DNA of 36,073 nt, from the IMG/VR virus record IMGVR_UViG_3300044800_000006, positions 1 through 36,073 of that record. One strand, given 5' to 3'. The notes beneath the pieces are model-generated. The model did no database searches. It saw only the letters and a program-made list of their open reading frames with translations, and was not told the origin of the DNA. This document shows, piece by piece, positions 1 through 36,073 of this stretch. This stretch comes from a virus. Both the position numbers and the translations under genes were made by a program. Numbering within the stretch: position 1 is the stretch's first letter; each line of letters starts with the position of its first letter.

Positions 1-203
1 ACCGCACCGCCAACCGCATCGCCAACCGCACCGTCAACCGCACCGCGAACCGCACCGCGAACCGCACCGTCAACCGCATCGCCAACCGCATCGCCAACCG
101 CATCGTCAACCGCACCGCGAACCGCATCGCCAACCGCACCGCCAACCGCATCGTCAACCGCACCGTCAACCGCACCGCGAACCGCATCGCGAACCGCACC
201 GCC
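1..203. repeat. 12-bp tandem repeat array (17 units, runs to window edge)
   Basis: Seventeen head-to-tail units of aaccgcaYcgNN (Y = c or t; last two bases cc, tc or cg), the first lacking one base at the window edge. The array is coding on the minus strand: each unit gives a tetrapeptide [G/D/R]-[G/D]-A-V. Variation falls only at the two bases-groups that change the first two residues; the GCG GTT (A-V) part is invariant. It is much more GC-rich than its surroundings. The array probably continues beyond position 1. Confidence 0.95.
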
Positions 204-440
204 ATTTTTTCTTAAAATCCCCTCCGCTATTGCCGATGCCAGTCCACCAACTAATGGCGATGATACCCTGACAATGTTTTTAGGATAAACTACCCCTGCC
301 TTCTCGTAACAAATAGGCATATATTTATCGAATGTTTCCCAATCTGTTTCTCCAGTTCTCAAACCGATCTCAATCCATTTATCTGCATAACCTTTCATCG
401 CATTTTTTTGTTTTGATGTCAGTTCAGTTATCTTTTCCAT
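1..440 (-). CDS. DUF6745-like protein with AV tetrapeptide repeats, 3' partial
   Basis: The ATG at 438-440 overlaps the upstream stop as TAATG, and the frame stays open to the window edge, giving about 146 visible residues. The first 80 residues have a helical start, a WIEIGL segment, a YEKAGVVYP segment and an SSPL-type segment. I recall this layout from DUF6745 proteins, in which a short N-terminal domain is followed by degenerate xDAV or xDQV repeats. The repeats then occupy residues 80 onward. In cellular genomes, as I remember, such proteins sit next to a small RHGD...HEEH protein, which is the upstream gene here too. Function is unknown. The family assignment is from memory, not a search. 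Confidence 0.75.
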   Translation of the reverse strand, partial: MEKITELTSKQKNAMKGYADKWIEIGLRTGETDWETFDKYMPICYEKAGVVYPKNIVRVSSPLVGGLASAIAEGILRKNGGAVRDAVRGAVDGAVDDAVGGAVGDAVRGAVDDAVGDAVGDAVDGAVRGAVRGAVDGAVGDAVGGA

Positions 441-733
441 TAGTCCTCCACGTTGATTAACCCGTCATAGGGTGTAAATTCAACTTGTCTTATTACTTGA
501 TAAATTCCTACTGGTAACTTAATTTTTCTATGCTCCTCGTGATTTAAGTTGGCTTTGCCTGTAACTTTTAGGTAGATTTCTTCTCCTAAAGTATAGATTT
601 TGGCTTCACCTTCGAGGATATGGTCGTGGCTGGCCGACAAGATTATGTTGTCTTTTTTAACCTTTGTCCCTTCGGGGAGTTTGTCGATAGACTCGCACAA
701 GATATCACCGTGGCGGTATTGTTTAACTTTCAT
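440..733 (-). CDS. Conserved hypothetical protein, RHGD/HEEH family
   Basis: A 97-residue protein starting at ATG 733 behind AGGAGG. It begins with RHGD near residue 7, has a central beta-rich part, and carries HEEH at about 65-68, then a LP.G.Y..IRQVEF segment. That arrangement matches a small family I remember as neighbours of DUF6745 proteins, where the histidine/glutamate cluster is conserved. The HEEH residues could bind metal, but no activity is established. Downstream the stop overlaps the start of the DUF6745-like gene, so the two are probably translationally coupled. Confidence 0.75.
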   Translation of the reverse strand: MKVKQYRHGDILCESIDKLPEGTKVKKDNIILSASHDHILEGEAKIYTLGEEIYLKVTGKANLNHEEHRKIKLPVGIYQVIRQVEFTPYDGLINVED

Positions 734-743
734 ACTTCCTCCT

Positions 744-756
744 GCCCTATTTGGGC
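744..756 (-). promoter_or_regulatory. Small hairpin directly upstream of an SD
   Basis: On the minus strand GCCC-AAATA-GGGC forms a 4-bp GC stem, followed at once by AGGAGGAAGT and the ATG of the 97-residue gene. Related CCCAAA hairpins precede starts around 31,001-31,017 and in the left leader near 4060-4075. It could tune SD access or mRNA stability. Confidence 0.5.
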
Positions 757-757
757 G

Positions 758-829
758 TTATTTTATTTCCAACGCTAACAAAACTATGATTATTAAGATT
801 ATGATGAAGATTATTGCTAAGATTGTCAT
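758..829 (-). CDS. 23-residue membrane peptide
   Basis: ATG at 827-829 overlaps the upstream stop as ATGA. After two residues the peptide is almost entirely Ile/Leu/Val/Phe, then ends E-I-K, so it would be a single membrane-spanning helix. The overlapping start and downstream hairpin/SD favour a real gene, but no homology is recognised. It is one of at least four tiny hydrophobic peptides in this genome. Confidence 0.5.
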   Translation of the reverse strand: MTILAIIFIIILIIIVLLALEIK

Positions 830-1137
830 CTCTCCCCTAACTTATTAACCCACTCGTTGAATCTTCCTGTCATTCCTGCCTGACACCAGTCTCGGTAAAG
901 AGGATTCGACCCACTCTCCTCAAACTTTGAAATATGGTCTTGGCGCGCCTGCCTAAAAACTCTTTTTATTGACGCGGAATTTATTATTTCGTCACCGACC
1001 TTGATAAACTTCACATCACTATCCAGCAATACTTTCTCCAGCCCTTCGTACTGTTCCGGCGTTACTTTGATAGCATCTTCTTCGCCGAACCTTTCGATCC
1101 AGTAAATTGGTTTATAGACGGACACCTCGTTTGGCAC
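826..1137 (-). CDS. Hypothetical protein, 103 aa
   Basis: The preferred start is GTG 1135-1137, with AAAGGAGG five bases upstream. A longer reading to 1257 would need 40 residues that lie inside the upstream gene and has no SD. The product has a mixed N-terminal half (YKPIYWIERFG region) and a charged helical half ending in a W/N-rich segment. It overlaps the replication-type gene by 26 nt, so it belongs to the same transcript. I do not recognise a family. Confidence 0.75.
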   Translation of the reverse strand: MPNEVSVYKPIYWIERFGEEDAIKVTPEQYEGLEKVLLDSDVKFIKVGDEIINSASIKRVFRQARQDHISKFEESGSNPLYRDWCQAGMTGRFNEWVNKLGER

Positions 1138-1807
1138 TTTGACCTCCTTTAGCTTGAACCACGAGAGAGTTCCATTTTCTCTCAAGGTCAAGCGGATTAT
1201 TGAATGATGGTATAAATTTATTGGTGGCGCGATTCGCCTCGGCCCACATAATCGCATTACAGACCTTCTCTAAGGTGTATGCTTGGATCAATCTTTGAAT
1301 AGGAAAATCTACTAACTTCTGACCACCTACTGGATTCTTCCCATATACTTTTTTCCAAGTTTCTTTGAATGCTATAAAGTCGCTTGCGACTACTGCTTTA
1401 GCAGTTGTATTAGTATTCTTCTTAGTCTTATTAGTCTTAATATCTAATATCTTATTAAGAGTGTTACTTTGTTGTCCTTTTGTTGTTACTTTGTTGTTAC
1501 TTTGTTGTCCCTCGCTTGTGTTATCGCCAGTTTGATATTGTGTCCATTTACAGATTTGAATTGTCGTATATTTGTTGTTACTGCTTAGTGTTACCATTTT
1601 GGCTTTTTCTAATCTTTTTAACGCTTTATATGTCGTAGTTGATTTACCCTCCGAGAGATTGGCGAGTATAAATCTTCCACCCTCCCAAATTCCAGTGTCT
1701 TCATCGCAACAGAGCAAAAGTATTTCGAAGACGTGCCAAGCTGTTGGGTCGTGCCGGAATATTTTATTATTCTTCGTCTTGCGCCATAATTTAAGCCAAG
1801 GTCTCAT
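1112..1807 (-). CDS. Replication-initiator-like protein with winged-helix N-terminus
   Basis: Start chosen at ATG 1805-1807, which overlaps the previous stop as ATGA and has GGAGGGGGAG upstream; an in-frame GTG at 1822 is less likely. Product 231 residues. Residues 1-90 (RPWLKLWRK... LSEGKSTTTYKALKRLEK...) resemble the winged-helix N-domain of phage replisome organisers and DnaD-like proteins, where a strong-start 'KLWRK... W..F..LL' segment is typical. A Q/N/T/K-rich linker (about 95-135) leads to a helical C-domain with FNNPLDLERKWN. The neighbours are SSB-like and nuclease genes, which supports a DNA-replication role, probably origin recognition or helicase loading. No origin repeats were identified inside it, although the linker region is rich in short GTTACTTTGTTGT repeats (about 1464-1512). 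Confidence 0.65.
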   Translation of the reverse strand: MRPWLKLWRKTKNNKIFRHDPTAWHVFEILLLCCDEDTGIWEGGRFILANLSEGKSTTTYKALKRLEKAKMVTLSSNNKYTTIQICKWTQYQTGDNTSEGQQSNNKVTTKGQQSNTLNKILDIKTNKTKKNTNTTAKAVVASDFIAFKETWKKVYGKNPVGGQKLVDFPIQRLIQAYTLEKVCNAIMWAEANRATNKFIPSFNNPLDLERKWNSLVVQAKGGQSAKRGVRL

Positions 1808-2031
1808 TTTCTCCCCCTCCACGCTATCTTTTTTAGCATTTTATAATTCTTCTTCAACTTCGTAAAAGCTGATTTATGTCCTGCTTTTGCTCTGATGTGC
1901 GTTCGCTTATATTCTTGTTCAAGTTCTTCGTAGAAGATAGAGTATAAGATTAAACTTGTAACCAGAGCCGTCAGCACAATCACAAAGACTATAATTGTCG
2001 GTAACTCCGGATTGGTTGTCGTTAGTTCCAC
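1804..2031 (-). CDS. Small membrane protein with basic tail
   Basis: GTG start at 2029-2031 behind AAGGAGGAAAA. The 75-residue product has one membrane helix at about residues 11-33, then an acidic/aromatic stretch and a strongly basic C-terminal third (many Lys/Arg). This suggests one membrane-anchored end and a cytoplasmic nucleic-acid- or phospholipid-binding end. It sits between SSB-like and replication genes and its stop overlaps the next ATG. Function unknown; membrane anchoring of replication is one possibility. Confidence 0.7.
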   Translation of the reverse strand: MELTTTNPELPTIIVFVIVLTALVTSLILYSIFYEELEQEYKRTHIRAKAGHKSAFTKLKKNYKMLKKIAWRGRK

Positions 2032-2050
2032 TTTTCCTCCTTACTAGTTG

Positions 2051-2608
2051 CTAAAACGGCAAATCTTCCAAGTTCAGATCTTCTTGTTCACCCTTCGGTT
2101 CTGGTGGTGGTTCATCCATCTCTTTGTCACCAGTTACGGCAGTTCCTTTAGGTTCTTTCGGCTCTTCTTTTGGTTTTGGTGTATAGCCGTTTTCAGCGAA
2201 CTCCGCAAAATAAGTTGCGACTTCAAGCAAATGTTTGCCTCCTAGTTCTTCTTCGAGGATTTTATTGAGCTCTTTATCGTCTTTTGCAAACTTCGCTCTC
2301 AATGTTGATTTTGCTATACCCCTAGCGTTTGCCTCTTTGAACATACTCTGGCGCATTATTTGCTTTTGGGTTTCGGGGTCTGACTTTCTTTGAAAACCAC
2401 CGCCGTTACCACCCGCCTTTTTAAGTTGCTTACCCCATTTTGGGTCGTCAATAACTTCACCCTCTAGGGTGTCACCTTCTTTGACCTCGCCAATAACGTC
2501 AAACACTTCGTCATTTTCACTTAACACTTGGCTTTTGGGGAAAGTTCCCGAGCCGTCTTTTTTAGCAATTTGCTTAGTGCTTAATACTTTTTTAATTTTG
2601 TAGTTCAT
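2051..2608 (-). CDS. Single-stranded DNA-binding-like protein
   Basis: 185 residues; ATG overlaps the upstream stop as ATGA. Residues 1-60 read like an OB-fold half (paired beta segments with a 'VKEGDTLEGEVIDDPKWGK' strand-turn region). A Gly-rich patch follows at about 66-72, then a helical middle. The tail is rich in Pro/Glu/Lys and ends acidic with DLPF, matching the conserved acidic C-terminal tip of SSB proteins that recruits partners. It directly follows a RecB/YqaJ-like nuclease gene, a common recombination/replication pairing. It is not a canonical bacterial SSB by sequence, so the role is inferred from tail and context. Confidence 0.65.
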   Translation of the reverse strand: MNYKIKKVLSTKQIAKKDGSGTFPKSQVLSENDEVFDVIGEVKEGDTLEGEVIDDPKWGKQLKKAGGNGGGFQRKSDPETQKQIMRQSMFKEANARGIAKSTLRAKFAKDDKELNKILEEELGGKHLLEVATYFAEFAENGYTPKPKEEPKEPKGTAVTGDKEMDEPPPEPKGEQEDLNLEDLPF

Positions 2609-3180
2609 TTTCCACCTTTCTGATGTTCCATAATTAGTTTATAAGCCAAAAAAGCGTCATAGTCTTTTTTATCTAATCTTTTGTGCAATAATTCCCAGCT
2701 CATCGTGTCTTTATCTAGTTGGAGTATCTTGTGAAGTTCACAAGGAAAACACATATCGTAAGCCGCCAGTTGAACATTTTCCTTGTTGTCGTACAAGCCC
2801 CCAGTTTTCAGATCACACATTGCTAGTTTGCCGTCTATCTTGCAGATAAGATCAACCGTTCCGCCATACATATGCTCTTTGTTTAAGAGTTCTTTTTCGG
2901 TTTCAACAAACTCCCAACCTTTGGTGATATTTTTAAAGTTCTCTAAAATATCATCAAAAGGTTTTTCTAAGGTAAGTTTTTGTCCGCCAATATACGCTTC
3001 GATAATCTTGTGGACTTTATCCCCAAAGTGTTTGCCTTCATCGGAAACCCTGTCGGCCTCTGCGTTGCCAAGTTTCCCGCGCCAAAAAGCTAGTTGCCTT
3101 GACGAAGTATGCCCCAAGATCGTGGTAACGCCTGGAACATTATGGCCGTCAATAATATATCTGTTATATTTTTTAGCCAT
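2605..3180 (-). CDS. PD-(D/E)XK nuclease, RecB/YqaJ-like
   Basis: 191 residues; the start is TAATG with the previous stop. N-terminal PGVTTILG (about 16-23) is the 'P.VT.IL' opening typical of phage RecB-like/Cas4-like exonucleases. D110 (GGTVDL) and D123-x-K125 (AMCDLKTGG) form the metal-binding core, and Q137 (VQLAAY) is the QxxxY motif. No four-cysteine iron-sulphur cluster is obvious, which argues against Cas4. Likely an exonuclease for replication or recombination, acting with the SSB-like protein encoded immediately downstream. Confidence 0.85.
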   Translation of the reverse strand: MAKKYNRYIIDGHNVPGVTTILGHTSSRQLAFWRGKLGNAEADRVSDEGKHFGDKVHKIIEAYIGGQKLTLEKPFDDILENFKNITKGWEFVETEKELLNKEHMYGGTVDLICKIDGKLAMCDLKTGGLYDNKENVQLAAYDMCFPCELHKILQLDKDTMSWELLHKRLDKKDYDAFLAYKLIMEHQKGGK

Positions 3181-3368
3181 TACATAAACCTCAAGTTATG
3201 TCCGACCGCCCAATCGCCTTGCTCTGCTCCAATTCGATCCTTCTCAATCTCTTCTTGCTCGTGTAGTTGCTCTTCGATAGTGTCGTTGTCCGGTTCTTCA
3301 TCTTTTGTCGTTTCTATCGTGCCATCAATTATCTTTTCTAAGATTTTGTTTTTAGATAGTTTTGTCAT
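3180..3368 (-). CDS. Acidic hypothetical protein, 62 aa
   Basis: ATG at 3366-3368; SD weak. The protein is very rich in Glu/Asp, especially residues 18-45 (consecutive E/Q/D runs), with a more polar C-terminus. Its stop overlaps the nuclease start, so it is probably coupled to that gene. Acidic phage proteins of this size can be DNA mimics or inhibitors of host proteins, but nothing here proves this. Confidence 0.65.
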   Translation of the reverse strand: MTKLSKNKILEKIIDGTIETTKDEEPDNDTIEEQLHEQEEIEKDRIGAEQGDWAVGHNLRFM

Positions 3369-3413
3369 ATTATTTACCTAGATTATTTTTCTACTTACTG
3401 CCCGACCAAGCAG

Positions 3414-3860
3414 TTAATACCAGTTATGTTTTAAGTGCCAGTCCCAAGCATTTTTGGGGTTTTCGTAACGATCGGCAACGTATCTTATGCAAGCGACTAT
3501 CTGATCTTCTGGGCTAGACTCAACTGTGATTCCGTAGTTTTCGCGGGTTTGCTTCAAGAACTGACAGAGGCCCTGCGCTGTCGAAGTCGGATTTTGTGCT
3601 TCAGCGTTCCATCCACTCTCTTTGTTCACCAACTTGTCAAAACTTTCCCAATGTCCTGTGCCAAACTTTTCATCAACTTTTAAATGTGCAAATTCTTGAA
3701 TCGTTAAAGGTCGACTGGGAGGCTCGGACTCGACCGAGGGTGTTTCTGTTTGTTCAACTTTTGTCTCAACTTGTTTTACTTGGGGTTGCTGTACTCCAAG
3801 ATAGGTGGCAATGATTGCCGGTAGAAAAAATACTGAAAGTGATATTGTGTTTTTATCCAT
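3414..3860 (-). CDS. Membrane-anchored lytic transglycosylase-like protein
   Basis: 148 residues. A hydrophobic segment at about 7-22 is a signal or membrane anchor, followed by a Gln/Pro/Glu-rich linker to about 55. The C-terminal domain carries W..FDKLVNKESGWN with the likely catalytic Glu81, then NPTSTAQGLCQFL, RYVADRY and a final HNWY. This is the pattern of the small transglycosylase-like domain of aggregation-promoting/resuscitation-type proteins ('LV..ESGW...A.NP.S.A.G..Q'). It would cleave peptidoglycan glycan strands outside the membrane. Its place in the left, probably early operon, away from the CHAP endolysin, suggests a role other than final lysis. A hairpin CCCC-gtaaa-GGGG overlaps its SD region. 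Confidence 0.8.
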   Translation of the reverse strand: MDKNTISLSVFFLPAIIATYLGVQQPQVKQVETKVEQTETPSVESEPPSRPLTIQEFAHLKVDEKFGTGHWESFDKLVNKESGWNAEAQNPTSTAQGLCQFLKQTRENYGITVESSPEDQIVACIRYVADRYENPKNAWDWHLKHNWY

Positions 3861-3893
3861 ACACCTACCCCCGTAAAGGGGCAGGTTGCATAA

Positions 3894-4031
3894 TTAGGAG
3901 CGAATAAAGCCAGCTACACTACCTGCGAGAGACTTGATATCGCGAGGTATTCTTTTGATCGCCTTAGCTAAAAGTGCCAAAGCAATCGGGCTTAAAGCTC
4001 CTATCACTATTCCGAGATAGAATTTGTCCAT
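3894..4031 (-). CDS. 45-aa membrane protein, first gene of left operon
   Basis: ATG 4029-4031 with AAGGAGGATGGG upstream. One hydrophobic helix (about residues 5-23) followed by a basic segment with several Lys/Arg. It is the first gene after the structured leader, so whatever the leader controls acts first on this start. It may be a small holin-like or membrane-modulating peptide; no family recognised. Confidence 0.7.
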   Translation of the reverse strand: MDKFYLGIVIGALSPIALALLAKAIKRIPRDIKSLAGSVAGFIRS

Positions 4032-4045
4032 CCCATCCTCCTTGA

Positions 4046-4263
4046 TTATCCGACCGTCTCTGCCCTAGTTTGGGCTTGCCTTTTGGGTGTTAGGTCGAAG
4101 GTCATTATTTATTAGACGCTTCGGCTTCAGCTTCCCGCGATTATGTAGGGCAGCTCACCAGCTATAAGCAGAAATAGTCGGATAACTTTTTAATGTTCGA
4201 CCCCCTGCAGGAGAGCTGTGTAAAATAACAGCTCGCGAGAGATTTAGACCAAGCCCCTCCTGC
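4046..4263 (-). ncRNA. Structured 5' leader RNA with predicted pseudoknot
   Basis: This noncoding stretch between the promoter (start site near 4299) and the first gene contains several long complementary pairs on the transcript. TTATCCGAC (4177-4185) pairs with GTCGGATAA (4046-4054). Nested within it CTGCCCTA (4146-4153) pairs with TAGGGCAG (4060-4067). GGTCGAA (4196-4202) pairs with TTCGACC (4093-4099), crossing the first helix. A separate arm has GCAGGAG/CTCCTGC (4257-4263 with 4207-4213) enclosing GAGCTGT/ACAGCTC. The 3' strand of the 9-bp helix ends just before the SD of the first gene, so folding could gate translation. It matches no riboswitch class I can name. Confidence 0.65.
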
Positions 4264-4305
4264 GGGCGGGCGACCATTGTTGTAAAAGTACATCTGACAA
4301 TTTGT

Positions 4306-4334
4306 ATTATAGTCGAAAAATTATTGTTTGTCAA
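4306..4334 (-). promoter_or_regulatory. Consensus sigma70 promoter of left operon
   Basis: Minus strand reads TTGACA (4334-4329), a 17-base spacer, then TATAAT (4311-4306): a perfect match to both consensus boxes and spacing. Predicted transcription start is near 4299, giving a leader of about 270 nt before the first start codon at 4031. Strength this high suggests immediate-early expression by host RNA polymerase. Confidence 0.93.
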
Positions 4335-4369
4335 TACCTAGATAGGTAGCGATAGGTTATTAACAGGTA
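4335..4369. promoter_or_regulatory. Palindromic operator candidate between divergent promoters
   Basis: TACCTA-GA-TAGGTA (4335-4348) is a perfect palindrome abutting the minus -35 box. Related half-sites TAGGTT (4353-4358) and CAGGTA (4364-4369) follow towards the plus promoter. This is where a repressor controlling both promoters would bind. The binding protein is not identified in the window. Confidence 0.6.
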
Positions 4370-4379
4370 TATTGTTCTA

Positions 4380-4408
4380 TTGACAGAAATGCACTATCCT
4401 GATAATAT
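4380..4408 (+). promoter_or_regulatory. Plus-strand promoter of the leaderless gene at 4415
   Basis: TTGACA (4380-4385), 17-base spacer, then an extended -10 TGaTAATAT (hexamer 4403-4408; GATAAT at 4401-4406 is an alternative). The predicted start site, six to seven bases on, coincides with the ATG at 4415, and no SD is present. It is divergent from the left-operon promoter. Confidence 0.8.
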
Positions 4409-4414
4409 AACATT

Positions 4415-4666
4415 ATGCTAATAAAATTACGCTTAGGTTTTCACTTAAAACTATACAAAAAAGGAGAGCTGGTAGTTGACACCAGATTGCGTATGAAAAC
4501 TCGTGTTGACGACCGTGTTAAGGTAGCCCTCTGGGATAAGGGCTATTTGAAGGTGACTTACAAGCCCGGAGTCTTTAATGAAATTGATTTCAAAAACTAT
4601 GCGGATTTCCGCAAAGCACTAACAATCTTTACCGAACATCAGCTCGTCAAATATCTTCAATCCTAA
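4415..4666 (+). CDS. Hypothetical protein, apparently leaderless, divergent
   Basis: 83 residues on the plus strand, one of only two supported plus-strand genes. It is basic and beta-rich (repeated short strands with 'LWDKGYLKVTYKPG'), ending in a helix. No helix-turn-helix is evident, so it need not be a repressor, although its position opposite the early promoter and beside a palindrome is where a switch gene would be. Transcription probably begins at or next to the A of the ATG. Read-through of the right operon would run antisense to it. Confidence 0.75.
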   Translation: MLIKLRLGFHLKLYKKGELVVDTRLRMKTRVDDRVKVALWDKGYLKVTYKPGVFNEIDFKNYADFRKALTIFTEHQLVKYLQS

Positions 4667-4683
4667 ATTTGAGTCCATTTGAG

Positions 4684-4703
4684 ACGATTGCTAGACCAAT
4701 CGC
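4684..4703. terminator. Possible bidirectional terminator hairpin
   Basis: ACGATTG-ctagac-CAATCGC forms a six- to seven-bp stem between the convergent plus gene (ends 4666) and the right operon (last gene ends 4744). There is no clear T-tract on either strand, so termination would be weak or Rho-assisted. Confidence 0.4.
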
Positions 4704-4743
4704 CCTTCCTTAGATTCCACTATAAACTTATTTGCTTAACTTA

Positions 4744-4950
4744 TCAACTCTTTTTCTTCGCTAAAGAGGTTGAAAACTTGTCGATTGTCCCCGTTCCCGC
4801 GATCACGCTTAACCATATAGCCAGCGCGTTGAGTAAACTAGACCACGTAAAACCACTTGTTTCCACGTAAGCTAGATAAGCTGACGCTGAACCTAAAGTC
4901 AGCATCCAAAACCTAACACTAGACACTATCGCTTTTATCTTTTCGATCAT
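4744..4950 (-). CDS. Holin-like small membrane protein
   Basis: Start chosen at ATG 4948-4950 because AAGGAGG lies just upstream; a start at 4971 would lack an SD. The 68-residue protein has a short charged N-terminus, two hydrophobic segments (about 13-30 and 37-53) with a TSGFTWSS turn between them, and a basic tail ending KKKS. That layout fits class II holins or the small phage holin superfamily. It is the last gene of the right operon, next to the endolysin, which supports the role. Membrane permeabilisation for endolysin access is inferred. Confidence 0.65.
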   Translation of the reverse strand: MIEKIKAIVSSVRFWMLTLGSASAYLAYVETSGFTWSSLLNALAIWLSVIAGTGTIDKFSTSLAKKKS

Positions 4951-5041
4951 TTGCCTCCTTCCGATAGACATTACATTTTTTGCACATTTTTATTTTGTCT
5001 TTTGGAAAACAAGCACCGACCCACTTGTGTTTACATTTCAT
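4919..5041 (-). CDS. 40-aa zinc-ribbon-like protein
   Basis: Previously easy to miss: ATG 5039-5041 overlaps the endolysin stop as ATGA, and the frame runs 32 nt into the holin start region. It has C3-x-H5-x-W at the start and C20-x-x-C23 in the middle, a CxH...CxxC zinc-ribbon pattern common in tiny phage proteins, then a charged tail. No SD other than coupling from the endolysin gene. A structural or regulatory role is possible, unknown. Confidence 0.6.
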   Translation of the reverse strand: MKCKHKWVGACFPKDKIKMCKKCNVYRKEANDRKDKSDSV

Positions 5042-5991
5042 TTACAACACCCGAATAATTTGCAGAACCAATTGCACTTATCATCGGGTGGTGAAGTCAC
5101 AGTTACCGTCGGACAATCTTTTGGATAGACCATATCCGCTACCTGGTTGGTAAGTTTGCCTATTTCGACATCACGCTTTTCCATCTCTGCTGCAGCGGCC
5201 TTTGTAAATTCTTCGTGTTCGTCCATCTCTAGTTTCATCTCATTTTGCATAGTTTTGAGTTCATCTTGCATAGTTTCGGTTGCATCCTTAACCGCTGTTG
5301 CAACTTCGGTTGCACAATCTTTGGGTTTATTTTTGTGGTCTTTATACCAAGTATTCTGCAAGTCGCCTATGTTTGCCTCACCTTTTTGAATCACCATCTG
5401 CCAGTAATTACTTTCGCTAGTTGGGCAGTCATCGCCATTGGATGCTTTCCAATATCCCGCAATTACATCATCTCTAAACCGCAGATTTATCAGATCGTCT
5501 TGCGAAAGTCCGATCACATAACCCAACTCTTGGGCGGTAGGTTCTCGGCCTTGCGTGGCTCGATAGATTAACTTGAATAAATCTTCTTTGGACATATCGT
5601 CTCCTTTGTGTGGTCTTAGAAAACCAGTCACGTTAATATAATTATGTTTTTGTATATGGCAAGGCGTACCTAAAGGATAGTTTTCATCGAACGAGTTAAA
5701 CGCCAGAGAATTACCATCTAAAAACTCCGCTATATGGCCATAAGAACCCATATCCAAGATCACAATGTCGCCCTTTTCTCCAGTCATCCCGTGTTGATAG
5801 GGAATCCAATCGCAAAACGCCATACACTTTGACGGAAAATCATCAGCGTTGGTGTGTTCGACTATCGGTTGTCCGAGGACATCTCGGATATAGGCGTTCG
5901 CTCCGTCAACACATTGAAATTTAGCGTCAGGGCTTCCTGCCACTTCAACGAACCTGCCGTCATTTTCTGCTACGAACTGGTTTATATCCAC
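5038..5991 (-). CDS. CHAP-domain endolysin
   Basis: Start taken at GTG 5989-5991, with GGGAG five bases upstream and the preceding stop one base away; a TTG at 6003 has no SD. The 317-residue protein has an N-terminal CHAP domain: Cys27 (KFQCVDGANAY) and His86 (GSYGHIAEF) are the expected catalytic pair, with GDIVIL between. A linker domain (about 125-190) is helical with repeated LxxLIYRATQG-type segments, as in phage lysin middle domains. The C-terminal third has coiled-coil heptads (KDATETMQDELKTMQNEMK region) and ends with a cysteine-rich tip (four Cys in the last twelve residues). It would cleave peptidoglycan peptide bonds at lysis. The coiled coil suggests it oligomerises or is virion-associated. 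Confidence 0.85.
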   Translation of the reverse strand: MDINQFVAENDGRFVEVAGSPDAKFQCVDGANAYIRDVLGQPIVEHTNADDFPSKCMAFCDWIPYQHGMTGEKGDIVILDMGSYGHIAEFLDGNSLAFNSFDENYPLGTPCHIQKHNYINVTGFLRPHKGDDMSKEDLFKLIYRATQGREPTAQELGYVIGLSQDDLINLRFRDDVIAGYWKASNGDDCPTSESNYWQMVIQKGEANIGDLQNTWYKDHKNKPKDCATEVATAVKDATETMQDELKTMQNEMKLEMDEHEEFTKAAAAEMEKRDVEIGKLTNQVADMVYPKDCPTVTVTSPPDDKCNWFCKLFGCCK

Positions 5992-5992
5992 T

Positions 5993-6067
5993 CTATCTCC
6001 CAACCAAAATTATAATTATAATTATTGCCATAATTACCTTCACCCACCATAAGTCGAAGGCTGGCAT
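5993..6067 (-). CDS. 24-residue membrane peptide in lysis region
   Basis: ATG 6065-6067 follows GGGAGGAGATAG directly, so the SD lies inside the end of the previous tiny gene. The peptide has a Trp-Trp pair and then a run of isoleucines, i.e. a single membrane helix, ending G-R. Stop is one base before the endolysin GTG. Likely a small lysis-timing or holin-type peptide, by location only. Confidence 0.5.
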   Translation of the reverse strand: MPAFDLWWVKVIMAIIIIIILVGR

Positions 6068-6136
6068 CTATCTCCTCCCGAATATCCAACCTAAAACACA
6101 AAATAATCCAATAATACCAAGTACGAACCAAAGCAT
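6068..6136 (-). CDS. 22-residue membrane peptide in lysis region
   Basis: ATG 6134-6136 preceded by AAAGGACAGT. Nearly all residues are hydrophobic (one helix with Trp near both ends) and it ends G-R-R. Its stop is followed directly by the next tiny gene's ATG. No homology recognised; coding status rests on SD, hydrophobic pattern and tight packing. Confidence 0.5.
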   Translation of the reverse strand: MLWFVLGIIGLFCVLGWIFGRR

Positions 6137-6153
6137 ACTGTCCTTTCGTTAAA

Positions 6154-6291
6154 TTATTCTCTCCAAGGAATCATCGAAGCCGCTAGGAAAAACAATCCCC
6201 ACGCTGTCAAATTCCACCCCGCTATCCCAATCCCAACCACTGCTAACAGAAACAAAATTGCACTTATCACGATAAGTATAATGTTTATCAT
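6154..6291 (-). CDS. 45-residue membrane protein, likely two helices
   Basis: ATG 6289-6291 with AAAGGAAAAT upstream. Residues 2-24 are hydrophobic; then G-W-N-L-T and a second hydrophobic stretch with W-G-L-F-F-L, ending PWRE. This resembles small holin-like or phage-exported membrane proteins. It lies in a 300-nt stretch that otherwise looks empty, filled by three such genes in tandem upstream of the endolysin. Confidence 0.6.
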   Translation of the reverse strand: MINIILIVISAILFLLAVVGIGIAGWNLTAWGLFFLAASMIPWRE

Positions 6292-6316
6292 ATTTTCCTT
6301 TCTTTAATTTTTCTAT

Positions 6317-6793
6317 TTAAAAGTATTTACCCAACACAAATTCAATTACACCGATTAGAAATAATGCGGTTGTGCCATACGCAATCAATCTAGTATCGGT
6401 AATTTCTCCTGTCTTAATTCTGCCTTCGTGACTCTGCAATCTATCCTCTACATCTTTTTTATAAAGTACAGGGTAGGAGTCTCGACAGTTTAGCTTTTCT
6501 GTTTCCAACTGGTCTATTCTTCTGGCGTTGTTGTCTCTTAACTCTCTAATCTGATCGGCCAGACTATCCATTTTGGTATCTAATATTACCAGTGTGTCGT
6601 GGTCGCTATTAACCCCTACGGCCAAAGTTTTAGCAGTTTGACTGGCATTTGCTAGCACTACTTTACTGGCTTCGGCAGCAGCGACTGAAATGGTCTTGGC
6701 GGCTGATTCTGTAGCAATAGAGATTGTCCGAACAGCGTCTTGGGCTGCGTTTGCTACATCGTGTTTGGCTTCTGTTATTGTGGTGTCTTTCAC
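6317..6793 (-). CDS. Coiled-coil protein with C-terminal membrane anchor
   Basis: GTG start 6791-6793 overlaps the previous stop (GTGA). The 158-residue product has an Ala/Thr/Val-rich N-terminal repeat (about 10-60, recurring TISxAxxxA), a second coiled-coil segment (about 65-110, DxKMDSLADQIRELRDN), then a tail helix at 133-155 (YGTTALFLIGVIEFVLG) that is membrane-spanning. This layout is like XhlA/haemolysin-type holin partners. Its closeness to the endolysin and mini membrane genes supports a lysis role. Confidence 0.65.
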   Translation of the reverse strand: MKDTTITEAKHDVANAAQDAVRTISIATESAAKTISVAAAEASKVVLANASQTAKTLAVGVNSDHDTLVILDTKMDSLADQIRELRDNNARRIDQLETEKLNCRDSYPVLYKKDVEDRLQSHEGRIKTGEITDTRLIAYGTTALFLIGVIEFVLGKYF

Positions 6794-7113
6794 TTCTTCT
6801 CAACTTCCTTGGGTTCTACAAACTTATCCCAAAGTGAGATTAAATCCGCAGTTATTTTATTTTCTTCATCTTTTTTCTTTAAGATTTTCTTGATTTCCTC
6901 GGTCATAATCTCGCCTATTTCGATTTCAACTTCATACTTCGGATCGTTCCAAGTTATGCCTTTTTCATCCTGCTTAATTCCGAACTTTCTAACTTCGCTT
7001 TCAGTCGGGGATAATTTAACTTTTAACTCCTCTGATTTGCGAATTATTAAAATGTTCCCCTCTACTGGTAAAATACCAAGTAAAATAATTCTGTCCTTAA
7101 TTTTTAATTTCAT
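6790..7113 (-). CDS. Hypothetical protein, 107 aa
   Basis: Lys/Glu/Ile-rich protein. The first 70 residues are beta-rich (repeated KLKIKDRIILL / NILIIRKSEEL / KVKLSPTESEV / GITWNDPKYEVEIEIG strands), followed by a charged helix with EEIKKILKKKDEENK. It overlaps its upstream neighbour by 17 nt and shares a GTGA with the downstream gene. Placement between tail fibre and lysis genes suggests a tail-accessory or chaperone function; not recognised. Confidence 0.7.
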   Translation of the reverse strand: MKLKIKDRIILLGILPVEGNILIIRKSEELKVKLSPTESEVRKFGIKQDEKGITWNDPKYEVEIEIGEIMTEEIKKILKKKDEENKITADLISLWDKFVEPKEVEKK

Positions 7114-7342
7114 TTTTAACTCCTATTTTGGCGATTAACACTGTTGCTTCGGGGTCTTTTATATAATCCTCTTCGGCTCGGGTTTTTACTAAATTCAACT
7201 CATAAGCCCTAACATTTCCTTCAACAAACTCATCGACCATTCTTTGAGCAAAATCCTCTCTTGATTCGGGATTTTCTTTTTCGTCAATCATTTCCTGATA
7301 GTAATAATTTCCACACAAGGCTTCAATTTCTCTGTCTTCCAT
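7097..7342 (-). CDS. Hypothetical acidic protein, 81 aa
   Basis: ATG start 7340-7342 with AGGAGTAT-type SD just downstream of the tail-fibre stop. Predominantly helical and acidic with an N-terminal CGNYYYQEM segment. It directly follows the tail-fibre gene, a position often held by fibre-assembly chaperones, but the sequence does not show that. No family recognised. Confidence 0.65.
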   Translation of the reverse strand: MEDREIEALCGNYYYQEMIDEKENPESREDFAQRMVDEFVEGNVRAYELNLVKTRAEEDYIKDPEATVLIAKIGVKNEIKN

Positions 7343-7353
7343 TATACTCCTTT

Positions 7354-8943
7354 TTAACTTACTGCTGTTACTATTCCTTTTTTGACTGTTATTGAGGTAG
7401 GAAGTGATACCGTTCCGTCAAATCCTGCTACTCCACCTGCTTTATAGGCTACTGCGTCAACAAAAAGACCATTAACATCAACCGTAAAGATTGCGGTTGA
7501 ATAATCATTTGATGAATAAAATTTATGATAATACTCACAAAAATAATTTAAAGTTTTATCGCTGATTCCAAATCCGTATTGACCACCGTATAAATCAATA
7601 TGTGAAACTGACGGATTACCTGTGTCATCGTAATAAGAACCAAGTTTTAATATGGGAACTGGAGAAGCACCCGTAACACCACCCACCAGATTGATTGAAT
7701 TGGCAGTCGCAGCGGCACAAGTGAAAGATAAAGTTACTGTTAATCCGTCATCGGTTTTTAGCATATCAGTCGTTGATCGGTAAAGGTTTGTATCCTGTGC
7801 TCCACTCGGACCAAAAACCAATTTTCCCACCGAGTCAAAAGATGTATAAATAGTCCCATCTGATTTATTTATTTGAAGTAAATCAGCTGATTGAGAAGTC
7901 GCTCCCCGAATTTTAAATCCGACTTGTGCAGCGGCAGAATTAACTATGTGAAGTTGGGCAGTCGGAGCAGTTATTCCGACCCCGATATTACCCAAATAAT
8001 CTATCGTTACTCTGGTGGCGGCAGAACCGACTATTCCATTATCGATATAGATATTATTACCAGTGCCCAAAGTATCACCAACCCCCGCTAAATTTTGAAT
8101 AAAGAGTGCTTTTTCATTTGCTGCAAGTGATTGGGCAGTCAAATAATTTCCACTACTAATACCATTCATTTGGATATATTGAGTTGGAACTCCTGTCCTA
8201 TCGGAACGAACAATACCATTGGTTTCAAATAATACATTTGGAACAGCAATTCCAACTCCAACATTACCCATAAAGTTGACTATCTTACCAGGATAAATTC
8301 TCATAGCATTATCGTTGTAAGCAGAAGTCGGATCAGCCCCTAAATAAATATAAGTGCAGTATGGAGGCGTGGGTGCAGTGCCAACATCTCCTAATGCCCC
8401 AATTACTCCAATTCGGGTAGTTAAACCTGATACTGAGTTATTGGCAAACATATCCAAAAATGGAAAAGCCAACCCTCCTGTTGTTCTGACAGAGGTCAAG
8501 GTTATAGTTGGTGTAGAACGATAAATATGTAAAATAGAAGCAGGAGCATCAGTTCCGATACCAATTCTTTTATTTCCTGTAGTGTCGAAGGTCATTATAT
8601 GCGTGCCGTCTGCTTGAGCGATACTTAAAGCAGTAGTAGTATCAGTGGTGGGTTTTATAACTCCACTTGCAGTCAAGATAATATTGGCGAAAGTTGGCGA
8701 GGCAGTAGTTCTTATATCCTGAATCGTGTCCAAAAGTGGAGTAGCGTCCACATACTGCAAAGAAGTCCCGATCATCCCCCCTACTGCGTCTTGGGCTTGT
8801 TCGTCGGTGTAGGAGCCACCACCTCTACTACTTTTACCTGAAGAAATCGGTCTGGCCTCTAACTCTCTGATTCTTTTCTCAACACCAAAGACCTCTAATC
8901 CTATCTTTACTGCTTCGATTTTCTTAATTAAGCTTTCGCTCAT
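7354..8943 (-). CDS. Tail fibre / receptor-binding protein
   Basis: 529 residues. N-terminal helical start and a GSYTDEQAQDAVGGMIG segment (about 45-60) typical of phage fibre proteins, then repeats of the form 'G(N)xGVGxxxPxxxLxxxxxxx' at about 125, 225 and 315 (IGIGTDAPASILHI, NVGVGIAVPNVLFE, NIGVGITAPTAQLHI). Such repeats form beta-helical shafts in trimeric fibres and often precede an intramolecular chaperone; no S74 peptidase motif is visible at the C-terminus, which ends TSITVKKGIVTAVS. It would bind the host surface. The start overlaps the preceding gene by 20 nt. Confidence 0.85.
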   Translation of the reverse strand: MSESLIKKIEAVKIGLEVFGVEKRIRELEARPISSGKSSRGGGSYTDEQAQDAVGGMIGTSLQYVDATPLLDTIQDIRTTASPTFANIILTASGVIKPTTDTTTALSIAQADGTHIMTFDTTGNKRIGIGTDAPASILHIYRSTPTITLTSVRTTGGLAFPFLDMFANNSVSGLTTRIGVIGALGDVGTAPTPPYCTYIYLGADPTSAYNDNAMRIYPGKIVNFMGNVGVGIAVPNVLFETNGIVRSDRTGVPTQYIQMNGISSGNYLTAQSLAANEKALFIQNLAGVGDTLGTGNNIYIDNGIVGSAATRVTIDYLGNIGVGITAPTAQLHIVNSAAAQVGFKIRGATSQSADLLQINKSDGTIYTSFDSVGKLVFGPSGAQDTNLYRSTTDMLKTDDGLTVTLSFTCAAATANSINLVGGVTGASPVPILKLGSYYDDTGNPSVSHIDLYGGQYGFGISDKTLNYFCEYYHKFYSSNDYSTAIFTVDVNGLFVDAVAYKAGGVAGFDGTVSLPTSITVKKGIVTAVS

Positions 8944-9637
8944 CGCGCACCTTTACTCTCGCTATATCCCAACCTTTAGACACTATATTCCCAGAAGGAT
9001 ATTGTTCTACGAGTTCTGTTACATCTCCTATTTCGTTTTTATTCCAGTAGAGTCCTGCCATCTCTTCTTCATCTTCAGGTGGTTCAGGGAAGTTGGAAAC
9101 TTCTATCTCTTTAGGATAAGGCGGTATCTTTGTTTCGGGTATTTTTATATCAAACTGTTTAGCAAGTTTGTCAAAGTATTGTTGAAGGAATGAGAGATTG
9201 GAAATTGTCATCTCGGTAGGATAGTCTGGTATCACGGTTTCGGGTATCTCAATCGCATCTATAGCATCTACAACTGGCTTTAAATTTATCTTTTCAGGTT
9301 TGAGTTCTTTGTTAAGATTTTTAGTAGTCTTCTCAAGAGATTTGATAGTCGTTTCAATAGTCTTTTTAATCTCATTGAGTCCGATAACATACTCACGGGC
9401 GTTCTTTAAAGTAACTTCACCGTCTATCTTTTGTACCTTTGGGAGTTCTATCTGGTTTTCAACTTCTACCTTGAACTTATTTACTTTAAGTTCGTTCGTA
9501 CTTTTAGAGAAAAGATCAGTGAAGAATTGTTTGGCTTCGGACACTACTGCACGAATAATACCGGCAATACCTTTTTTGTCGGATGACTGTGAATCTTCCT
9601 CTTGCATTGATTGGACTACTTCTTGTGGTGATAACAT
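8924..9637 (-). CDS. Hypothetical virion-associated protein
   Basis: Start placed at ATG 9635-9637, with TAGGAG upstream; a longer frame to 9682 would begin inside the glycosyltransferase gene and translate the TAGCATCTTTAG motif. The 237-residue product has an N-terminal Gln/Ser/Glu region, a coiled-coil middle (KTIETTIKSLEKTTKNLNKEL), repeats of 'IPETVIPDYPTEMTISN' and 'IPETKIPPYPKEIEVSNF' at about 135 and 175 (proline-rich beta repeats), and a basic C-terminus. Its place before the tail fibre suggests a base or connector for the fibre. No family recognised. Confidence 0.7.
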   Translation of the reverse strand: MLSPQEVVQSMQEEDSQSSDKKGIAGIIRAVVSEAKQFFTDLFSKSTNELKVNKFKVEVENQIELPKVQKIDGEVTLKNAREYVIGLNEIKKTIETTIKSLEKTTKNLNKELKPEKINLKPVVDAIDAIEIPETVIPDYPTEMTISNLSFLQQYFDKLAKQFDIKIPETKIPPYPKEIEVSNFPEPPEDEEEMAGLYWNKNEIGDVTELVEQYPSGNIVSKGWDIARVKVRDERKLN

Positions 9638-9650
9638 ATGTCTCCTAGTG

Positions 9651-9662
9651 CTAAAGATGCTA
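9651..9662 (-). repeat. TAGCATCTTTAG motif, copy 1
   Basis: The TAG of the motif is the stop codon of the glycosyltransferase (9660-9662). Eleven to fourteen bases further the SD and ATG of the next gene (9637) follow. Confidence 0.8.
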
Positions 9663-10412
9663 TCTTGATACCATCTCAACACCTTTTGCCAGTATATCGG
9701 CCCAGTCGTTCTTCTTGCCCCACTTTTTCTCGAATATTTTAGTTCTCTCTTTAAACTTATAATCCGAGTTGTCTCGGTCTAGTTCTCTTAATCCCCCGTG
9801 GGCGGCGTGGTAATAAGTAGGCAAAGAGCAAGCTAACGAGATAAACCCTAGTTTTTCCATCTCTTTGTGTAAGTCCGAATCTTCTAGGCCGTAACCTGGC
9901 TCTCCGAACGCCCCCTCTTCGATGAACTTTACCTTTCTTAAAAGTTCCCCTCTGAACAGGCCATAGTTTGTCCACGCCATCGGGAAGCCTTGAGTCACGG
10001 TATAGTCAGTCCCCATCCTCATATCAGCGTCTATAGGATCAGGCGTGCCGTTCTGCATCAGTCTGGTTAAAAGCTCAAATGAGTTCTGTCCGATACAGTA
10101 AGCATCTTTGTTCTTATCGAGTATCTTTTCATATTCTTTAATAGTGCCTGGGACATACAGGCAATCCCCATCTATAAGAAATATGTTTTTACCAGTTGCT
10201 ACCTTGATACCACTGTTTCTACCAACCGAAGCACCGTAGTTTTTGTCTAGGTCAACAAACTTAATATCAAGCGTTCTGAAGTATTCTTTTGAACCGTCAG
10301 TAGAACCGTTGTCAACTACTATCACCTCAAGGTCTGGTTCTTTTAGTAATCTTCTGACAGAGTCCTTAGATACGTCTATTTCCTGCCAGTTGAGTAATAC
10401 ACAACTATCCAT
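9660..10412 (-). CDS. GT2-type glycosyltransferase
   Basis: 250 residues. N-terminal DSCVLLNWQE, DLEVIVVDNGSTDGS (about 27-42) and GKNIFLIDGDCLYVPGT (about 73-90) define a GT-A fold family 2 enzyme; the D-G-D is the nucleotide-sugar/metal site. GYGLEDSDLHKEMEKLG (about 173-189) is the acceptor-side ED motif. It overlaps the epimerase stop by 8 nt and is the last gene of the glycan cassette. Donor and acceptor cannot be read from sequence. Confidence 0.88.
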   Translation of the reverse strand: MDSCVLLNWQEIDVSKDSVRRLLKEPDLEVIVVDNGSTDGSKEYFRTLDIKFVDLDKNYGASVGRNSGIKVATGKNIFLIDGDCLYVPGTIKEYEKILDKNKDAYCIGQNSFELLTRLMQNGTPDPIDADMRMGTDYTVTQGFPMAWTNYGLFRGELLRKVKFIEEGAFGEPGYGLEDSDLHKEMEKLGFISLACSLPTYYHAAHGGLRELDRDNSDYKFKERTKIFEKKWGKKNDWADILAKGVEMVSR

Positions 10413-11217
10413 TTAATATATCCACTATTTTCTTTGTCGCACCGGCTTTATAAATTTCACCGTGTCCACGTTCGCTTTTATCTCTCAAGCTGATGAACTC
10501 TTTGCCTAAAAATATACACTCTTCTTGTAGCCCCCCTGAGTCTGAGATACACCCCTTCGCTCTAGCAAGTAGCTCAACAAAGCGCGTGTAATTGAGGGGT
10601 TCTTGCGTTTTGAAGTGTTCCTTAAGCTCTTGCCCCACTTTGTTAGGATGAGCGAAAATTACTAACTTATCTTGGTTCATCTTTTTTAAAGTCTTTATGA
10701 TTTTAGGAATATCAGCTTCATTTCTATGTACGGTTACTATGTAAAAGTCCTCTTCGATAGCATCAGGCAGAAATTCTACTAGAGTATCTATTGAGGTCTG
10801 ACCGACATATATTCCACCACAATTTACTCTTGCTAACTCGGTTGAGCAGAACTGATAATCAGCGATAGCGTCTATCATCTGCCGGTATCCCTCTTCCGGT
10901 CTAGGGTCGCTCAAGTCCCAAGTTCTCATCCCTGCTTCAACGTGGATTATAGGAATCTTATTCTCATAAGCGTACACCGCCGCGCTGAAAGCAGTTCTTG
11001 TATCGCCTTGAACCATTACAGCGTCAGGTTCACGACTCCAAATTGCACCCTCCAACTCCCACTCCTCGCATATCCAATCATAGTCTATTAACCCTTGATG
11101 CAGGTCCTTGGATTGGTTTACCTGTAGAAACTTAAACCCTGGATACTTGGTAAAAGGATAGAGTTTGATCTCTTCGGCGCGAGTCCCATAGATTGCTAAT
11201 ATGTTTTTATAAATCAT
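10405..11217 (-). CDS. wecB-like: WecB-like UDP-N-acetylglucosamine 2-epimerase
   Basis: Start at ATG 11215-11217 (IYGTRAEEIKLYP), overlapping the zinc-ribbon gene's stop by 11 nt; an upstream GTG-type frame lacks support. The product, 270 residues, is shorter than typical WecB (about 370). Family motifs are clear: GTRAE, VMVQGDTRTAFSAAVYAYENKIPIIHVEAGMR (written here in part), RPEEGYR, TVHRNE, FAHPN, SDSGGLQEE. It would interconvert UDP-GlcNAc and UDP-ManNAc. Catalytic acidic residues and the HVEAGMR motif are present, so it may be active, though parts of the N-domain look shortened. Confidence 0.85.
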   Translation of the reverse strand: MIYKNILAIYGTRAEEIKLYPFTKYPGFKFLQVNQSKDLHQGLIDYDWICEEWELEGAIWSREPDAVMVQGDTRTAFSAAVYAYENKIPIIHVEAGMRTWDLSDPRPEEGYRQMIDAIADYQFCSTELARVNCGGIYVGQTSIDTLVEFLPDAIEEDFYIVTVHRNEADIPKIIKTLKKMNQDKLVIFAHPNKVGQELKEHFKTQEPLNYTRFVELLARAKGCISDSGGLQEECIFLGKEFISLRDKSERGHGEIYKAGATKKIVDILNG

Positions 11218-11413
11218 AATGCGAACCACAACTTTTACACAGATGCAGTTCTCTCCGTTTGCCGTTGCCGAGGTAGTGAACGTGCCACGCTTTTCTAAAC
11301 TTCTTGGCGCAACGCACACAAATAGGTTCTCTAAACTGAGGTTTACGATCACTTGCCATCACATCTGGTGGCCACTTCTCCATTAAATCAAACAGTTGGT
11401 CTTGAGTTATCAT
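11207..11413 (-). CDS. Small zinc-ribbon protein in glycan cassette
   Basis: 68 residues; overlaps the upstream fusion gene by 26 nt and the epimerase by 11. It has CVRCAKKF in the middle and CKSCGSHY near the end, a CxxC...CxxC zinc ribbon, preceded by a Pro/Arg-rich section. Such small ribbons are common in phages and may bind nucleic acid or a partner protein; a link with sugar modification is only by position. Confidence 0.75.
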   Translation of the reverse strand: MITQDQLFDLMEKWPPDVMASDRKPQFREPICVRCAKKFRKAWHVHYLGNGKRRELHLCKSCGSHYDL

Positions 11414-12683
11414 CGAACCCCCTCAGTTCTTCCGGTGTACCAAGCGGAATCGTACTATCCACCGGATAGATGTTTATATTTTTATCCTCTAGACAATTGT
11501 AAGCCGGAGCCATATAAAACTCTCCCTTTGTACGATCGTTCTTCTGGATCATTGTCATAATAGCTTTTACAAGTGATGAGCCAGACTTAAAGTAGTACGC
11601 CCCAGCGTTGGCGTGGGTAGAGATTTGTTTCTTCTCCGCAACCTTTACGAATCCATCGCTCATATCTACATAACTAAAGTGAGGTACTGTTGACTCAAAA
11701 GTAGCTGTCAGTCCATCACAACTTTCAGCCGTATCTATGAAGTTGTCTATATCAATATCTATTATCTGGTCGCAACAACTTAGGATTACTTTATCGTTGT
11801 AGATTAAGTGCGTGGCCGCTAATACGGTAATAGCCGCCCCTTCGGTCTTCCTATCAATAGTTACTATTTCGCAGTTGGGTTCTATACCTTTTAAGGTTTT
11901 ATCTATGTTAAATTCTTCTATATGTTCCTTTTGAACTATGAATATGAATTGATAGGCGTGGGTTTTGGGTCTGATACTCTCGATAGCATAATAAATAAGC
12001 GGTCTGCCTTTGGCTAGGATTAAAGGTTTAGGCAAGGTATAACCTGCGTCTTTGAATCTCTGTCCACCTCCAGCGCAAGGGATCACTATTTTGGTTACCT
12101 TCCCTTCAAACTTTCCCTCTTTAGCTAAACCCCACTTCTTCTCAACATAGTCCTCTAGGTCTTGTCTGGTTTGTCTCATCTCTTGAGATTGATGATGCCA
12201 CACTTCTCCAGAGATAGGTTTGATGGTAAAACCTGCTTTCTTGATCTGCATACACCAGTCTGTGTCTTGAGCATAAGGAGAGTCTATAAACTCATCTAAG
12301 AACCCTATCTTCGCTTGCGCTTTTCTTGAGATACATAGAATCGAGGTTATATCTACTGAATCGTTTTTGTCAGTCACAGCTTTCATACTCGGATGATAGC
12401 CTTTCGAACCGTACATACTGAACCCATTGACCATCTCTTTAACATAGAAAGCCCCAACTTCCGCTGACTCCTTGGCCCAACCTTTTGTTACCTCGCAATC
12501 ATCGTGCAAGAATACTAGGTATTCTCCTTTGGCGCGTTTAATCCCCTCGTTTATTTTCGTGTTATACCCCTTATTTTCTTTGACAATAACCAGTTCATAG
12601 TTTTTGGTATATTTTTTGATTGACGCAAGAAGTCGCTCCAACCCGCCGTCAGTCCTGCGAGTAGGGATTATGATGCTTATCAT
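11388..12683 (-). CDS. Fusion: GT2 glycosyltransferase + sugar nucleotidyltransferase
   Basis: Start at ATG 12681-12683, an ATGA overlap with the upstream gene; 431 residues. Residues 1-190 are a GT2 domain (ISIIIPTRRT, then HDD at about 60-62 in VFLHDDCEV, and a W-H-H region near 162). Residues about 197-431 are a nucleotidyltransferase of the NTP_transferase type: CAGGGQRF (about 203-210), LPKPLI (217-222), and a central SCCDQI and PLGTPEE near the end. One protein would thus make the activated sugar and also transfer sugar, an unusual pairing that implies substrate channelling. Nucleotide and sugar are not determinable here. Confidence 0.85.
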   Translation of the reverse strand: MISIIIPTRRTDGGLERLLASIKKYTKNYELVIVKENKGYNTKINEGIKRAKGEYLVFLHDDCEVTKGWAKESAEVGAFYVKEMVNGFSMYGSKGYHPSMKAVTDKNDSVDITSILCISRKAQAKIGFLDEFIDSPYAQDTDWCMQIKKAGFTIKPISGEVWHHQSQEMRQTRQDLEDYVEKKWGLAKEGKFEGKVTKIVIPCAGGGQRFKDAGYTLPKPLILAKGRPLIYYAIESIRPKTHAYQFIFIVQKEHIEEFNIDKTLKGIEPNCEIVTIDRKTEGAAITVLAATHLIYNDKVILSCCDQIIDIDIDNFIDTAESCDGLTATFESTVPHFSYVDMSDGFVKVAEKKQISTHANAGAYYFKSGSSLVKAIMTMIQKNDRTKGEFYMAPAYNCLEDKNINIYPVDSTIPLGTPEELRGFDDNSRPTV

Positions 12684-13231
12684 AGCCGAACCTCCGGCCA
12701 CTTCTTCTTTAGATATTTTTCTTGTTTGGGGACAGCAACCCCCGCTCCCACACTGTGCCTGTGAATAATCTTCCCAGGTAAACATTTGATTTTAAAACCC
12801 TTGCTTCTAATCTGTAACCCCATCTCAACATCTAAACAGTGCGGTTCTTCGTACCACTCGTCAAACTTTCCGATCTTCTCAACCGCTTGCTTTGATAAGC
12901 ACAAAAAAGACGAATAGTCGGGATTAAAGTTTATGTTTTTACAGTAGTCTCCGTTCAATCCCCCCCAGTGTTCAAATTTGTCGTTCATCTCGCCGACTTT
13001 GAACGCTCCTACTTCTGCCAGTTCTTCCGCCCAACCACTCGTGACGATACTGTCATCGTGCAAGAGAATAATATATTCTCCTGTGGCTCGTGCGATTCCT
13101 TCATTTATCTTTTTAGCAAGTCCCTTTTTACCTTTAACTAAAATAACTTCATAGTTATCAGTATGCCTGTCTATCGAATCAAGGCACTCCTGTAAATCAT
13201 CTCTTCTAGTTGGAATTACTATGCTTAGCAT
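12680..13231 (-). CDS. GT2-type glycosyltransferase
   Basis: 183 residues, opening LSIVIPTRRDDLQE. The G-R-A-T-G-E-Y-I-I-L-L-HDD segment (DxD-like HDD at about 57-59) and LDVEMGLQIRSKGFK ('ED'-type motif, about 150-164) mark a GT-A fold. It resembles the N-terminal domain of the neighbouring fusion in several places (PTRR, NYE(V/L)ILVK, GYxNTKINEGIxRA), so the two probably arose by duplication. It is shorter than most GT2 proteins, lacking a C-terminal extension. Confidence 0.85.
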   Translation of the reverse strand: MLSIVIPTRRDDLQECLDSIDRHTDNYEVILVKGKKGLAKKINEGIARATGEYIILLHDDSIVTSGWAEELAEVGAFKVGEMNDKFEHWGGLNGDYCKNINFNPDYSSFLCLSKQAVEKIGKFDEWYEEPHCLDVEMGLQIRSKGFKIKCLPGKIIHRHSVGAGVAVPKQEKYLKKKWPEVRL

Positions 13232-13869
13232 TTCTTCCCTATAATATAATGGCTAAAGTTGTTTATGTTTCCGATCTTCTCAATCTCAAAGCCTGTTTCG
13301 ACCAATAAAGTAACAAGGTTGTATTGGTCGTAGTGAAATGTATGTTGATCTTTCCACTTGCCTTTATACTCAGGAATATCTCTCCAACTTAATAGATCGT
13401 TCCATAGTCCCTTTTCCCCACCGTTCATCGAAGTCGTGTCCCCGTGAACCTCTTTCATCACAGTTGAGACAAAGACGTGTCCTTGATCCTCTAAGGCATC
13501 AAAAATGCGTCTGAGTGGCTCTGAGGGGTTAGAATTAAAGTGTTCGATTGTCTCAGTAAGCGTAATCAAGTTATATTTGCCTTTTATAGCAGATTTCTCA
13601 ATGTCTATCTTTTCAAACTTAATGCCTTCTTTTTTGAGCATTTTGGTATTGATATACTCGGTGGACATATCGGAGGCCGTGACCTTGTCTCCTCTTAGGT
13701 GCATCATCAAAGCCAGTGTGCCGTAGGCGCAACCGATGTCTAGCGTTCGCTTGCTTTTAGGTAGTAGTTTAAAGACTTCTTTATAGTAAGTCCCGAACCC
13801 GTCAACATAATCTTGGTACTTTTTGTGCTGTTTGTATTTCTTGGCTATCGCTAACGCTTTATTTAGCAT
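13225..13869 (-). CDS. SAM-dependent methyltransferase (class I)
   Basis: 214 residues. RTLDIGCAYGTLAL (about 40-53) is motif I, binding S-adenosylmethionine; KVTASDMSTEYIN follows as motif II and NLITLTETIEHF (about 97-108) as the post-motif acid/helix. The class I Rossmann fold is clear; the substrate is probably a sugar or lipid-linked glycan because both flanking genes are glycosyltransferases, but a small-molecule or protein substrate cannot be excluded. Overlaps both neighbours. Confidence 0.85.
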   Translation of the reverse strand: MLNKALAIAKKYKQHKKYQDYVDGFGTYYKEVFKLLPKSKRTLDIGCAYGTLALMMHLRGDKVTASDMSTEYINTKMLKKEGIKFEKIDIEKSAIKGKYNLITLTETIEHFNSNPSEPLRRIFDALEDQGHVFVSTVMKEVHGDTTSMNGGEKGLWNDLLSWRDIPEYKGKWKDQHTFHYDQYNLVTLLVETGFEIEKIGNINNFSHYIIGKKC

Positions 13870-14920
13870 TGAACTCCTTCATCCAAGACTTTGCCAAACT
13901 CGGAAAGTCCCAAATCTTTTTACTAAACTTCATCATTACACGTCTGAACTGCTCCTGCCCCCGTTCATCGTTTAGAACGTTTATAAGCTCATCTGACCAC
14001 TTGTCTATAATATCTCCGGCAGTCTGGCCTTTGCTTATTTTCTTGCCATATTTAACTGTTTCGTTTAAGGCGGCTTTGGGGATGACAACTGGTATCGCTC
14101 CAGCTATCTGGGCGTTCATCGCGGTTATACAACTGACCTCGTTGAAGTCTATACAGGGATAAGCCCAAATTCCCGCCCCTAGCATCTCTTTGATAACTTC
14201 TTCGTGGGATATTCTTCCTAAGTGTGTAATCCCCTCTTGATCCATTAACTCCTCGACTTCCTTCTTGAACTTCTTGAACTCTATTAAAGGCAGTATTTTC
14301 TCTAGTGTCTCCCAACCATAGAAGATTCTTAGCTTAGCGTCTGGAACAGCTAATTTAATCTTGGGCCAAGCAGTCAGCAGGTGTACTAATCCTCTGTTAT
14401 AAAGCGAACCATAAACCATCGTCTTGGGGTCTCTTTTAACCTTCTGGTCAAACAAGGAGTAGTCAACAGCGTTTCTAGTTTCGATGTATCTTTTTCTAAG
14501 TTCCGGTGGAACCATAATCGTATAGTATTCTTTGTGCCACTGTGAAACGCAGAAGATACCATCGTAAATTAAGGTATAGGGTAGAACGTCTAGTTGCATA
14601 ATAGTATCGTGCAACCATAAGTACTTTTCGGCTTTTACTTTGTCTAAGTGATGTTTTAGAAGAAGTGAGGGTGTGCGCCAGATAATAAGTACGTCAGTTT
14701 CTCTTATATTAAACTCGTCATAGTTCTTGTAAACCACTCCATCATAAGTTCCTTCATCATCTAAACAGCGACACCAGACGTGAACCTTATTCTTTTTGGC
14801 AAGTTCTTTGGCTAAACCTATAACCATCGCTTCAGAACCACCCAAACCCTTATCTAGTGACTTGGGTGACCATTGTTCGTGACTAGGCCCGCAGTATATG
14901 TCTATATCTAAACTTTTCAT
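13859..14920 (-). CDS. GT4-type glycosyltransferase
   Basis: 353 residues. The N-domain holds DIYCGPSHEQWSP and GLGGSEAMVIGLAKEL (the usual GGSE glycine motif). The C-domain has a MVYGSLYNRGLVHLLTAWPKIK strand-turn and the late ACIDFNEVSCITAMNAQIAGAIP motif, which corresponds to the EX7E-type region of GT-B retaining enzymes (here E-V-S...; compare E...E). Likely transfers a sugar from a nucleotide donor. It overlaps the next gene's start by 11 nt. Confidence 0.85.
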   Translation of the reverse strand: MKSLDIDIYCGPSHEQWSPKSLDKGLGGSEAMVIGLAKELAKKNKVHVWCRCLDDEGTYDGVVYKNYDEFNIRETDVLIIWRTPSLLLKHHLDKVKAEKYLWLHDTIMQLDVLPYTLIYDGIFCVSQWHKEYYTIMVPPELRKRYIETRNAVDYSLFDQKVKRDPKTMVYGSLYNRGLVHLLTAWPKIKLAVPDAKLRIFYGWETLEKILPLIEFKKFKKEVEELMDQEGITHLGRISHEEVIKEMLGAGIWAYPCIDFNEVSCITAMNAQIAGAIPVVIPKAALNETVKYGKKISKGQTAGDIIDKWSDELINVLNDERGQEQFRRVMMKFSKKIWDFPSLAKSWMKEFNAK

Positions 14921-15591
14921 ACCATTGACTCCTCTATCTTGTCTCTTTTAACTATCTTATGCTGTTGCTGATACCTGCTGTTCGCGACTGGGCTAACTAA
15001 GTGTTCGATAAAGCAGTGCTTGGCGATACTTTTAGTAACTTTCAAACTAAACTTCTCTTTTCTGCAATTAAGGAAGAACTGCACGTCCTCTCCACCTGAA
15101 AAAGTATTGTTTTCTTGCTGTTGACCTGCGAACAGTCCTATTCTGCCATCGTTGTCTCTTGATATCTTATGATTGGTAAAGATAAACCACGGAGCTGGTA
15201 GTTTCTTAAAGACATGTCTTTTAACCAGTGTGCTTCCGATACCTGCCCAAGCTAGACTCTTGTCTTTGTCATATACCGCTGTGCCTACTTGTTTGTCGTT
15301 TTTAAGCTGTCTTATCGGGTAGTCCATGGCCGCGACATCAGCTTTCAAATCTATGAGTTCTTTCAGCCCACCTTTAGGTAAAATTACGTCATCGTCTAGT
15401 AAAAGGATATGACTCCACCAATCTACTTTCAAGGCAGTCTCTACTAGATAATTCCGGCTTATCGGGAGTGGCATATCGTAGGTTCTTAGTATTACAGGAG
15501 TTTGCATATTGGCTGTCAGTTCTCTTTCCAAAGCTATCTGACATTCTGTAATAAGAATACCTCTCGTAGGACAAACGCAAATTATTTTCAT
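14917..15591 (-). CDS. GT-A type glycosyltransferase, first gene of glycan cassette
   Basis: ATG 15589-15591 with AAAGGAAACT. Product 224 residues. N-terminal KIICVCPTRG and the motif HILLLDDDVILPKGG (about 60-74) with D-D-D are the donor site. ENNTFSGGEDVQFFLNC (about 160-176) is the acceptor 'GGEDxxF' motif typical of GT2-like phage enzymes. It leads an eight-gene block and lies behind its own structured leader after the coat terminator, so expression may be tuned separately from coat protein. Confidence 0.85.
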   Translation of the reverse strand: MKIICVCPTRGILITECQIALERELTANMQTPVILRTYDMPLPISRNYLVETALKVDWWSHILLLDDDVILPKGGLKELIDLKADVAAMDYPIRQLKNDKQVGTAVYDKDKSLAWAGIGSTLVKRHVFKKLPAPWFIFTNHKISRDNDGRIGLFAGQQQENNTFSGGEDVQFFLNCRKEKFSLKVTKSIAKHCFIEHLVSPVANSRYQQQHKIVKRDKIEESMV

Positions 15592-15612
15592 AGTTTCCTT
15601 TCAACAATTAAA

Positions 15613-15644
15613 GCTCTACAGAGTCAGGGAAGAAACTGTAGAGC
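15613..15644 (-). other. Hairpin in leader of glycan cassette
   Basis: GCTCTACAG and CTGTAGAGC (15613-15621 and 15636-15644) form a perfect 9-bp stem with a 14-base loop, 22 nt upstream of the first glycosyltransferase ATG. A third near-copy, GCTCTATAG, lies at 15679-15687 in the TAGCATCTTTAG copy, so an alternative pairing is possible. No T-tract follows on the minus strand, so it looks regulatory or a processing site rather than a terminator. Confidence 0.65.
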
Positions 15645-15662
15645 CATAGTTACCCCTGACTT

Positions 15663-15761
15663 TTAGCTACTACTAAAGATGCTATAGAGCTTTTGACTTC
15701 TTATTTTGCTTATATTTTTTGCATCGTAAATTGACACATATTCTACAATCTCTGAAACCAT
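15663..15761 (-). CDS. Possible 32-residue ORF spanning the motif
   Basis: ATG 15759-15761 opens a 32-codon frame ending in SIFSSS, with the TAGCATCTTTAG copy inside the last codons. No SD is present and the composition is unremarkable. It may be a leader peptide for the glycan cassette or not translated at all. Confidence 0.25.
   Translation of the reverse strand: MVSEIVEYVSIYDAKNISKIRSQKLYSIFSSS
15673..15684 (-). repeat. TAGCATCTTTAG motif, copy 2
   Basis: Lies between coat terminator and glycan cassette, 82 nt before the ATG at 15591, and just upstream of the 15613-15644 hairpin. Confidence 0.8.
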
Positions 15762-15783
15762 AATATTATTCGTTTACAATACC

Positions 15784-15808
15784 AAAAAGACGCCTTTCGA
15801 CGTCTTTT
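15784..15808 (-). terminator. Rho-independent terminator after coat gene
   Basis: On the minus strand AAGACGTC-GAAA-GGCGTCTT followed by TTT: an 8-bp stem (one G-U) capped by a GNRA-type GAAA tetraloop and a short T-run. It begins about 20 nt after the coat stop and would limit read-through into the glycan cassette, allowing high coat expression. Confidence 0.88.
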
Positions 15809-15830
15809 CAGTAGGTTAATTAGTTAAACC

Positions 15831-16712
15831 TCAAGCCTGAGCATACCTGAGCAGAACAGCATGATCTGTTCTTGCCATGGTAACTCCATAAAGCTCGTAT
15901 CCTACCATCTTTTGCCCGATATAATCTACGGAGTATTCTGACTTCATAGTTACATCTTTCTGAAGGGCGATAGCCATTGCGTCCTTGTGGAATACCATTC
16001 CATAAGCGACTGAGGCAGATGAAGCGACGTTATTGGAGAACAAGACTTTGATTCCATACAATTCACCGATAATACCAGAGTTGACAGGTGCGGGTGTTTT
16101 ACCACCAGCGTCATATCTGATATACGATTCAATGTTTAGAAGGTCTTCTCTTCCATAAGCGTCAACTACCATATATCTGTCTTCTTGAGGAGCATTTGCA
16201 ATATCCAGATAACGGTTGGCTGCAACGATAGCGGCTGTGGTGATAACACCAGAGAGAGCTACTGAAGAAGCTGTACCGACTGAATAAGCGCAAGATGCTG
16301 TCAAAGCGAGAATGTCCGAATCAACCACACTTGCCAAAGCTTTGGCGATCTTTCCTGAGAACTCAGTGAATAGATCGTATTTGCTTTGAATCGCGACTAC
16401 ATCTTCGATCAGTTTACCGACATACTTATACTTATTTATGTTGATATTGACTGTCGTATCCGTAGCGGCGGCGAAGGTGATTGCTGAACCAGCCGTCTTG
16501 TCGAGGGCTGTTTCGTTTCCAAGAGTAGGAATATTAACTACTGAGCCATATTTAAGTCCCATCGGCTTAACGTGCATGATCTTGTCAACCATGACGAGAG
16601 CCTTATCCCTAGCGCGGAGTATTTCATCCGACCAAAGTGTAGGGATAAATGAGGCGGCAGCTGTTATATCCTCTGAGGCGCCTCTTGAAGTTGCGCCATC
16701 TAAAGTTGCCAT
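15831..16712 (-). CDS. Major capsid protein
   Basis: 293 residues. Ala/Ser/Thr-rich N-terminal arm, then repeated beta/helix elements (KYGSVVNIPTLGNETAL, KYKYVGKLIEDVVAIQSKYDLFTEFSGKIAKAL, VVDAYGREDLLNIESYIRYD, GELYGIKVLFSNNV, DYIGQKMVGYELYGVTMARTDHAVLL) that match the HK97-fold spine and A-domain of podovirus coat proteins, including P22-like ones; I cannot place it more finely. It directly follows the scaffold gene and is followed by a strong terminator, as expected for the most abundant virion protein. No delta-domain protease site is evident. Confidence 0.88.
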   Translation of the reverse strand: MATLDGATSRGASEDITAAASFIPTLWSDEILRARDKALVMVDKIMHVKPMGLKYGSVVNIPTLGNETALDKTAGSAITFAAATDTTVNININKYKYVGKLIEDVVAIQSKYDLFTEFSGKIAKALASVVDSDILALTASCAYSVGTASSVALSGVITTAAIVAANRYLDIANAPQEDRYMVVDAYGREDLLNIESYIRYDAGGKTPAPVNSGIIGELYGIKVLFSNNVASSASVAYGMVFHKDAMAIALQKDVTMKSEYSVDYIGQKMVGYELYGVTMARTDHAVLLRYAQA

Positions 16713-16724
16713 AATAATTGTTTC

Positions 16725-17423
16725 CTAACTATAATTTTCTATGATCTGTCCCCAATTCGCTTGTCTCTCTTCATCTGACATATTTGCTATGTCAGGTTTC
16801 GGAGTTTCGCCTCTAGCTACTGATGAACCTTGAGGAGATGAGACACCTGCCTTTTGAGCTTTTTCAGCGATAACTTTCTTTTCAGCTTTCGCTCTTTCTG
16901 ATTTGATCATTGCGCTGAACCTATCTGCCGCTGCTTTAAGGGATATTCCCTTAGAGAGGGCGAGATTATACACAAGCTCGGCTTTTTCATCATCCTGATC
17001 TAAGTCAGGGTGAACTTGGAGGGTTTCGGCAATGTCCTTTTGCATACTCTTTGCAGCTTCGACTCTACCTTTTTCAAGTTCCGCTGCTTGTTGCTTTTGC
17101 ATAATTACATCAGCAATCTGTTCAGCGGAATACGTTCCATCTTCAGTAACTACTGGCTCGGCTTGCTTGGGTTGAGCGGCTAACTGTCTCCAGTAAGCTA
17201 CTTCTTCCTCGGCTTGCTTCGCCCTTGAGGTTAACTCCTTAATGCGAGTTTGCGCTCTGGGGGGTTTCTCTTCAGTCTCCACGTCTTCGGTTGGCTGATC
17301 TGACACGTCAGCGGGCGCTTCTTCAACTTCCGGCTTGGGTTCTTCGGAGGTTTGTTCTTCAGCTTGCGGGGCTTCGGTAGTTTCCTCTACCGGTGTGGCA
17401 TCGCCACTTACGACATCATCCAT
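16725..17423 (-). CDS. Scaffolding protein
   Basis: 232 residues, no tryptophan-rich core, very acidic N-terminus (runs of Glu/Pro/Ala to about 55), long coiled-coil middle (RIKELTSRAKQAEEEVAYWRQL and EKGRVEAAKSMQKDIAETL), and a C-terminus ending GQIIENYS. This composition and the position just upstream of the coat gene are characteristic of phage scaffolding proteins that organise procapsid assembly. SD AAAGGA is present. A small hairpin lies in its 5' region. Confidence 0.85.
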   Translation of the reverse strand: MDDVVSGDATPVEETTEAPQAEEQTSEEPKPEVEEAPADVSDQPTEDVETEEKPPRAQTRIKELTSRAKQAEEEVAYWRQLAAQPKQAEPVVTEDGTYSAEQIADVIMQKQQAAELEKGRVEAAKSMQKDIAETLQVHPDLDQDDEKAELVYNLALSKGISLKAAADRFSAMIKSERAKAEKKVIAEKAQKAGVSSPQGSSVARGETPKPDIANMSDEERQANWGQIIENYS

Positions 17424-17443
17424 AGTGTCCTTTCGAGTTATTT

Positions 17444-17461
17444 AAGTGCTTCGGCGCACTT
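17444..17461 (-). other. Hairpin upstream of scaffold gene
   Basis: AAGTGC-gccgaa-GCACTT on the minus strand: six GC-rich pairs with a six-base loop, about 20 nt before the scaffold ATG. On the plus strand the loop reads TTCGGC. Confidence 0.55.
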
Positions 17462-17493
17462 GAGTCCGTAGTTGATCGACTACTTCATCTCCC

Positions 17494-17505
17494 CTAAAGA
17501 TGCTA
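17494..17505 (-). repeat. TAGCATCTTTAG motif, copy 3
   Basis: Six bases downstream of the stop of the 112-residue gene (17511), and 71 nt upstream of the scaffold ATG. A three-codon frame, ATG AAG TAG, with GGGGAG before it directly follows. Confidence 0.8.
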
Positions 17506-17510
17506 AAGGT

Positions 17511-17849
17511 CTAAATTTCTTTAATAGTTCTAAATTGTTCTTCTAGTTTTTCAACTCTTTGAGCGATTTGTTCAACCTCAAAAATGACTTTTAAGCGTTC
17601 ATTAGCTCTTGTCAAACGGTCGTTTAGTAACTCAGGTTTAATCCCAGGCCACACCGCTAAAAGACCAGTCTGCTCTACAGCTTCCTTTACTTGTTTAGAA
17701 AGGCGCTTCCATCCCTGCGTTTGGCATAGGTTGTGGTAGTCCCGTGCTTCCTTGAGCCGCAGCGCCAAAGCTTTGCGGGAATTGTCCTGCTCCTGCGGGG
17801 TCTTGTCCTGGAACCTCTCCAGGTAGTTGTTGTCCATTCTGTTGTCCAT
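17511..17849 (-). CDS. Hypothetical protein overlapping the portal C-terminus
   Basis: 112 residues; ATG 17847-17849 with a textbook AAGGAG 4 nt upstream. It overlaps the portal's last 155 nt in another frame, so both frames are read. N-terminal half is Gln/Asn/Arg-rich and helical; the C-terminal half (LNDRLTRANERLKVIFEVEQIAQRVEKLEEQF) is a coiled coil. Position between portal and scaffold is typical for a head-assembly accessory or head-completion protein. Not recognised. Confidence 0.75.
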   Translation of the reverse strand: MDNRMDNNYLERFQDKTPQEQDNSRKALALRLKEARDYHNLCQTQGWKRLSKQVKEAVEQTGLLAVWPGIKPELLNDRLTRANERLKVIFEVEQIAQRVEKLEEQFRTIKEI

Positions 17850-19515
17850 CGGACTCCTTTTTAAGCCAAAACCTGTCAGGGTCGGTTTCGCCTGATCTGA
17901 CTAATAGTTCTTTGACTATTTCTTGTTCGTCTAAATAACCAACTTGATGAATCTGCCCTGTCGCGGGGTCAGCGACTTGGGTTGAGATATATTTCGCTAA
18001 AATTGGATAGAGGTTCATAAACTTGGCAAACTCCTGGGCCTGATCTACTTGTAAGGTTGAATCGGACTCCGGCACTACGTCAAAGTCCCCTACTATGTCA
18101 GATGGTTTGACTTTAATGTACTGCTCCCCCTGCTGGCCCATAATCCTGATAATCTTCTCTTTGGTTACGAACTGCTGATAGAGCTGATAAATAAACTCTC
18201 CTAAAGGTTTGAAGCCCATCTCCTCGATCAACTTAACCTTGTGACCGAATCTTTGGTTAGCTTCAGAGGTTTTAATCTGCACTTCAGCCGCCGTCTGCCC
18301 TGGGGTTTGAATACCTGTGACATAATCAGTTACTCCCAAAGCTCTTTGCATTGATTCCACTAAGAGATTCTGTTCTTGAACTGCCGTACCTGTGACATTG
18401 GGAATAGACTGTATCTCAACATCTGTTAAGTCGTTGATGTGGATAATTCCGTTATCTATAAACTGTAGCTCGTCATCATCTACCGTATTTTTGGCTTTCC
18501 ACATTGGGCTTAGTATGCGATTTACGTTAACTATTCTCTGATTCTGGGTAGTGTTCAAAGCATGCAGAGATTTCTCGACAGGTTCTATTTCACCCTTACC
18601 CCAGAACTCGCCAGAGTTTAACGAATCTACTATTCTTATAAAGGGTTTCTTCCCGTGCCAGTTAGGATTTATGTCATCGGTTAAGGTTTCAGTTTCATCT
18701 GCCACCACTACCAAATGATCGTCTTCCCACATTTCCCAGATTTTTGCTCTCTCTTCCTTTCCATAATTTACTTGTATACCGGCGGCTTGCTTTTTGGCTC
18801 TTTCAAAGTCACTGGCAGATTCGGCTGTACCCTTGAGTCTTTTTAAAGCCGCTCTGTTATATCTTGGTTTACCGTACTGAGAAGAGTAGTCGTTTTGTTC
18901 TTCCAGTTCTTCGATCGAAGCCCAGTATTGGTGAATAACCCACTTGGCGTCATACATTGAGGTTGCTTTTGGATCAACGAAGAAGTCGTAGATATTAACG
19001 TTCTTTATCCGAGGATCGTCATAATCTATAACTTCGCTTTCTTGAGTAGCAAGTTTTTCAATCGGTTGACCCATCTCATCTAGTTGAGGTTGTACATCTC
19101 CGTTTACGTCAGTAATATAAGATAACAATTTACGAGGTTTAGAAGTGTACCAGTCAACTTTTACAATACCTGTGCCGTAAGTTAAAGCATCCTTAACCCA
19201 GTTCACGATAATCGGATAGACGTTGCACTTTTCAAACCAGTAATCAAACAAGGAACTCATAATCAAAGCTTGCTGTTCATCGGTTCTTTCACGGGGTTTG
19301 TATCCTATTTTAGGATTCTTGGCTAACAAACGAGTAACGACAGTTTCGATAAACGACCAGACGATAGGGTTGAAAACTTTAGAGGGGATGTTAGGGTCAG
19401 ATTTTTTTAATTTAGAATGATAGATATAATCAAAGTCGTTAAACTTCTTAAATTTATCTCGCTGAGTTTCTTCAGCAGACTTCATACGTGATCTGACTGT
19501 GTCTATGATTGCCAT
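17695..19515 (-). CDS. Portal protein
   Basis: 606 residues. Features fit podovirus portals: N-terminal basic helix, NPIVWSFIETVVTRLLAKNP (about 48-67), DALTYGTGIVKVDWY (about 108-122), NIYDFFVDPKA with DAKWVIHQ (about 175-195), and a stem/wing region around LHALNTTQNQRIVNVNRILSPMWKAKN, then GVTDYVTGIQTPGQTAAEVQ (about 395-415). The C-terminus (550-606) turns into a Gln/Pro/Gly-rich low-complexity tail in exactly the part that is also coding in another frame. ATG 19513-19515 with AAGAGGTAAA upstream. It forms the dodecameric channel at the packaging vertex. Confidence 0.92.
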   Translation of the reverse strand: MAIIDTVRSRMKSAEETQRDKFKKFNDFDYIYHSKLKKSDPNIPSKVFNPIVWSFIETVVTRLLAKNPKIGYKPRERTDEQQALIMSSLFDYWFEKCNVYPIIVNWVKDALTYGTGIVKVDWYTSKPRKLLSYITDVNGDVQPQLDEMGQPIEKLATQESEVIDYDDPRIKNVNIYDFFVDPKATSMYDAKWVIHQYWASIEELEEQNDYSSQYGKPRYNRAALKRLKGTAESASDFERAKKQAAGIQVNYGKEERAKIWEMWEDDHLVVVADETETLTDDINPNWHGKKPFIRIVDSLNSGEFWGKGEIEPVEKSLHALNTTQNQRIVNVNRILSPMWKAKNTVDDDELQFIDNGIIHINDLTDVEIQSIPNVTGTAVQEQNLLVESMQRALGVTDYVTGIQTPGQTAAEVQIKTSEANQRFGHKVKLIEEMGFKPLGEFIYQLYQQFVTKEKIIRIMGQQGEQYIKVKPSDIVGDFDVVPESDSTLQVDQAQEFAKFMNLYPILAKYISTQVADPATGQIHQVGYLDEQEIVKELLVRSGETDPDRFWLKKESDGQQNGQQLPGEVPGQDPAGAGQFPQSFGAAAQGSTGLPQPMPNAGMEAPF

Positions 19516-19523
19516 TTTACCTC

Positions 19524-19799
19524 TTATTCTTTGCTAAAGATGCTACCATCCTCCAGATACTCGTTATTTGTCAGTATCCTGCCCGAGATGCAGTTGTTAC
19601 ACTTCACACACCTGAAGCCACCTTCTTCCCCCACATAGGCGTAGTCGTGCTTCTCACAGGGTGCTACTACTTCAGGTTTGATATACGTTGAACCGTCATG
19701 CTCGAACTGTTGTCCCTCTTTTAAGGACTCCAATTTTCCCTGTAGAAGCTTTTCCTGCTCCTGTTGCTCCGCTTGCAACTCTTGCTCTGATTTTTCCAT
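19524..19799 (-). CDS. Zinc-ribbon protein, overlaps the internal virion gene
   Basis: 91 residues; ATG 19797-19799 with AGGAG and good spacing. The N-terminal third is Glu/Gln coiled coil, the C-terminal third has PCEKHDYAYVG and FRCVKCNNC (CxKH ... CVKC), a zinc-binding ribbon. Its first 104 nt overlap the end of the 1314-residue gene in another frame. The TAGCATCTTTAG motif codes its last residues (GSIFSKE). Position just before the portal gene. Function unknown; possible head-completion or DNA-binding role. Confidence 0.75.
   Translation of the reverse strand: MEKSEQELQAEQQEQEKLLQGKLESLKEGQQFEHDGSTYIKPEVVAPCEKHDYAYVGEEGGFRCVKCNNCISGRILTNNEYLEDGSIFSKE
19534..19545 (-). repeat. TAGCATCTTTAG motif, copy 4
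   Basis: Encoded within the last codons of the zinc-ribbon gene (G-S-I-F-S), 19 nt before the portal ATG. Confidence 0.8.
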
Positions 19800-22700
19800 T
19801 TAAAACTCCTACTTTAGGTTTCTTAACTTGAGGCGTGCCTACTTTACCGACTGATTTAATTGTCATCTTAGTCGGTGCTTTGTTACCTTTGATTTTAGAT
19901 ACTGAGGCAGACTTTAAAGATGCTTTGATAGCAGTTACATTTATTGCTTTGGCTTTCTTGCCCTTGCCACCGGACTTGCCTTTGGTTGATTTAGAGGTTA
20001 CTTTTGCAACCTTCGGTTTCACTGTGGCTGAAGTCAACTCTCTAGTATCAAAGTATGCCTTTTGAGTAGCAGTTAGTTTATCGCGCGCGGCTTGAACCTC
20101 ATCAAGATTAAGTAAACCCTCGGTATAACCAATTTGAATCTTTGCTACTGCGCGGATATCTTTTAATGTATTGCTTAGTTTATTTGACTTATCAGCATCG
20201 CTCAATGCTTGATAGTTCGGATCACTCATTGTCTGATTCCAATACTTTTGTAGTTCTTCTCCGGTGTACATTTCTAATGTGTCTAATGCTTTAGGAGTGA
20301 AGTTTACCTTTTTACCATTTATAGTCTGATCGGGAGTAAGTTTAGACGGAGTAGCCGATTCTCCTGCAGTAAATAAACGACTCAACTCATTGACTACAGG
20401 CGTATCTATAGGGGTTTTTGAGTTGAATAGATCAACGAACGCTTTGTAACCCGTATTTTCGTTCGGTAGGGGATCGCCGAGTGCGTTTCTTTTGGGTAGT
20501 AAAGTATTTCTTAACAAAGGAATACCTGATTTAACAGCGTTTTTAGTTGATTCTACGATATTTTTAGGAACATACGCCTCTCTTTGCAAGGGGTCGAATG
20601 CTTTAGCTACATCTTTAACGGCATTTGGTATTAAAGACGCAACTTGCCCCGAAATGTAACTACCGGCATATCTGGCAGGATCAGTAATAGCATTTAGAGG
20701 TTGTTGAATACCTTGTAAAAATGTCTGGCTTAAAAAGTCCTTTCCAATATTGCCTACAGCCGCCATTCTATCTTTGCTTACTGCAATCTTAGAACCAGCC
20801 AAAGCGACAAGTGCTTCTGGGCCGACAGAGTTTATAGACCGCCACTTACCACCAATCATCACCGAGTTGGCTTGCTTGCCTTCTAACTCCCACTGCTTTG
20901 CTTCGTTAGCGTCTTTGGGTTGTCCGGTGATTAGACCTTTGGCCGCCAGCATACCAGCTAACGTGGCGACTCCAGTTCCGATCACCCCTCTCCCAATCTC
21001 CTGTGCCGCTTGTCTCTGAAGTTCGGGAACTTTACCGGACATAACCTTTATTGCATCAAATCCACCTTTGACTAATCCTACTGGCGAATAAGCTACTACT
21101 TGACCGGCAATGGATGAAGGGACACCTGTGAATGGAGCTACTACTTCTGTCGCCCACCTTGCACCGCCAGCTTTATTCTTCAATCCGTTTATCATCTTTG
21201 AAAGAGCGTTTTTGTCTTGAAAGACTGCTATTGTAGCGTCTTTCGTGGCTAATTTTTTCATTATGTCAGTCGGATTTTTAACTAATTCTTCAATGAACGC
21301 TTTATTTCCACGTTGGCCCGCAGTTATCGCTTCCGCACCGGCTTGGTCATACAAAGATCGTGCGAACGCCGAATGATAAAATGGTTTGTCTTGCGCACCC
21401 ATCCAGTTGAATACAAAGTCTGTATATTTTTTCAAACCTTGTTCTACTGGGTTATTGCCCCAAGATACACGTTTAACATCAAATTTCTCAATAGTTCTTT
21501 CAGGATCAAATCCTAATGTCATAATATCTGAAGCTCTGCTCCAACCTGATTTAACTCCCTGCCCGATTCCTTTAGTGGTCAGTGATAAACTTCTCTTTCC
21601 TGTCTTGGCACTCATCACCATATCGGCAATCGAAGCCGGAATATCTTTTATAACTTCGGCAACCCCGTGAACTGTATTACCTAACAAGTTTCTTTCAGTA
21701 GTTCTCAATGAAGTTAGAAGTCCTGCTTTCCAAACAGTAACCGCTTTGTCGGCAACAGACGAAGGAATCAAATCGTTGACTTGATTCATAAGTTGTTGAG
21801 AGGCGATATTACGCTCTTTGCCCTCGGCCATATTCTGAATCTGTTTTGCCTTAGTAAATAGACTCGTTACCATTTCATCAGATAAAGCTAGTTTAGCAGT
21901 TGGGTTATCTCTATTAAATTTGTTGATTGTAGTTTGGGCAAACTTTATTGCTCCGGCTGGAGTTGTTTTATCGTAGTTGGCAAACGCCTGTACCGCGCGA
22001 CCAAGTTCCGTTCCTGAATTAGCCATCGCCTCTGAAAGTGCTTTAGCTTTGGCAAGTTGGCCGGTAGAGGAATAGTGATTTATAAGCTCGTTGCCAATTT
22101 GAATATGGACATCGTTTGTCGGGTTGATTGCAACCTGTTCTGCGGCGTTTATGTCTGTTTGAATTAACTTTTTAGCTTGTGATTTTAATTCGTTTGCACT
22201 TTTAGGAACATAAGTACCCGAAACCATATCTTTTAACACTTGGGGGGTGTTCTCTGAAGTCTTAATTGAAGTAATAAAACCCCGTTCTTTTGTGCCAGAA
22301 CCAGTCAAAATCTTTTTAGTATCATTGACAATTTCTGAAGATTGTGGTATAGTTCCGTCTAATGATGTATTTAAAGATATTTTTGGGGATACTTGGGATA
22401 CTGGTTTCTGGACTATTGGCTGGCGCTCTAATGTTCGGCCTGATTCTACTAGTGGCTGTTTTATTTGGCGGGCCTGTTTAGCCCCACCTTGCTCTAGGGG
22501 AGCGGTTTTAGGTGCTACAATGCCCTGTGGTGTGTTTTTAGGTGTAATAGGTGGTGTCTCTACCTTTGGGGAGGCAAGTGCGTTATCTACTGGTGCAACA
22601 AAACCATCTCTTTGAAGTTGTGCTTTTCGTGCTTCAGTTGCTTGTTTGATTACATCACTTTGGACAGATTCTGGTGTAGCAAATGCAGGTTGTGATTTAA

Positions 22701-23640
22701 TTTCTGGGTGAATGTAATTATCATAAAACTCACTTGGAGTCATTTTTAATTCTTTTCTCATATAAGCATCAACCTTGCGAGCTGTATCTCCGTGCGTAAG
22801 GTTTTGATTATTGATTTCTCCGTCATACGCTTTAAGAAACTCATCTTTTGTAATAATTTTATTTTTAGATAGGCTATAATTTCTCGCAGAGGAAACCATA
22901 TTGTTAAAGTTATCGGGTAATTCTGACAATGGCTTTATCCCTCCTGCTTCATTACTAAGAGGGGCAATCTGTTTTCCTTTTGAAAGTAAAGTGTCTATCT
23001 CTTTGGCGTTCTTACTCTTGGCTATCAGAGAGACAACATCATCAGCCGCACCCGTTAGTTTTTTTACTTTTGCAACGTCATCTATCTTAGTCAGCTGTTT
23101 GGCGAGTTTTGTTTTTGCACCACCACCTCCGATAGGTGTTATATCCCCACCAAGTGCAAGTGCAGTCATTCCAAACGCTAGTGGTGCAGATGCTTTACCG
23201 AGGTTCTTTCCCTGCGCCCAGTCCTTGTTAAACTGATAGCGTTCCTGCACGTTCCCCACTGGCTTTTCGCCATATAGTTGCGTGCCTATTTTACCCAACC
23301 TAGGTGTTGTGTTAGTCCTGCCAAGTACCGTGTTTGCTACCTCGCCAGTTCCACGAAAGAAAGGCTGAACGACATAGTCTCTGGCTAGCTTTATTCTATT
23401 TTTGACTTGTGCAGGTTCGGGGGAGGTTAAGGTTCTGATATTTCTGACAATAGGATTATTGACTACTTTTTGTACTTGAGGTTGCTGATACGCTTGTCTA
23501 ACCTGCTGTGCCACTTGTGGTGCTTGCTGCCTAACGAAGGAGTAAGGCGTTGGATTTTGGCGCACGAAATTAGCCGCCTTATTGTAGTCGGTTGATACTG
23601 TGTTCTTTAGACGATCATAGAGGTTTTGTAAAAATCCCAT
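19696..23640 (-). CDS. Large internal virion / ejection-type protein
   Basis: 1314 residues, the largest gene. The N-terminal 100 residues are Gln/Val-rich helices (ALSO proline). The middle (about 500-800) is helical with segments such as KALSEAMANSGTELGRAVQAF, TSLRTTERNLLGNTVHG (I have seen similar segments in large phage proteins that sit by the portal) and FVFNWMGAQDKPFYHSAFARSL. A hydrophobic glycine/alanine helix near 895-915 could insert in membranes. The last 150 residues are strongly basic, repeated Lys/Gly/Ala, suitable for DNA contact. Such proteins in podoviruses are stored in the head and ejected with DNA. No transglycosylase catalytic motif was seen. A specific function is inferred from size, composition and position. 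Confidence 0.7.
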   Translation of the reverse strand: MGFLQNLYDRLKNTVSTDYNKAANFVRQNPTPYSFVRQQAPQVAQQVRQAYQQPQVQKVVNNPIVRNIRTLTSPEPAQVKNRIKLARDYVVQPFFRGTGEVANTVLGRTNTTPRLGKIGTQLYGEKPVGNVQERYQFNKDWAQGKNLGKASAPLAFGMTALALGGDITPIGGGGAKTKLAKQLTKIDDVAKVKKLTGAADDVVSLIAKSKNAKEIDTLLSKGKQIAPLSNEAGGIKPLSELPDNFNNMVSSARNYSLSKNKIITKDEFLKAYDGEINNQNLTHGDTARKVDAYMRKELKMTPSEFYDNYIHPEIKSQPAFATPESVQSDVIKQATEARKAQLQRDGFVAPVDNALASPKVETPPITPKNTPQGIVAPKTAPLEQGGAKQARQIKQPLVESGRTLERQPIVQKPVSQVSPKISLNTSLDGTIPQSSEIVNDTKKILTGSGTKERGFITSIKTSENTPQVLKDMVSGTYVPKSANELKSQAKKLIQTDINAAEQVAINPTNDVHIQIGNELINHYSSTGQLAKAKALSEAMANSGTELGRAVQAFANYDKTTPAGAIKFAQTTINKFNRDNPTAKLALSDEMVTSLFTKAKQIQNMAEGKERNIASQQLMNQVNDLIPSSVADKAVTVWKAGLLTSLRTTERNLLGNTVHGVAEVIKDIPASIADMVMSAKTGKRSLSLTTKGIGQGVKSGWSRASDIMTLGFDPERTIEKFDVKRVSWGNNPVEQGLKKYTDFVFNWMGAQDKPFYHSAFARSLYDQAGAEAITAGQRGNKAFIEELVKNPTDIMKKLATKDATIAVFQDKNALSKMINGLKNKAGGARWATEVVAPFTGVPSSIAGQVVAYSPVGLVKGGFDAIKVMSGKVPELQRQAAQEIGRGVIGTGVATLAGMLAAKGLITGQPKDANEAKQWELEGKQANSVMIGGKWRSINSVGPEALVALAGSKIAVSKDRMAAVGNIGKDFLSQTFLQGIQQPLNAITDPARYAGSYISGQVASLIPNAVKDVAKAFDPLQREAYVPKNIVESTKNAVKSGIPLLRNTLLPKRNALGDPLPNENTGYKAFVDLFNSKTPIDTPVVNELSRLFTAGESATPSKLTPDQTINGKKVNFTPKALDTLEMYTGEELQKYWNQTMSDPNYQALSDADKSNKLSNTLKDIRAVAKIQIGYTEGLLNLDEVQAARDKLTATQKAYFDTRELTSATVKPKVAKVTSKSTKGKSGGKGKKAKAINVTAIKASLKSASVSKIKGNKAPTKMTIKSVGKVGTPQVKKPKVGVLNGKIRARVASGATGAGKASTGKIGVLKRGTTVRA

Positions 23641-23646
23641 AGGGGT

Positions 23647-24711
23647 TTAACCCCCTTGCCCGTAAAGATACTTTAGTATTGCTGCGATATTCTCACCACC
23701 ATTAGATTGTCCGAAGTTCTTAAACATATTCCCTGCTCCTTGCAAAGAGCTGAGTAGAGATTGGTTTCTATCTATCTGCCCTTGATAAGCTGTTGGTGCT
23801 ACTCCTTGATATTGTTCAGCTAGAGTGATAGGCACTTGCATCTTAGCTTGTACGTCTGTGTTCACTTGATTAGCGAGTTCATCCTGCGCTCCCTGATACT
23901 GTTGGGCGACTTGATTTCTTTGTTGGGTGTCTTGTCCTAGATAGTCGCTTAAAGCTGTCTCAAGCGATCCCATACCCTGTGTCTTAGAGGTATTAGTCTT
24001 ACCTATCGCCTGATTGTAGTCTTGGACTGTATTAGATTGTCTGACTCCTTGAGATGACTGAGTGACATCTCCCATTCCACCGTAGTAAGCGTTTATATCC
24101 CCCATATCTCTGTTTTGTCCTGAAGCGTACGTTTGTAGAGCGTCAGCGATACTTTGTAAGAAGTTAGTCTTCTGAGTTCCTAGTGAACCTCCAACGTTGC
24201 CTATGTTGACGTTTCTATCCGTTCCACCGGTGAACTTCTTGAAGTTAGTGTCTATTTGTCCTAGTAAGTCCCTATTAGTCGTATCTATGTAGGATTTTTT
24301 AGCATTTAGATAGTTAAGCAATCCTTCAGGTGAATTAAGATCAAACGTTTGTCCGAGGAAGGTTTGATTGTTGGGGACATAGACAGGTTCGGGTATTGGG
24401 TCGGGTGCGGGTGTTCCGCCACCAGAGGCACCAGCTGTTGAGTACTGTCGAGCGTTTGGGTCAACATATCCTTCTGGTTTTTGAGGATAGATCGCTGGGC
24501 CGGAATTTGTTTGAGCGGGAGTAGCCGCGTATCCCTTGCCGTTGATAGGATCGTAAACCGACTTCTGCCTGCTTGGATCGTTGTATCCTAAATCACTTGA
24601 TGTTTGGCCTACTTCCATACCAGGATAAGTAACATTTAACCAATCCTTGCCGGACTGTCTTACACTTCTAGGAACTAAATCCCTGAACATTTGTCTTAGT
24701 TTACTTGCCAT
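23647..24711 (-). CDS. Gln/Gly-rich virion protein
   Basis: 354 residues; starts just inside the upstream strand's promoter for the opposing gene. The N-terminal 100 residues are Pro/Gly/Thr-rich with many aromatic residues; the C-terminal 200 are Gln/Asn/Ser-rich with long helices (TQQRNQVAQQYQGAQDELANQVN, LSSLQGAGNMFKNFG). Composition resembles internal virion or head-tail filler proteins; no recognised domain. It sits directly before the large ejection-type protein and likely functions with it. Confidence 0.65.
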   Translation of the reverse strand: MASKLRQMFRDLVPRSVRQSGKDWLNVTYPGMEVGQTSSDLGYNDPSRQKSVYDPINGKGYAATPAQTNSGPAIYPQKPEGYVDPNARQYSTAGASGGGTPAPDPIPEPVYVPNNQTFLGQTFDLNSPEGLLNYLNAKKSYIDTTNRDLLGQIDTNFKKFTGGTDRNVNIGNVGGSLGTQKTNFLQSIADALQTYASGQNRDMGDINAYYGGMGDVTQSSQGVRQSNTVQDYNQAIGKTNTSKTQGMGSLETALSDYLGQDTQQRNQVAQQYQGAQDELANQVNTDVQAKMQVPITLAEQYQGVAPTAYQGQIDRNQSLLSSLQGAGNMFKNFGQSNGGENIAAILKYLYGQGG

Positions 24712-24728
24712 AATTGCCCTTTCTTTTA

Positions 24729-24757
24729 TTGACTTATTATTATTTTTTTGCTATCAT
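24729..24757 (+). promoter_or_regulatory. Promoter of inserted plus-strand membrane gene
   Basis: TTGACT (24729-24734), 17-base spacer, TATCAT (24752-24757). The predicted start lies 7-8 bases on, at the ATG at 24765, and there is no SD. The promoter overlaps the 5' untranslated region of the minus-strand gene ending its start at 24711. Confidence 0.82.
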
Positions 24758-24764
24758 TCGTCTT

Positions 24765-24965
24765 ATGAAAACTATTTTTAAAGTTCTATATATTCTTCTA
24801 GTCTCTTTCGTTATCGCCACCTACGATCTTCAACTTAAATTTGTTTTGGCTTTACAGGCGGAACAACACTCCTATTTATTGATGCGCATAGTCGGATTAT
24901 CTGTAGGCATAGTTGAACCTCTTTTGCTTATCTACATTGGCTATAAACTTTTCAAAAAACATTGA
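24765..24965 (+). CDS. Two-helix membrane protein, leaderless moron candidate
   Basis: 66 residues from the ATG at 24765 (a frame upstream lacks support). Two hydrophobic helices (about 5-24 and 41-61) are joined by a short polar stretch, with a basic C-terminus KKH. It is the only gene pointing right within 20 kb of left-pointing structural genes and has its own consensus promoter, the hallmark of a moron. Two-helix membrane proteins of this size include superinfection-exclusion proteins, but there is no direct evidence. Late minus transcription passes through it antisense. Confidence 0.75.
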   Translation: MKTIFKVLYILLVSFVIATYDLQLKFVLALQAEQHSYLLMRIVGLSVGIVEPLLLIYIGYKLFKKH

Positions 24966-24999
24966 TCTGACATCTCTTCTTTTTACCCATATAACTCCT

Positions 25000-25701
25000 T
25001 TATGCTGTTTCGTAGGTTCCTGTTATGAACATAGTGTCGCCAGCTCCTGTCGCAAAAGGGAATTGTTCTGCTACGGGATTATAATTAACAGATGCCCCCG
25101 AAGCGGCGAAAGCAAGCACTTGCCCCTTCGTTGTATCTACTGCATTGAAAGTTAAAGGATAATAATTTCCGTTTGCATCCGCCATCCCCCCCGTTCCAAT
25201 AGCAGACCCCGGAGTCCCGAATATGGCACTTGATGTTACAGGGAGACTAACAGTCACACCCGTCAACCCTGTAAAGTTTGAAGATACTAAACATACGAAT
25301 TTTGCCCAGAAGTGGACTGTTTTGCCAATTTGCATATACGCCCCAGTAATAGTACCTGCTTGTGAACCCGCTCCAGTTAGTGTCCAAGTCGGTGTATAAG
25401 TAGTCCAAGCATCGCCTAGAAAAGCAAGGTGCGAAGGTACGAGGTTATATCCTACTTTAGCTCCTGCTTCGTGCTGAACGGCTGAAGTACCTTCTTGCCC
25501 TCTGGTAATTGAAGAGATAGCAGTTCCGGTAACATTACACTTAATAACCTCTCTTTTAGCCGGAACGTCATAATCTAATACTAAAAAATCTGCTGTAAAG
25601 TTTGTAAAACTAGAACCCGATAGTGTCGCTGAAGTAACCTCGCCTATTGTCATTACCGATGCGAGTGTTCCTGACTTGCCAAATTGTAAATTGTAACTCA
25701 T
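25000..25701 (-). CDS. Tail appendage / receptor-binding-type protein
   Basis: 233 residues. N-terminal 90 residues contain 'LSGSSFTNFTADFLVLDYDVPAKREVIKC' and 'ITRGQEGT' — a module also seen in the nozzle-like protein upstream (SEIISYTGIDATTFTGCTRG). The C-terminal domain starts TPTWTLTGAGSQAGTITGAYMQIGKTVHFWAKF and is beta-rich with TPTW and YxQIGKTV signatures of phage appendage jelly-roll domains. It would sit at the tail tip and bind host surface. ATG 25701 with AAAGGAAAAAT. Confidence 0.75.
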   Translation of the reverse strand: MSYNLQFGKSGTLASVMTIGEVTSATLSGSSFTNFTADFLVLDYDVPAKREVIKCNVTGTAISSITRGQEGTSAVQHEAGAKVGYNLVPSHLAFLGDAWTTYTPTWTLTGAGSQAGTITGAYMQIGKTVHFWAKFVCLVSSNFTGLTGVTVSLPVTSSAIFGTPGSAIGTGGMADANGNYYPLTFNAVDTTKGQVLAFAASGASVNYNPVAEQFPFATGAGDTMFITGTYETA

Positions 25702-25720
25702 ATAATTTTTCCTTTCGTTG

Positions 25721-25732
25721 CTAAAGATGCTA
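25721..25732 (-). repeat. TAGCATCTTTAG motif, copy 5
   Basis: Begins directly after the nozzle gene's TAG stop (25733-25735), giving TAGTAGCATC, and lies 20 nt before the ATG of the tail appendage gene. Confidence 0.8.
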
Positions 25733-27529
25733 CTAAACTTCCTTCAAAGCGTCGCGCTTATGGTATGGGAGTGGCAGATACCCTACTGACGCTTGTTTAA
25801 CCTCAAAAGACTCGTTTAGATTATTGTTTATAAACTCCATCTGAAAAGTAGTCCCGTTAGGAGAGGTCACTAAAGTGTGCCATCTCCAGTCGTTAGAGAG
25901 CGTTATCCCTGTCGAGGTGGCATCGGTAAAGTTGCCCTCCAAACCAAGTAGAAATGTACCCATCGGTAGCGTTCCCAACCCGTCTGATGTGGTAGCCCCT
26001 GAACCTGATGAGAAACTGATAGTGTCTGCTACAACTCCATTGGCGTATAGATTAACTGTCAAGATTCCATAAACTCCGCCTAATTGTAAGTTCCAGTTCT
26101 GATAAATCTTTTCAATATTAAATTCTTTAAGGTCATATTCTTTAGTCTTATAGTTCGCTAAGACAGCTACACCATCATCTGAGAGTCCTTGATAAAGTTC
26201 GTAAATGTATGAGTTAGTGGAGTCGTCAGAAACATAATAGAGATGTTTGGTATCGGTAGAGTCTATCCAATCAAGCCAAGAGTTTACTTTAACAGAGTCC
26301 CAGTAAGTCCATGCTTTGTAGGGGATTTGGTACGCTAATATATGATCGTTGCAGGCTGTCCCTGATTGGAAAGCTACTATAAACGTTTCTTCTCTGTCGT
26401 AGTAAATGCACGCCACGTTCGCTATGGCGGTCTGTGTCATACCAGCGAACAGTTTAGAAACCCTAGCCGATACGTTGGTAGTCCTTATAGTAGAGTAGGT
26501 CGCTATCTCTCCTAACGAGTAGATAGTATCTGACATAAAATAGATATCATTCTCAACATTCTCGATTGATCTTGGCGCACGACAGCCAATCGAGTTAGAA
26601 ATTATAGAGGAAGAGTGATCTAATACTCCGGCTGTTACTTGAGGAGAGAGCGATTTGATTCCATTCTTTAAGAATACATAAAGTGATGTACCTGATTTAC
26701 CAAATCCTGTAACCTCTACACCCAACCCAAAGTCAACATACCCTCCGTGAGAAGTGGTCTGCAGTTTGGCGTTGTCATCGTGAGCTATGTTAGTAGTCCC
26801 GAACGCCCCTCTCGTACAGCCTGTAAAGGTAGTAGCGTCTATTCCTGTGTAGCTTATGATTTCAGAATCTATAACTATGTTTCCTGTAGCTGGGAAGCCC
26901 GTAGTTGAGTCAACTGTGATAGAGGTAGCAGTTGCAGCCAAAGCCCCGTTTAAGAGTGTTGAGACGATTGAGGAAGTAAAGTCTCCTGTATCAGTAGCAG
27001 TCCCGTCTGCCTGTAAAGGCTTGCCAAAGTACACCCGTGACTTTTGATCGTTTGAAGTGCAATATAAACGATTATTGAACTTAATCCCTTGATTGACCTT
27101 AGTAGGAGCCGCTGAGATGCCCGTGGTGACGATATTAGTGCCATTGTAGTACTGGAGAGCGGTTACACCATCAAATAGATATAATCTTGTCCCAAGTTGA
27201 ATAGCGTTGACGTTGGTAGTTGAAAAAGTCCCGCCCGTGACTTCAATAGAACTAGAACCTGATAGTTTATAAAGTTTAGAATTACAAACATAGAGTATTT
27301 CTCTAACTGAGTTAGTAACATATGAAAAGATACCGGTTATCTTTTTACCTGCGACTACTTCAGCTGATAACTTAATATATCCTTGACGTTTAGAGATACC
27401 TGTCAGACCTGCAAAGACTACATTTAAAAGATCAGGTGACTCGTTGTCCTTAACCTGAGTGGCGTTGTTAAAACTATTAAAACCTCCGACTAGTGAGTTT
27501 ACAACCGCGAGCTTTATTTTAGAACCCAT
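25733..27529 (-). CDS. Tail nozzle / stabilisation-like protein
   Basis: 598 residues, beta-rich throughout. N-terminal NSLVGGFNSFNNATQVKDNESPDLLNVVF is the opening seen in podovirus tail proteins that cap the adaptor (P22 gp10/T7 gp12-type). Four to five repeated beta-sheet units follow (LYVCNSKLYKL, TRLYLFDG, NNRLYCTSN, NDIYFMSD), suggesting a propeller. An inserted module at about 210-255 (TSITVDSTTGFP...GCTRGAFGT) is shared with the tail appendage gene. Located between adaptor and appendage genes, which fits the tail order. No enzymatic motif seen. Confidence 0.75.
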   Translation of the reverse strand: MGSKIKLAVVNSLVGGFNSFNNATQVKDNESPDLLNVVFAGLTGISKRQGYIKLSAEVVAGKKITGIFSYVTNSVREILYVCNSKLYKLSGSSSIEVTGGTFSTTNVNAIQLGTRLYLFDGVTALQYYNGTNIVTTGISAAPTKVNQGIKFNNRLYCTSNDQKSRVYFGKPLQADGTATDTGDFTSSIVSTLLNGALAATATSITVDSTTGFPATGNIVIDSEIISYTGIDATTFTGCTRGAFGTTNIAHDDNAKLQTTSHGGYVDFGLGVEVTGFGKSGTSLYVFLKNGIKSLSPQVTAGVLDHSSSIISNSIGCRAPRSIENVENDIYFMSDTIYSLGEIATYSTIRTTNVSARVSKLFAGMTQTAIANVACIYYDREETFIVAFQSGTACNDHILAYQIPYKAWTYWDSVKVNSWLDWIDSTDTKHLYYVSDDSTNSYIYELYQGLSDDGVAVLANYKTKEYDLKEFNIEKIYQNWNLQLGGVYGILTVNLYANGVVADTISFSSGSGATTSDGLGTLPMGTFLLGLEGNFTDATSTGITLSNDWRWHTLVTSPNGTTFQMEFINNNLNESFEVKQASVGYLPLPYHKRDALKEV

Positions 27530-28162
27530 TCAATCCCCCTCATTGAAACCAAGATTGCAGGTGTAGAGCGCGCCTCTTCTAAGCCTTTGTGGTCTGGTTT
27601 TCTTATCCGATGAGATCATCTCTTGTAAACGTCTGTCTGCTAGTACTTGAAAGCGGTCGTGGTTTGTTTCATCTCTTTCCGAGGAGAGCCAATATTCTGC
27701 TGCCACGAAGTATTTAACAAGTTTCATATCCGGCACAACGTCTATAGCAGCATCAGCAGTTAAAGTAGCAGGGATATGATAGTAAATTATTGAAAGGGCG
27801 ACATCTTCTTTGGTGTTTATCTGCCACCTATTGGTAGAAGTGTTGTAGTCTATGAAATAAATGTATGAGGAGTCAGCGTAGCCAGTCCATAGTTCTTTAT
27901 CTACCAAGTAATAACGGTTCTTATTAGCATCTTCGACTAACATTTTGTGATTGATATTAAAGTCAGCCGGTAGATCGCCTACTTTAGAACTTGTAGTGAC
28001 TGTAGTGGGCTTTTGTAGCCAACTGAAAGGATATGCGTTCGCTATGTCTGATTGTCTAACCTCGTTGATTAGGTTGTCTCTGATAACATTAGCTGTCGCG
28101 CCATCGGTTCTTCCGAGAACGTTGCTACAGGCATTCTTTTCTTGTAAGTATGTGTTGCTCAT
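27530..28162 (-). CDS. Head-tail adaptor protein
   Basis: 210 residues; ATG 28160-28162, poor SD but motif copy 6 lies five bases upstream. The RDNLINEVRQSDIANAYPFSWLQKPTTVTTSSKVGDLPADF segment (about 26-70) is typical of podovirus adaptors that bind the portal and the nozzle; the rest is mixed with a basic C-terminus containing ADRRLQEMIS. The stop abuts the nozzle start by one base. It would sit between portal and nozzle. Confidence 0.75.
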   Translation of the reverse strand: MSNTYLQEKNACSNVLGRTDGATANVIRDNLINEVRQSDIANAYPFSWLQKPTTVTTSSKVGDLPADFNINHKMLVEDANKNRYYLVDKELWTGYADSSYIYFIDYNTSTNRWQINTKEDVALSIIYYHIPATLTADAAIDVVPDMKLVKYFVAAEYWLSSERDETNHDRFQVLADRRLQEMISSDKKTRPQRLRRGALYTCNLGFNEGD

Positions 28163-28166
28163 ACTA

Positions 28167-28178
28167 CAAAAGATGCTA
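28167..28178 (-). repeat. TAGCATCTTTTG motif, copy 6 (one mismatch)
   Basis: The TAG is the stop of the sigma-like gene (28176-28178). The adaptor ATG is five bases downstream, with no separate SD. Confidence 0.75.
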
Positions 28179-28568
28179 GAGCAGATTAATATCCATCTCC
28201 ACTTTACGGTCTAGTCCATCCTTCAACTTGTATTCTCTATCAGTAAACGTGCATCTTCTTCGATAGAGTTGTCCCAAACAAGTGAAAAAGCACCTGTCCA
28301 TATAACGTAAATAACGATAATCGAACTTATCCATATCATCAGGTAGTTTTGAAAGTTTAGTCCATAGTTCTATTGATAGTTCTTGGAAGATGTCATCAAA
28401 GTCTAGTCCGTTTATTCTTTGTCTATTACGATTGGCGTGAAAGTACAATCTGTCGTGCATTCTGTTAAATAAGTCATCAAAGGGTATCTCGCATAATAGT
28501 TTAGAGTCATAAAGACCGTCAATTCGTTTAGTTTTTTGAGGTCTATGGATTCCGTCTAGGTGTTTCAT
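28176..28568 (-). CDS. Sigma-factor-like protein (region 2-like)
   Basis: 130 residues. Residues about 50-75 read GLDFDDIFQELSIELWTKLSKL, which matches sigma70 region 2 (D-x-x-Q-E-...-L-W), followed by FDYRYLRYMDRCFFTCLGQLYRRR, resembling regions 2.3-2.4 that melt and read the -10 element. No region 4 is visible, so it would be a minimal factor or act with host sigma. It precedes a series of structural genes that carry the TAGCATCTTTAG motif, so it may control late transcription. The similarity is by eye only. Confidence 0.55.
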   Translation of the reverse strand: MKHLDGIHRPQKTKRIDGLYDSKLLCEIPFDDLFNRMHDRLYFHANRNRQRINGLDFDDIFQELSIELWTKLSKLPDDMDKFDYRYLRYMDRCFFTCLGQLYRRRCTFTDREYKLKDGLDRKVEMDINLL

Positions 28569-28624
28569 TCTAAGAATATTTGTCCTTGTTGTTTAAGTAA
28601 TATAGACAATAATATAATCAAGGG

Positions 28625-30802
28625 CTATTCCAAAAGGTCAATATTAAAGCGTTTTCTAATTGGCCGTCTGCCAAACCCTGTCACAGGATCGCCACCGGTG
28701 TAGCCGATGATGGGCTGATGCTTCTTAATCTGGCTGTTTAAATAATTAAACATAAAGTAACGTAATGAATCGCAGTTAGATACTAAAAGACCATTAGCGA
28801 AGTAACAGCCATTTTGAGTGCTTAGGTTATAAACTATTCTTTTTCGTAGCGGTTGCGGGTTTAACTTGCTTGATGCCCCTTCTTCTACGGAGGGCATACA
28901 TTTTGCAATTAAGTCCGCAAAACTTCGATCGTGTTGGGAACGGGGTTTTATATCCAATCCCGCAACTTTGACAGTGTTTAGAATACATTTTCCTATTATC
29001 CCAGCATTTTCTACCATTTCTGATATGCCATTTTCTACCTTCATCTGATTTATGCCATATTTTTGCTGATTCTCTTGCTTTTTCAAGTCCTGATTGCCAG
29101 TTTTTAGTTGGATGATTCTTTTTATGTTGCTTATTAGTAAGACATTTAAGATTCTTAATATCATTGTTAAGAGTGTCCCCGTCAATGTGATGTATCTCAT
29201 TGCCTTTTGGAATATCCCCGTTGATACTTTCCCAAATTGCTCTGTGGAGTAATTTTGGTTTGCCTCCGAACTTCTTGTAAGCAGACGACATAAAATACCG
29301 CCTAAGTTCCACTTTAGATGAGTTTGGGTATCTCCTATATGGTATTCCTTCAAAGTATATGGTTTCGTGCATAGATATATTGTATCAAAGTATCGCAGAG
29401 TGTCAATAGGCACAAAACCCTTCTGTGTCAGTATTTTATGATTAGGCGTAACGATAGTCCCATAAAAATCTACCACTTCTTTAACGCCAGTTTGAGATAT
29501 ATTATTGATTTTACTCCAACCAAAAGGTGTCCAAACTTTATATGTTTTGTCTAACTTTTCAATATCTACTTGACCCTTATCAGTAAGTATTTTAGTCCCA
29601 GCACCAAAGCAATAGTTATCATTTTCTTTTTTAGGCACTTGCTTGAACTTGCCATCCGTCCCCCTAACTTCTATCCAAACGTACTGTTCTATCTGCTCAA
29701 TAGCTGTTTTAAGATGCTTACTTATAGTCCACTTTGGCTTCTTGTTTATAGGATCGAACATCATATACTCGTGAACTTTAGCTATTCCAAGTTCAACGTC
29801 TTTGTTTGTTTCTAATATAGGCCAAGAAAGGCGTTTAAGCTCTTCAATCAAGTCAGGCCTGGCGGGGTCGGGGAAGATACCTTGAATCACAAGTCCGTTA
29901 GTTTGTGCTTTCATCAACTCGTCTATCTCGTCAATGCCTTTTTGTGATACATCAAAGCCATCAAAGGTATAAACTCCGTTAGAAGTCACCTCGTGCCACA
30001 GTACAGCCGTTTCGTGGCCAACAGCAAAGCCAAAGTCTATTGAACCAAAGATAGTCCCCATAGGTTCGCGCCTATCAACGATATGTATATCCCTTGAAAA
30101 GGTTGGCCAGATAGCACCGGAGCGTTTCATAAACTCGGCCATATACTCTTGTTCAAATCTTTCAGAACTCATTGTAGTTTTAGCTTCGTCTATTTCGGAG
30201 GATTTGATATAAGGATTGTCATATGAGGTAAAGTGAAATGACTTATAATTCTTGTTAGTTTGTTCTTGATTATAAAGATCATAGAACCAGTTATATCCAT
30301 CGGGTGTGGAGATAAACACCACCCAACCTTCTCTATCAGCTAACATTGGTCTAATGACATCCCAAGCGTAGGGGGCGATAAAAGCACTCTCATCCATTAT
30401 CAAGCCATCTAAACCTACTCCTCTTAAACTGTCGGGGTTGTCAGAACCTTTGAGAGCTATTCTTGAGCCGTTGATAAGCTCAACTGATAGTTCTGTTTCG
30501 TTTGTTTTAGATACTAACTCTCTTGGAAGGTATTTAGTTAAAAGCCGCCAAGATATTTCTTTGATCTGGCGATACGTTGGGCCAACGATCCAATAATCAC
30601 CTTGCTTATTTACAGCGTCTTGAATTAACTTGTTGACAGCCCAGACACTCTTTCCAAACCTTCTCCCACATCTAACTACTTTATAGCGATGTGTATCATC
30701 GTGTAAGAGCTTTTGTTTTGGATGCGGCACATACCCGTTGTTAGCGAGTATTTGTTGCAACCTTATCTCTTGTTCACAGGCTAAATTTGTATCCATAATC
30801 AA
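28625..30802 (-). CDS. terL: Terminase large subunit, intein-containing
   Basis: 725 residues if started at TTG 30802 (right after the upstream stop); ATG at 30796 is an alternative two codons later. ATPase: Walker A GRRFGKS at about 46-52, Walker B LIMDES about 134-139, coupling ISTPDG about 164-169. Nuclease: SIDFGFA with D256, DPARPD near 312, and a third motif split by the intein: extein ...NDNY before residue 398 and CDSLRYFMF after 676, which rejoin as NDNYCDSLRY, corresponding to D-x-x-x-D-ALRY of terminases. Unspliced, the nuclease is broken; splicing is expected to be essential. A short remaining C-terminus carries GGDP...RRPIRKRF. Confidence 0.92.
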   Translation of the reverse strand: MIMDTNLACEQEIRLQQILANNGYVPHPKQKLLHDDTHRYKVVRCGRRFGKSVWAVNKLIQDAVNKQGDYWIVGPTYRQIKEISWRLLTKYLPRELVSKTNETELSVELINGSRIALKGSDNPDSLRGVGLDGLIMDESAFIAPYAWDVIRPMLADREGWVVFISTPDGYNWFYDLYNQEQTNKNYKSFHFTSYDNPYIKSSEIDEAKTTMSSERFEQEYMAEFMKRSGAIWPTFSRDIHIVDRREPMGTIFGSIDFGFAVGHETAVLWHEVTSNGVYTFDGFDVSQKGIDEIDELMKAQTNGLVIQGIFPDPARPDLIEELKRLSWPILETNKDVELGIAKVHEYMMFDPINKKPKWTISKHLKTAIEQIEQYVWIEVRGTDGKFKQVPKKENDNYCFGAGTKILTDKGQVDIEKLDKTYKVWTPFGWSKINNISQTGVKEVVDFYGTIVTPNHKILTQKGFVPIDTLRYFDTIYLCTKPYTLKEYHIGDTQTHLKWNLGGILCRLLTRSSEANQNYSTEQFGKVSTGIFQKAMRYITLTGTLLTMILRILNVLLISNIKRIIQLKTGNQDLKKQENQQKYGINQMKVENGISEMVENAGIIGKCILNTVKVAGLDIKPRSQHDRSFADLIAKCMPSVEEGASSKLNPQPLRKRIVYNLSTQNGCYFANGLLVSNCDSLRYFMFNYLNSQIKKHQPIIGYTGGDPVTGFGRRPIRKRFNIDLLE
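28775..29611 (-). other. Intein in TerL (mini-intein splicing domains, 279 aa)
   Basis: Splice junctions by inspection: N-terminal Cys398 begins CFGAGTKIL (block A); block B includes GTIVTPNHKILTQKGF. C-terminal block F is RIVYNLSTQNGCYFANG and block G is LLVSN, with Asn676 and a +1 Cys. Block B has the TxxH pattern. The usual penultimate His before the terminal Asn is replaced (Ser-Asn), a change tolerated in some inteins. Splicing domains occupy about 398-480 and 650-676; between lies a stretch that reads in-frame as a low-quality linker but is a gene in another frame. Confidence 0.9.
28827..29372 (-). CDS. HNH homing endonuclease encoded inside the intein in another frame
   Basis: 181 residues; ATG 29370-29372, -1 frame to TerL. 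HNH core at about 43-85: LHRAIWESINGDIPKG, then EIHHIDGDTLNNDIKNLKCL and NKQHKKNH, the H-N-H/N layout of homing endonucleases. The C-terminal part has CQSCG and FCGLNCK (zinc ribbon) and a basic tail. The stop (28827) falls at the boundary of intein block F. An in-frame TGA at 29385-29387 prevents upstream extension. No SD, so translation may be by internal re-initiation, a -1 frameshift between 29384 and 29372, or a separate transcript. It would cut intein-less terL alleles. Confidence 0.85.
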   Translation of the reverse strand: MHETIYFEGIPYRRYPNSSKVELRRYFMSSAYKKFGGKPKLLHRAIWESINGDIPKGNEIHHIDGDTLNNDIKNLKCLTNKQHKKNHPTKNWQSGLEKARESAKIWHKSDEGRKWHIRNGRKCWDNRKMYSKHCQSCGIGYKTPFPTRSKFCGLNCKMYALRRRRGIKQVKPATATKKNSL

Positions 30803-30982
30803 CTAATCTTCTCTATAGGGTTTGTCTTCTACAAAGTTTATTTTTATATCAATTACGCTTATATTTTTGTCTATTACAAATCTTCTCCATCCTTGCCCAT
30901 CTCTAAAATCAATATCTATATCCTTAATTTTGCTGTCTAGTGGCATTACTATATGCTCGTTTCTAATATAAACTTTCTTCAT
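30803..30982 (-). CDS. Hypothetical protein, 59 aa, before terL
   Basis: Start ATG 30980-30982 with AAGGAGG; overlaps the upstream stop as ATGA and ends directly before terL. Ile/Asp-rich and beta-like (repeated IDIDF, ISVIDIKINF), ending KPYRED. A CCCAAAT hairpin precedes its SD at about 31,001-31,017. Not recognised. Confidence 0.75.
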   Translation of the reverse strand: MKKVYIRNEHIVMPLDSKIKDIDIDFRDGQGWRRFVIDKNISVIDIKINFVEDKPYRED

Positions 30983-31161
30983 CCTTCCTCCTTGACCTCA
31001 TTTGGGGTCGTTAAATCGTGGTTAAAACCCATTTCTTTTAAAACTAGTCTGAAATGCTCTTTATTATTTTCTTCAAAAGATTTAAGAACATTACGAATAC
31101 TGACAAATTTATCTTGCGTATTGATTAACACATCTGCCTTTGGGTCGACTCTTTTATTCAT
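30979..31161 (-). CDS. Hypothetical protein, about 60 aa
   Basis: ATG 31159-31161 is the assumed start; a TTG at 31185 would add eight residues. Neither has a clear SD. Helical, Lys/Glu/Asn-rich with a QDKFVSIRNVLKSFEENN stretch. Lies in the block of small genes upstream of terL. Not recognised. Confidence 0.6.
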   Translation of the reverse strand: MNKRVDPKADVLINTQDKFVSIRNVLKSFEENNKEHFRLVLKEMGFNHDLTTPNEVKEEG

Positions 31162-31197
31162 AATTTTCACTAATCTGCGGGTCAAGCAGATGTTATT

Positions 31198-31482
31198 TTA
31201 ACTTGGTAATTCGTCCCCTACTACTTCGTCATTGTCTAGGATTTCTCCTATTGACTTTGCATAACGCCCGAACCTTCGATTGATATTCACTGTCCATTGT
31301 TCTTTAGGATTCCAGAAAGTGTCGCTAACTACTCTCTTGAAGCTTTTCCTTTGCTCTGAATCGGCGAAGGTTGCTTCGACTAGGGTAAGAATATCTCCTA
31401 AAAACATTTTTCTTAGGGATTCTATATCACCCATCGTCTCATTCCTCAATACCTGCAAACTCATCTTTTCTTCACTACTCAT
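31198..31482 (-). CDS. Hypothetical protein, 94 aa
   Basis: ATG 31480-31482 with AAAGGAATAGA. Mixed charge, mostly helical; a TFWNPKEQWTVNINRRFGRY segment stands out (about 55-75). Part of the small-gene block between methylase and terL. Not recognised; coding by SD and composition. Confidence 0.7.
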   Translation of the reverse strand: MSSEEKMSLQVLRNETMGDIESLRKMFLGDILTLVEATFADSEQRKSFKRVVSDTFWNPKEQWTVNINRRFGRYAKSIGEILDNDEVVGDELPS

Positions 31483-31522
31483 TTCTATTCCTTTCTCTTC
31501 TTGACCCGCATACTACTGAAAA

Positions 31523-31750
31523 CTACTGACACTCGTGATGGCCACAACTATAAACATTCCTGTTTTGTTTACGACAATAACTCATATCCCGCACAGGTCG
31601 TGGTAATTCTGAATAAATTGAAGTATTTCTTCTTGATTGTTCCCAACATTCGTATAATAACATTCTTATTTTTCTCTTCAGTACATCCGCACTATCAATT
31701 CCCGAATTAACCTCTTGTAATTTATTTTCTATCCATTTTACTTCTCTCAT
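31523..31750 (-). CDS. Hypothetical protein, 75 aa, Cys/His C-terminus
   Basis: Helical first half (IENKLQEVNSGIDSADVLKRKIRMLLYECW); the second half is Arg-rich and ends YSCGHHECQ, so a metal site is possible. Four-nt overlap with the preceding gene. Confidence 0.65.
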   Translation of the reverse strand: MREVKWIENKLQEVNSGIDSADVLKRKIRMLLYECWEQSRRNTSIYSELPRPVRDMSYCRKQNRNVYSCGHHECQ

Positions 31751-31965
31751 CCCAACCTCCCTTTTATTTGTTCCTTTGTCATCTTATGCACCCAATTAAA
31801 TCTCAATTTCACAATCCATAAGTCAATATAAAGATTGTGCATAATGCTTGAAGGTTTCCCCGTGCGATATTCTCTTGCCATTGGATATGTTGAATATGAT
31901 ACTATTCCTGATACAAGCTCTCCCTCTTGAACTCGATGATATAGTTTTGTCCAAAATACTTTCAT
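31747..31965 (-). CDS. Hypothetical protein, 72 aa
   Basis: ATG 31963-31965, overlapping the methylase stop as ATGA. Contains many aromatic residues (W, Y) with LYHRVQEG and a basic C-terminus. Not recognised. Confidence 0.65.
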   Translation of the reverse strand: MKVFWTKLYHRVQEGELVSGIVSYSTYPMAREYRTGKPSSIMHNLYIDLWIVKLRFNWVHKMTKEQIKGRLG

Positions 31966-32624
31966 TTCAATAACCCCTTTATTTTCTCAACACTTTTCTT
32001 ATGCACCCTTGCTAATACTTCATCTAAAATATGCTTACCTAGTTCTGGGCAAACACAATTTCTTAACAAGGTTCTTTTGTTTGATGCAGTCTCAGGCAGA
32101 AATATTTGATGTCTTTCTTGTAGATGTTCTATCTGTATCCATTCAGGCTTTCCCTTGCATCCTCTGCCACCAAGACGAATATTATCTTTTTCAAATTCTT
32201 TTTGTGGGACCTCTTTGTTTGACCAGAAACAATGTCTTTGCAAAATTTGTGGTTTAATCAATGGCTCATAATATGGTTTTACATTTTCTACCACCCAATC
32301 ACCCTTGAAATAATGCTTTAAAAATAGGATTTCTTCATATAATTTCATGTCTGGATAGATGGCTTTTGCTCCTGAACTCATTGACAGATGTTTTCTTAGC
32401 ATTGAATGACTTGGACAGGGTGGTGAACTCCAAATAAAATCAAACTCTTGATAATGTTCAAGTAAATACTGATGGGCATCTGCGATAATAACTTTATCCT
32501 TAGGGAAAAAATCTTGATAAATCTTGGCAATATCAGGGTCTAACTCTACTGCTGTAATATCGTGGTCATCACCCCACAATTTACGATTGCCACCTATTCC
32601 TGCATAAAGATTAAGTATCTTCAT
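31962..32624 (-). CDS. C5 cytosine DNA methyltransferase, short form
   Basis: 220 residues. Motif I LYAGIGG (6-12), motif IV SSPPCPSHS with catalytic Cys70, motif VI WVVENV (110-115), motif VIII LQRHCFWSN (about 128-136), and a motif X-like segment RNCVCPELGKHI near the end. The target-recognition region is short, and the protein lacks some length of usual M.HhaI-type enzymes (over 300). It would methylate cytosine in the phage genome, protecting it from host restriction. No cognate restriction gene is next to it, so it is an orphan. Overlaps both neighbours. Confidence 0.88.
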   Translation of the reverse strand: MKILNLYAGIGGNRKLWGDDHDITAVELDPDIAKIYQDFFPKDKVIIADAHQYLLEHYQEFDFIWSSPPCPSHSMLRKHLSMSSGAKAIYPDMKLYEEILFLKHYFKGDWVVENVKPYYEPLIKPQILQRHCFWSNKEVPQKEFEKDNIRLGGRGCKGKPEWIQIEHLQERHQIFLPETASNKRTLLRNCVCPELGKHILDEVLARVHKKSVEKIKGLLK

Positions 32625-33007
32625 TTCCTCACCACCTTTCCATCTTTAATCTCTACTAAAGAACCCATAAGTTTATTTACTATCTCTATTGAGTATTCAG
32701 CTCTCTGTTCGTCTGTTAGAGGGGTTTGGTTGATAGCTATGCCTACGTTCAAAGTATTTCCTGCACCCTTTGGTGAACCGTCGATCATCTCAACAATATG
32801 TTTTCTGTTGTTGGGGTCTTTAAGATACTTTCTTATAAACTCCTCAAACTCTTCAGGGTTTTCTTCGAAGATTTGTTTGACTCTGCCGATAGGTGAGATA
32901 GAACCAACCGGACGACCGTTTGGGTTAAGACTTTTCTGATTAGGCAATAACCTACCGTTCTCATCTCTTTCTAGTTTTGGACTAGTTTTTTCTAGGGCGT
33001 TATCCAT
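32621..33007 (-). CDS. terS: Terminase small subunit candidate
   Basis: 128 residues. N-terminal basic disordered region, then NPNGRPVGS (about 28-36), the opening of DUF5681-type small terminases, then a helical core (SPIGRVKQIFEENPEEFEEFIRKYL). It lies a few genes upstream of terL in the same operon. It would recognise the packaging site and help nucleate TerL. Identity relies on the NPNGRP motif and context. Confidence 0.7.
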   Translation of the reverse strand: MDNALEKTSPKLERDENGRLLPNQKSLNPNGRPVGSISPIGRVKQIFEENPEEFEEFIRKYLKDPNNRKHIVEMIDGSPKGAGNTLNVGIAINQTPLTDEQRAEYSIEIVNKLMGSLVEIKDGKVVRK

Positions 33008-33284
33008 TTTTCTCCTTCAATACTTTTATCAATTTAGTTGCAAATTCTTTACCATAAGCAAATTCCAATGATTTTTCAGCAAATGGTAATCCAGTATTTT
33101 TTTCAATCGATTTTATTCTGTCATAAGTATCAATTATTGAGTCTAACTTTGCATTCAACTTGCCCTCACTATCTGCCTCATAAGTTAATGCCGCATAAAG
33201 TGTAACCATATCAATCTGTTTTTCTTTTTTATCTAAAGTTTTAGCAATCTTTTCTATTCTCTTGATTCGTGATTCTATACTCAT
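33000..33284 (-). CDS. Coiled-coil hypothetical protein, 94 aa
   Basis: ATG 33282-33284 overlaps the previous gene as ATGA. Almost entirely helical and charged (MSIESRIKRIEKIAKTLDKKEKQ at the N-terminus), typical of small phage packaging-region proteins. Upstream of the TerS candidate by a 7-nt overlap. Confidence 0.7.
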   Translation of the reverse strand: MSIESRIKRIEKIAKTLDKKEKQIDMVTLYAALTYEADSEGKLNAKLDSIIDTYDRIKSIEKNTGLPFAEKSLEFAYGKEFATKLIKVLKEKNG

Positions 33285-33460
33285 CTGTCCTCCTCGTTAA
33301 ACAATTTAGCTTTATAAATTATGTTAAATGTCCCATCATCTTGGTCTTGTATTTCTTGGGCGGTTATACAAACTATTACTGGAATATCATCACCTATCTC
33401 AAACTCTTGATCTGTTTCTATCTTCCCTCTGATTTGTATGTACTTAGTGTTTATTTCCAT
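33281..33460 (-). CDS. Hypothetical beta-rich protein, 59 aa
   Basis: ATG 33458-33460 overlaps the previous stop (TAATG). Alternating strands: KYIQIRGKIE, then a polar turn, DIPVIVCITA, and NIIYKAKL. It resembles small OB-like phage proteins that occur near packaging and restriction genes, but this is from memory. Below the usual automatic size cut-off, so easily missed. Confidence 0.7.
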   Translation of the reverse strand: MEINTKYIQIRGKIETDQEFEIGDDIPVIVCITAQEIQDQDDGTFNIIYKAKLFNEEDR

Positions 33461-33543
33461 TATGATAATTGCTTTATGATTTGCTCTAAATAATCTTTCG
33501 TAAACTTACATATCTCGTGTCGTCTTTCGCTTAATTCATCCAC
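33460..33543 (-). CDS. 27-residue hypothetical peptide
   Basis: GTG 33541-33543, directly after the HNH stop, with a GAGGG-type SD inside the HNH gene. Charged helical peptide (DELSERRHEICKFT...). Weak support; the TAATG with the next gene favours translation. Confidence 0.35.
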   Translation of the reverse strand: MDELSERRHEICKFTKDYLEQIIKQLS

Positions 33544-33918
33544 TCATTTTTGCCCTCGTATTTTCTCAATCGTGTTTTGAATGTGCGGATCGCCTTTTGT
33601 GTGCAAAGAAAAATGACAACCCCGGCAAATCGGTATTAAATTTGATGGATCATAGCGTAAATTATTAGATTGGCTTTTAGGCACATAATGGTGTACGCAC
33701 GAAGCCGGAGCGCCACACACCAAACATAGTCCTTGTGTGTATTTTTCTTGTAAAAGTCTATCCGCTAGTTTTCTAAGTTTCTTAACAGCATCGCTGGACT
33801 TTTTATAAGATGCTTTAGTTTGCTTTAAATTGACACCATAATTACAATTGCGACAGTACTTTTGGTTGCCTGATCTGGCTTTAAATTCCGTCTTGCAAAC
33901 CTCGCAAGTTATTTGCAT
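33544..33918 (-). CDS. HNH endonuclease
   Basis: 124 residues; ATG 33916-33918 with GAAGGAGGAAT. Two zinc ribbons at the N-terminus (CEVCKTEF, YCRNCNYG), a basic middle helix, then CLVCGAPASCVHHYVPKS and LIPICRGCHFSLH: the H-H...N...H core of HNH nucleases with C-x-x-C zinc. Phages near terS/terL often encode a HNH protein needed for terminase function or as a free-standing homing nuclease. The location fits the former. Confidence 0.88.
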   Translation of the reverse strand: MQITCEVCKTEFKARSGNQKYCRNCNYGVNLKQTKASYKKSSDAVKKLRKLADRLLQEKYTQGLCLVCGAPASCVHHYVPKSQSNNLRYDPSNLIPICRGCHFSLHTKGDPHIQNTIEKIRGQK

Positions 33919-33936
33919 ATTCCTCCTTCTAAAGTA

Positions 33937-34080
33937 CTATTTCCCTTCTGCTTTTTCTAGTTCTAAATCATTTTTGGGTTTTTGTCTGATATAAAACAAT
34001 TTAATATTTTTACTTAAGCCCCATCTATCCATAATATATTTAACTTTGTGTTTTACTCTTTTACTTTTTCTTTTTAACAT
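33937..34080 (-). CDS. 47-residue basic protein, first gene of right operon
   Basis: ATG 34078-34080 preceded by AAAAGGAGTACAC. N-terminal ten residues are nearly all Lys/Arg, then MDRWGLSKNIKLFYIRQKP and a Glu/Lys tail. It opens the right operon after the structured leader. Probably nucleic-acid binding by composition. Not recognised. Confidence 0.65.
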   Translation of the reverse strand: MLKRKSKRVKHKVKYIMDRWGLSKNIKLFYIRQKPKNDLELEKAEGK

Positions 34081-34130
34081 TGTGTACTCCTTTTAAAACA
34101 TACACCTCCTTTCGTTATTAAAGTGCTTTG

Positions 34131-34266
34131 TTGAGACAGATAGTTTTCCACAATGCGTAATCAGTTGCGAGCTGTGCTATGGCGGGCTTTCAACCTTCGT
34201 TATCTTGGCTTCAAGTTGCGGTCTTGAAGCAGCAGTTGGTTTCCTACAACGAGGTATCTGCCTCAA
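34131..34266 (-). ncRNA. Structured leader RNA closed by a 12-bp stem
   Basis: On the minus transcript TTGAGGCAGATA (34255-34266) pairs with TATCTGTCTCAA (34131-34142): 12 bp with one G-U that would be an A-C mismatch on the plus strand, which sets the strand. Inside, TCGTT/AACGA (34248-34252 with 34197-34201) encloses the 8-bp hairpin GCTTCAAG/CTTGAAGC (34208-34215, 34223-34230; seven-base loop), and 34143-34196 is left for another arm. The closing stem starts just after the predicted start site (about 34272). No known RNA family is recognised. It may be a leader, a regulatory RNA or a separate small RNA. Confidence 0.65.
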
Positions 34267-34278
34267 TAAAATACTCTA

Positions 34279-34307
34279 GTTGTAATGTGCTAAAAAACAG
34301 TTGTAAA
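34279..34307 (-). promoter_or_regulatory. Candidate promoter of right operon
   Basis: TTTACA (34307-34302) and TACAAC (34284-34279) with a 17-base spacer: 5/6 and 4/6 matches to sigma70 boxes. It points into the structured leader and the operon. Weaker than the left promoter, and a phage-factor requirement is possible. Confidence 0.5.
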
Positions 34308-34320
34308 CAACTTGTAAACT
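34282..34320. repeat. TTGTAAAC operator-like repeats
   Basis: TTGTAAAC occurs at about 34301-34308 and again 11 bases on, with a weaker TTGTAATG at 34281-34288; the two strong copies make AGTTGTAAACAACT, a palindrome. They overlap the candidate promoter, so they could be a binding site for a regulator. Confidence 0.5.
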
Positions 34321-34338
34321 AATTTACTCAAGTAGGGA

Positions 34339-34381
34339 GGGAGTAAGCGGGCTGTGTCTTGTTATGCTTCTGCTTACTCCC
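34339..34381 (-). terminator. 10-bp inverted repeat between GC-rich block and right operon
   Basis: GGGAGTAAGC (34339-34348) and GCTTACTCCC (34372-34381), a perfect 10-bp stem with a 23-base loop. It lies after the last GC-rich gene and before the right-operon promoter. No T-run follows on the minus strand, so terminator versus processing or attachment site is unclear. Confidence 0.5.
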
Positions 34382-34401
34382 CGTGTGTTGTCCCCGTTGG
34401 T

Positions 34402-34479
34402 CTACGGGACTTCGGCGGTCTTCGCCACGGTGTCCTCGACGAGCGTGCCGACTGCCATCTGCGTCTGCTTGCGTTTCAT
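34402..34479 (-). CDS. 25-residue peptide in GC-rich block
   Basis: ATG 34477-34479 with GGAGG six bases upstream, a strong ribosome site. Peptide is KRKQTQMAVGTLVEDTV then K-T-A-E-V-P. A different longer frame from 34555 covers the same bases but looks less like protein beyond residue 25. No family recognised. Confidence 0.4.
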   Translation of the reverse strand: MKRKQTQMAVGTLVEDTVAKTAEVP

Positions 34480-34609
34480 CTCGTGCCTCCGTGGGACTGG
34501 GGTAGGGAAACTTGATTTTCCTCGCCACCCATTCAAGGGCGAGTTTTAGGGTCATTGGCTGTAGCTGGGGGTGCTGAATCTAGTTCAGGTCAGCTACTAG
34601 CGAGTAGCC

Positions 34610-34810
34610 CTAAAGCGTGCCTGCGTCTATCTCCTCAAAGTGCTGTCTGGTCAGTTGACTGCACCAACTCCTCGCCGCTTGTTCGTTGTCGAACTCGTCA
34701 AAGAAGTGGTGGACAGTCTTGTCGCCCTTCATCAGTGTGTAGTGGTACATCGAGCCATCGTACGCAAGCTCGACTCGGTAACCTCGGTACAGCGTGCCGA
34801 AAACAATCAC
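34610..34810 (-). CDS. Hypothetical protein, 66 aa, GC-rich codons
   Basis: GTG start at 34808-34810. Y/H/D-rich mixed protein: VFGTLYRGYRVELAYDGSMYHYTLMKG and FFDEFDNEQAARSW. Codons are distinctly GC-rich compared with the rest of the genome. The pattern of hydrophobic residues looks coding. Not recognised. Confidence 0.6.
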   Translation of the reverse strand: MIVFGTLYRGYRVELAYDGSMYHYTLMKGDKTVHHFFDEFDNEQAARSWCSQLTRQHFEEIDAGTL

Positions 34811-34820
34811 CTCTCACCTC

Positions 34821-35021
34821 TCAGAGTGTGGCAAGGACATCTCGGACAGCATCCAAAGCATTGGCTGGTGTCAGCTTCTTGCCGACCACCTTGACGATGT
34901 TGACGGTCTTGCCCGTCGCCCCTTTGGTCTTGACCACTACGGTCATACTACCCTTGCGGAGGCGAACTCGGAAGTCGCACTCGGTCAACGGCATTGTCAC
35001 ACCACCTTCTGTGGTCATAGC
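34821..35021 (-). CDS. Hypothetical protein, 66 aa, GC-rich codons
   Basis: ATG 35019-35021 chosen because AAGGAGGCGCT is just upstream. Beta-rich first half (CDFRVRLRKGSMTVVVKTKG) and a helix ending DAVRDVLATL. Reads like a small basic DNA-interacting protein but nothing specific. It follows the 35052-35108 hairpin and shares the GC-rich composition of its neighbour. Confidence 0.65.
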   Translation of the reverse strand, partial: AMTTEGGVTMPLTECDFRVRLRKGSMTVVVKTKGATGKTVNIVKVVGKKLTPANALDAVRDVLATL

Positions 35022-35051
35022 GCCTCCTTCTTCTACTCTTATTGCACCAGC

Positions 35052-35108
35052 ATTCCTCACTAGCAAAGAGGGGACTTTTGGGAGTCGAGACCAAATCTAG
35101 CGAGGAAT
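35052..35108 (-). other. 12-bp stem in the leader of the GC-rich genes
   Basis: ATTCCTCGCTAG (35097-35108) and CTAGTGAGGAAT (35052-35063) pair over 12 bp on the minus transcript with a single G-U, a C-A mismatch on the plus strand. An inner GACT...AGTC pair lies in the loop. It ends about 30 nt before the ATG at 35021. Confidence 0.6.
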
Positions 35109-35230
35109 ATTAGTACAATAAAAAAAGAGACCGGAATAAATTCGCAGGTGCGATTTTATACTCGATCTATTTGTCTCGCGGACTATATTTAACTTAACAC
35201 TTTAAAAAGTTATGTCAAGTTTTCAAAAAG

Positions 35231-35332
35231 CTACAACCATTTAAACAAACTACGGCAATATAACCCCTTTTTTCCCACAATAAAAAAACCTTTGATTTTT
35301 TGATGTTTTGATCCTTTTGTTGATTTTATCAT
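35231..35332 (-). CDS. 33-residue basic peptide
   Basis: ATG 35330-35332 with AAAAGGAGGTTAA, the best SD in this part of the sequence. Basic, with a KGFFIVGKKGLYCRSLF hydrophobic middle. It follows the tRNA-like gene by about 60 nt. Not recognised. Confidence 0.5.
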   Translation of the reverse strand: MIKSTKGSKHQKIKGFFIVGKKGLYCRSLFKWL

Positions 35333-35394
35333 TTAACCTCCTTTTAATATCTGTCTCCTGTGGTGCGGTGTTTTCTGCTGTTAATGTGCTATAA

Positions 35395-35512
35395 GTTGGA
35401 GGCAAGACTCAAACCTTGCGTGTGCTAATTTTTTGGGTGTTCTATGGATTCAACCCTCGGATTAGCCAGAGGTTTTCCAGACCCCCGCTATCGTATTCTC
35501 AGCCACTCCAAC
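35395..35512 (-). tRNA. tRNA-Ser(GGA)-like, class II with oversized variable arm
   Basis: Acceptor GTTGGAG (35512-35506) pairs with CTCCAAC (35401-35395), seven perfect pairs. D-stem GCT/AGC (3 bp). Anticodon stem GGGGT/ACCTC with loop CTGGAAA gives anticodon GGA (35478-35476), serine. T-stem GCAAG/CTTGC (5 bp). The variable region is 49 nt (35420-35468) against about 16-20 in ordinary tRNA-Ser, and forms GCTAAT/ATTAGC with an inner GGGT/ACCC. Odd points: D-loop lacks GG, T-loop is eight bases with T for C56, discriminator is T, CCA is not encoded. Real tRNA or decayed relative. Confidence 0.65.
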
Positions 35513-35566
35513 TTGTAATACACTAAATCACTTTGATAATACTCTAATATTATAAATTGCAACACT

Positions 35567-35878
35567 CTATTTTATTTTGTTTATATTTTGTTTTATTTGG
35601 CTTACGGATTGGTTGAAGCCGTGAGGGTATCTTTGCATATCAGTAGAAAACTTTTTATCTATTACTTTGAATCTTGGCAAAACACTCAAACACTCCTCTA
35701 TCGTCTCCCGTCTTGTTCTTTTGAGGGCATCGAGCAACATTTCAAGAGGTTTTGGTCGCATACCACAGACAAAACAAGCATCGTAACCTGACATCTCCAG
35801 GAGTTTCTTCAGGGATTTAATATACCGTTCCGTCTCTTTGATAAGTTCGGCTTCTTCTAAACTATCTTTGGGTTTCAT
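35567..35878 (-). CDS. Hypothetical protein, 103 aa
   Basis: ATG 35876-35878 overlaps the previous stop (ATGA). Helical, charged, with one CFVCGMRPKPLE segment (CxxC) near 35-46. The C-terminus has many Asn/Gln/Ser. Upstream of the tRNA-like gene in the right-end block. Not recognised. Confidence 0.7.
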   Translation of the reverse strand: MKPKDSLEEAELIKETERYIKSLKKLLEMSGYDACFVCGMRPKPLEMLLDALKRTRRETIEECLSVLPRFKVIDKKFSTDMQRYPHGFNQSVSQIKQNINKIK

Positions 35879-35988
35879 TTTATTACCTTTCCAACCTTAT
35901 ATTTTCCATTTGCCATATCTTCATTAAACTTTTTAATTCGTTCAGCTCTGATTTTCATATACTCTTTTTTATCAATCGGTCGGGTCAA
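35875..35988 (-). CDS. Small basic protein, about 37 aa
   Basis: TTG start at 35986-35988 with AAGGAAGG upstream; an internal ATG at 35958 would give 27 residues. Lys/Arg/Asn/Glu-rich helix. Ends in ATGA overlap with the next gene, which supports translation. Confidence 0.5.
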   Translation of the reverse strand: MTRPIDKKEYMKIRAERIKKFNEDMANGKYKVGKVIK

Positions 35989-36016
35989 ATTGCAGTAACC
36001 TTCCTTGTTAGTTTAT

Positions 36017-36073
36017 CTAATTGCTCCCCTTAAATATAACTACCATACTTGGGAAGGGTGCAGAACCACTTCC
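36017..36073 (-). CDS. Dam-type adenine methylase, C-terminal fragment
   Basis: Eighteen residues run in from the right edge, GSGSAPFPSMVVIFKGSN, and end in TAG. APFPSMVV is the closing segment of phage DNA N-6-adenine methyltransferases of the Dam type as I know them. Methylation motifs DPPY etc. lie outside the window. If the contig is circular, this gene would follow the left-edge repeat gene. Confidence 0.6.
   Translation of the reverse strand, partial: GSGSAPFPSMVVIFKGSN

What the first reader, a model, noticed from the sequence alone, without database searches (positions are those of the whole stretch)
4046..4263. Long structured leader with interlocked helices before the first early gene
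Five helices of 6-9 bp are perfect, and one (GGTCGAA/TTCGACC) crosses another, giving a predicted pseudoknot. The 3' strand of the main helix ends next to the SD of the 45-residue gene. The shape is unlike any riboswitch I recognise, and the preceding promoter is perfect, so control may be post-initiation.
Basis: partly seen in the sequence, partly recalled or inferred. Interest (0 to 1): 0.72.

Follow-up and report, generated by a model that had tools for sequence, protein, structure and literature searches.

The report
Structured orphan leader of phage operon
A 268-base untranslated RNA that precedes the first early gene of an uncultured phage folds better than chance into two big hairpin domains, but no relative of it was found, so its function cannot yet be tested by comparison and the claimed knot is not supported.

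Summary
The leader is real. On the minus strand the window's only 12/12 sigma-70 promoter (4334-4306) is followed by about 268 nt of untranslated, GC-rich RNA (49% against 41%). It ends at AAGGAGG and a 45-codon ORF that heads the lysis and replication genes. The RNA holds six perfect helices of at least 7 bp (shuffles 1.5; 0 of 200 reach six). They build two stable domains, B (4192-4278) and A (4045-4186). The plus strand folds 14 kcal/mol better than the minus strand, which 0 of 150 shuffles match, yet has no good promoter. Rfam, phage and plasmid collections and about 50 related phage records gave no homologue, so covariation is untestable here. The leader does not hide the ribosome site, and no clear intrinsic terminator lies in it. 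Best guess: a cis-acting leader acting during transcription elongation, put-like in manner but not a shown member. Likely ordinary in kind, orphan in sequence.

The parts
4306..4334 (-). sigma-70 promoter TTGACA-17-TATAAT, 12/12; start expected near 4299
4335..4348 (.). perfect palindrome TACCTAGATAGGTA abutting the -35 box; GATAGGT repeats at 4341 and 4351; operator candidate (inference)
4032..4299 (-). untranslated leader, about 268 nt, 49% GC
4192..4278 (-). domain B: hairpin of 22-nt arms with internal hairpin GAGCTGT/ACAGCTC and stem GCAGGAG/CTCCTGC
4045..4186 (-). domain A: closed by TTATCCGAC/GTCGGATAA and a further stem, multibranched inside
4093..4099 (-).
4072..4078 (-). CAAGCCC, possible contact with GGGCTTG of domain B (4250-4256); energetically near neutral after a pseudoknot penalty
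4046..4105 (-). 19-codon reading frame ending 2 nt before the SD; no SD of its own, probably chance
4037..4043 (-). Shine-Dalgarno AAGGAGG, mostly unpaired in the model
3894..4031 (-). 45-aa ORF, hydrophobic N-terminal half; no family match
3414..3860 (-). SLT transglycosylase gene, second in the operon
4187..4191 (+). T5 run directly after domain A when read as plus-strand RNA (terminator-like only for a plus transcript)
4415..4666 (+). divergent 83-aa ORF with promoter 4380-4408

Best explanation
A cis-acting 5' leader of the phage's early operon. Transcription starts near 4299 on the minus strand; domain B folds first, then domain A closes just before the SD of the first gene. The folded RNA most likely acts on the elongating RNA polymerase that made it, keeping it processive through terminators downstream, in the manner of HK022 put. 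Shown: promoter sequence, transcription direction by sequence, folding above chance, an SD that the leader does not hide, no clear intrinsic terminator inside the leader on this strand. Inferred: that it is transcribed, that the fold matters, and the whole antitermination step.
For: The window's only 12/12 promoter sits directly upstream. Both domains fold beyond shuffles, z about -3 each, and there are six helices of at least 7 bp against 1.5 expected. Domain B begins about 20 nt after the start and is complete in transcripts of about 110 nt. Leader GC is 49% against 28% just upstream. Opening the SD-to-start region costs 9.1 kcal/mol with the leader and 9.9 without, so the leader does not repress by hiding the SD. 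At least one clear intrinsic terminator, 15813-15780, lies in the same direction after the capsid gene, so there is something to read through. Put RNAs lie downstream of HK022 early promoters and act without protein (PMC9378689).
Against: No homologue, so no covariation. The minus strand is the worse-folding strand, and the whole minus leader reaches only z -2.0. The only clear terminator is about 25 kb away along the assumed circular map, and internal promoters could serve the late genes. HK022 put is about 70 nt with two stem-loops (PMC9378689); this is about 230 nt and differs.
Confidence: 0.3

Rival explanations
1. Protective or translational 5' UTR: the hairpins near the 5' end slow decay of the early mRNA and keep the SD of the first gene in an open standby region. 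No ligand and no switch.
For: The SD is mostly unpaired just 3' of a stable stem. Domain B starts about 20 nt from the predicted 5' end. Structured 5' UTRs are common (general knowledge).
Against: 142 nt of elaborate domain A is more than protection needs. The start codon itself is predicted paired with early codons, with or without the leader.
Confidence: 0.27
2. The functional RNA is read from the plus strand: an antisense transcript that starts inside the 45-aa gene, folds as one long rod and ends at the T run at 4187-4191, opposing the leader.
For: The plus strand folds 14 kcal/mol better, 0/150 shuffles this asymmetric; z -4.5 and -5.0 for the two domains against -3.3 and -3.1. CTTTTT follows domain A directly.
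Against: No convincing plus promoter in 3850-4050 (best 7/12). The long stem does not fit a compact terminator, and all neighbouring genes to the left run minus.
Confidence: 0.13
3. A DNA-level element, such as a replication or packaging site or the remains of a small inverted-repeat mobile element, whose arms happen to be transcribed.
For: Arms of 18 and 22 nt at 83% and 82% complementarity bound domains A and B. Inverted repeats are symmetric in DNA, so both strands fold.
Against: No second copy in the window. No GC-skew turn at 4300. The strand asymmetry from G-U pairs is not explained.
Confidence: 0.12
4. Ordinary non-coding filler with some chance structure, no function in the fold.
For: No conservation seen; whole-leader z only -2.0. 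Other stretches of the window reach z -3 to -5.6.
Against: Six helices of at least 7 bp (0/200 shuffles); both domains and both strands beyond chance.
Confidence: 0.18

Closest known systems
HK022 put RNAs (processive antitermination by nascent RNA)
   Same: Structured RNA immediately downstream of an early phage promoter; putL begins at the very start of the transcript (PMC9378689).
   Different: put is about 70 nt with two stem-loops; here one 87-nt and one 142-nt domain. No activity known; models R1 and R2 have no match in the part of HK022 fetched (24000-40751).
Orphan structured leader or intergenic RNA candidates found by GC-rich intergenic screens (DIMPL type, PMC8723152)
   Same: A GC-rich, long, non-coding stretch before an operon in an AT-richer genome.
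   Different: Those motifs are accepted on the strength of homologues and covariation; none is available here.
cis-regulatory riboswitch leaders
   Same: Position before the first gene, multi-helix fold.
   Different: No Rfam riboswitch matches; no expression platform seen: SD free, no clear terminator on this strand.

Membership tests
HK022-type put RNA | located downstream of an early promoter | tested here: met
   12/12 promoter at 4334-4306, leader follows; early by gene content
HK022-type put RNA | about 70 nt, two stem-loops | tested here: not met
   domain B is a single 87-nt hairpin unit, domain A 142 nt (PMC9378689)
HK022-type put RNA | put sequence similarity | tested here: inconclusive
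   models R1 and R2 have no match in HK022 24000-40751; put itself was not located there and no put model was used as query
HK022-type put RNA | suppresses termination by binding the zinc-binding domain of RNA polymerase beta' | not testable with these tools
   needs transcription assays
Rfam families (riboswitches, group I/II introns, tmRNA, 6S, HEARO, GOLLD and others) | match to the family covariance model | tested here: not met
   0 matches at gathering threshold in the window; at E up to 10 only psRNA6 at 4371-4425 (+), 16.1 bits against 60 needed
   net +2.0 kcal/mol before pseudoknot penalty; crossing helices of 7 bp or more in 52% of shuffles
Conserved structured RNA | compensatory base changes across homologues | not testable with these tools
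   no homologue found
tRNA or tmRNA | cloverleaf or tag frame | tested here: not met
   ARAGORN finds none at standard settings; hits appear only with thresholds lowered or introns allowed

The most novel reading that the evidence does not exclude
A new class of phage regulatory RNA, about 230 nt, in which two domains (B and A) joined by a loop contact GGGCTTG/CAAGCCC either convert the polymerase to a termination-resistant form or are opposed by a well-folded antisense RNA from the plus strand.
Probability: 0.1. Interest if true: 0.7.

Novelty: new member of a known kind. Interest (0 to 1): 0.33.

Why it matters
RNA-only control of phage early transcription is known from very few systems. If this leader made polymerase termination-resistant it would widen that group to an unrelated phage lineage; if it is a protective 5' UTR, it is ordinary. 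A single reporter assay would tell.

Tried and rejected
Homologues by blastn in phages and plasmids: none. Protein-guided loci with exonuclease, transglycosylase, 83-aa ORF, MCP and TerL: relatives found, none shares the leader by blastn or by single-sequence covariance models on either strand. Short matches to G002 and G039 covered only the promoter or AT-rich words. DNA patterns in viral and genome collections gave two and one chance matches inside unrelated sequence. Group I intron was considered because GCGGGAAGC and AAATAGTCGG recall core motifs (from memory); rejected, no Rfam match. A terminator-like hairpin before TTATTTTA at 4228 (-), about -12 kcal/mol, was considered as an attenuator; its U run is broken and the stem imperfect. 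A 43-codon frame starting 6 nt after the predicted start (4162-4293) was judged chance: no SD.

Full report
Setting. The window is an uncultured virus record of 36,073 bp. Nearly all credible genes run on the minus strand: terminase, portal, capsid, tail, glycosyltransferases, endolysin, then, after a short divergent 83-aa ORF (4415-4666, +), the operon of the finding: 45-aa ORF, SLT transglycosylase, 62-aa ORF, exonuclease (phrog_298), DnaD-like helicase loader. A related phage (L007) carries the left-end gene just upstream of its HNH and terminase genes, so the map is probably circularly permuted and the operon of the finding heads the early genes (inference).

The observation. The promoter at 4334-4306 (-) is 12/12, the only one in the window. 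The RNA from about 4299 to 4032 is 268 nt. It holds perfect helices of 9 (4046-4054/4177-4185), 8 (4060-4067/4146-4153) and four times 7 bp; six of 7 bp or more against 1.5 in dinucleotide shuffles, none of 200 as many. The 8-bp helix and the two crossing helices are not part of the nested minimum-energy fold. As minus RNA the domains score z -3.3 (A) and -3.1 (B); the whole leader -2.0. In a scan of the window a few other stretches reach z -3 to -5.6, so the leader stands out but is not unique.

The interlock. Its 5' strand overlaps the base of domain B. Keeping both strands free costs 11.0 kcal/mol, the helix gives 9.0. Half of shuffles have at least one crossing helix of that length. A second crossing helix, GGGCTTG (4250-4256) with CAAGCCC (4072-4078), costs 3.6 and gives 11.0, before a pseudoknot penalty; if there is a tertiary contact it is this one. 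Three crossing helices, as observed, occur in 7% of shuffles.

Strand. The same DNA read as plus RNA folds at -98.7 against -84.7 kcal/mol; shuffles show differences of 0.2 plus or minus 4.7 and none of 150 reaches 14. G-U pairs in the plus strand are A-C mismatches in the minus strand. This is a post hoc test, but it is the one oddity that the leader model does not explain. A plus transcript has no good promoter (best 7 of 12 between 3850 and 4050), although a T run follows domain A (4187-4191).

Function of the leader as minus RNA. The SD AAGGAGG starts 2 nt after the closing helix of domain A and is mostly unpaired; the energy to open SD and start is 9.1 kcal/mol with the leader and 9.9 with only its last nucleotides, so the leader does not sequester it. 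No intrinsic terminator on this strand was found in the leader by the standard scan; a weak candidate before TTATTTTA was seen with a laxer one. Folding of growing transcripts predicts that domain B is complete by 110 nt, that the 5' end then pairs with the 5' strand of domain A's closing helix, and that this is released when the 3' strand appears near 255 nt; this is a prediction only. These features leave elongation control (put-like) and passive protection as the leading ideas. A strong terminator at 15813-15780 shows that this strand does contain stops.

Initiation control is not excluded: a perfect palindrome TACCTAGATAGGTA abuts the -35 box and GATAGGT recurs one helical turn away.

Homologues. 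None: Rfam, phages, plasmids, a pattern in viral contigs (the genome-contig pattern was mis-specified and says nothing), nine records related by exonuclease, MCP or TerL, fifty TerL relatives, and covariance models of domain B, domain A and the plus-strand rod in 48 other records. Many of those records are fragments lacking the early region, so absence there is weak evidence.

Verdict. A real, orphan structured leader; pseudoknot not supported; mechanism not shown, put-like elongation control my first choice at 0.3.

Noticed in passing
28625-30802 (-): The terminase large subunit carries about 280 extra residues from 398 on with a weak Hint match (20.5 bits, below Pfam's cut-off); relative L006 aligns 10-397 and 678-715 almost contiguously, which suggests an intein absent from L006.
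   Followed up: partly
15592-15830 (-): Strongly folding gap after the capsid gene: a 15-bp terminator hairpin at 15813-15780 ending in a U run and a second long hairpin with GCTCTATAG/CTGTAGAGC arms.
   Followed up: partly
   Followed up: partly
34340-35110: GC-rich stretch (49% in 34001-35000 against 41%) with an unmatched 65-aa ORF (34821-35018, -); may be imported.
   Followed up: no
1-280: The left end lies in a tandem repeat of ACCGCACCGCCA type inside a gene whose relative in L007 also holds repeats; the record probably stops there because of assembly.
   Followed up: partly
4380-4415 (+): The divergent promoter 4380-4408 places the predicted start on the ATG of the 83-aa ORF at 4415, so that mRNA may be leaderless.
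   Followed up: no

Follow-up and report, generated by a model that had tools for sequence, protein, structure and literature searches.

A repeated word before the late genes of an uncultivated phage group, and a candidate minimal sigma factor to read it

In a viral record of 36,073 bases (hereafter the window, meaning the whole stretch of DNA that was analysed), one 12-base word, TAGCATCTTTAG, recurs before late genes, and the question that it raises is what it is for, and what reads it. The window includes the late region of a phage that is, by inference, podovirus-like, its portal families being T7/P22-like. Besides the features listed in Table 1, it holds the large subunit of the terminase (28625-30802), a series of genes for glycosyltransferases and epimerases (9660-15591), exonuclease and DnaD-like genes (1112-3180), and tail genes that are weakly recognisable. 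A near-identity search of the phage collection with positions 8000-30000 of the window gave no match, and Rfam gave none at gathering score in the window and in L007. A sigma-70 promoter scan, which found 38 promoters against 37.4 expected, carries no information, and a search for a single-subunit phage RNA polymerase (PF00940) gave 0 matches in four records and is equally uninformative, the control genomes giving no match either.

Five exact copies of the word are present, at 9651, 15673, 17494, 19534 and 25721, together with a sixth at 28167, TAGCATCTTTTG, that differs from TAGCATCTTTAG at one base. All six lie on the minus strand, which is the coding strand of every gene concerned, and all precede late genes; up to one mismatch, there is no copy on the plus strand of the window, nor in positions 1-9650 and 28179-36073. 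The exact word occurs on average 0.015 times in 200 dinucleotide shuffles of the window, both strands counted (maximum 1), and in 100 such shuffles the commonest 12-mer of any kind reached at most four copies, against five for TAGCATCTTTAG. With up to two mismatches, 12 sites are found against 4.45 expected, so that the additional two-mismatch sites are mostly background. An earlier sequence-only reading had reported six copies on the coding strand, in a number above chance, and both points are borne out, as is its observation that the TAG of the motif is the upstream stop codon at 9651 and 28167. It had also placed every copy at a gene end, which is correct except for that at 15673, found ∼150 nt past the capsid gene in a stretch with only a short, unassigned ORF. 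From the end of the motif to the next start, the gap measures 4 nt (28167), 19 nt (25721), 18 nt (19534), 70 nt (17494), 81 nt (15673) and 13 nt (9651), in agreement with the 5-82 nt given earlier once a counting difference of one base is allowed for.

Table 1. Motif copies, leader and genes of the late region, in window coordinates.
Feature	Position	Strand	Remarks
Proposed late sigma factor: 130-aa protein with sigma region 2	28176..28568	-	Orthologues in G1, G3, G4
Motif copy TAGCATCTTTTG	28167..28178	-	Before tail-adaptor-like gene; sigma gene ends in its TAG; junction shared with G1, G2, G3
Putative tail-adaptor-like gene, motif-fronted	27530..28162	-	Orthologues in G1, G2, G3
Motif copy	25721..25732	-	Before gene 25000-25701; directly after a stop; shared with G3, not with G1 or G2
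Late gene, motif-fronted	25000..25701	-	Orthologues in G2, G3
Motif copy	19534..19545	-	Before portal gene, within the final codons of ORF 19524-19799; junction shared with G1, G3, G4
Portal protein, motif-fronted	17695..19515	-	
Motif copy	17494..17505	-	Before scaffold-like gene, 5 nt after a stop, then structured leader; same junction in G1, G3, G4
Scaffold leader	17424..17493	-	Two hairpins, Shine-Dalgarno-like AAAGGA
Scaffold-like protein, motif-fronted through leader	16725..17423	-	phrog_8865, E 0.00028
Major capsid protein, in unit behind 17494 copy	15831..16712	-	
Motif copy	15673..15684	-	Between capsid gene and gene 14917-15591; not found there in G1, G2, G3, G4
Gene behind 15673 copy	14917..15591	-	
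Motif copy	9651..9662	-	Before gene 8924-9637; last glycosyltransferase gene ends in its TAG; junction shared with G3, absent in G2
Gene behind 9651 copy	8924..9637	-	ATG at 9637 preferred over GTG at 9682; start aligned by eye with G3 orthologue

Four relatives, with capsids 60-65% identical to that of the window, were compared with it. These are G1 (IMGVR_UViG_3300032046_002556, 20,854 bases), G2 (IMGVR_UViG_3300050020_000115, 27,785 bases), G3 (contig JACCVY010000269.1, 36,698 bases) and G4 (IMGVR_UViG_3300045391_002704, 10,000 bases). G3 lies in a Blastocatellia MAG, a binning that does not prove the host; its first and last 127 bases are identical, and it is therefore probably a complete phage genome. 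Each relative has its own spelling of the word, with a core C-R-T-C-T-T-T common to the five phages and flanks that are genome-specific: TATCGTCTTTTATA, also written AATATCGTCTTTTATA, in G1 (3 copies), CGTCTTTTA in G3 (9 copies, the commonest 9-mer of that genome) and CCGTCTTTCTC in G4 (2 copies), and a single recognisable copy, TTTCGTCTTTCTTG, in G2. In 200 shuffles of G3, CGTCTTTTA has a mean of 0.48 copies and a maximum of 3, and no 9-mer exceeded 8 copies in 100 shuffles. In the window, G1, G3 and G4, the motif is found on the coding strand only.

For each junction, I counted only the phages whose contig covers it. The motif is present in 4/4 phages before the portal gene and before the scaffold gene (the window, G1, G3 and G4 in both cases), and in 4/4 before the tail-adaptor-like gene (the window, G1, G2 and G3). 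The three other junctions are kept in some phages only: 2/4 for the orthologue of 25000-25701 (the window and G3, not G1 or G2), 2/3 for that of 8924 (the window and G3, not G2), and 1/5 after the capsid gene (the window alone). Conservation in relatives thus holds for three core junctions, and the motif system is conserved, with individual putative promoters that come and go. The same junctions with differing spelling are what is expected of a site that changes along with its reader.

G4 is locus L037 of a search with a glycosyltransferase profile, which found 10 loci: G1 and G2 again, L037, new and close, and seven more distant ones (L038-L044). A search of these seven for three of the motif words gave a single CGTCTTTTA in L040 and no other copy; L043 shares terminase and tail genes, yet no CRTCTTT copy is present at the four of its junctions that were inspected. 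A portal profile gave, besides G003, two weak and distant matches in 396 genomes of the phylum of the MAG, and a portal search in viral contigs returned a 23% relative, L034.

Directly upstream of the first motif copy lies the 130-aa gene 28176-28568, ending in the TAG of that copy. A gene of this kind holds the same place, between terminase and portal, in 4/4 phages that cover it (the window, G1, G3 and G4), the G2 contig excluding this place. Its product resembles region 2 of sigma factors, the domain that binds polymerase and that melts and reads the -10 element. The Pfam profile Sigma70_r2 (PF04542) matches the window protein at 17.2-17.7 bits (E 0.0045) and that of G1 at 11.9 bits; the curated cut-off of 24 bits is not reached, and the protein is therefore filed as a homologue by profile comparison, and not as a member of the Pfam family. 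Over the whole records these two orthologues are the sole matches in the window and G1, and G2 has none. A profile built from the four orthologues matches 12 sigma factors of the MAG, mostly ECF-like, with a probability of 92% and an E of 6.4e-7 over 73 columns (region 2.1-2.4), against at most 3.9% for 60 column-shuffled versions and at most 0.7% for five other phage alignments.

An AlphaFold model from three rows has three helices, with a core pLDDT of about 82-94. Foldseek gave no E below 0.4 for this model, most of the best rows being sigma chains, and with a second structural aligner all 50 matches listed are sigma chains by title, at Z 6.8-8.5, values that are middling for helical proteins; T4 gp55 aligns at Z 7.5, tied with other sigma domains. 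A first model, from two rows (pLDDT 62.6), was put aside, as its top Foldseek matches were ion channels, judged meaningless, with the SigE N-terminal domain at rank 46. In sequence searches of the phage collection by tblastn, the window protein returned nothing at E 10, and the G4 orthologue one weak match (E 1) in Geobacillus phage GR1, where it carries a sigma-70 family annotation; the one match of a PDB sequence search with two sigma rows is unrelated (E 0.76). The orthologues are 116-151 aa long, and since the 24-45 residues that remain after region 2 are too few for it, they have no region 4. Their C-terminal tail is short, hydrophobic and acidic.

No -35-like element stands out at the 21 motif sites: the best hexamer, with one mismatch allowed between -45 and -13, is found in 12/21, and 25 of 200 random sets equal this. 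Downstream, purines occupy offset 13 (counted in nt from the core C) in 18/21 sites and offset 14 in 19/21; the three exceptions at offset 13 all come from G1, where all three copies have a T. In G3, AA occupies offsets 13-14 in 9/9 copies, and in four of these it is neither part of an ATG nor directly before one; for comparison, AA is present at -3,-2 in 5/35 other G3 ORFs. The shortest distance from the core C to a used ATG is 13 nt (28167 and the G4 portal), and it is 15 nt for the G1 portal if that gene starts at its second ATG, which the alignment favours. The ATG is at offset 14 in five G3 copies and at offset 16 in three, that is 5 or 7 nt past the 9-mer in 8/9. A transcription start near offset 13 would therefore fall just before or at the start codon in 8/9 G3 copies. 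A Shine-Dalgarno-like word is found in none of the seven motif-fronted G3 ORFs of at least 80 aa, against 12/29 of the other ATG ORFs, a set that includes unverified ORFs. By eye, 5/6 motif-fronted genes of the window do have such a word, and near-leaderless mRNAs are therefore predicted for some members of the group only.

Judged from sequence, it is very probable that the motif copies are single-element (-10-type) late promoters, read by the host RNA polymerase with a minimal sigma factor of the phage. The host polymerase would first make the small protein of 28176-28568, little more than sigma region 2, which would then guide it to TAGCATCTTTAG before the virion genes. The word would act alone, without a -35 element, and transcription would start about 13 nt past the core C. 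Where the start codon lies at that point (28167 and most G3 copies), the mRNA would be nearly leaderless; the other copies would give mRNAs with a leader that contains a Shine-Dalgarno-like word and, in the case of scaffold and capsid, is structured. I infer the pairing of this sigma protein with the motif, the start point and the late timing. The sigma gene itself is not motif-fronted in the window, G1, G3 and G4, as such a cascade needs.

The sequence-only reading had offered three roles for the motif, of which that of a -10-like element for a phage sigma factor has gained, through the adjacent sigma-2 gene, the junctions conserved with genome-specific spelling, the lack of a -35 element and the fixed AA in G3; an RNA processing site and a translation enhancer stay as its rivals. 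If the late polycistronic RNA were cleaved at each motif by a host or phage endonuclease, so that every late module had a separate 5' end and a stability of its own, then the strand specificity of the motif, its place at junctions and the structured leader that follows it before the scaffold would all be accommodated, and short leaders would equally result. I regard this as unlikely, since the adjacent sigma-2 gene would be left unexplained, as would the fact that the sigma and terminase genes, which precede the first copy, have no motif. It is distinctly improbable that the motif acts as a promoter core for a host alternative sigma or another phage factor, and not for the 28176-28568 protein. 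Binding of the motif by the 130-aa protein is deduced, and ECF-type host sigma factors are numerous in the MAG holding G3, but the position of the sigma-2 gene is constant among relatives whose spellings differ. A likeness to the boxA antitermination element, with its UCUUUA core, was set aside because the conserved part of the motif extends further upstream and the sigma gene would again be unaccounted for.

The near-constant spacing between motif and ATG in G3, and the lack of Shine-Dalgarno-like words there, would suit a word that acts at the ribosome, as an enhancer or for starts without a Shine-Dalgarno sequence. However, several copies in the window and G1 are 13-81 nt from the start, the scaffold is the gene with a long leader in the window, G1, G3 and G4 (about 60-100 nt from motif to start), and the fixed AA is also present in the scaffold copy of G3, which has no start codon after it; a translation signal is thus very improbable. 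The repeats could also mark sites of late-module exchange, with no role in expression. Three late blocks were defined, P (portal to the last glycosyltransferase), Y (tail adaptor to 19524) and E (8924), and the window has them in the order Y-P-E, G2 in the order P-Y-E and G3 in the order P-E-Y, with motif copies at block borders in the window, G1 and G3. Yet copies are also found within blocks (17494, 25721 and 15673, and two more in G3), and blocks that start with their own promoter would look the same, a differing order being expected if every block has one. Exchange sites without a role in expression are barely conceivable; besides acting as promoters, the repeats may still take part in the exchange itself.

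Returning to the late-promoter reading, phiEco32 gp36 is the closest known case in its way of working, and T4 gp55 the second. The latter is 185 aa long, and the sigma proteins described here seem shorter still. CGTC is a common -10 word of ECF sigma factors, and the region-2 profile matches a mostly ECF-like set; unlike the proteins here, bacterial ECF factors have a region 4 and a -35 element, neither of which is seen. The published account of phi32_gp36 describes a podophage sigma factor without recognisable region 4 that uses one conserved element of ∼9 nt (tAATGTAtA) and no -35, with starts 6-8 bp downstream and a handful of copies before middle and late genes (PMC8948821). Both the lack of region 4 and putative single-element promoters are found here by sequence. 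However, the words here are CRTCTTT-based, gp36 has 214 aa against 116-151 aa, and hhalign of the sigma profile against the single gp36 sequence gives a probability of 1.3. In a review, T4 gp55 is a small and divergent sigma-70-family protein, with domain 2 only distantly recognisable and no -35 conservation, and is named the smallest member of the family (PMC2988020). T4 late promoters, which depend on a sliding clamp and a gp33-like coactivator, differ from those proposed here in their word. Phage 7-11 likewise has a sigma factor (SaPh711_gp47), promoters before late genes and a specificity that diverged between related phages, as the same account has it (PMC8948821), but its promoter is bipartite and its sigma has region 4. 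The prediction of late promoters from repeats among late intergenic regions also has a precedent (PMC4331800). The principle is known from a few cultured phages. Neither the gp36 word nor the gp55 word matches, the comparison gives no support for descent from gp36, and the system of the window looks like a new, unusually small version of that principle.

More tentatively, and rather less likely than not, these domain-2-only proteins of 116-151 aa may be the smallest known working sigma-70-family factors. In some of the phages the transcription start might coincide with the start codon or lie no more than about 3 nt from it; apart from scaffold and capsid, almost all virion genes would then be expressed from leaderless mRNAs. 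The role of region 4 might fall to the short conserved C-terminal tail, which would recruit a partner from replication or a polymerase partner. In a search of open-licence papers, none was found on the motif or the phage group, the exact-word matches being primer-like and in unrelated papers. This compact sigma-promoter pair, both partners of which come in several spellings across an uncultivated phage group, would be a natural data set on the joint variation of sigma domain 2 and the -10 word when no -35 element serves as an anchor. Leaderless late mRNAs are a further prediction, and the approach suggests a simple way to find late promoters, and late sigma genes annotated as hypothetical, in metagenomic phages.

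In the scaffold leader, the pairing of one YCGA-loop hairpin is maintained over four sequences, with compensatory changes at 3/4 pairs.

An RNA pseudoknot of the H type lies 3' of the capsid gene, and counterparts are present in two related phages, G1 (locus L007) and G2 (locus L009). It is formed by two interleaved stems of 8–11 pairs, perfect or near-perfect, and the stem letters differ among the three phages, with the pairing present in all of them. In a letter-shuffle control, none of 200 shuffles was equally good, for the window, G1 and G2 each. The pseudoknot was also sought in two further relatives: it was not found in G3 (contig JACCVY010000269.1), and in G4 the pairing scored no better than in shuffles. 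This structure is possibly a regulatory leader for the downstream gene.

A second RNA element, a hairpin with a YCGA loop, was identified in the scaffold leader. Comparison of the window, G1, G3 and G4 revealed compensatory changes at three of its four pairs, and an ACTCG stretch follows 3' of the hairpin, immediately ahead of a Shine-Dalgarno-like word. This leader structure is a candidate for an element that controls scaffold and capsid.

Coordinates of the RNA structures
Feature	Sequence	Position	Strand
H-type pseudoknot, 3' of capsid gene	window	15612-15661	-
H-type pseudoknot, counterpart	G1, L007	9515-9563	
H-type pseudoknot, counterpart	G2, L009	1483-1529	
Scaffold leader containing the YCGA-loop hairpin	window	17424-17493	-

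In the C-terminal part (residues 107–130 of the window protein, 28176-28568), the orthologues of the sigma protein share a short, RDxLN-like stretch, and they terminate in hydrophobic and acidic residues. This end recalls the clamp-binding tail that PMC2988020 describes for T4 gp55.

The structural region encloses a glycosyltransferase/epimerase cluster (9660-15591), whose proteins rank among the best-conserved in these phages, above the capsid; one shows 65–71% identity between phages. The terminase large subunit (28625-30802) gives a weak Hint_2 match at residues 398–427 of its 725-aa frame, and seems to contain an intein. In the G2 tail-adaptor-like gene (L009 8109), the aligned start position lacks an ATG, and an ATA is found at the right distance 3' of AAGGAG.

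The exonuclease and its neighbours run in the same direction as the late genes in the window (1-3400), but in the opposite direction in G3 (8295-9357); either the early genes have changed orientation, or the assemblies differ. The record's left end (1-204) is a tandem repeat with a 12-bp unit of the ACCGCACCGCCA type.

Follow-up and report, generated by a model that had tools for sequence, protein, structure and literature searches.

Can an intein carry its homing endonuclease in a reading frame other than that of its splicing domains, and if so, which of the two frames is under selection and how is the endonuclease made? The question is raised by the gene for the large terminase subunit (terL) within the piece from 28,625 to 30,802 of the window, i.e., the whole analyzed stretch of 36,073 nucleotides, which covers positions 1 to 36,073 of the IMG/VR virus record IMGVR_UViG_3300044800_000006. 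The original prediction had placed in this gene an intein with a complete, out-of-frame HNH protein.

Organization of the terL locus

The host gene terL was identified as a minus-strand ORF (28625..30796) of 723 amino acids, stop-free from 30796 to 28625 and matching Terminase_6N (E=1.1e-15) and phrog_2 (E=8e-55). All features described here lie on the minus strand. The predicted intein (28775..29611) corresponds to TerL residues 396-674 and comprises 279 amino acids from Cys1 to the terminal Asn, followed by a +1 Cys. It is flanked by the N-extein (29612-30796), ending in KKENDNY before Cys1 (29611), and the C-extein (28628-28774), beginning with CDSLRY after the Asn (28775). Within the insert, an N-terminal splicing region with blocks A and B (29339..29611; T450 and H453 at 29438-29449) and a C-terminal one with blocks F and G (28775..28852) are separated by a host-frame filler without a conserved fold (28853..29338), i.e., the terL frame across the HNH gene. 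The class 1 intein residues C396, T450/H453, N674, and C675 are all present. Matches to TIGR01445 and PF14623 were weak and located in the N-terminal splicing region, and the window stayed below the curated cut-offs for Hint and intein models. Two ORFs around an endonuclease gene, as in a fractured gene with a split intein, do not occur here, as the host ORF is continuous. An ORF at 31962-32624, on the terL strand and upstream of that gene, matched phage DNA methyltransferases (phrog_363, E=2.5e-13).

Predicted structures point to an intein/Hint fold in the insert. The AlphaFold model of the intein reached a pLDDT of 88-98 at residues 1-80, about 75 at residues 81-90, and 96-97 in the last 20 residues, and the host-frame translation across the HNH gene was modeled with low or mixed confidence, its pLDDT falling below 50 in three stretches. 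The best Foldseek matches of this model were all inteins, with the gp41-1 intein at the top (6qaz, E=9e-5) and Mtu RecA also among them. By its residues, its predicted Hint fold, and its in-frame insertion, the element can be assigned to the class 1 inteins and would be expected to splice.

The nested HNH endonuclease gene (28827..29372) is a complete ORF from ATG to TAA that lies wholly within the terL ORF and encodes 181 amino acids in the -1 frame relative to terL, so that the endonuclease is not the in-frame intein domain of canonical inteins. It matched PF13392 (E=1e-16) and phrog_15471 (E=4e-27), the latter being matched by 54/54 HNH family members as well. H43, H62, N70, H83, and four Cys were invariant in these 54 members. 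The HNH protein was modeled with a pLDDT of 92, and its best, weak Foldseek match was I-HmuI (1u3e, E=0.019). With the HNH_3 motif and the zinc-binding cysteines, it appears to be a homing-type nuclease that would cleave the intein-less allele. These data agree with the original prediction on the intein and its out-of-frame HNH, and also on the position of the HNH stop at block F: the TAA (28827-28829) is made from the block F codons TAT and AAC of VY-N-L. In about half of the family members, the stop is likewise formed across block F host codons, namely Y-D in 13/61, V-E in 12/61, and Y-N in 7/61, which may be why the -1 frame is favored. Counted from the intein start, the HNH domain begins after a median of 90 codons; the stop mostly lies 12-26 codons from the intein end.

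Intein-less relatives and the insertion site

The comparison with related genes lacking the insert, suggested along with the original prediction, supports the placement of the intein. Four terL relatives without insertion (L002, L003, L004, and L005) were uninterrupted at the intein site, one of them being 91% identical to the window over residues 1-395. Their sites read DNF-PD-CLRY, DNY-PD-SLRY, DDF-PD-ELRY, and KDHG-VD-SLRY, compared to DNY/intein/C-DSLRY in the window, and in the three nearest of these relatives a proline codon occupies the position of the +1 cysteine codon of the window. In an alignment of 61 loci, two TerL insertion positions were seen at the conserved nuclease motif, one codon apart (DH/CxDALRY and DHx/CDALRY).

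In three further loci, a free-standing HNH of the same family immediately follows a terL that is intact and intein-less (L041 0-1300, L049 2076-3610, and L024 2100-3474). Two of these, L041 (DHY-CDAARY) and L024 (NHG-CDALRY), have the +1 Cys, which would fit loss of the intein or a site that has become resistant.

Distribution of the nested arrangement

Relatives of the HNH were collected by HNH alignment together with phage and plasmid records, and each was examined for a frame that stays open throughout the HNH. In this first set, the HNH+1 frame, i.e., the host frame, was open in 90/112 loci, and the HNH occupied the host -1 frame in all 90, while the HNH+2 frame was full of stops. A single-sequence search with the window HNH alone yielded one locus. 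The second set was retrieved by the C-terminal splicing block alone and shares some contigs with the first; here, the HNH was found at host -1 in 79/79 loci (75 complete and 4 truncated at the contig start) and in frame in 0. As the loci are related, these counts do not represent independent events.

After deduplication, the same architecture was present in 61 loci, and almost all complete host ORFs had both the N- and the C-terminal splicing region. C1, the block B H, and the terminal N were each conserved in 61/61 loci and the block B T in 60/61, with the +1 position occupied by C in 56 and by S in 5. The Pfam model Intein_splicing matched 53/61 members and TIGR01443 51/61, and terminase families matched most of them. 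Members include Tetrasphaera phage TJE1, Acinetobacter phage Highwayman, Rhodobacteraceae phage LS06, MAGs of Patescibacteria, Acidobacteria, and Bacteroidota, and a Halobacterium plasmid. Judged by their sequences, an out-of-frame HNH is standard among the sampled members of this intein family and not a peculiarity of the window phage.

The plasmid, pGSL19_54.9 of Halobacterium sp. GSL-19 (L118 1460-3772), carries the same nested HNH in a terminase-like Hint protein as well as a portal gene, and resembles a provirus. In addition, phrog_35162 and phrog_30251 matched TerL residues 525-625 and 383-623, i.e., the terL-frame reading of the HNH overlap. The PHROG reference libraries seem to contain such filler translations as proteins already.

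Selection in the two reading frames

For the window alone, the probability of an open host frame was P = 0.02 when synonymous codons were shuffled in the HNH core and P = 0.003 under local codon usage. The chance of (61/64)^183 = 1.5e-4 given earlier was hence too strong for one locus, and it is the family that bears out a non-chance origin. The HNH cores of 88 nested loci contained 0 host-frame stops against 194 (shuffle) or 350 (usage) expected; since nested loci were defined by their open frame, the claim is best put as follows: the majority of HNH relatives sit in a host frame whose openness is not predicted by codon usage. Stops in the terL frame of homologues, which had been named as evidence against the prediction, were absent from these 88 loci. 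Twelve HNH homologues without an open +1 frame served as controls and had 59 stops, compared to 54 (shuffle) or 51 (usage) expected. These are free-standing or other HNHs, three of which are apparently split and one of which (L013) is nested in the other frame. The latter provides a natural control, with the HNH at host +1, an open host frame, and 13 stops in the frame that is usually open. In the second set, 56 distinct HNHs showed 0 host stops against 137 or 244 expected. A sequencing error or a chance open frame is excluded by the recurrence of open frames across loci.

For the window, no close relative with the intein was found, the nearest HNH being about 50% identical, and selection was therefore measured in the family and not on the window copy. 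Across 15 independent pairs, differences in the HNH overlap at HNH codon positions 1, 2, and 3 numbered 430, 354, and 803 and fell mostly on host position 2. This excess at the third HNH position shows that the nuclease is conserved as a protein, in line with the purifying selection looked for in the HNH frame. Outside the overlap, host position 3 varies most, with 386/808 in the N-terminal splicing region, 99/155 in the C-terminal splicing region, and 1676/3283 in the exteins. Along the gene, it is accordingly first the host frame that is constrained, then the HNH frame, and then the host frame again. Among 443 HNH-synonymous changes, 5 create host stops compared to 17.8 expected, the minimum of 300 draws being 8, and these changes are no milder than random on the host residues (BLOSUM test, z = -1.4). 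The host frame in the overlap is a filler that is free of stops and otherwise unconstrained. The earlier proposal that both frames are kept holds in part: it applies to the HNH protein, but all that is preserved of the host frame in the overlap is the absence of stops. A second functional protein in the host-frame overlap was rejected, as the BLOSUM test indicates stop avoidance only and the structure model is poor there.

Expression of the HNH gene

As noted in the original prediction, no Shine-Dalgarno sequence precedes the HNH ATG of the window, and a TGA in the HNH frame (29385-29387) lies 12 nt before the start. The start signal differs between subgroups. Some relatives have a strong Shine-Dalgarno, such as AAGGAGGT in L070, AAGGAG in L029 and L079, and GGAGG in L009 and L074, and these sites fall inside host-frame codons. 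In the window, a promoter-like site (29379..29406, minus strand) ends 6 nt before the HNH ATG and consists of TTGACA (29406-29401), a 16-nt spacer, and TACAAT (29384-29379) with a TG extension. It agrees with 11/12 consensus positions, ranks at the top of five such matches in 2.3 kb, and scores above 97% of host-frame sequences recoded with synonymous codons; the total number of promoter-like matches in these 2.3 kb was not above that of shuffles.

Among 63 deduplicated loci, a strong -10 box at a spacing of 6 was found in 17% compared to a null of 5%, which is the highest of all spacings, with spacing 15 reaching 14% and an AT excess at most spacings. Part of the promoter signal is accounted for by the AT-richness that is generally seen upstream of starts. 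Where the -10 box lies at 6 nt, the -35 box beats the synonymous null in 16/17 loci (P = 3e-4, an optimistic value, as loci and cut-off were chosen after inspecting the same data). Shine-Dalgarno and promoter signals were negatively correlated (Spearman -0.32, P = 0.01), and a Fisher test for exclusivity of Shine-Dalgarno and -10 box was not significant, so that strict exclusivity of the two signals was rejected. From these signals, it is plausible that the window HNH is translated from a leaderless mRNA made by an internal promoter. Leaderless initiation was also proposed for the HNH of the ShiLan domain by its authors (PMC11855218), and the T4 intron endonucleases I-TevI, I-TevII, and I-TevIII have their own internal promoters within the interrupted gene (PMC2988022).

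Two other routes to the HNH protein were weighed against this one. The HNH might have no start of its own and be produced by -1 ribosomal frameshifting from terL, fused to the N-terminal part of the intein, as would suit the -1 position of its frame in all 61 family members and the missing Shine-Dalgarno in the window. However, a stop in the HNH frame precedes the start by 12 nt in the window and by 6-30 nt in many relatives, and no slippery heptamer lies between that stop and the start, so that the slip site once envisaged was not recovered. With a near-invariant HNH start codon, Shine-Dalgarno or promoter-like signals in subsets of the family, and an HNH in L013 that uses +1, we regard frameshifting as very unlikely. 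A more serious candidate keeps the same architecture but has ribosomes on the terL mRNA begin the window HNH by weak internal initiation or by reinitiation, with the promoter-like site being accidental to the PIDTLRYFDTI codons. The hexamers do lie in conserved splicing-region codons, which raises the null (2.7 bits for -10 and 3.3 bits for -35), and both the generality of the AT enrichment and the outcome of the Fisher test are compatible with an accident. The -35 boxes that exceed their synonymous null and the fixed 6-nt spacing, which suits leaderless starts, speak against it, and we lean, not strongly, away from this route and toward the leaderless transcript.

Mobility and history of the element

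HNHs that are 55-74% identical occur within TerL pairs that are only 24-32% identical. The HNH family was found in three states, i.e., free-standing, between apparent split-intein halves, and nested. In L097 (1612-3823), L101 (47-1549), and L102 (1440-3462), TerL is apparently split, the N-terminal part of the intein stops soon after block B, and the HNH has its own ORF; the C-terminal part resumes in L097 and L101. This arrangement could be like that of fractured genes, or it could reflect decay. In L013 (1368-3456; IMGVR_UViG_3300009285_013413), the intein is continuous and the HNH lies in the opposite frame (host +1), which points to a second, independent nesting. In L036 (2170-5338), the same intein with an out-of-frame HNH interrupts a DegT/DnrJ-type aminotransferase gene at EDN/CDALG, a site resembling that in terL, and this insertion is possibly a case of ectopic homing. 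A single origin of nesting was not supported: free-standing and split rows appear among the nested ones (8 label changes, the least forced being 2), in a poorly resolved HNH tree that is compatible with different numbers of origins.

Interpretation of the locus

The arrangement is very probably a mobile intein in the TerL nuclease domain, whose Hint domain is interrupted by a complete -1-frame HNH gene that is expressed separately. Selection conserves the HNH protein and, in the host frame, both splicing regions; the host frame between them only has to stay open for ribosome read-through. The terL mRNA would give a precursor with about 160 filler residues looping out of the Hint domain, which would then excise itself and join NDNY to CDSLRY. 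The HNH would be made separately from an internal start, using a Shine-Dalgarno in some relatives and probably, in the window, a leaderless transcript from a promoter within the splicing-region codons. It may then cut intein-less terL at or near the site, and repair would insert a copy of the whole intein. As nuclease and splicing reside on separate polypeptides, the timing and amount of the nuclease could be uncoupled from terminase production. For the wider picture, the evidence tips modestly toward a widespread class of inteins with an out-of-frame, self-expressed endonuclease, in some lineages by way of a leaderless promoter, and with free-standing, split, and nested HNH forms interconverting at terL.

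The insert could instead be removed from the RNA, as a group I intron with an HNH ORF in which the open terL frame and the splicing blocks are incidental; this HNH type is common in group I introns, and the fold match to I-HmuI is to an intron-encoded enzyme. At gathering thresholds, no Rfam match was obtained in the window or 16 relatives, except for tRNA and int-alpA in L097, and although very divergent introns could escape such a search, the intein residues are invariant in 61/61 loci with the host frame open in all, neither of which an intron needs. Together with the predicted Hint fold, this led us to reject the intron, which we consider extremely unlikely. It is also improbable, if slightly less so than frameshifting, that the element is decayed, with an inert intein and a frame that is open only because the insertion is recent. 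The single copy without a near relative and the weak Hint scores of the window would fit such decay, but all catalytic residues are present, and the HNH is conserved across distant phages with a position-3 bias. In an essential terminase, an intein unable to splice would also be lethal. The mobile intein with its nested, separately expressed HNH gene is hence retained as the preferred reading.

In this reading, a large family from phages of bacteria and an archaeal plasmid, with the nuclease as a gene of its own nested in another frame of the intein, departs from the view of inteins as fusions of splicing and endonuclease domains in one polypeptide. It would show that an endonuclease can invade a mini-intein without in-frame fusion, and suggests a route among the free-standing, split, and nested arrangements. 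The locus also offers a natural case of a long overprinted gene pair that allows selection to be measured separately per frame, and bears on the translation of hidden HNH genes, which was left open for ShiLan. For annotation, it implies that pipelines miss many phage endonucleases and label filler as "TerL".

Comparison with known systems

In canonical large inteins, e.g., PI-SceI, the endonuclease is in frame and part of the same polypeptide as the splicing domain. The window element resembles them in the interruption of the Hint domain at the usual endonuclease site and in its predicted mobility, whereas its endonuclease is encoded in another frame and stays outside the spliced protein. Fractured genes, reportedly described by Dassa et al. 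in 2009 (NAR 37:2560, cited in PMC10448857), involve inteins split into two halves that flank a homing endonuclease gene. The endonuclease is a separate product in both, and gp41-1, the best fold match of the window, is itself a split intein; in the window and the nested family, in contrast, the intein is part of one continuous polypeptide. The mycobacteriophage TerL inteins share the TerL host with the window, but those described are all located in the ATPase domain (PMC5050341), whereas the window intein sits in the nuclease motif. With I-TevI, I-TevII, and I-TevIII, the window HNH shares a promoter of its own inside the interrupted gene, which in the window is a predicted one; these endonucleases belong to group I introns, where the ORF need not share bases with a coding frame.

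The closest parallel is the ShiLan domain, an HNH inserted out of frame into a phage DNA methylase and lacking a splicing domain (Arsenault, Gosselin and Gogarten 2025, PMC11855218). In both, the HNH gene is nested at host -1, a frame that we confirmed for ShiLan, and the host frame is kept open; ShiLan also shares with L018, L022, and L038 a stop codon formed at the terminal Asn codon. The N- and C-terminal splicing models gave no match in ShiLan, and its HNH belongs to another subfamily (22 bits), whereas in the window family a complete intein surrounds the HNH, so that the window does not belong to the ShiLan type, which is defined by the lack of a splicing domain. Unlike ShiLan, the window family resides in the essential terL, and its hosts span bacteria and archaea. 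A search of the literature returned no description of a true intein with an out-of-frame endonuclease, and a preprint on non-canonical intein architecture (10.1101/2025.01.02.630785) may hold one. Out-of-frame HNH insertion is accordingly already known from ShiLan, and its occurrence inside what appears to be a true intein is apparently new.

Follow-up and report, generated by a model that had tools for sequence, protein, structure and literature searches.

A remodelled tRNA-Ser(GGA)-like gene with two T-arm motifs in a phage genome

Near the right end of a phage genome lies a 118-nt gene that, judged by its sequence, is a real but remodelled descendant of a tRNA-Ser(GGA) gene. The window, by which we mean the whole stretch of DNA analysed, is an entire virus record of 36,073 bases. 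Its genes, almost all of which are on the minus strand, include those for a phage terminase, portal, major head protein, endolysin and glycosyltransferase. The tRNA-like gene lies on the same strand and runs from 35512 to 35395, an orientation that the initial annotation of this DNA had not given. Within this one gene, an internal T-arm relic seems to be combined with a second T arm, which closes the cloverleaf. The parts of the gene are as follows.

35513..35514, minus strand: AA at positions -1 and -2, which pairs with TT at 35393-35394 and extends the acceptor helix to 9 bp, as read from sequence and fold
35395..35512, minus strand: tRNA-Ser(GGA)-like gene, whole cloverleaf, 118 nt, CCA not encoded
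35506..35512, minus strand: 5' strand of the acceptor stem, GTTGGAG, 7/7 pairs with 35395-35401
35487..35503, minus strand: D arm, stem GCT/AGC and loop GAGAATACGAT without GG; A14, G15 and A21 kept
35469..35485, minus strand: anticodon arm, stem GGGGT/ACCTC, loop CTGGAAA and anticodon GGA; 5/5 pairs, one of them G-U
35420..35468, minus strand: 49-nt variable region with its own fold, TGGCTAAT/ATTAGC(A)CA, a stem of 8 bp in which one A is bulged
35446..35460, minus strand: relic of a tRNA-Ser T arm, CCGAGGGTTGAATCC, inside the variable region and aligned to the canonical T arm by a tRNA-Ser model
35402..35419, minus strand: second, pairing T arm, stem GCAAG/CTTGC and 8-nt loop GTTTGAGT; 5/5 Watson-Crick pairs
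35395..35401, minus strand: 3' strand of the acceptor stem, CTCCAAC, 7/7 Watson-Crick with the 5' strand
35394, minus strand: discriminator position, T, versus the G usual in tRNA-Ser (canonical alignment rows end in G)

The initial annotation had described acceptor, anticodon and T stems that pair fully, and each of them does (7/7, 5/5 with one G-U, and 5/5); the D stem contributes 3/3 further pairs. The anticodon loop CTGGAAA is identical to the loop of E. coli serX, which agrees with the earlier match to bacterial tRNA-Ser GGA. The irregularities reported at the same time were also found, namely a D loop without GG, a T loop of eight bases and a T as the base that follows the acceptor. The acceptor helix continues for two pairs into the flanks (AAGTTGGAG/CTCCAACTT), which places the "discriminator" T (U73) opposite A(-1). 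The second T arm, GCAAG-GTTTGAGT-CTTGC, adjoins the acceptor, and its loop keeps T54, T55, G57 and A58, with C56 replaced by T. By sequence, the tertiary partners U8-A14, G15-C48 and T54-A58 are kept, as are C11-G24, U33 and A37, which are relevant to class II tRNAs. Among the universal tertiary residues, U8, A14, T54, T55 and A58 are present and G18, G19 and C56 are absent. Because the D-loop GG was lost along with C56, the normal elbow pairs cannot form, as the annotation had concluded. On paper, an A19-U56 pair could possibly stand in for G19-C56 (numbering A14 G15 A16 A17 U18 A19).

The variable region had been described as an oversize variable arm. Its length of 49 nt was confirmed and is far above the canonical class II range, but the T arm of an ordinary tRNA-Ser aligns inside it. 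This alignment indicates that the region is better read as part of a remodelled 3' half than as the product of simple lengthening. When folded in isolation, the region forms the 8-bp stem and a distal GGGT/ACCC hairpin, and only one base, C48, separates it from the T stem, which is the modelled geometry of a class II variable arm beside the anticodon stem. A 6-bp stem at the ends of the region occurred in 0.2% of shuffled 49-mers (P 0.002).

We compared the cloverleaf with chance expectation. It comprises four arms, with a 7-bp acceptor and 5-bp anticodon and T stems, and with 19/20 Watson-Crick pairs it is the only cloverleaf in the window that exceeds 15/20. After dinucleotide shuffling, one window in 200 attained 19/20 Watson-Crick pairs, with 1/5 landmark residues compared with 5/5 in the tRNA-like gene, which suggests that the stems by themselves are modest evidence. 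The combination of acceptor and T arm was discarded as evidence in its own right, since shuffles yielded equally many. Across a broader set of tRNA landmarks the gene has 14/16, missing only the D-loop GG and C56, and the chance cloverleaves (n=395 from 500 shuffled windows) had at most 12/16. The cloverleaf descriptor used for the window gave no match on either strand of 91 other loci (1.09 Mb). The cloverleaf has a predicted energy of -29.8 kcal/mol versus -32.3 kcal/mol for a competing alternative fold, and its stability is not exceptional on the minus strand (z -1.44). The value of -3.08 on the opposite strand calls for caution because the stems are mirrored on both strands; the tRNA residues can be read on the minus strand only. 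If the stems had drifted like the landmarks (3/16 lost), the chance that all 20 pairs survive would be ~0.001, which suggests constraint on the fold, although this estimate is weak and biased, as it was the pairing that first drew attention to the element.

Serine identity was assessed with a covariance model built from seven ordinary tRNA-Ser genes, including E. coli serX and T4 tRNA-Ser. Run over the whole window with filters off, the model gave one clear match at 35509-35435 on the minus strand (21.0 bits, E 0.0021, with E-values from this model being rough), and the next best match scored 9.0 bits. The same model scored true non-Ser T4 tRNAs at 18-48 bits, a range that includes the 21.0-bit match, and the T4 small RNA RNAC at 17.5 bits. 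The match skips the T arm that closes the cloverleaf and uses the internal CCGAGGGTTGAATCC instead. Together with the landmarks, it upholds the label tRNA-Ser(GGA)-like, and derivation from a class II tRNA-Ser with anticodon GGA is well supported at the level of sequence.

General tRNA models and tools did not recover the gene. The Rfam tRNA model (RF00005) gave no match in the whole window or in a 171-base stretch at E up to 10, Rfam tRNA-Sec gave no match, and ARAGORN with default settings did not call the gene. A relaxed ARAGORN search, proposed earlier as a check, did detect something at the locus, but only as forms with a 35-nt anticodon-loop intron or of the mitochondrial, armless type; both were rejected, as they disregard the intact variable and T stems. 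Removal of a segment to rebuild the first T arm also failed by inspection, as the 5' strand GAGGG has no CCCTC partner before CTCCAAC.

Comparison with related phages, another check that had been proposed, yielded no homologue, and odd tRNA-like genes appeared only in more distant contigs. No homologue of the tRNA-like gene was found by blastn against phage and plasmid collections or by searching IMG/VR for exact patterns of its 5' part and T arm. With a broader Ser(GGA) pattern there were 19 matches, all of which were read as coding DNA and none of which ARAGORN calls a tRNA, and searches with neighbouring proteins yielded nothing of use. The closest terminase relatives, L003 (91%) and L004 (75%), contain no match to the tRNA-Ser model, with L003 covering only 1.2 kb upstream of the terminase. 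Among the comparison loci, which were fetched by terminase similarity, three contain odd tRNA-like genes that ARAGORN missed. L043 encodes an oversize Ser-like tRNA of 109 nt at 634-742 (24.3 bits), which contains TGGAAA and an enlarged variable region and adjoins an ordinary tRNA-Leu. L008 features a cluster at 2092-2556, in which one element has an enlarged anticodon hairpin loop (41.3 bits, Rfam), a second scores 23.8 bits and two more tRNA-like repeats were seen by eye; ARAGORN calls none of them. L006 carries at 2436-2483 a minimal, mascRNA-like element composed of an acceptor, a small hairpin and a canonical T arm (19.6 bits, below the gathering score). These genes belong to separate, more distant phage contigs, and any homology among them or to the element in the window is putative at most.

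The reading that we place first, if tentatively, is that the gene is a divergent phage tRNA-Ser(GGA) that still decodes and whose 3' half was rebuilt; we rank it ahead of an RNA like T4 RNAC and RNAD and of a decaying pseudogene. It starts from the observed tRNA-Ser ancestry, complete cloverleaf, intact anticodon loop and T-arm relic, and the order of events, transcription, processing, charging and decoding would be as follows. The phage gene would descend from a serine tRNA of class II whose anticodon was GGA. Its 3' half would have been rebuilt, either by an insertion or through recombination of tRNA genes similar to each other. The first T arm would thereby have been left without its 3' partner and would now form the tip of the long variable arm, and another T arm, beside the acceptor, would have come to close the cloverleaf. 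Transcription would take place within the row of minus-strand genes, between 35567 and 35332. Host RNase P and 3' nucleases would trim the transcript, the host enzyme would add CCA, and host SerRS would charge it with serine through the long variable arm. The charged RNA, a divergent serine tRNA, would then decode UCC and UCU.

The exact anticodon loop and the retained class II features favour a decoding tRNA. Like ordinary bacterial and phage tRNA-Ser (E. coli serX GGA, T4 tRNA-Ser), the gene has the acceptor, D and anticodon architecture, the D-arm start TGGCTGAG, the CTGGAAA loop, a long variable arm and a T-arm motif. It differs from them in its size (118 nt, compared with 85-90 nt), its 49-nt variable region with a T-arm relic, its 8-nt T loop, its lack of the D-loop GG and of C56, and its U73, in place of G73, paired with A(-1). 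Decoding is opposed by the lost elbow contacts, the 8-nt T loop, U73 and the bulged base in the variable arm, and the misses by ARAGORN and the Rfam tRNA model also count against it. The A(-1)-U73 pair may interfere with the action of RNase P and SerRS. In E. coli, an engineered allo-tRNA was no longer charged by SerRS when the stem of its variable arm had a bulge (PMC7590224), and the best fold of the variable region here likewise carries a bulged base in its stem. Allo-tRNAs and tRNA-Sec share with the gene a long variable arm, a SerRS-type architecture and an acceptor helix that can be written as more than 7 bp. However, these RNAs have a 12- or 13-bp acceptor branch (9/3 in allo-tRNA, 8/5 in tRNA-Sec), whereas the gene is 7/5, or 9/5 with the extension. 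The diagnostic pairing of a 12-13 bp branch, arranged as 8/5, 9/4 or 9/3, with a long D stem is absent from the gene, whose D stem is only 3-4 bp and whose anticodon is GGA.

Somewhat unlikely, and second to the decoding tRNA, is a stable tRNA-derived RNA that no longer decodes, in which the cloverleaf would serve processing, stability or protein binding and the tip of the long arm would be the working part; the same may hold for RNAC and RNAD of phage T4. For such an RNA, losing both halves of the elbow, changing the discriminator and rebuilding the 3' half would matter less. RNAC and RNAD (species 1 and 2 RNA; 139 and 119 nt), which originate in the tRNA region of T4 and have been assigned no role (PMC3014915), are phage small RNAs of similar size and show, by analogy, that phages can retain tRNA-related RNAs without known role. 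RNAC places an ordinary, canonical T arm (CCGGGTTCGAATCCCGG) on an odd body and still reaches its 17.5 bits, and the odd tRNA-like genes in L006, L008 and L043 are also in line with this explanation. However, RNAC lacks ordinary D and anticodon arms, whereas the tRNA-like gene has the whole cloverleaf, with sequence homology between the two putative at most. Furthermore, every base of the anticodon loop is retained, and a non-decoding RNA would not require this.

We rate slightly lower, as doubtful, a functionless gene, which would be either a decaying tRNA-Ser gene or a chimaera from recombination between neighbouring tRNA genes. The two T-arm motifs in one gene, one of them without a partner, the indels, the lost universal bases and the lack of a homologue in IMG/VR patterns or in phage or plasmid collections are consistent with this outcome. 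In contrast, 20/20 cloverleaf pairs still form, with an acceptor that reaches as far as 9 bp and an unaltered anticodon loop; for decay at the rate of the loops such survival would be rare (~0.001, a figure biased by the mode of discovery). A chimaera would require two closely similar acceptor stems.

The initial annotation had also raised resistance to a host anticodon nuclease. Phage tRNAs that evade such nucleases have a mutated anticodon loop as their reported signature, and according to the same study Ser(GGA) is avoided by mycobacteriophages since VapC cleaves within this anticodon (PMC10264068). The tRNA-like gene is phage-encoded as they are, but its anticodon loop is canonical and equal to that of E. 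coli serX, and evasion through an anticodon-loop mutation is thus not supported by the sequence. A related proposal, which we consider improbable, is that a tRNA-Ser(GGA) with this canonical, nuclease-vulnerable anticodon is still charged and decoding, and that its rebuilt body, not its anticodon loop, endows it with some special property, for example the binding of a protein or the ability to escape a defence that cuts Ser-tRNAs. As modelled, that body would combine a replacement elbow pair such as A19-U56, the second T arm and a variable arm tipped by a 31-nt hairpin.

Partial tRNA genes are a frequent remnant of phage integration (PMC9897764), but a tRNA fragment carried as an attachment site is very improbable here, as both halves and all arms are present, which is more than a 3' end, and no integrase was found among the 24 distinct proteins scanned with PHROGs, Pfam or NCBIfam, which represent a subset of the ORFs. 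Chance pairing in non-coding DNA, the stem quality of which was matched in 1/200 shuffled windows, is contradicted by the landmarks, anticodon loop and tRNA-Ser model match combined and is hardly credible.

The gene is flanked by a 103-aa ORF, with its stop at 35567, and a 33-aa reading frame (35332-35231) that has a good ribosome-binding site, and neither a dedicated promoter nor a dedicated terminator was recognised. TCC and TCT account for 31% of serine codons, with TCA the commonest, which indicates no strong need for the gene from codon usage. Other elements of the window were also observed. A long, near-perfect hairpin (~27 bp) at 35036-35120, minus strand, lies directly upstream of a small gene's ribosome-binding site (z -5.1 to -9.0), and a multi-branched non-coding element at 34134-34265, minus strand, is closed by a 12-bp helix, TTGAGGCAGATA/TATCTGTCTCAA (z -2.66). 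Between 34000 and 35100, G+C is raised (49% versus ~40%) and the small genes have no relatives in IMG/VR. The terminase large subunit (28625-30802, minus strand) probably contains an intein: it has a weak Hint-domain match at aa 398-427, below the cut-off, and its homology to L005 skips from aa 397 to 678, with no intein model found there by NCBIfam. Positions 1-439, minus strand, cover the 5' portion of a gene with a long repeat array, inside which the contig ends, and this gene has a repeat-rich homologue at L006:2999-4372; positions 247-386, 79% identical to L006, were rejected as an RNA candidate because they turned out to be coding.

That standard tools overlook such genes, in the window as in L008 and L043, suggests that phage tRNA counts are incomplete. 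If the RNA does not decode, it would be a companion to the unexplained T4 RNAC and RNAD. Should it be charged, it would represent a natural parallel to engineered tRNAs with variable-arm hairpins (PMC7590224) and would widen the limits of a working tRNA to include one without the D-loop GG, without C56 and with a 49-nt variable region.
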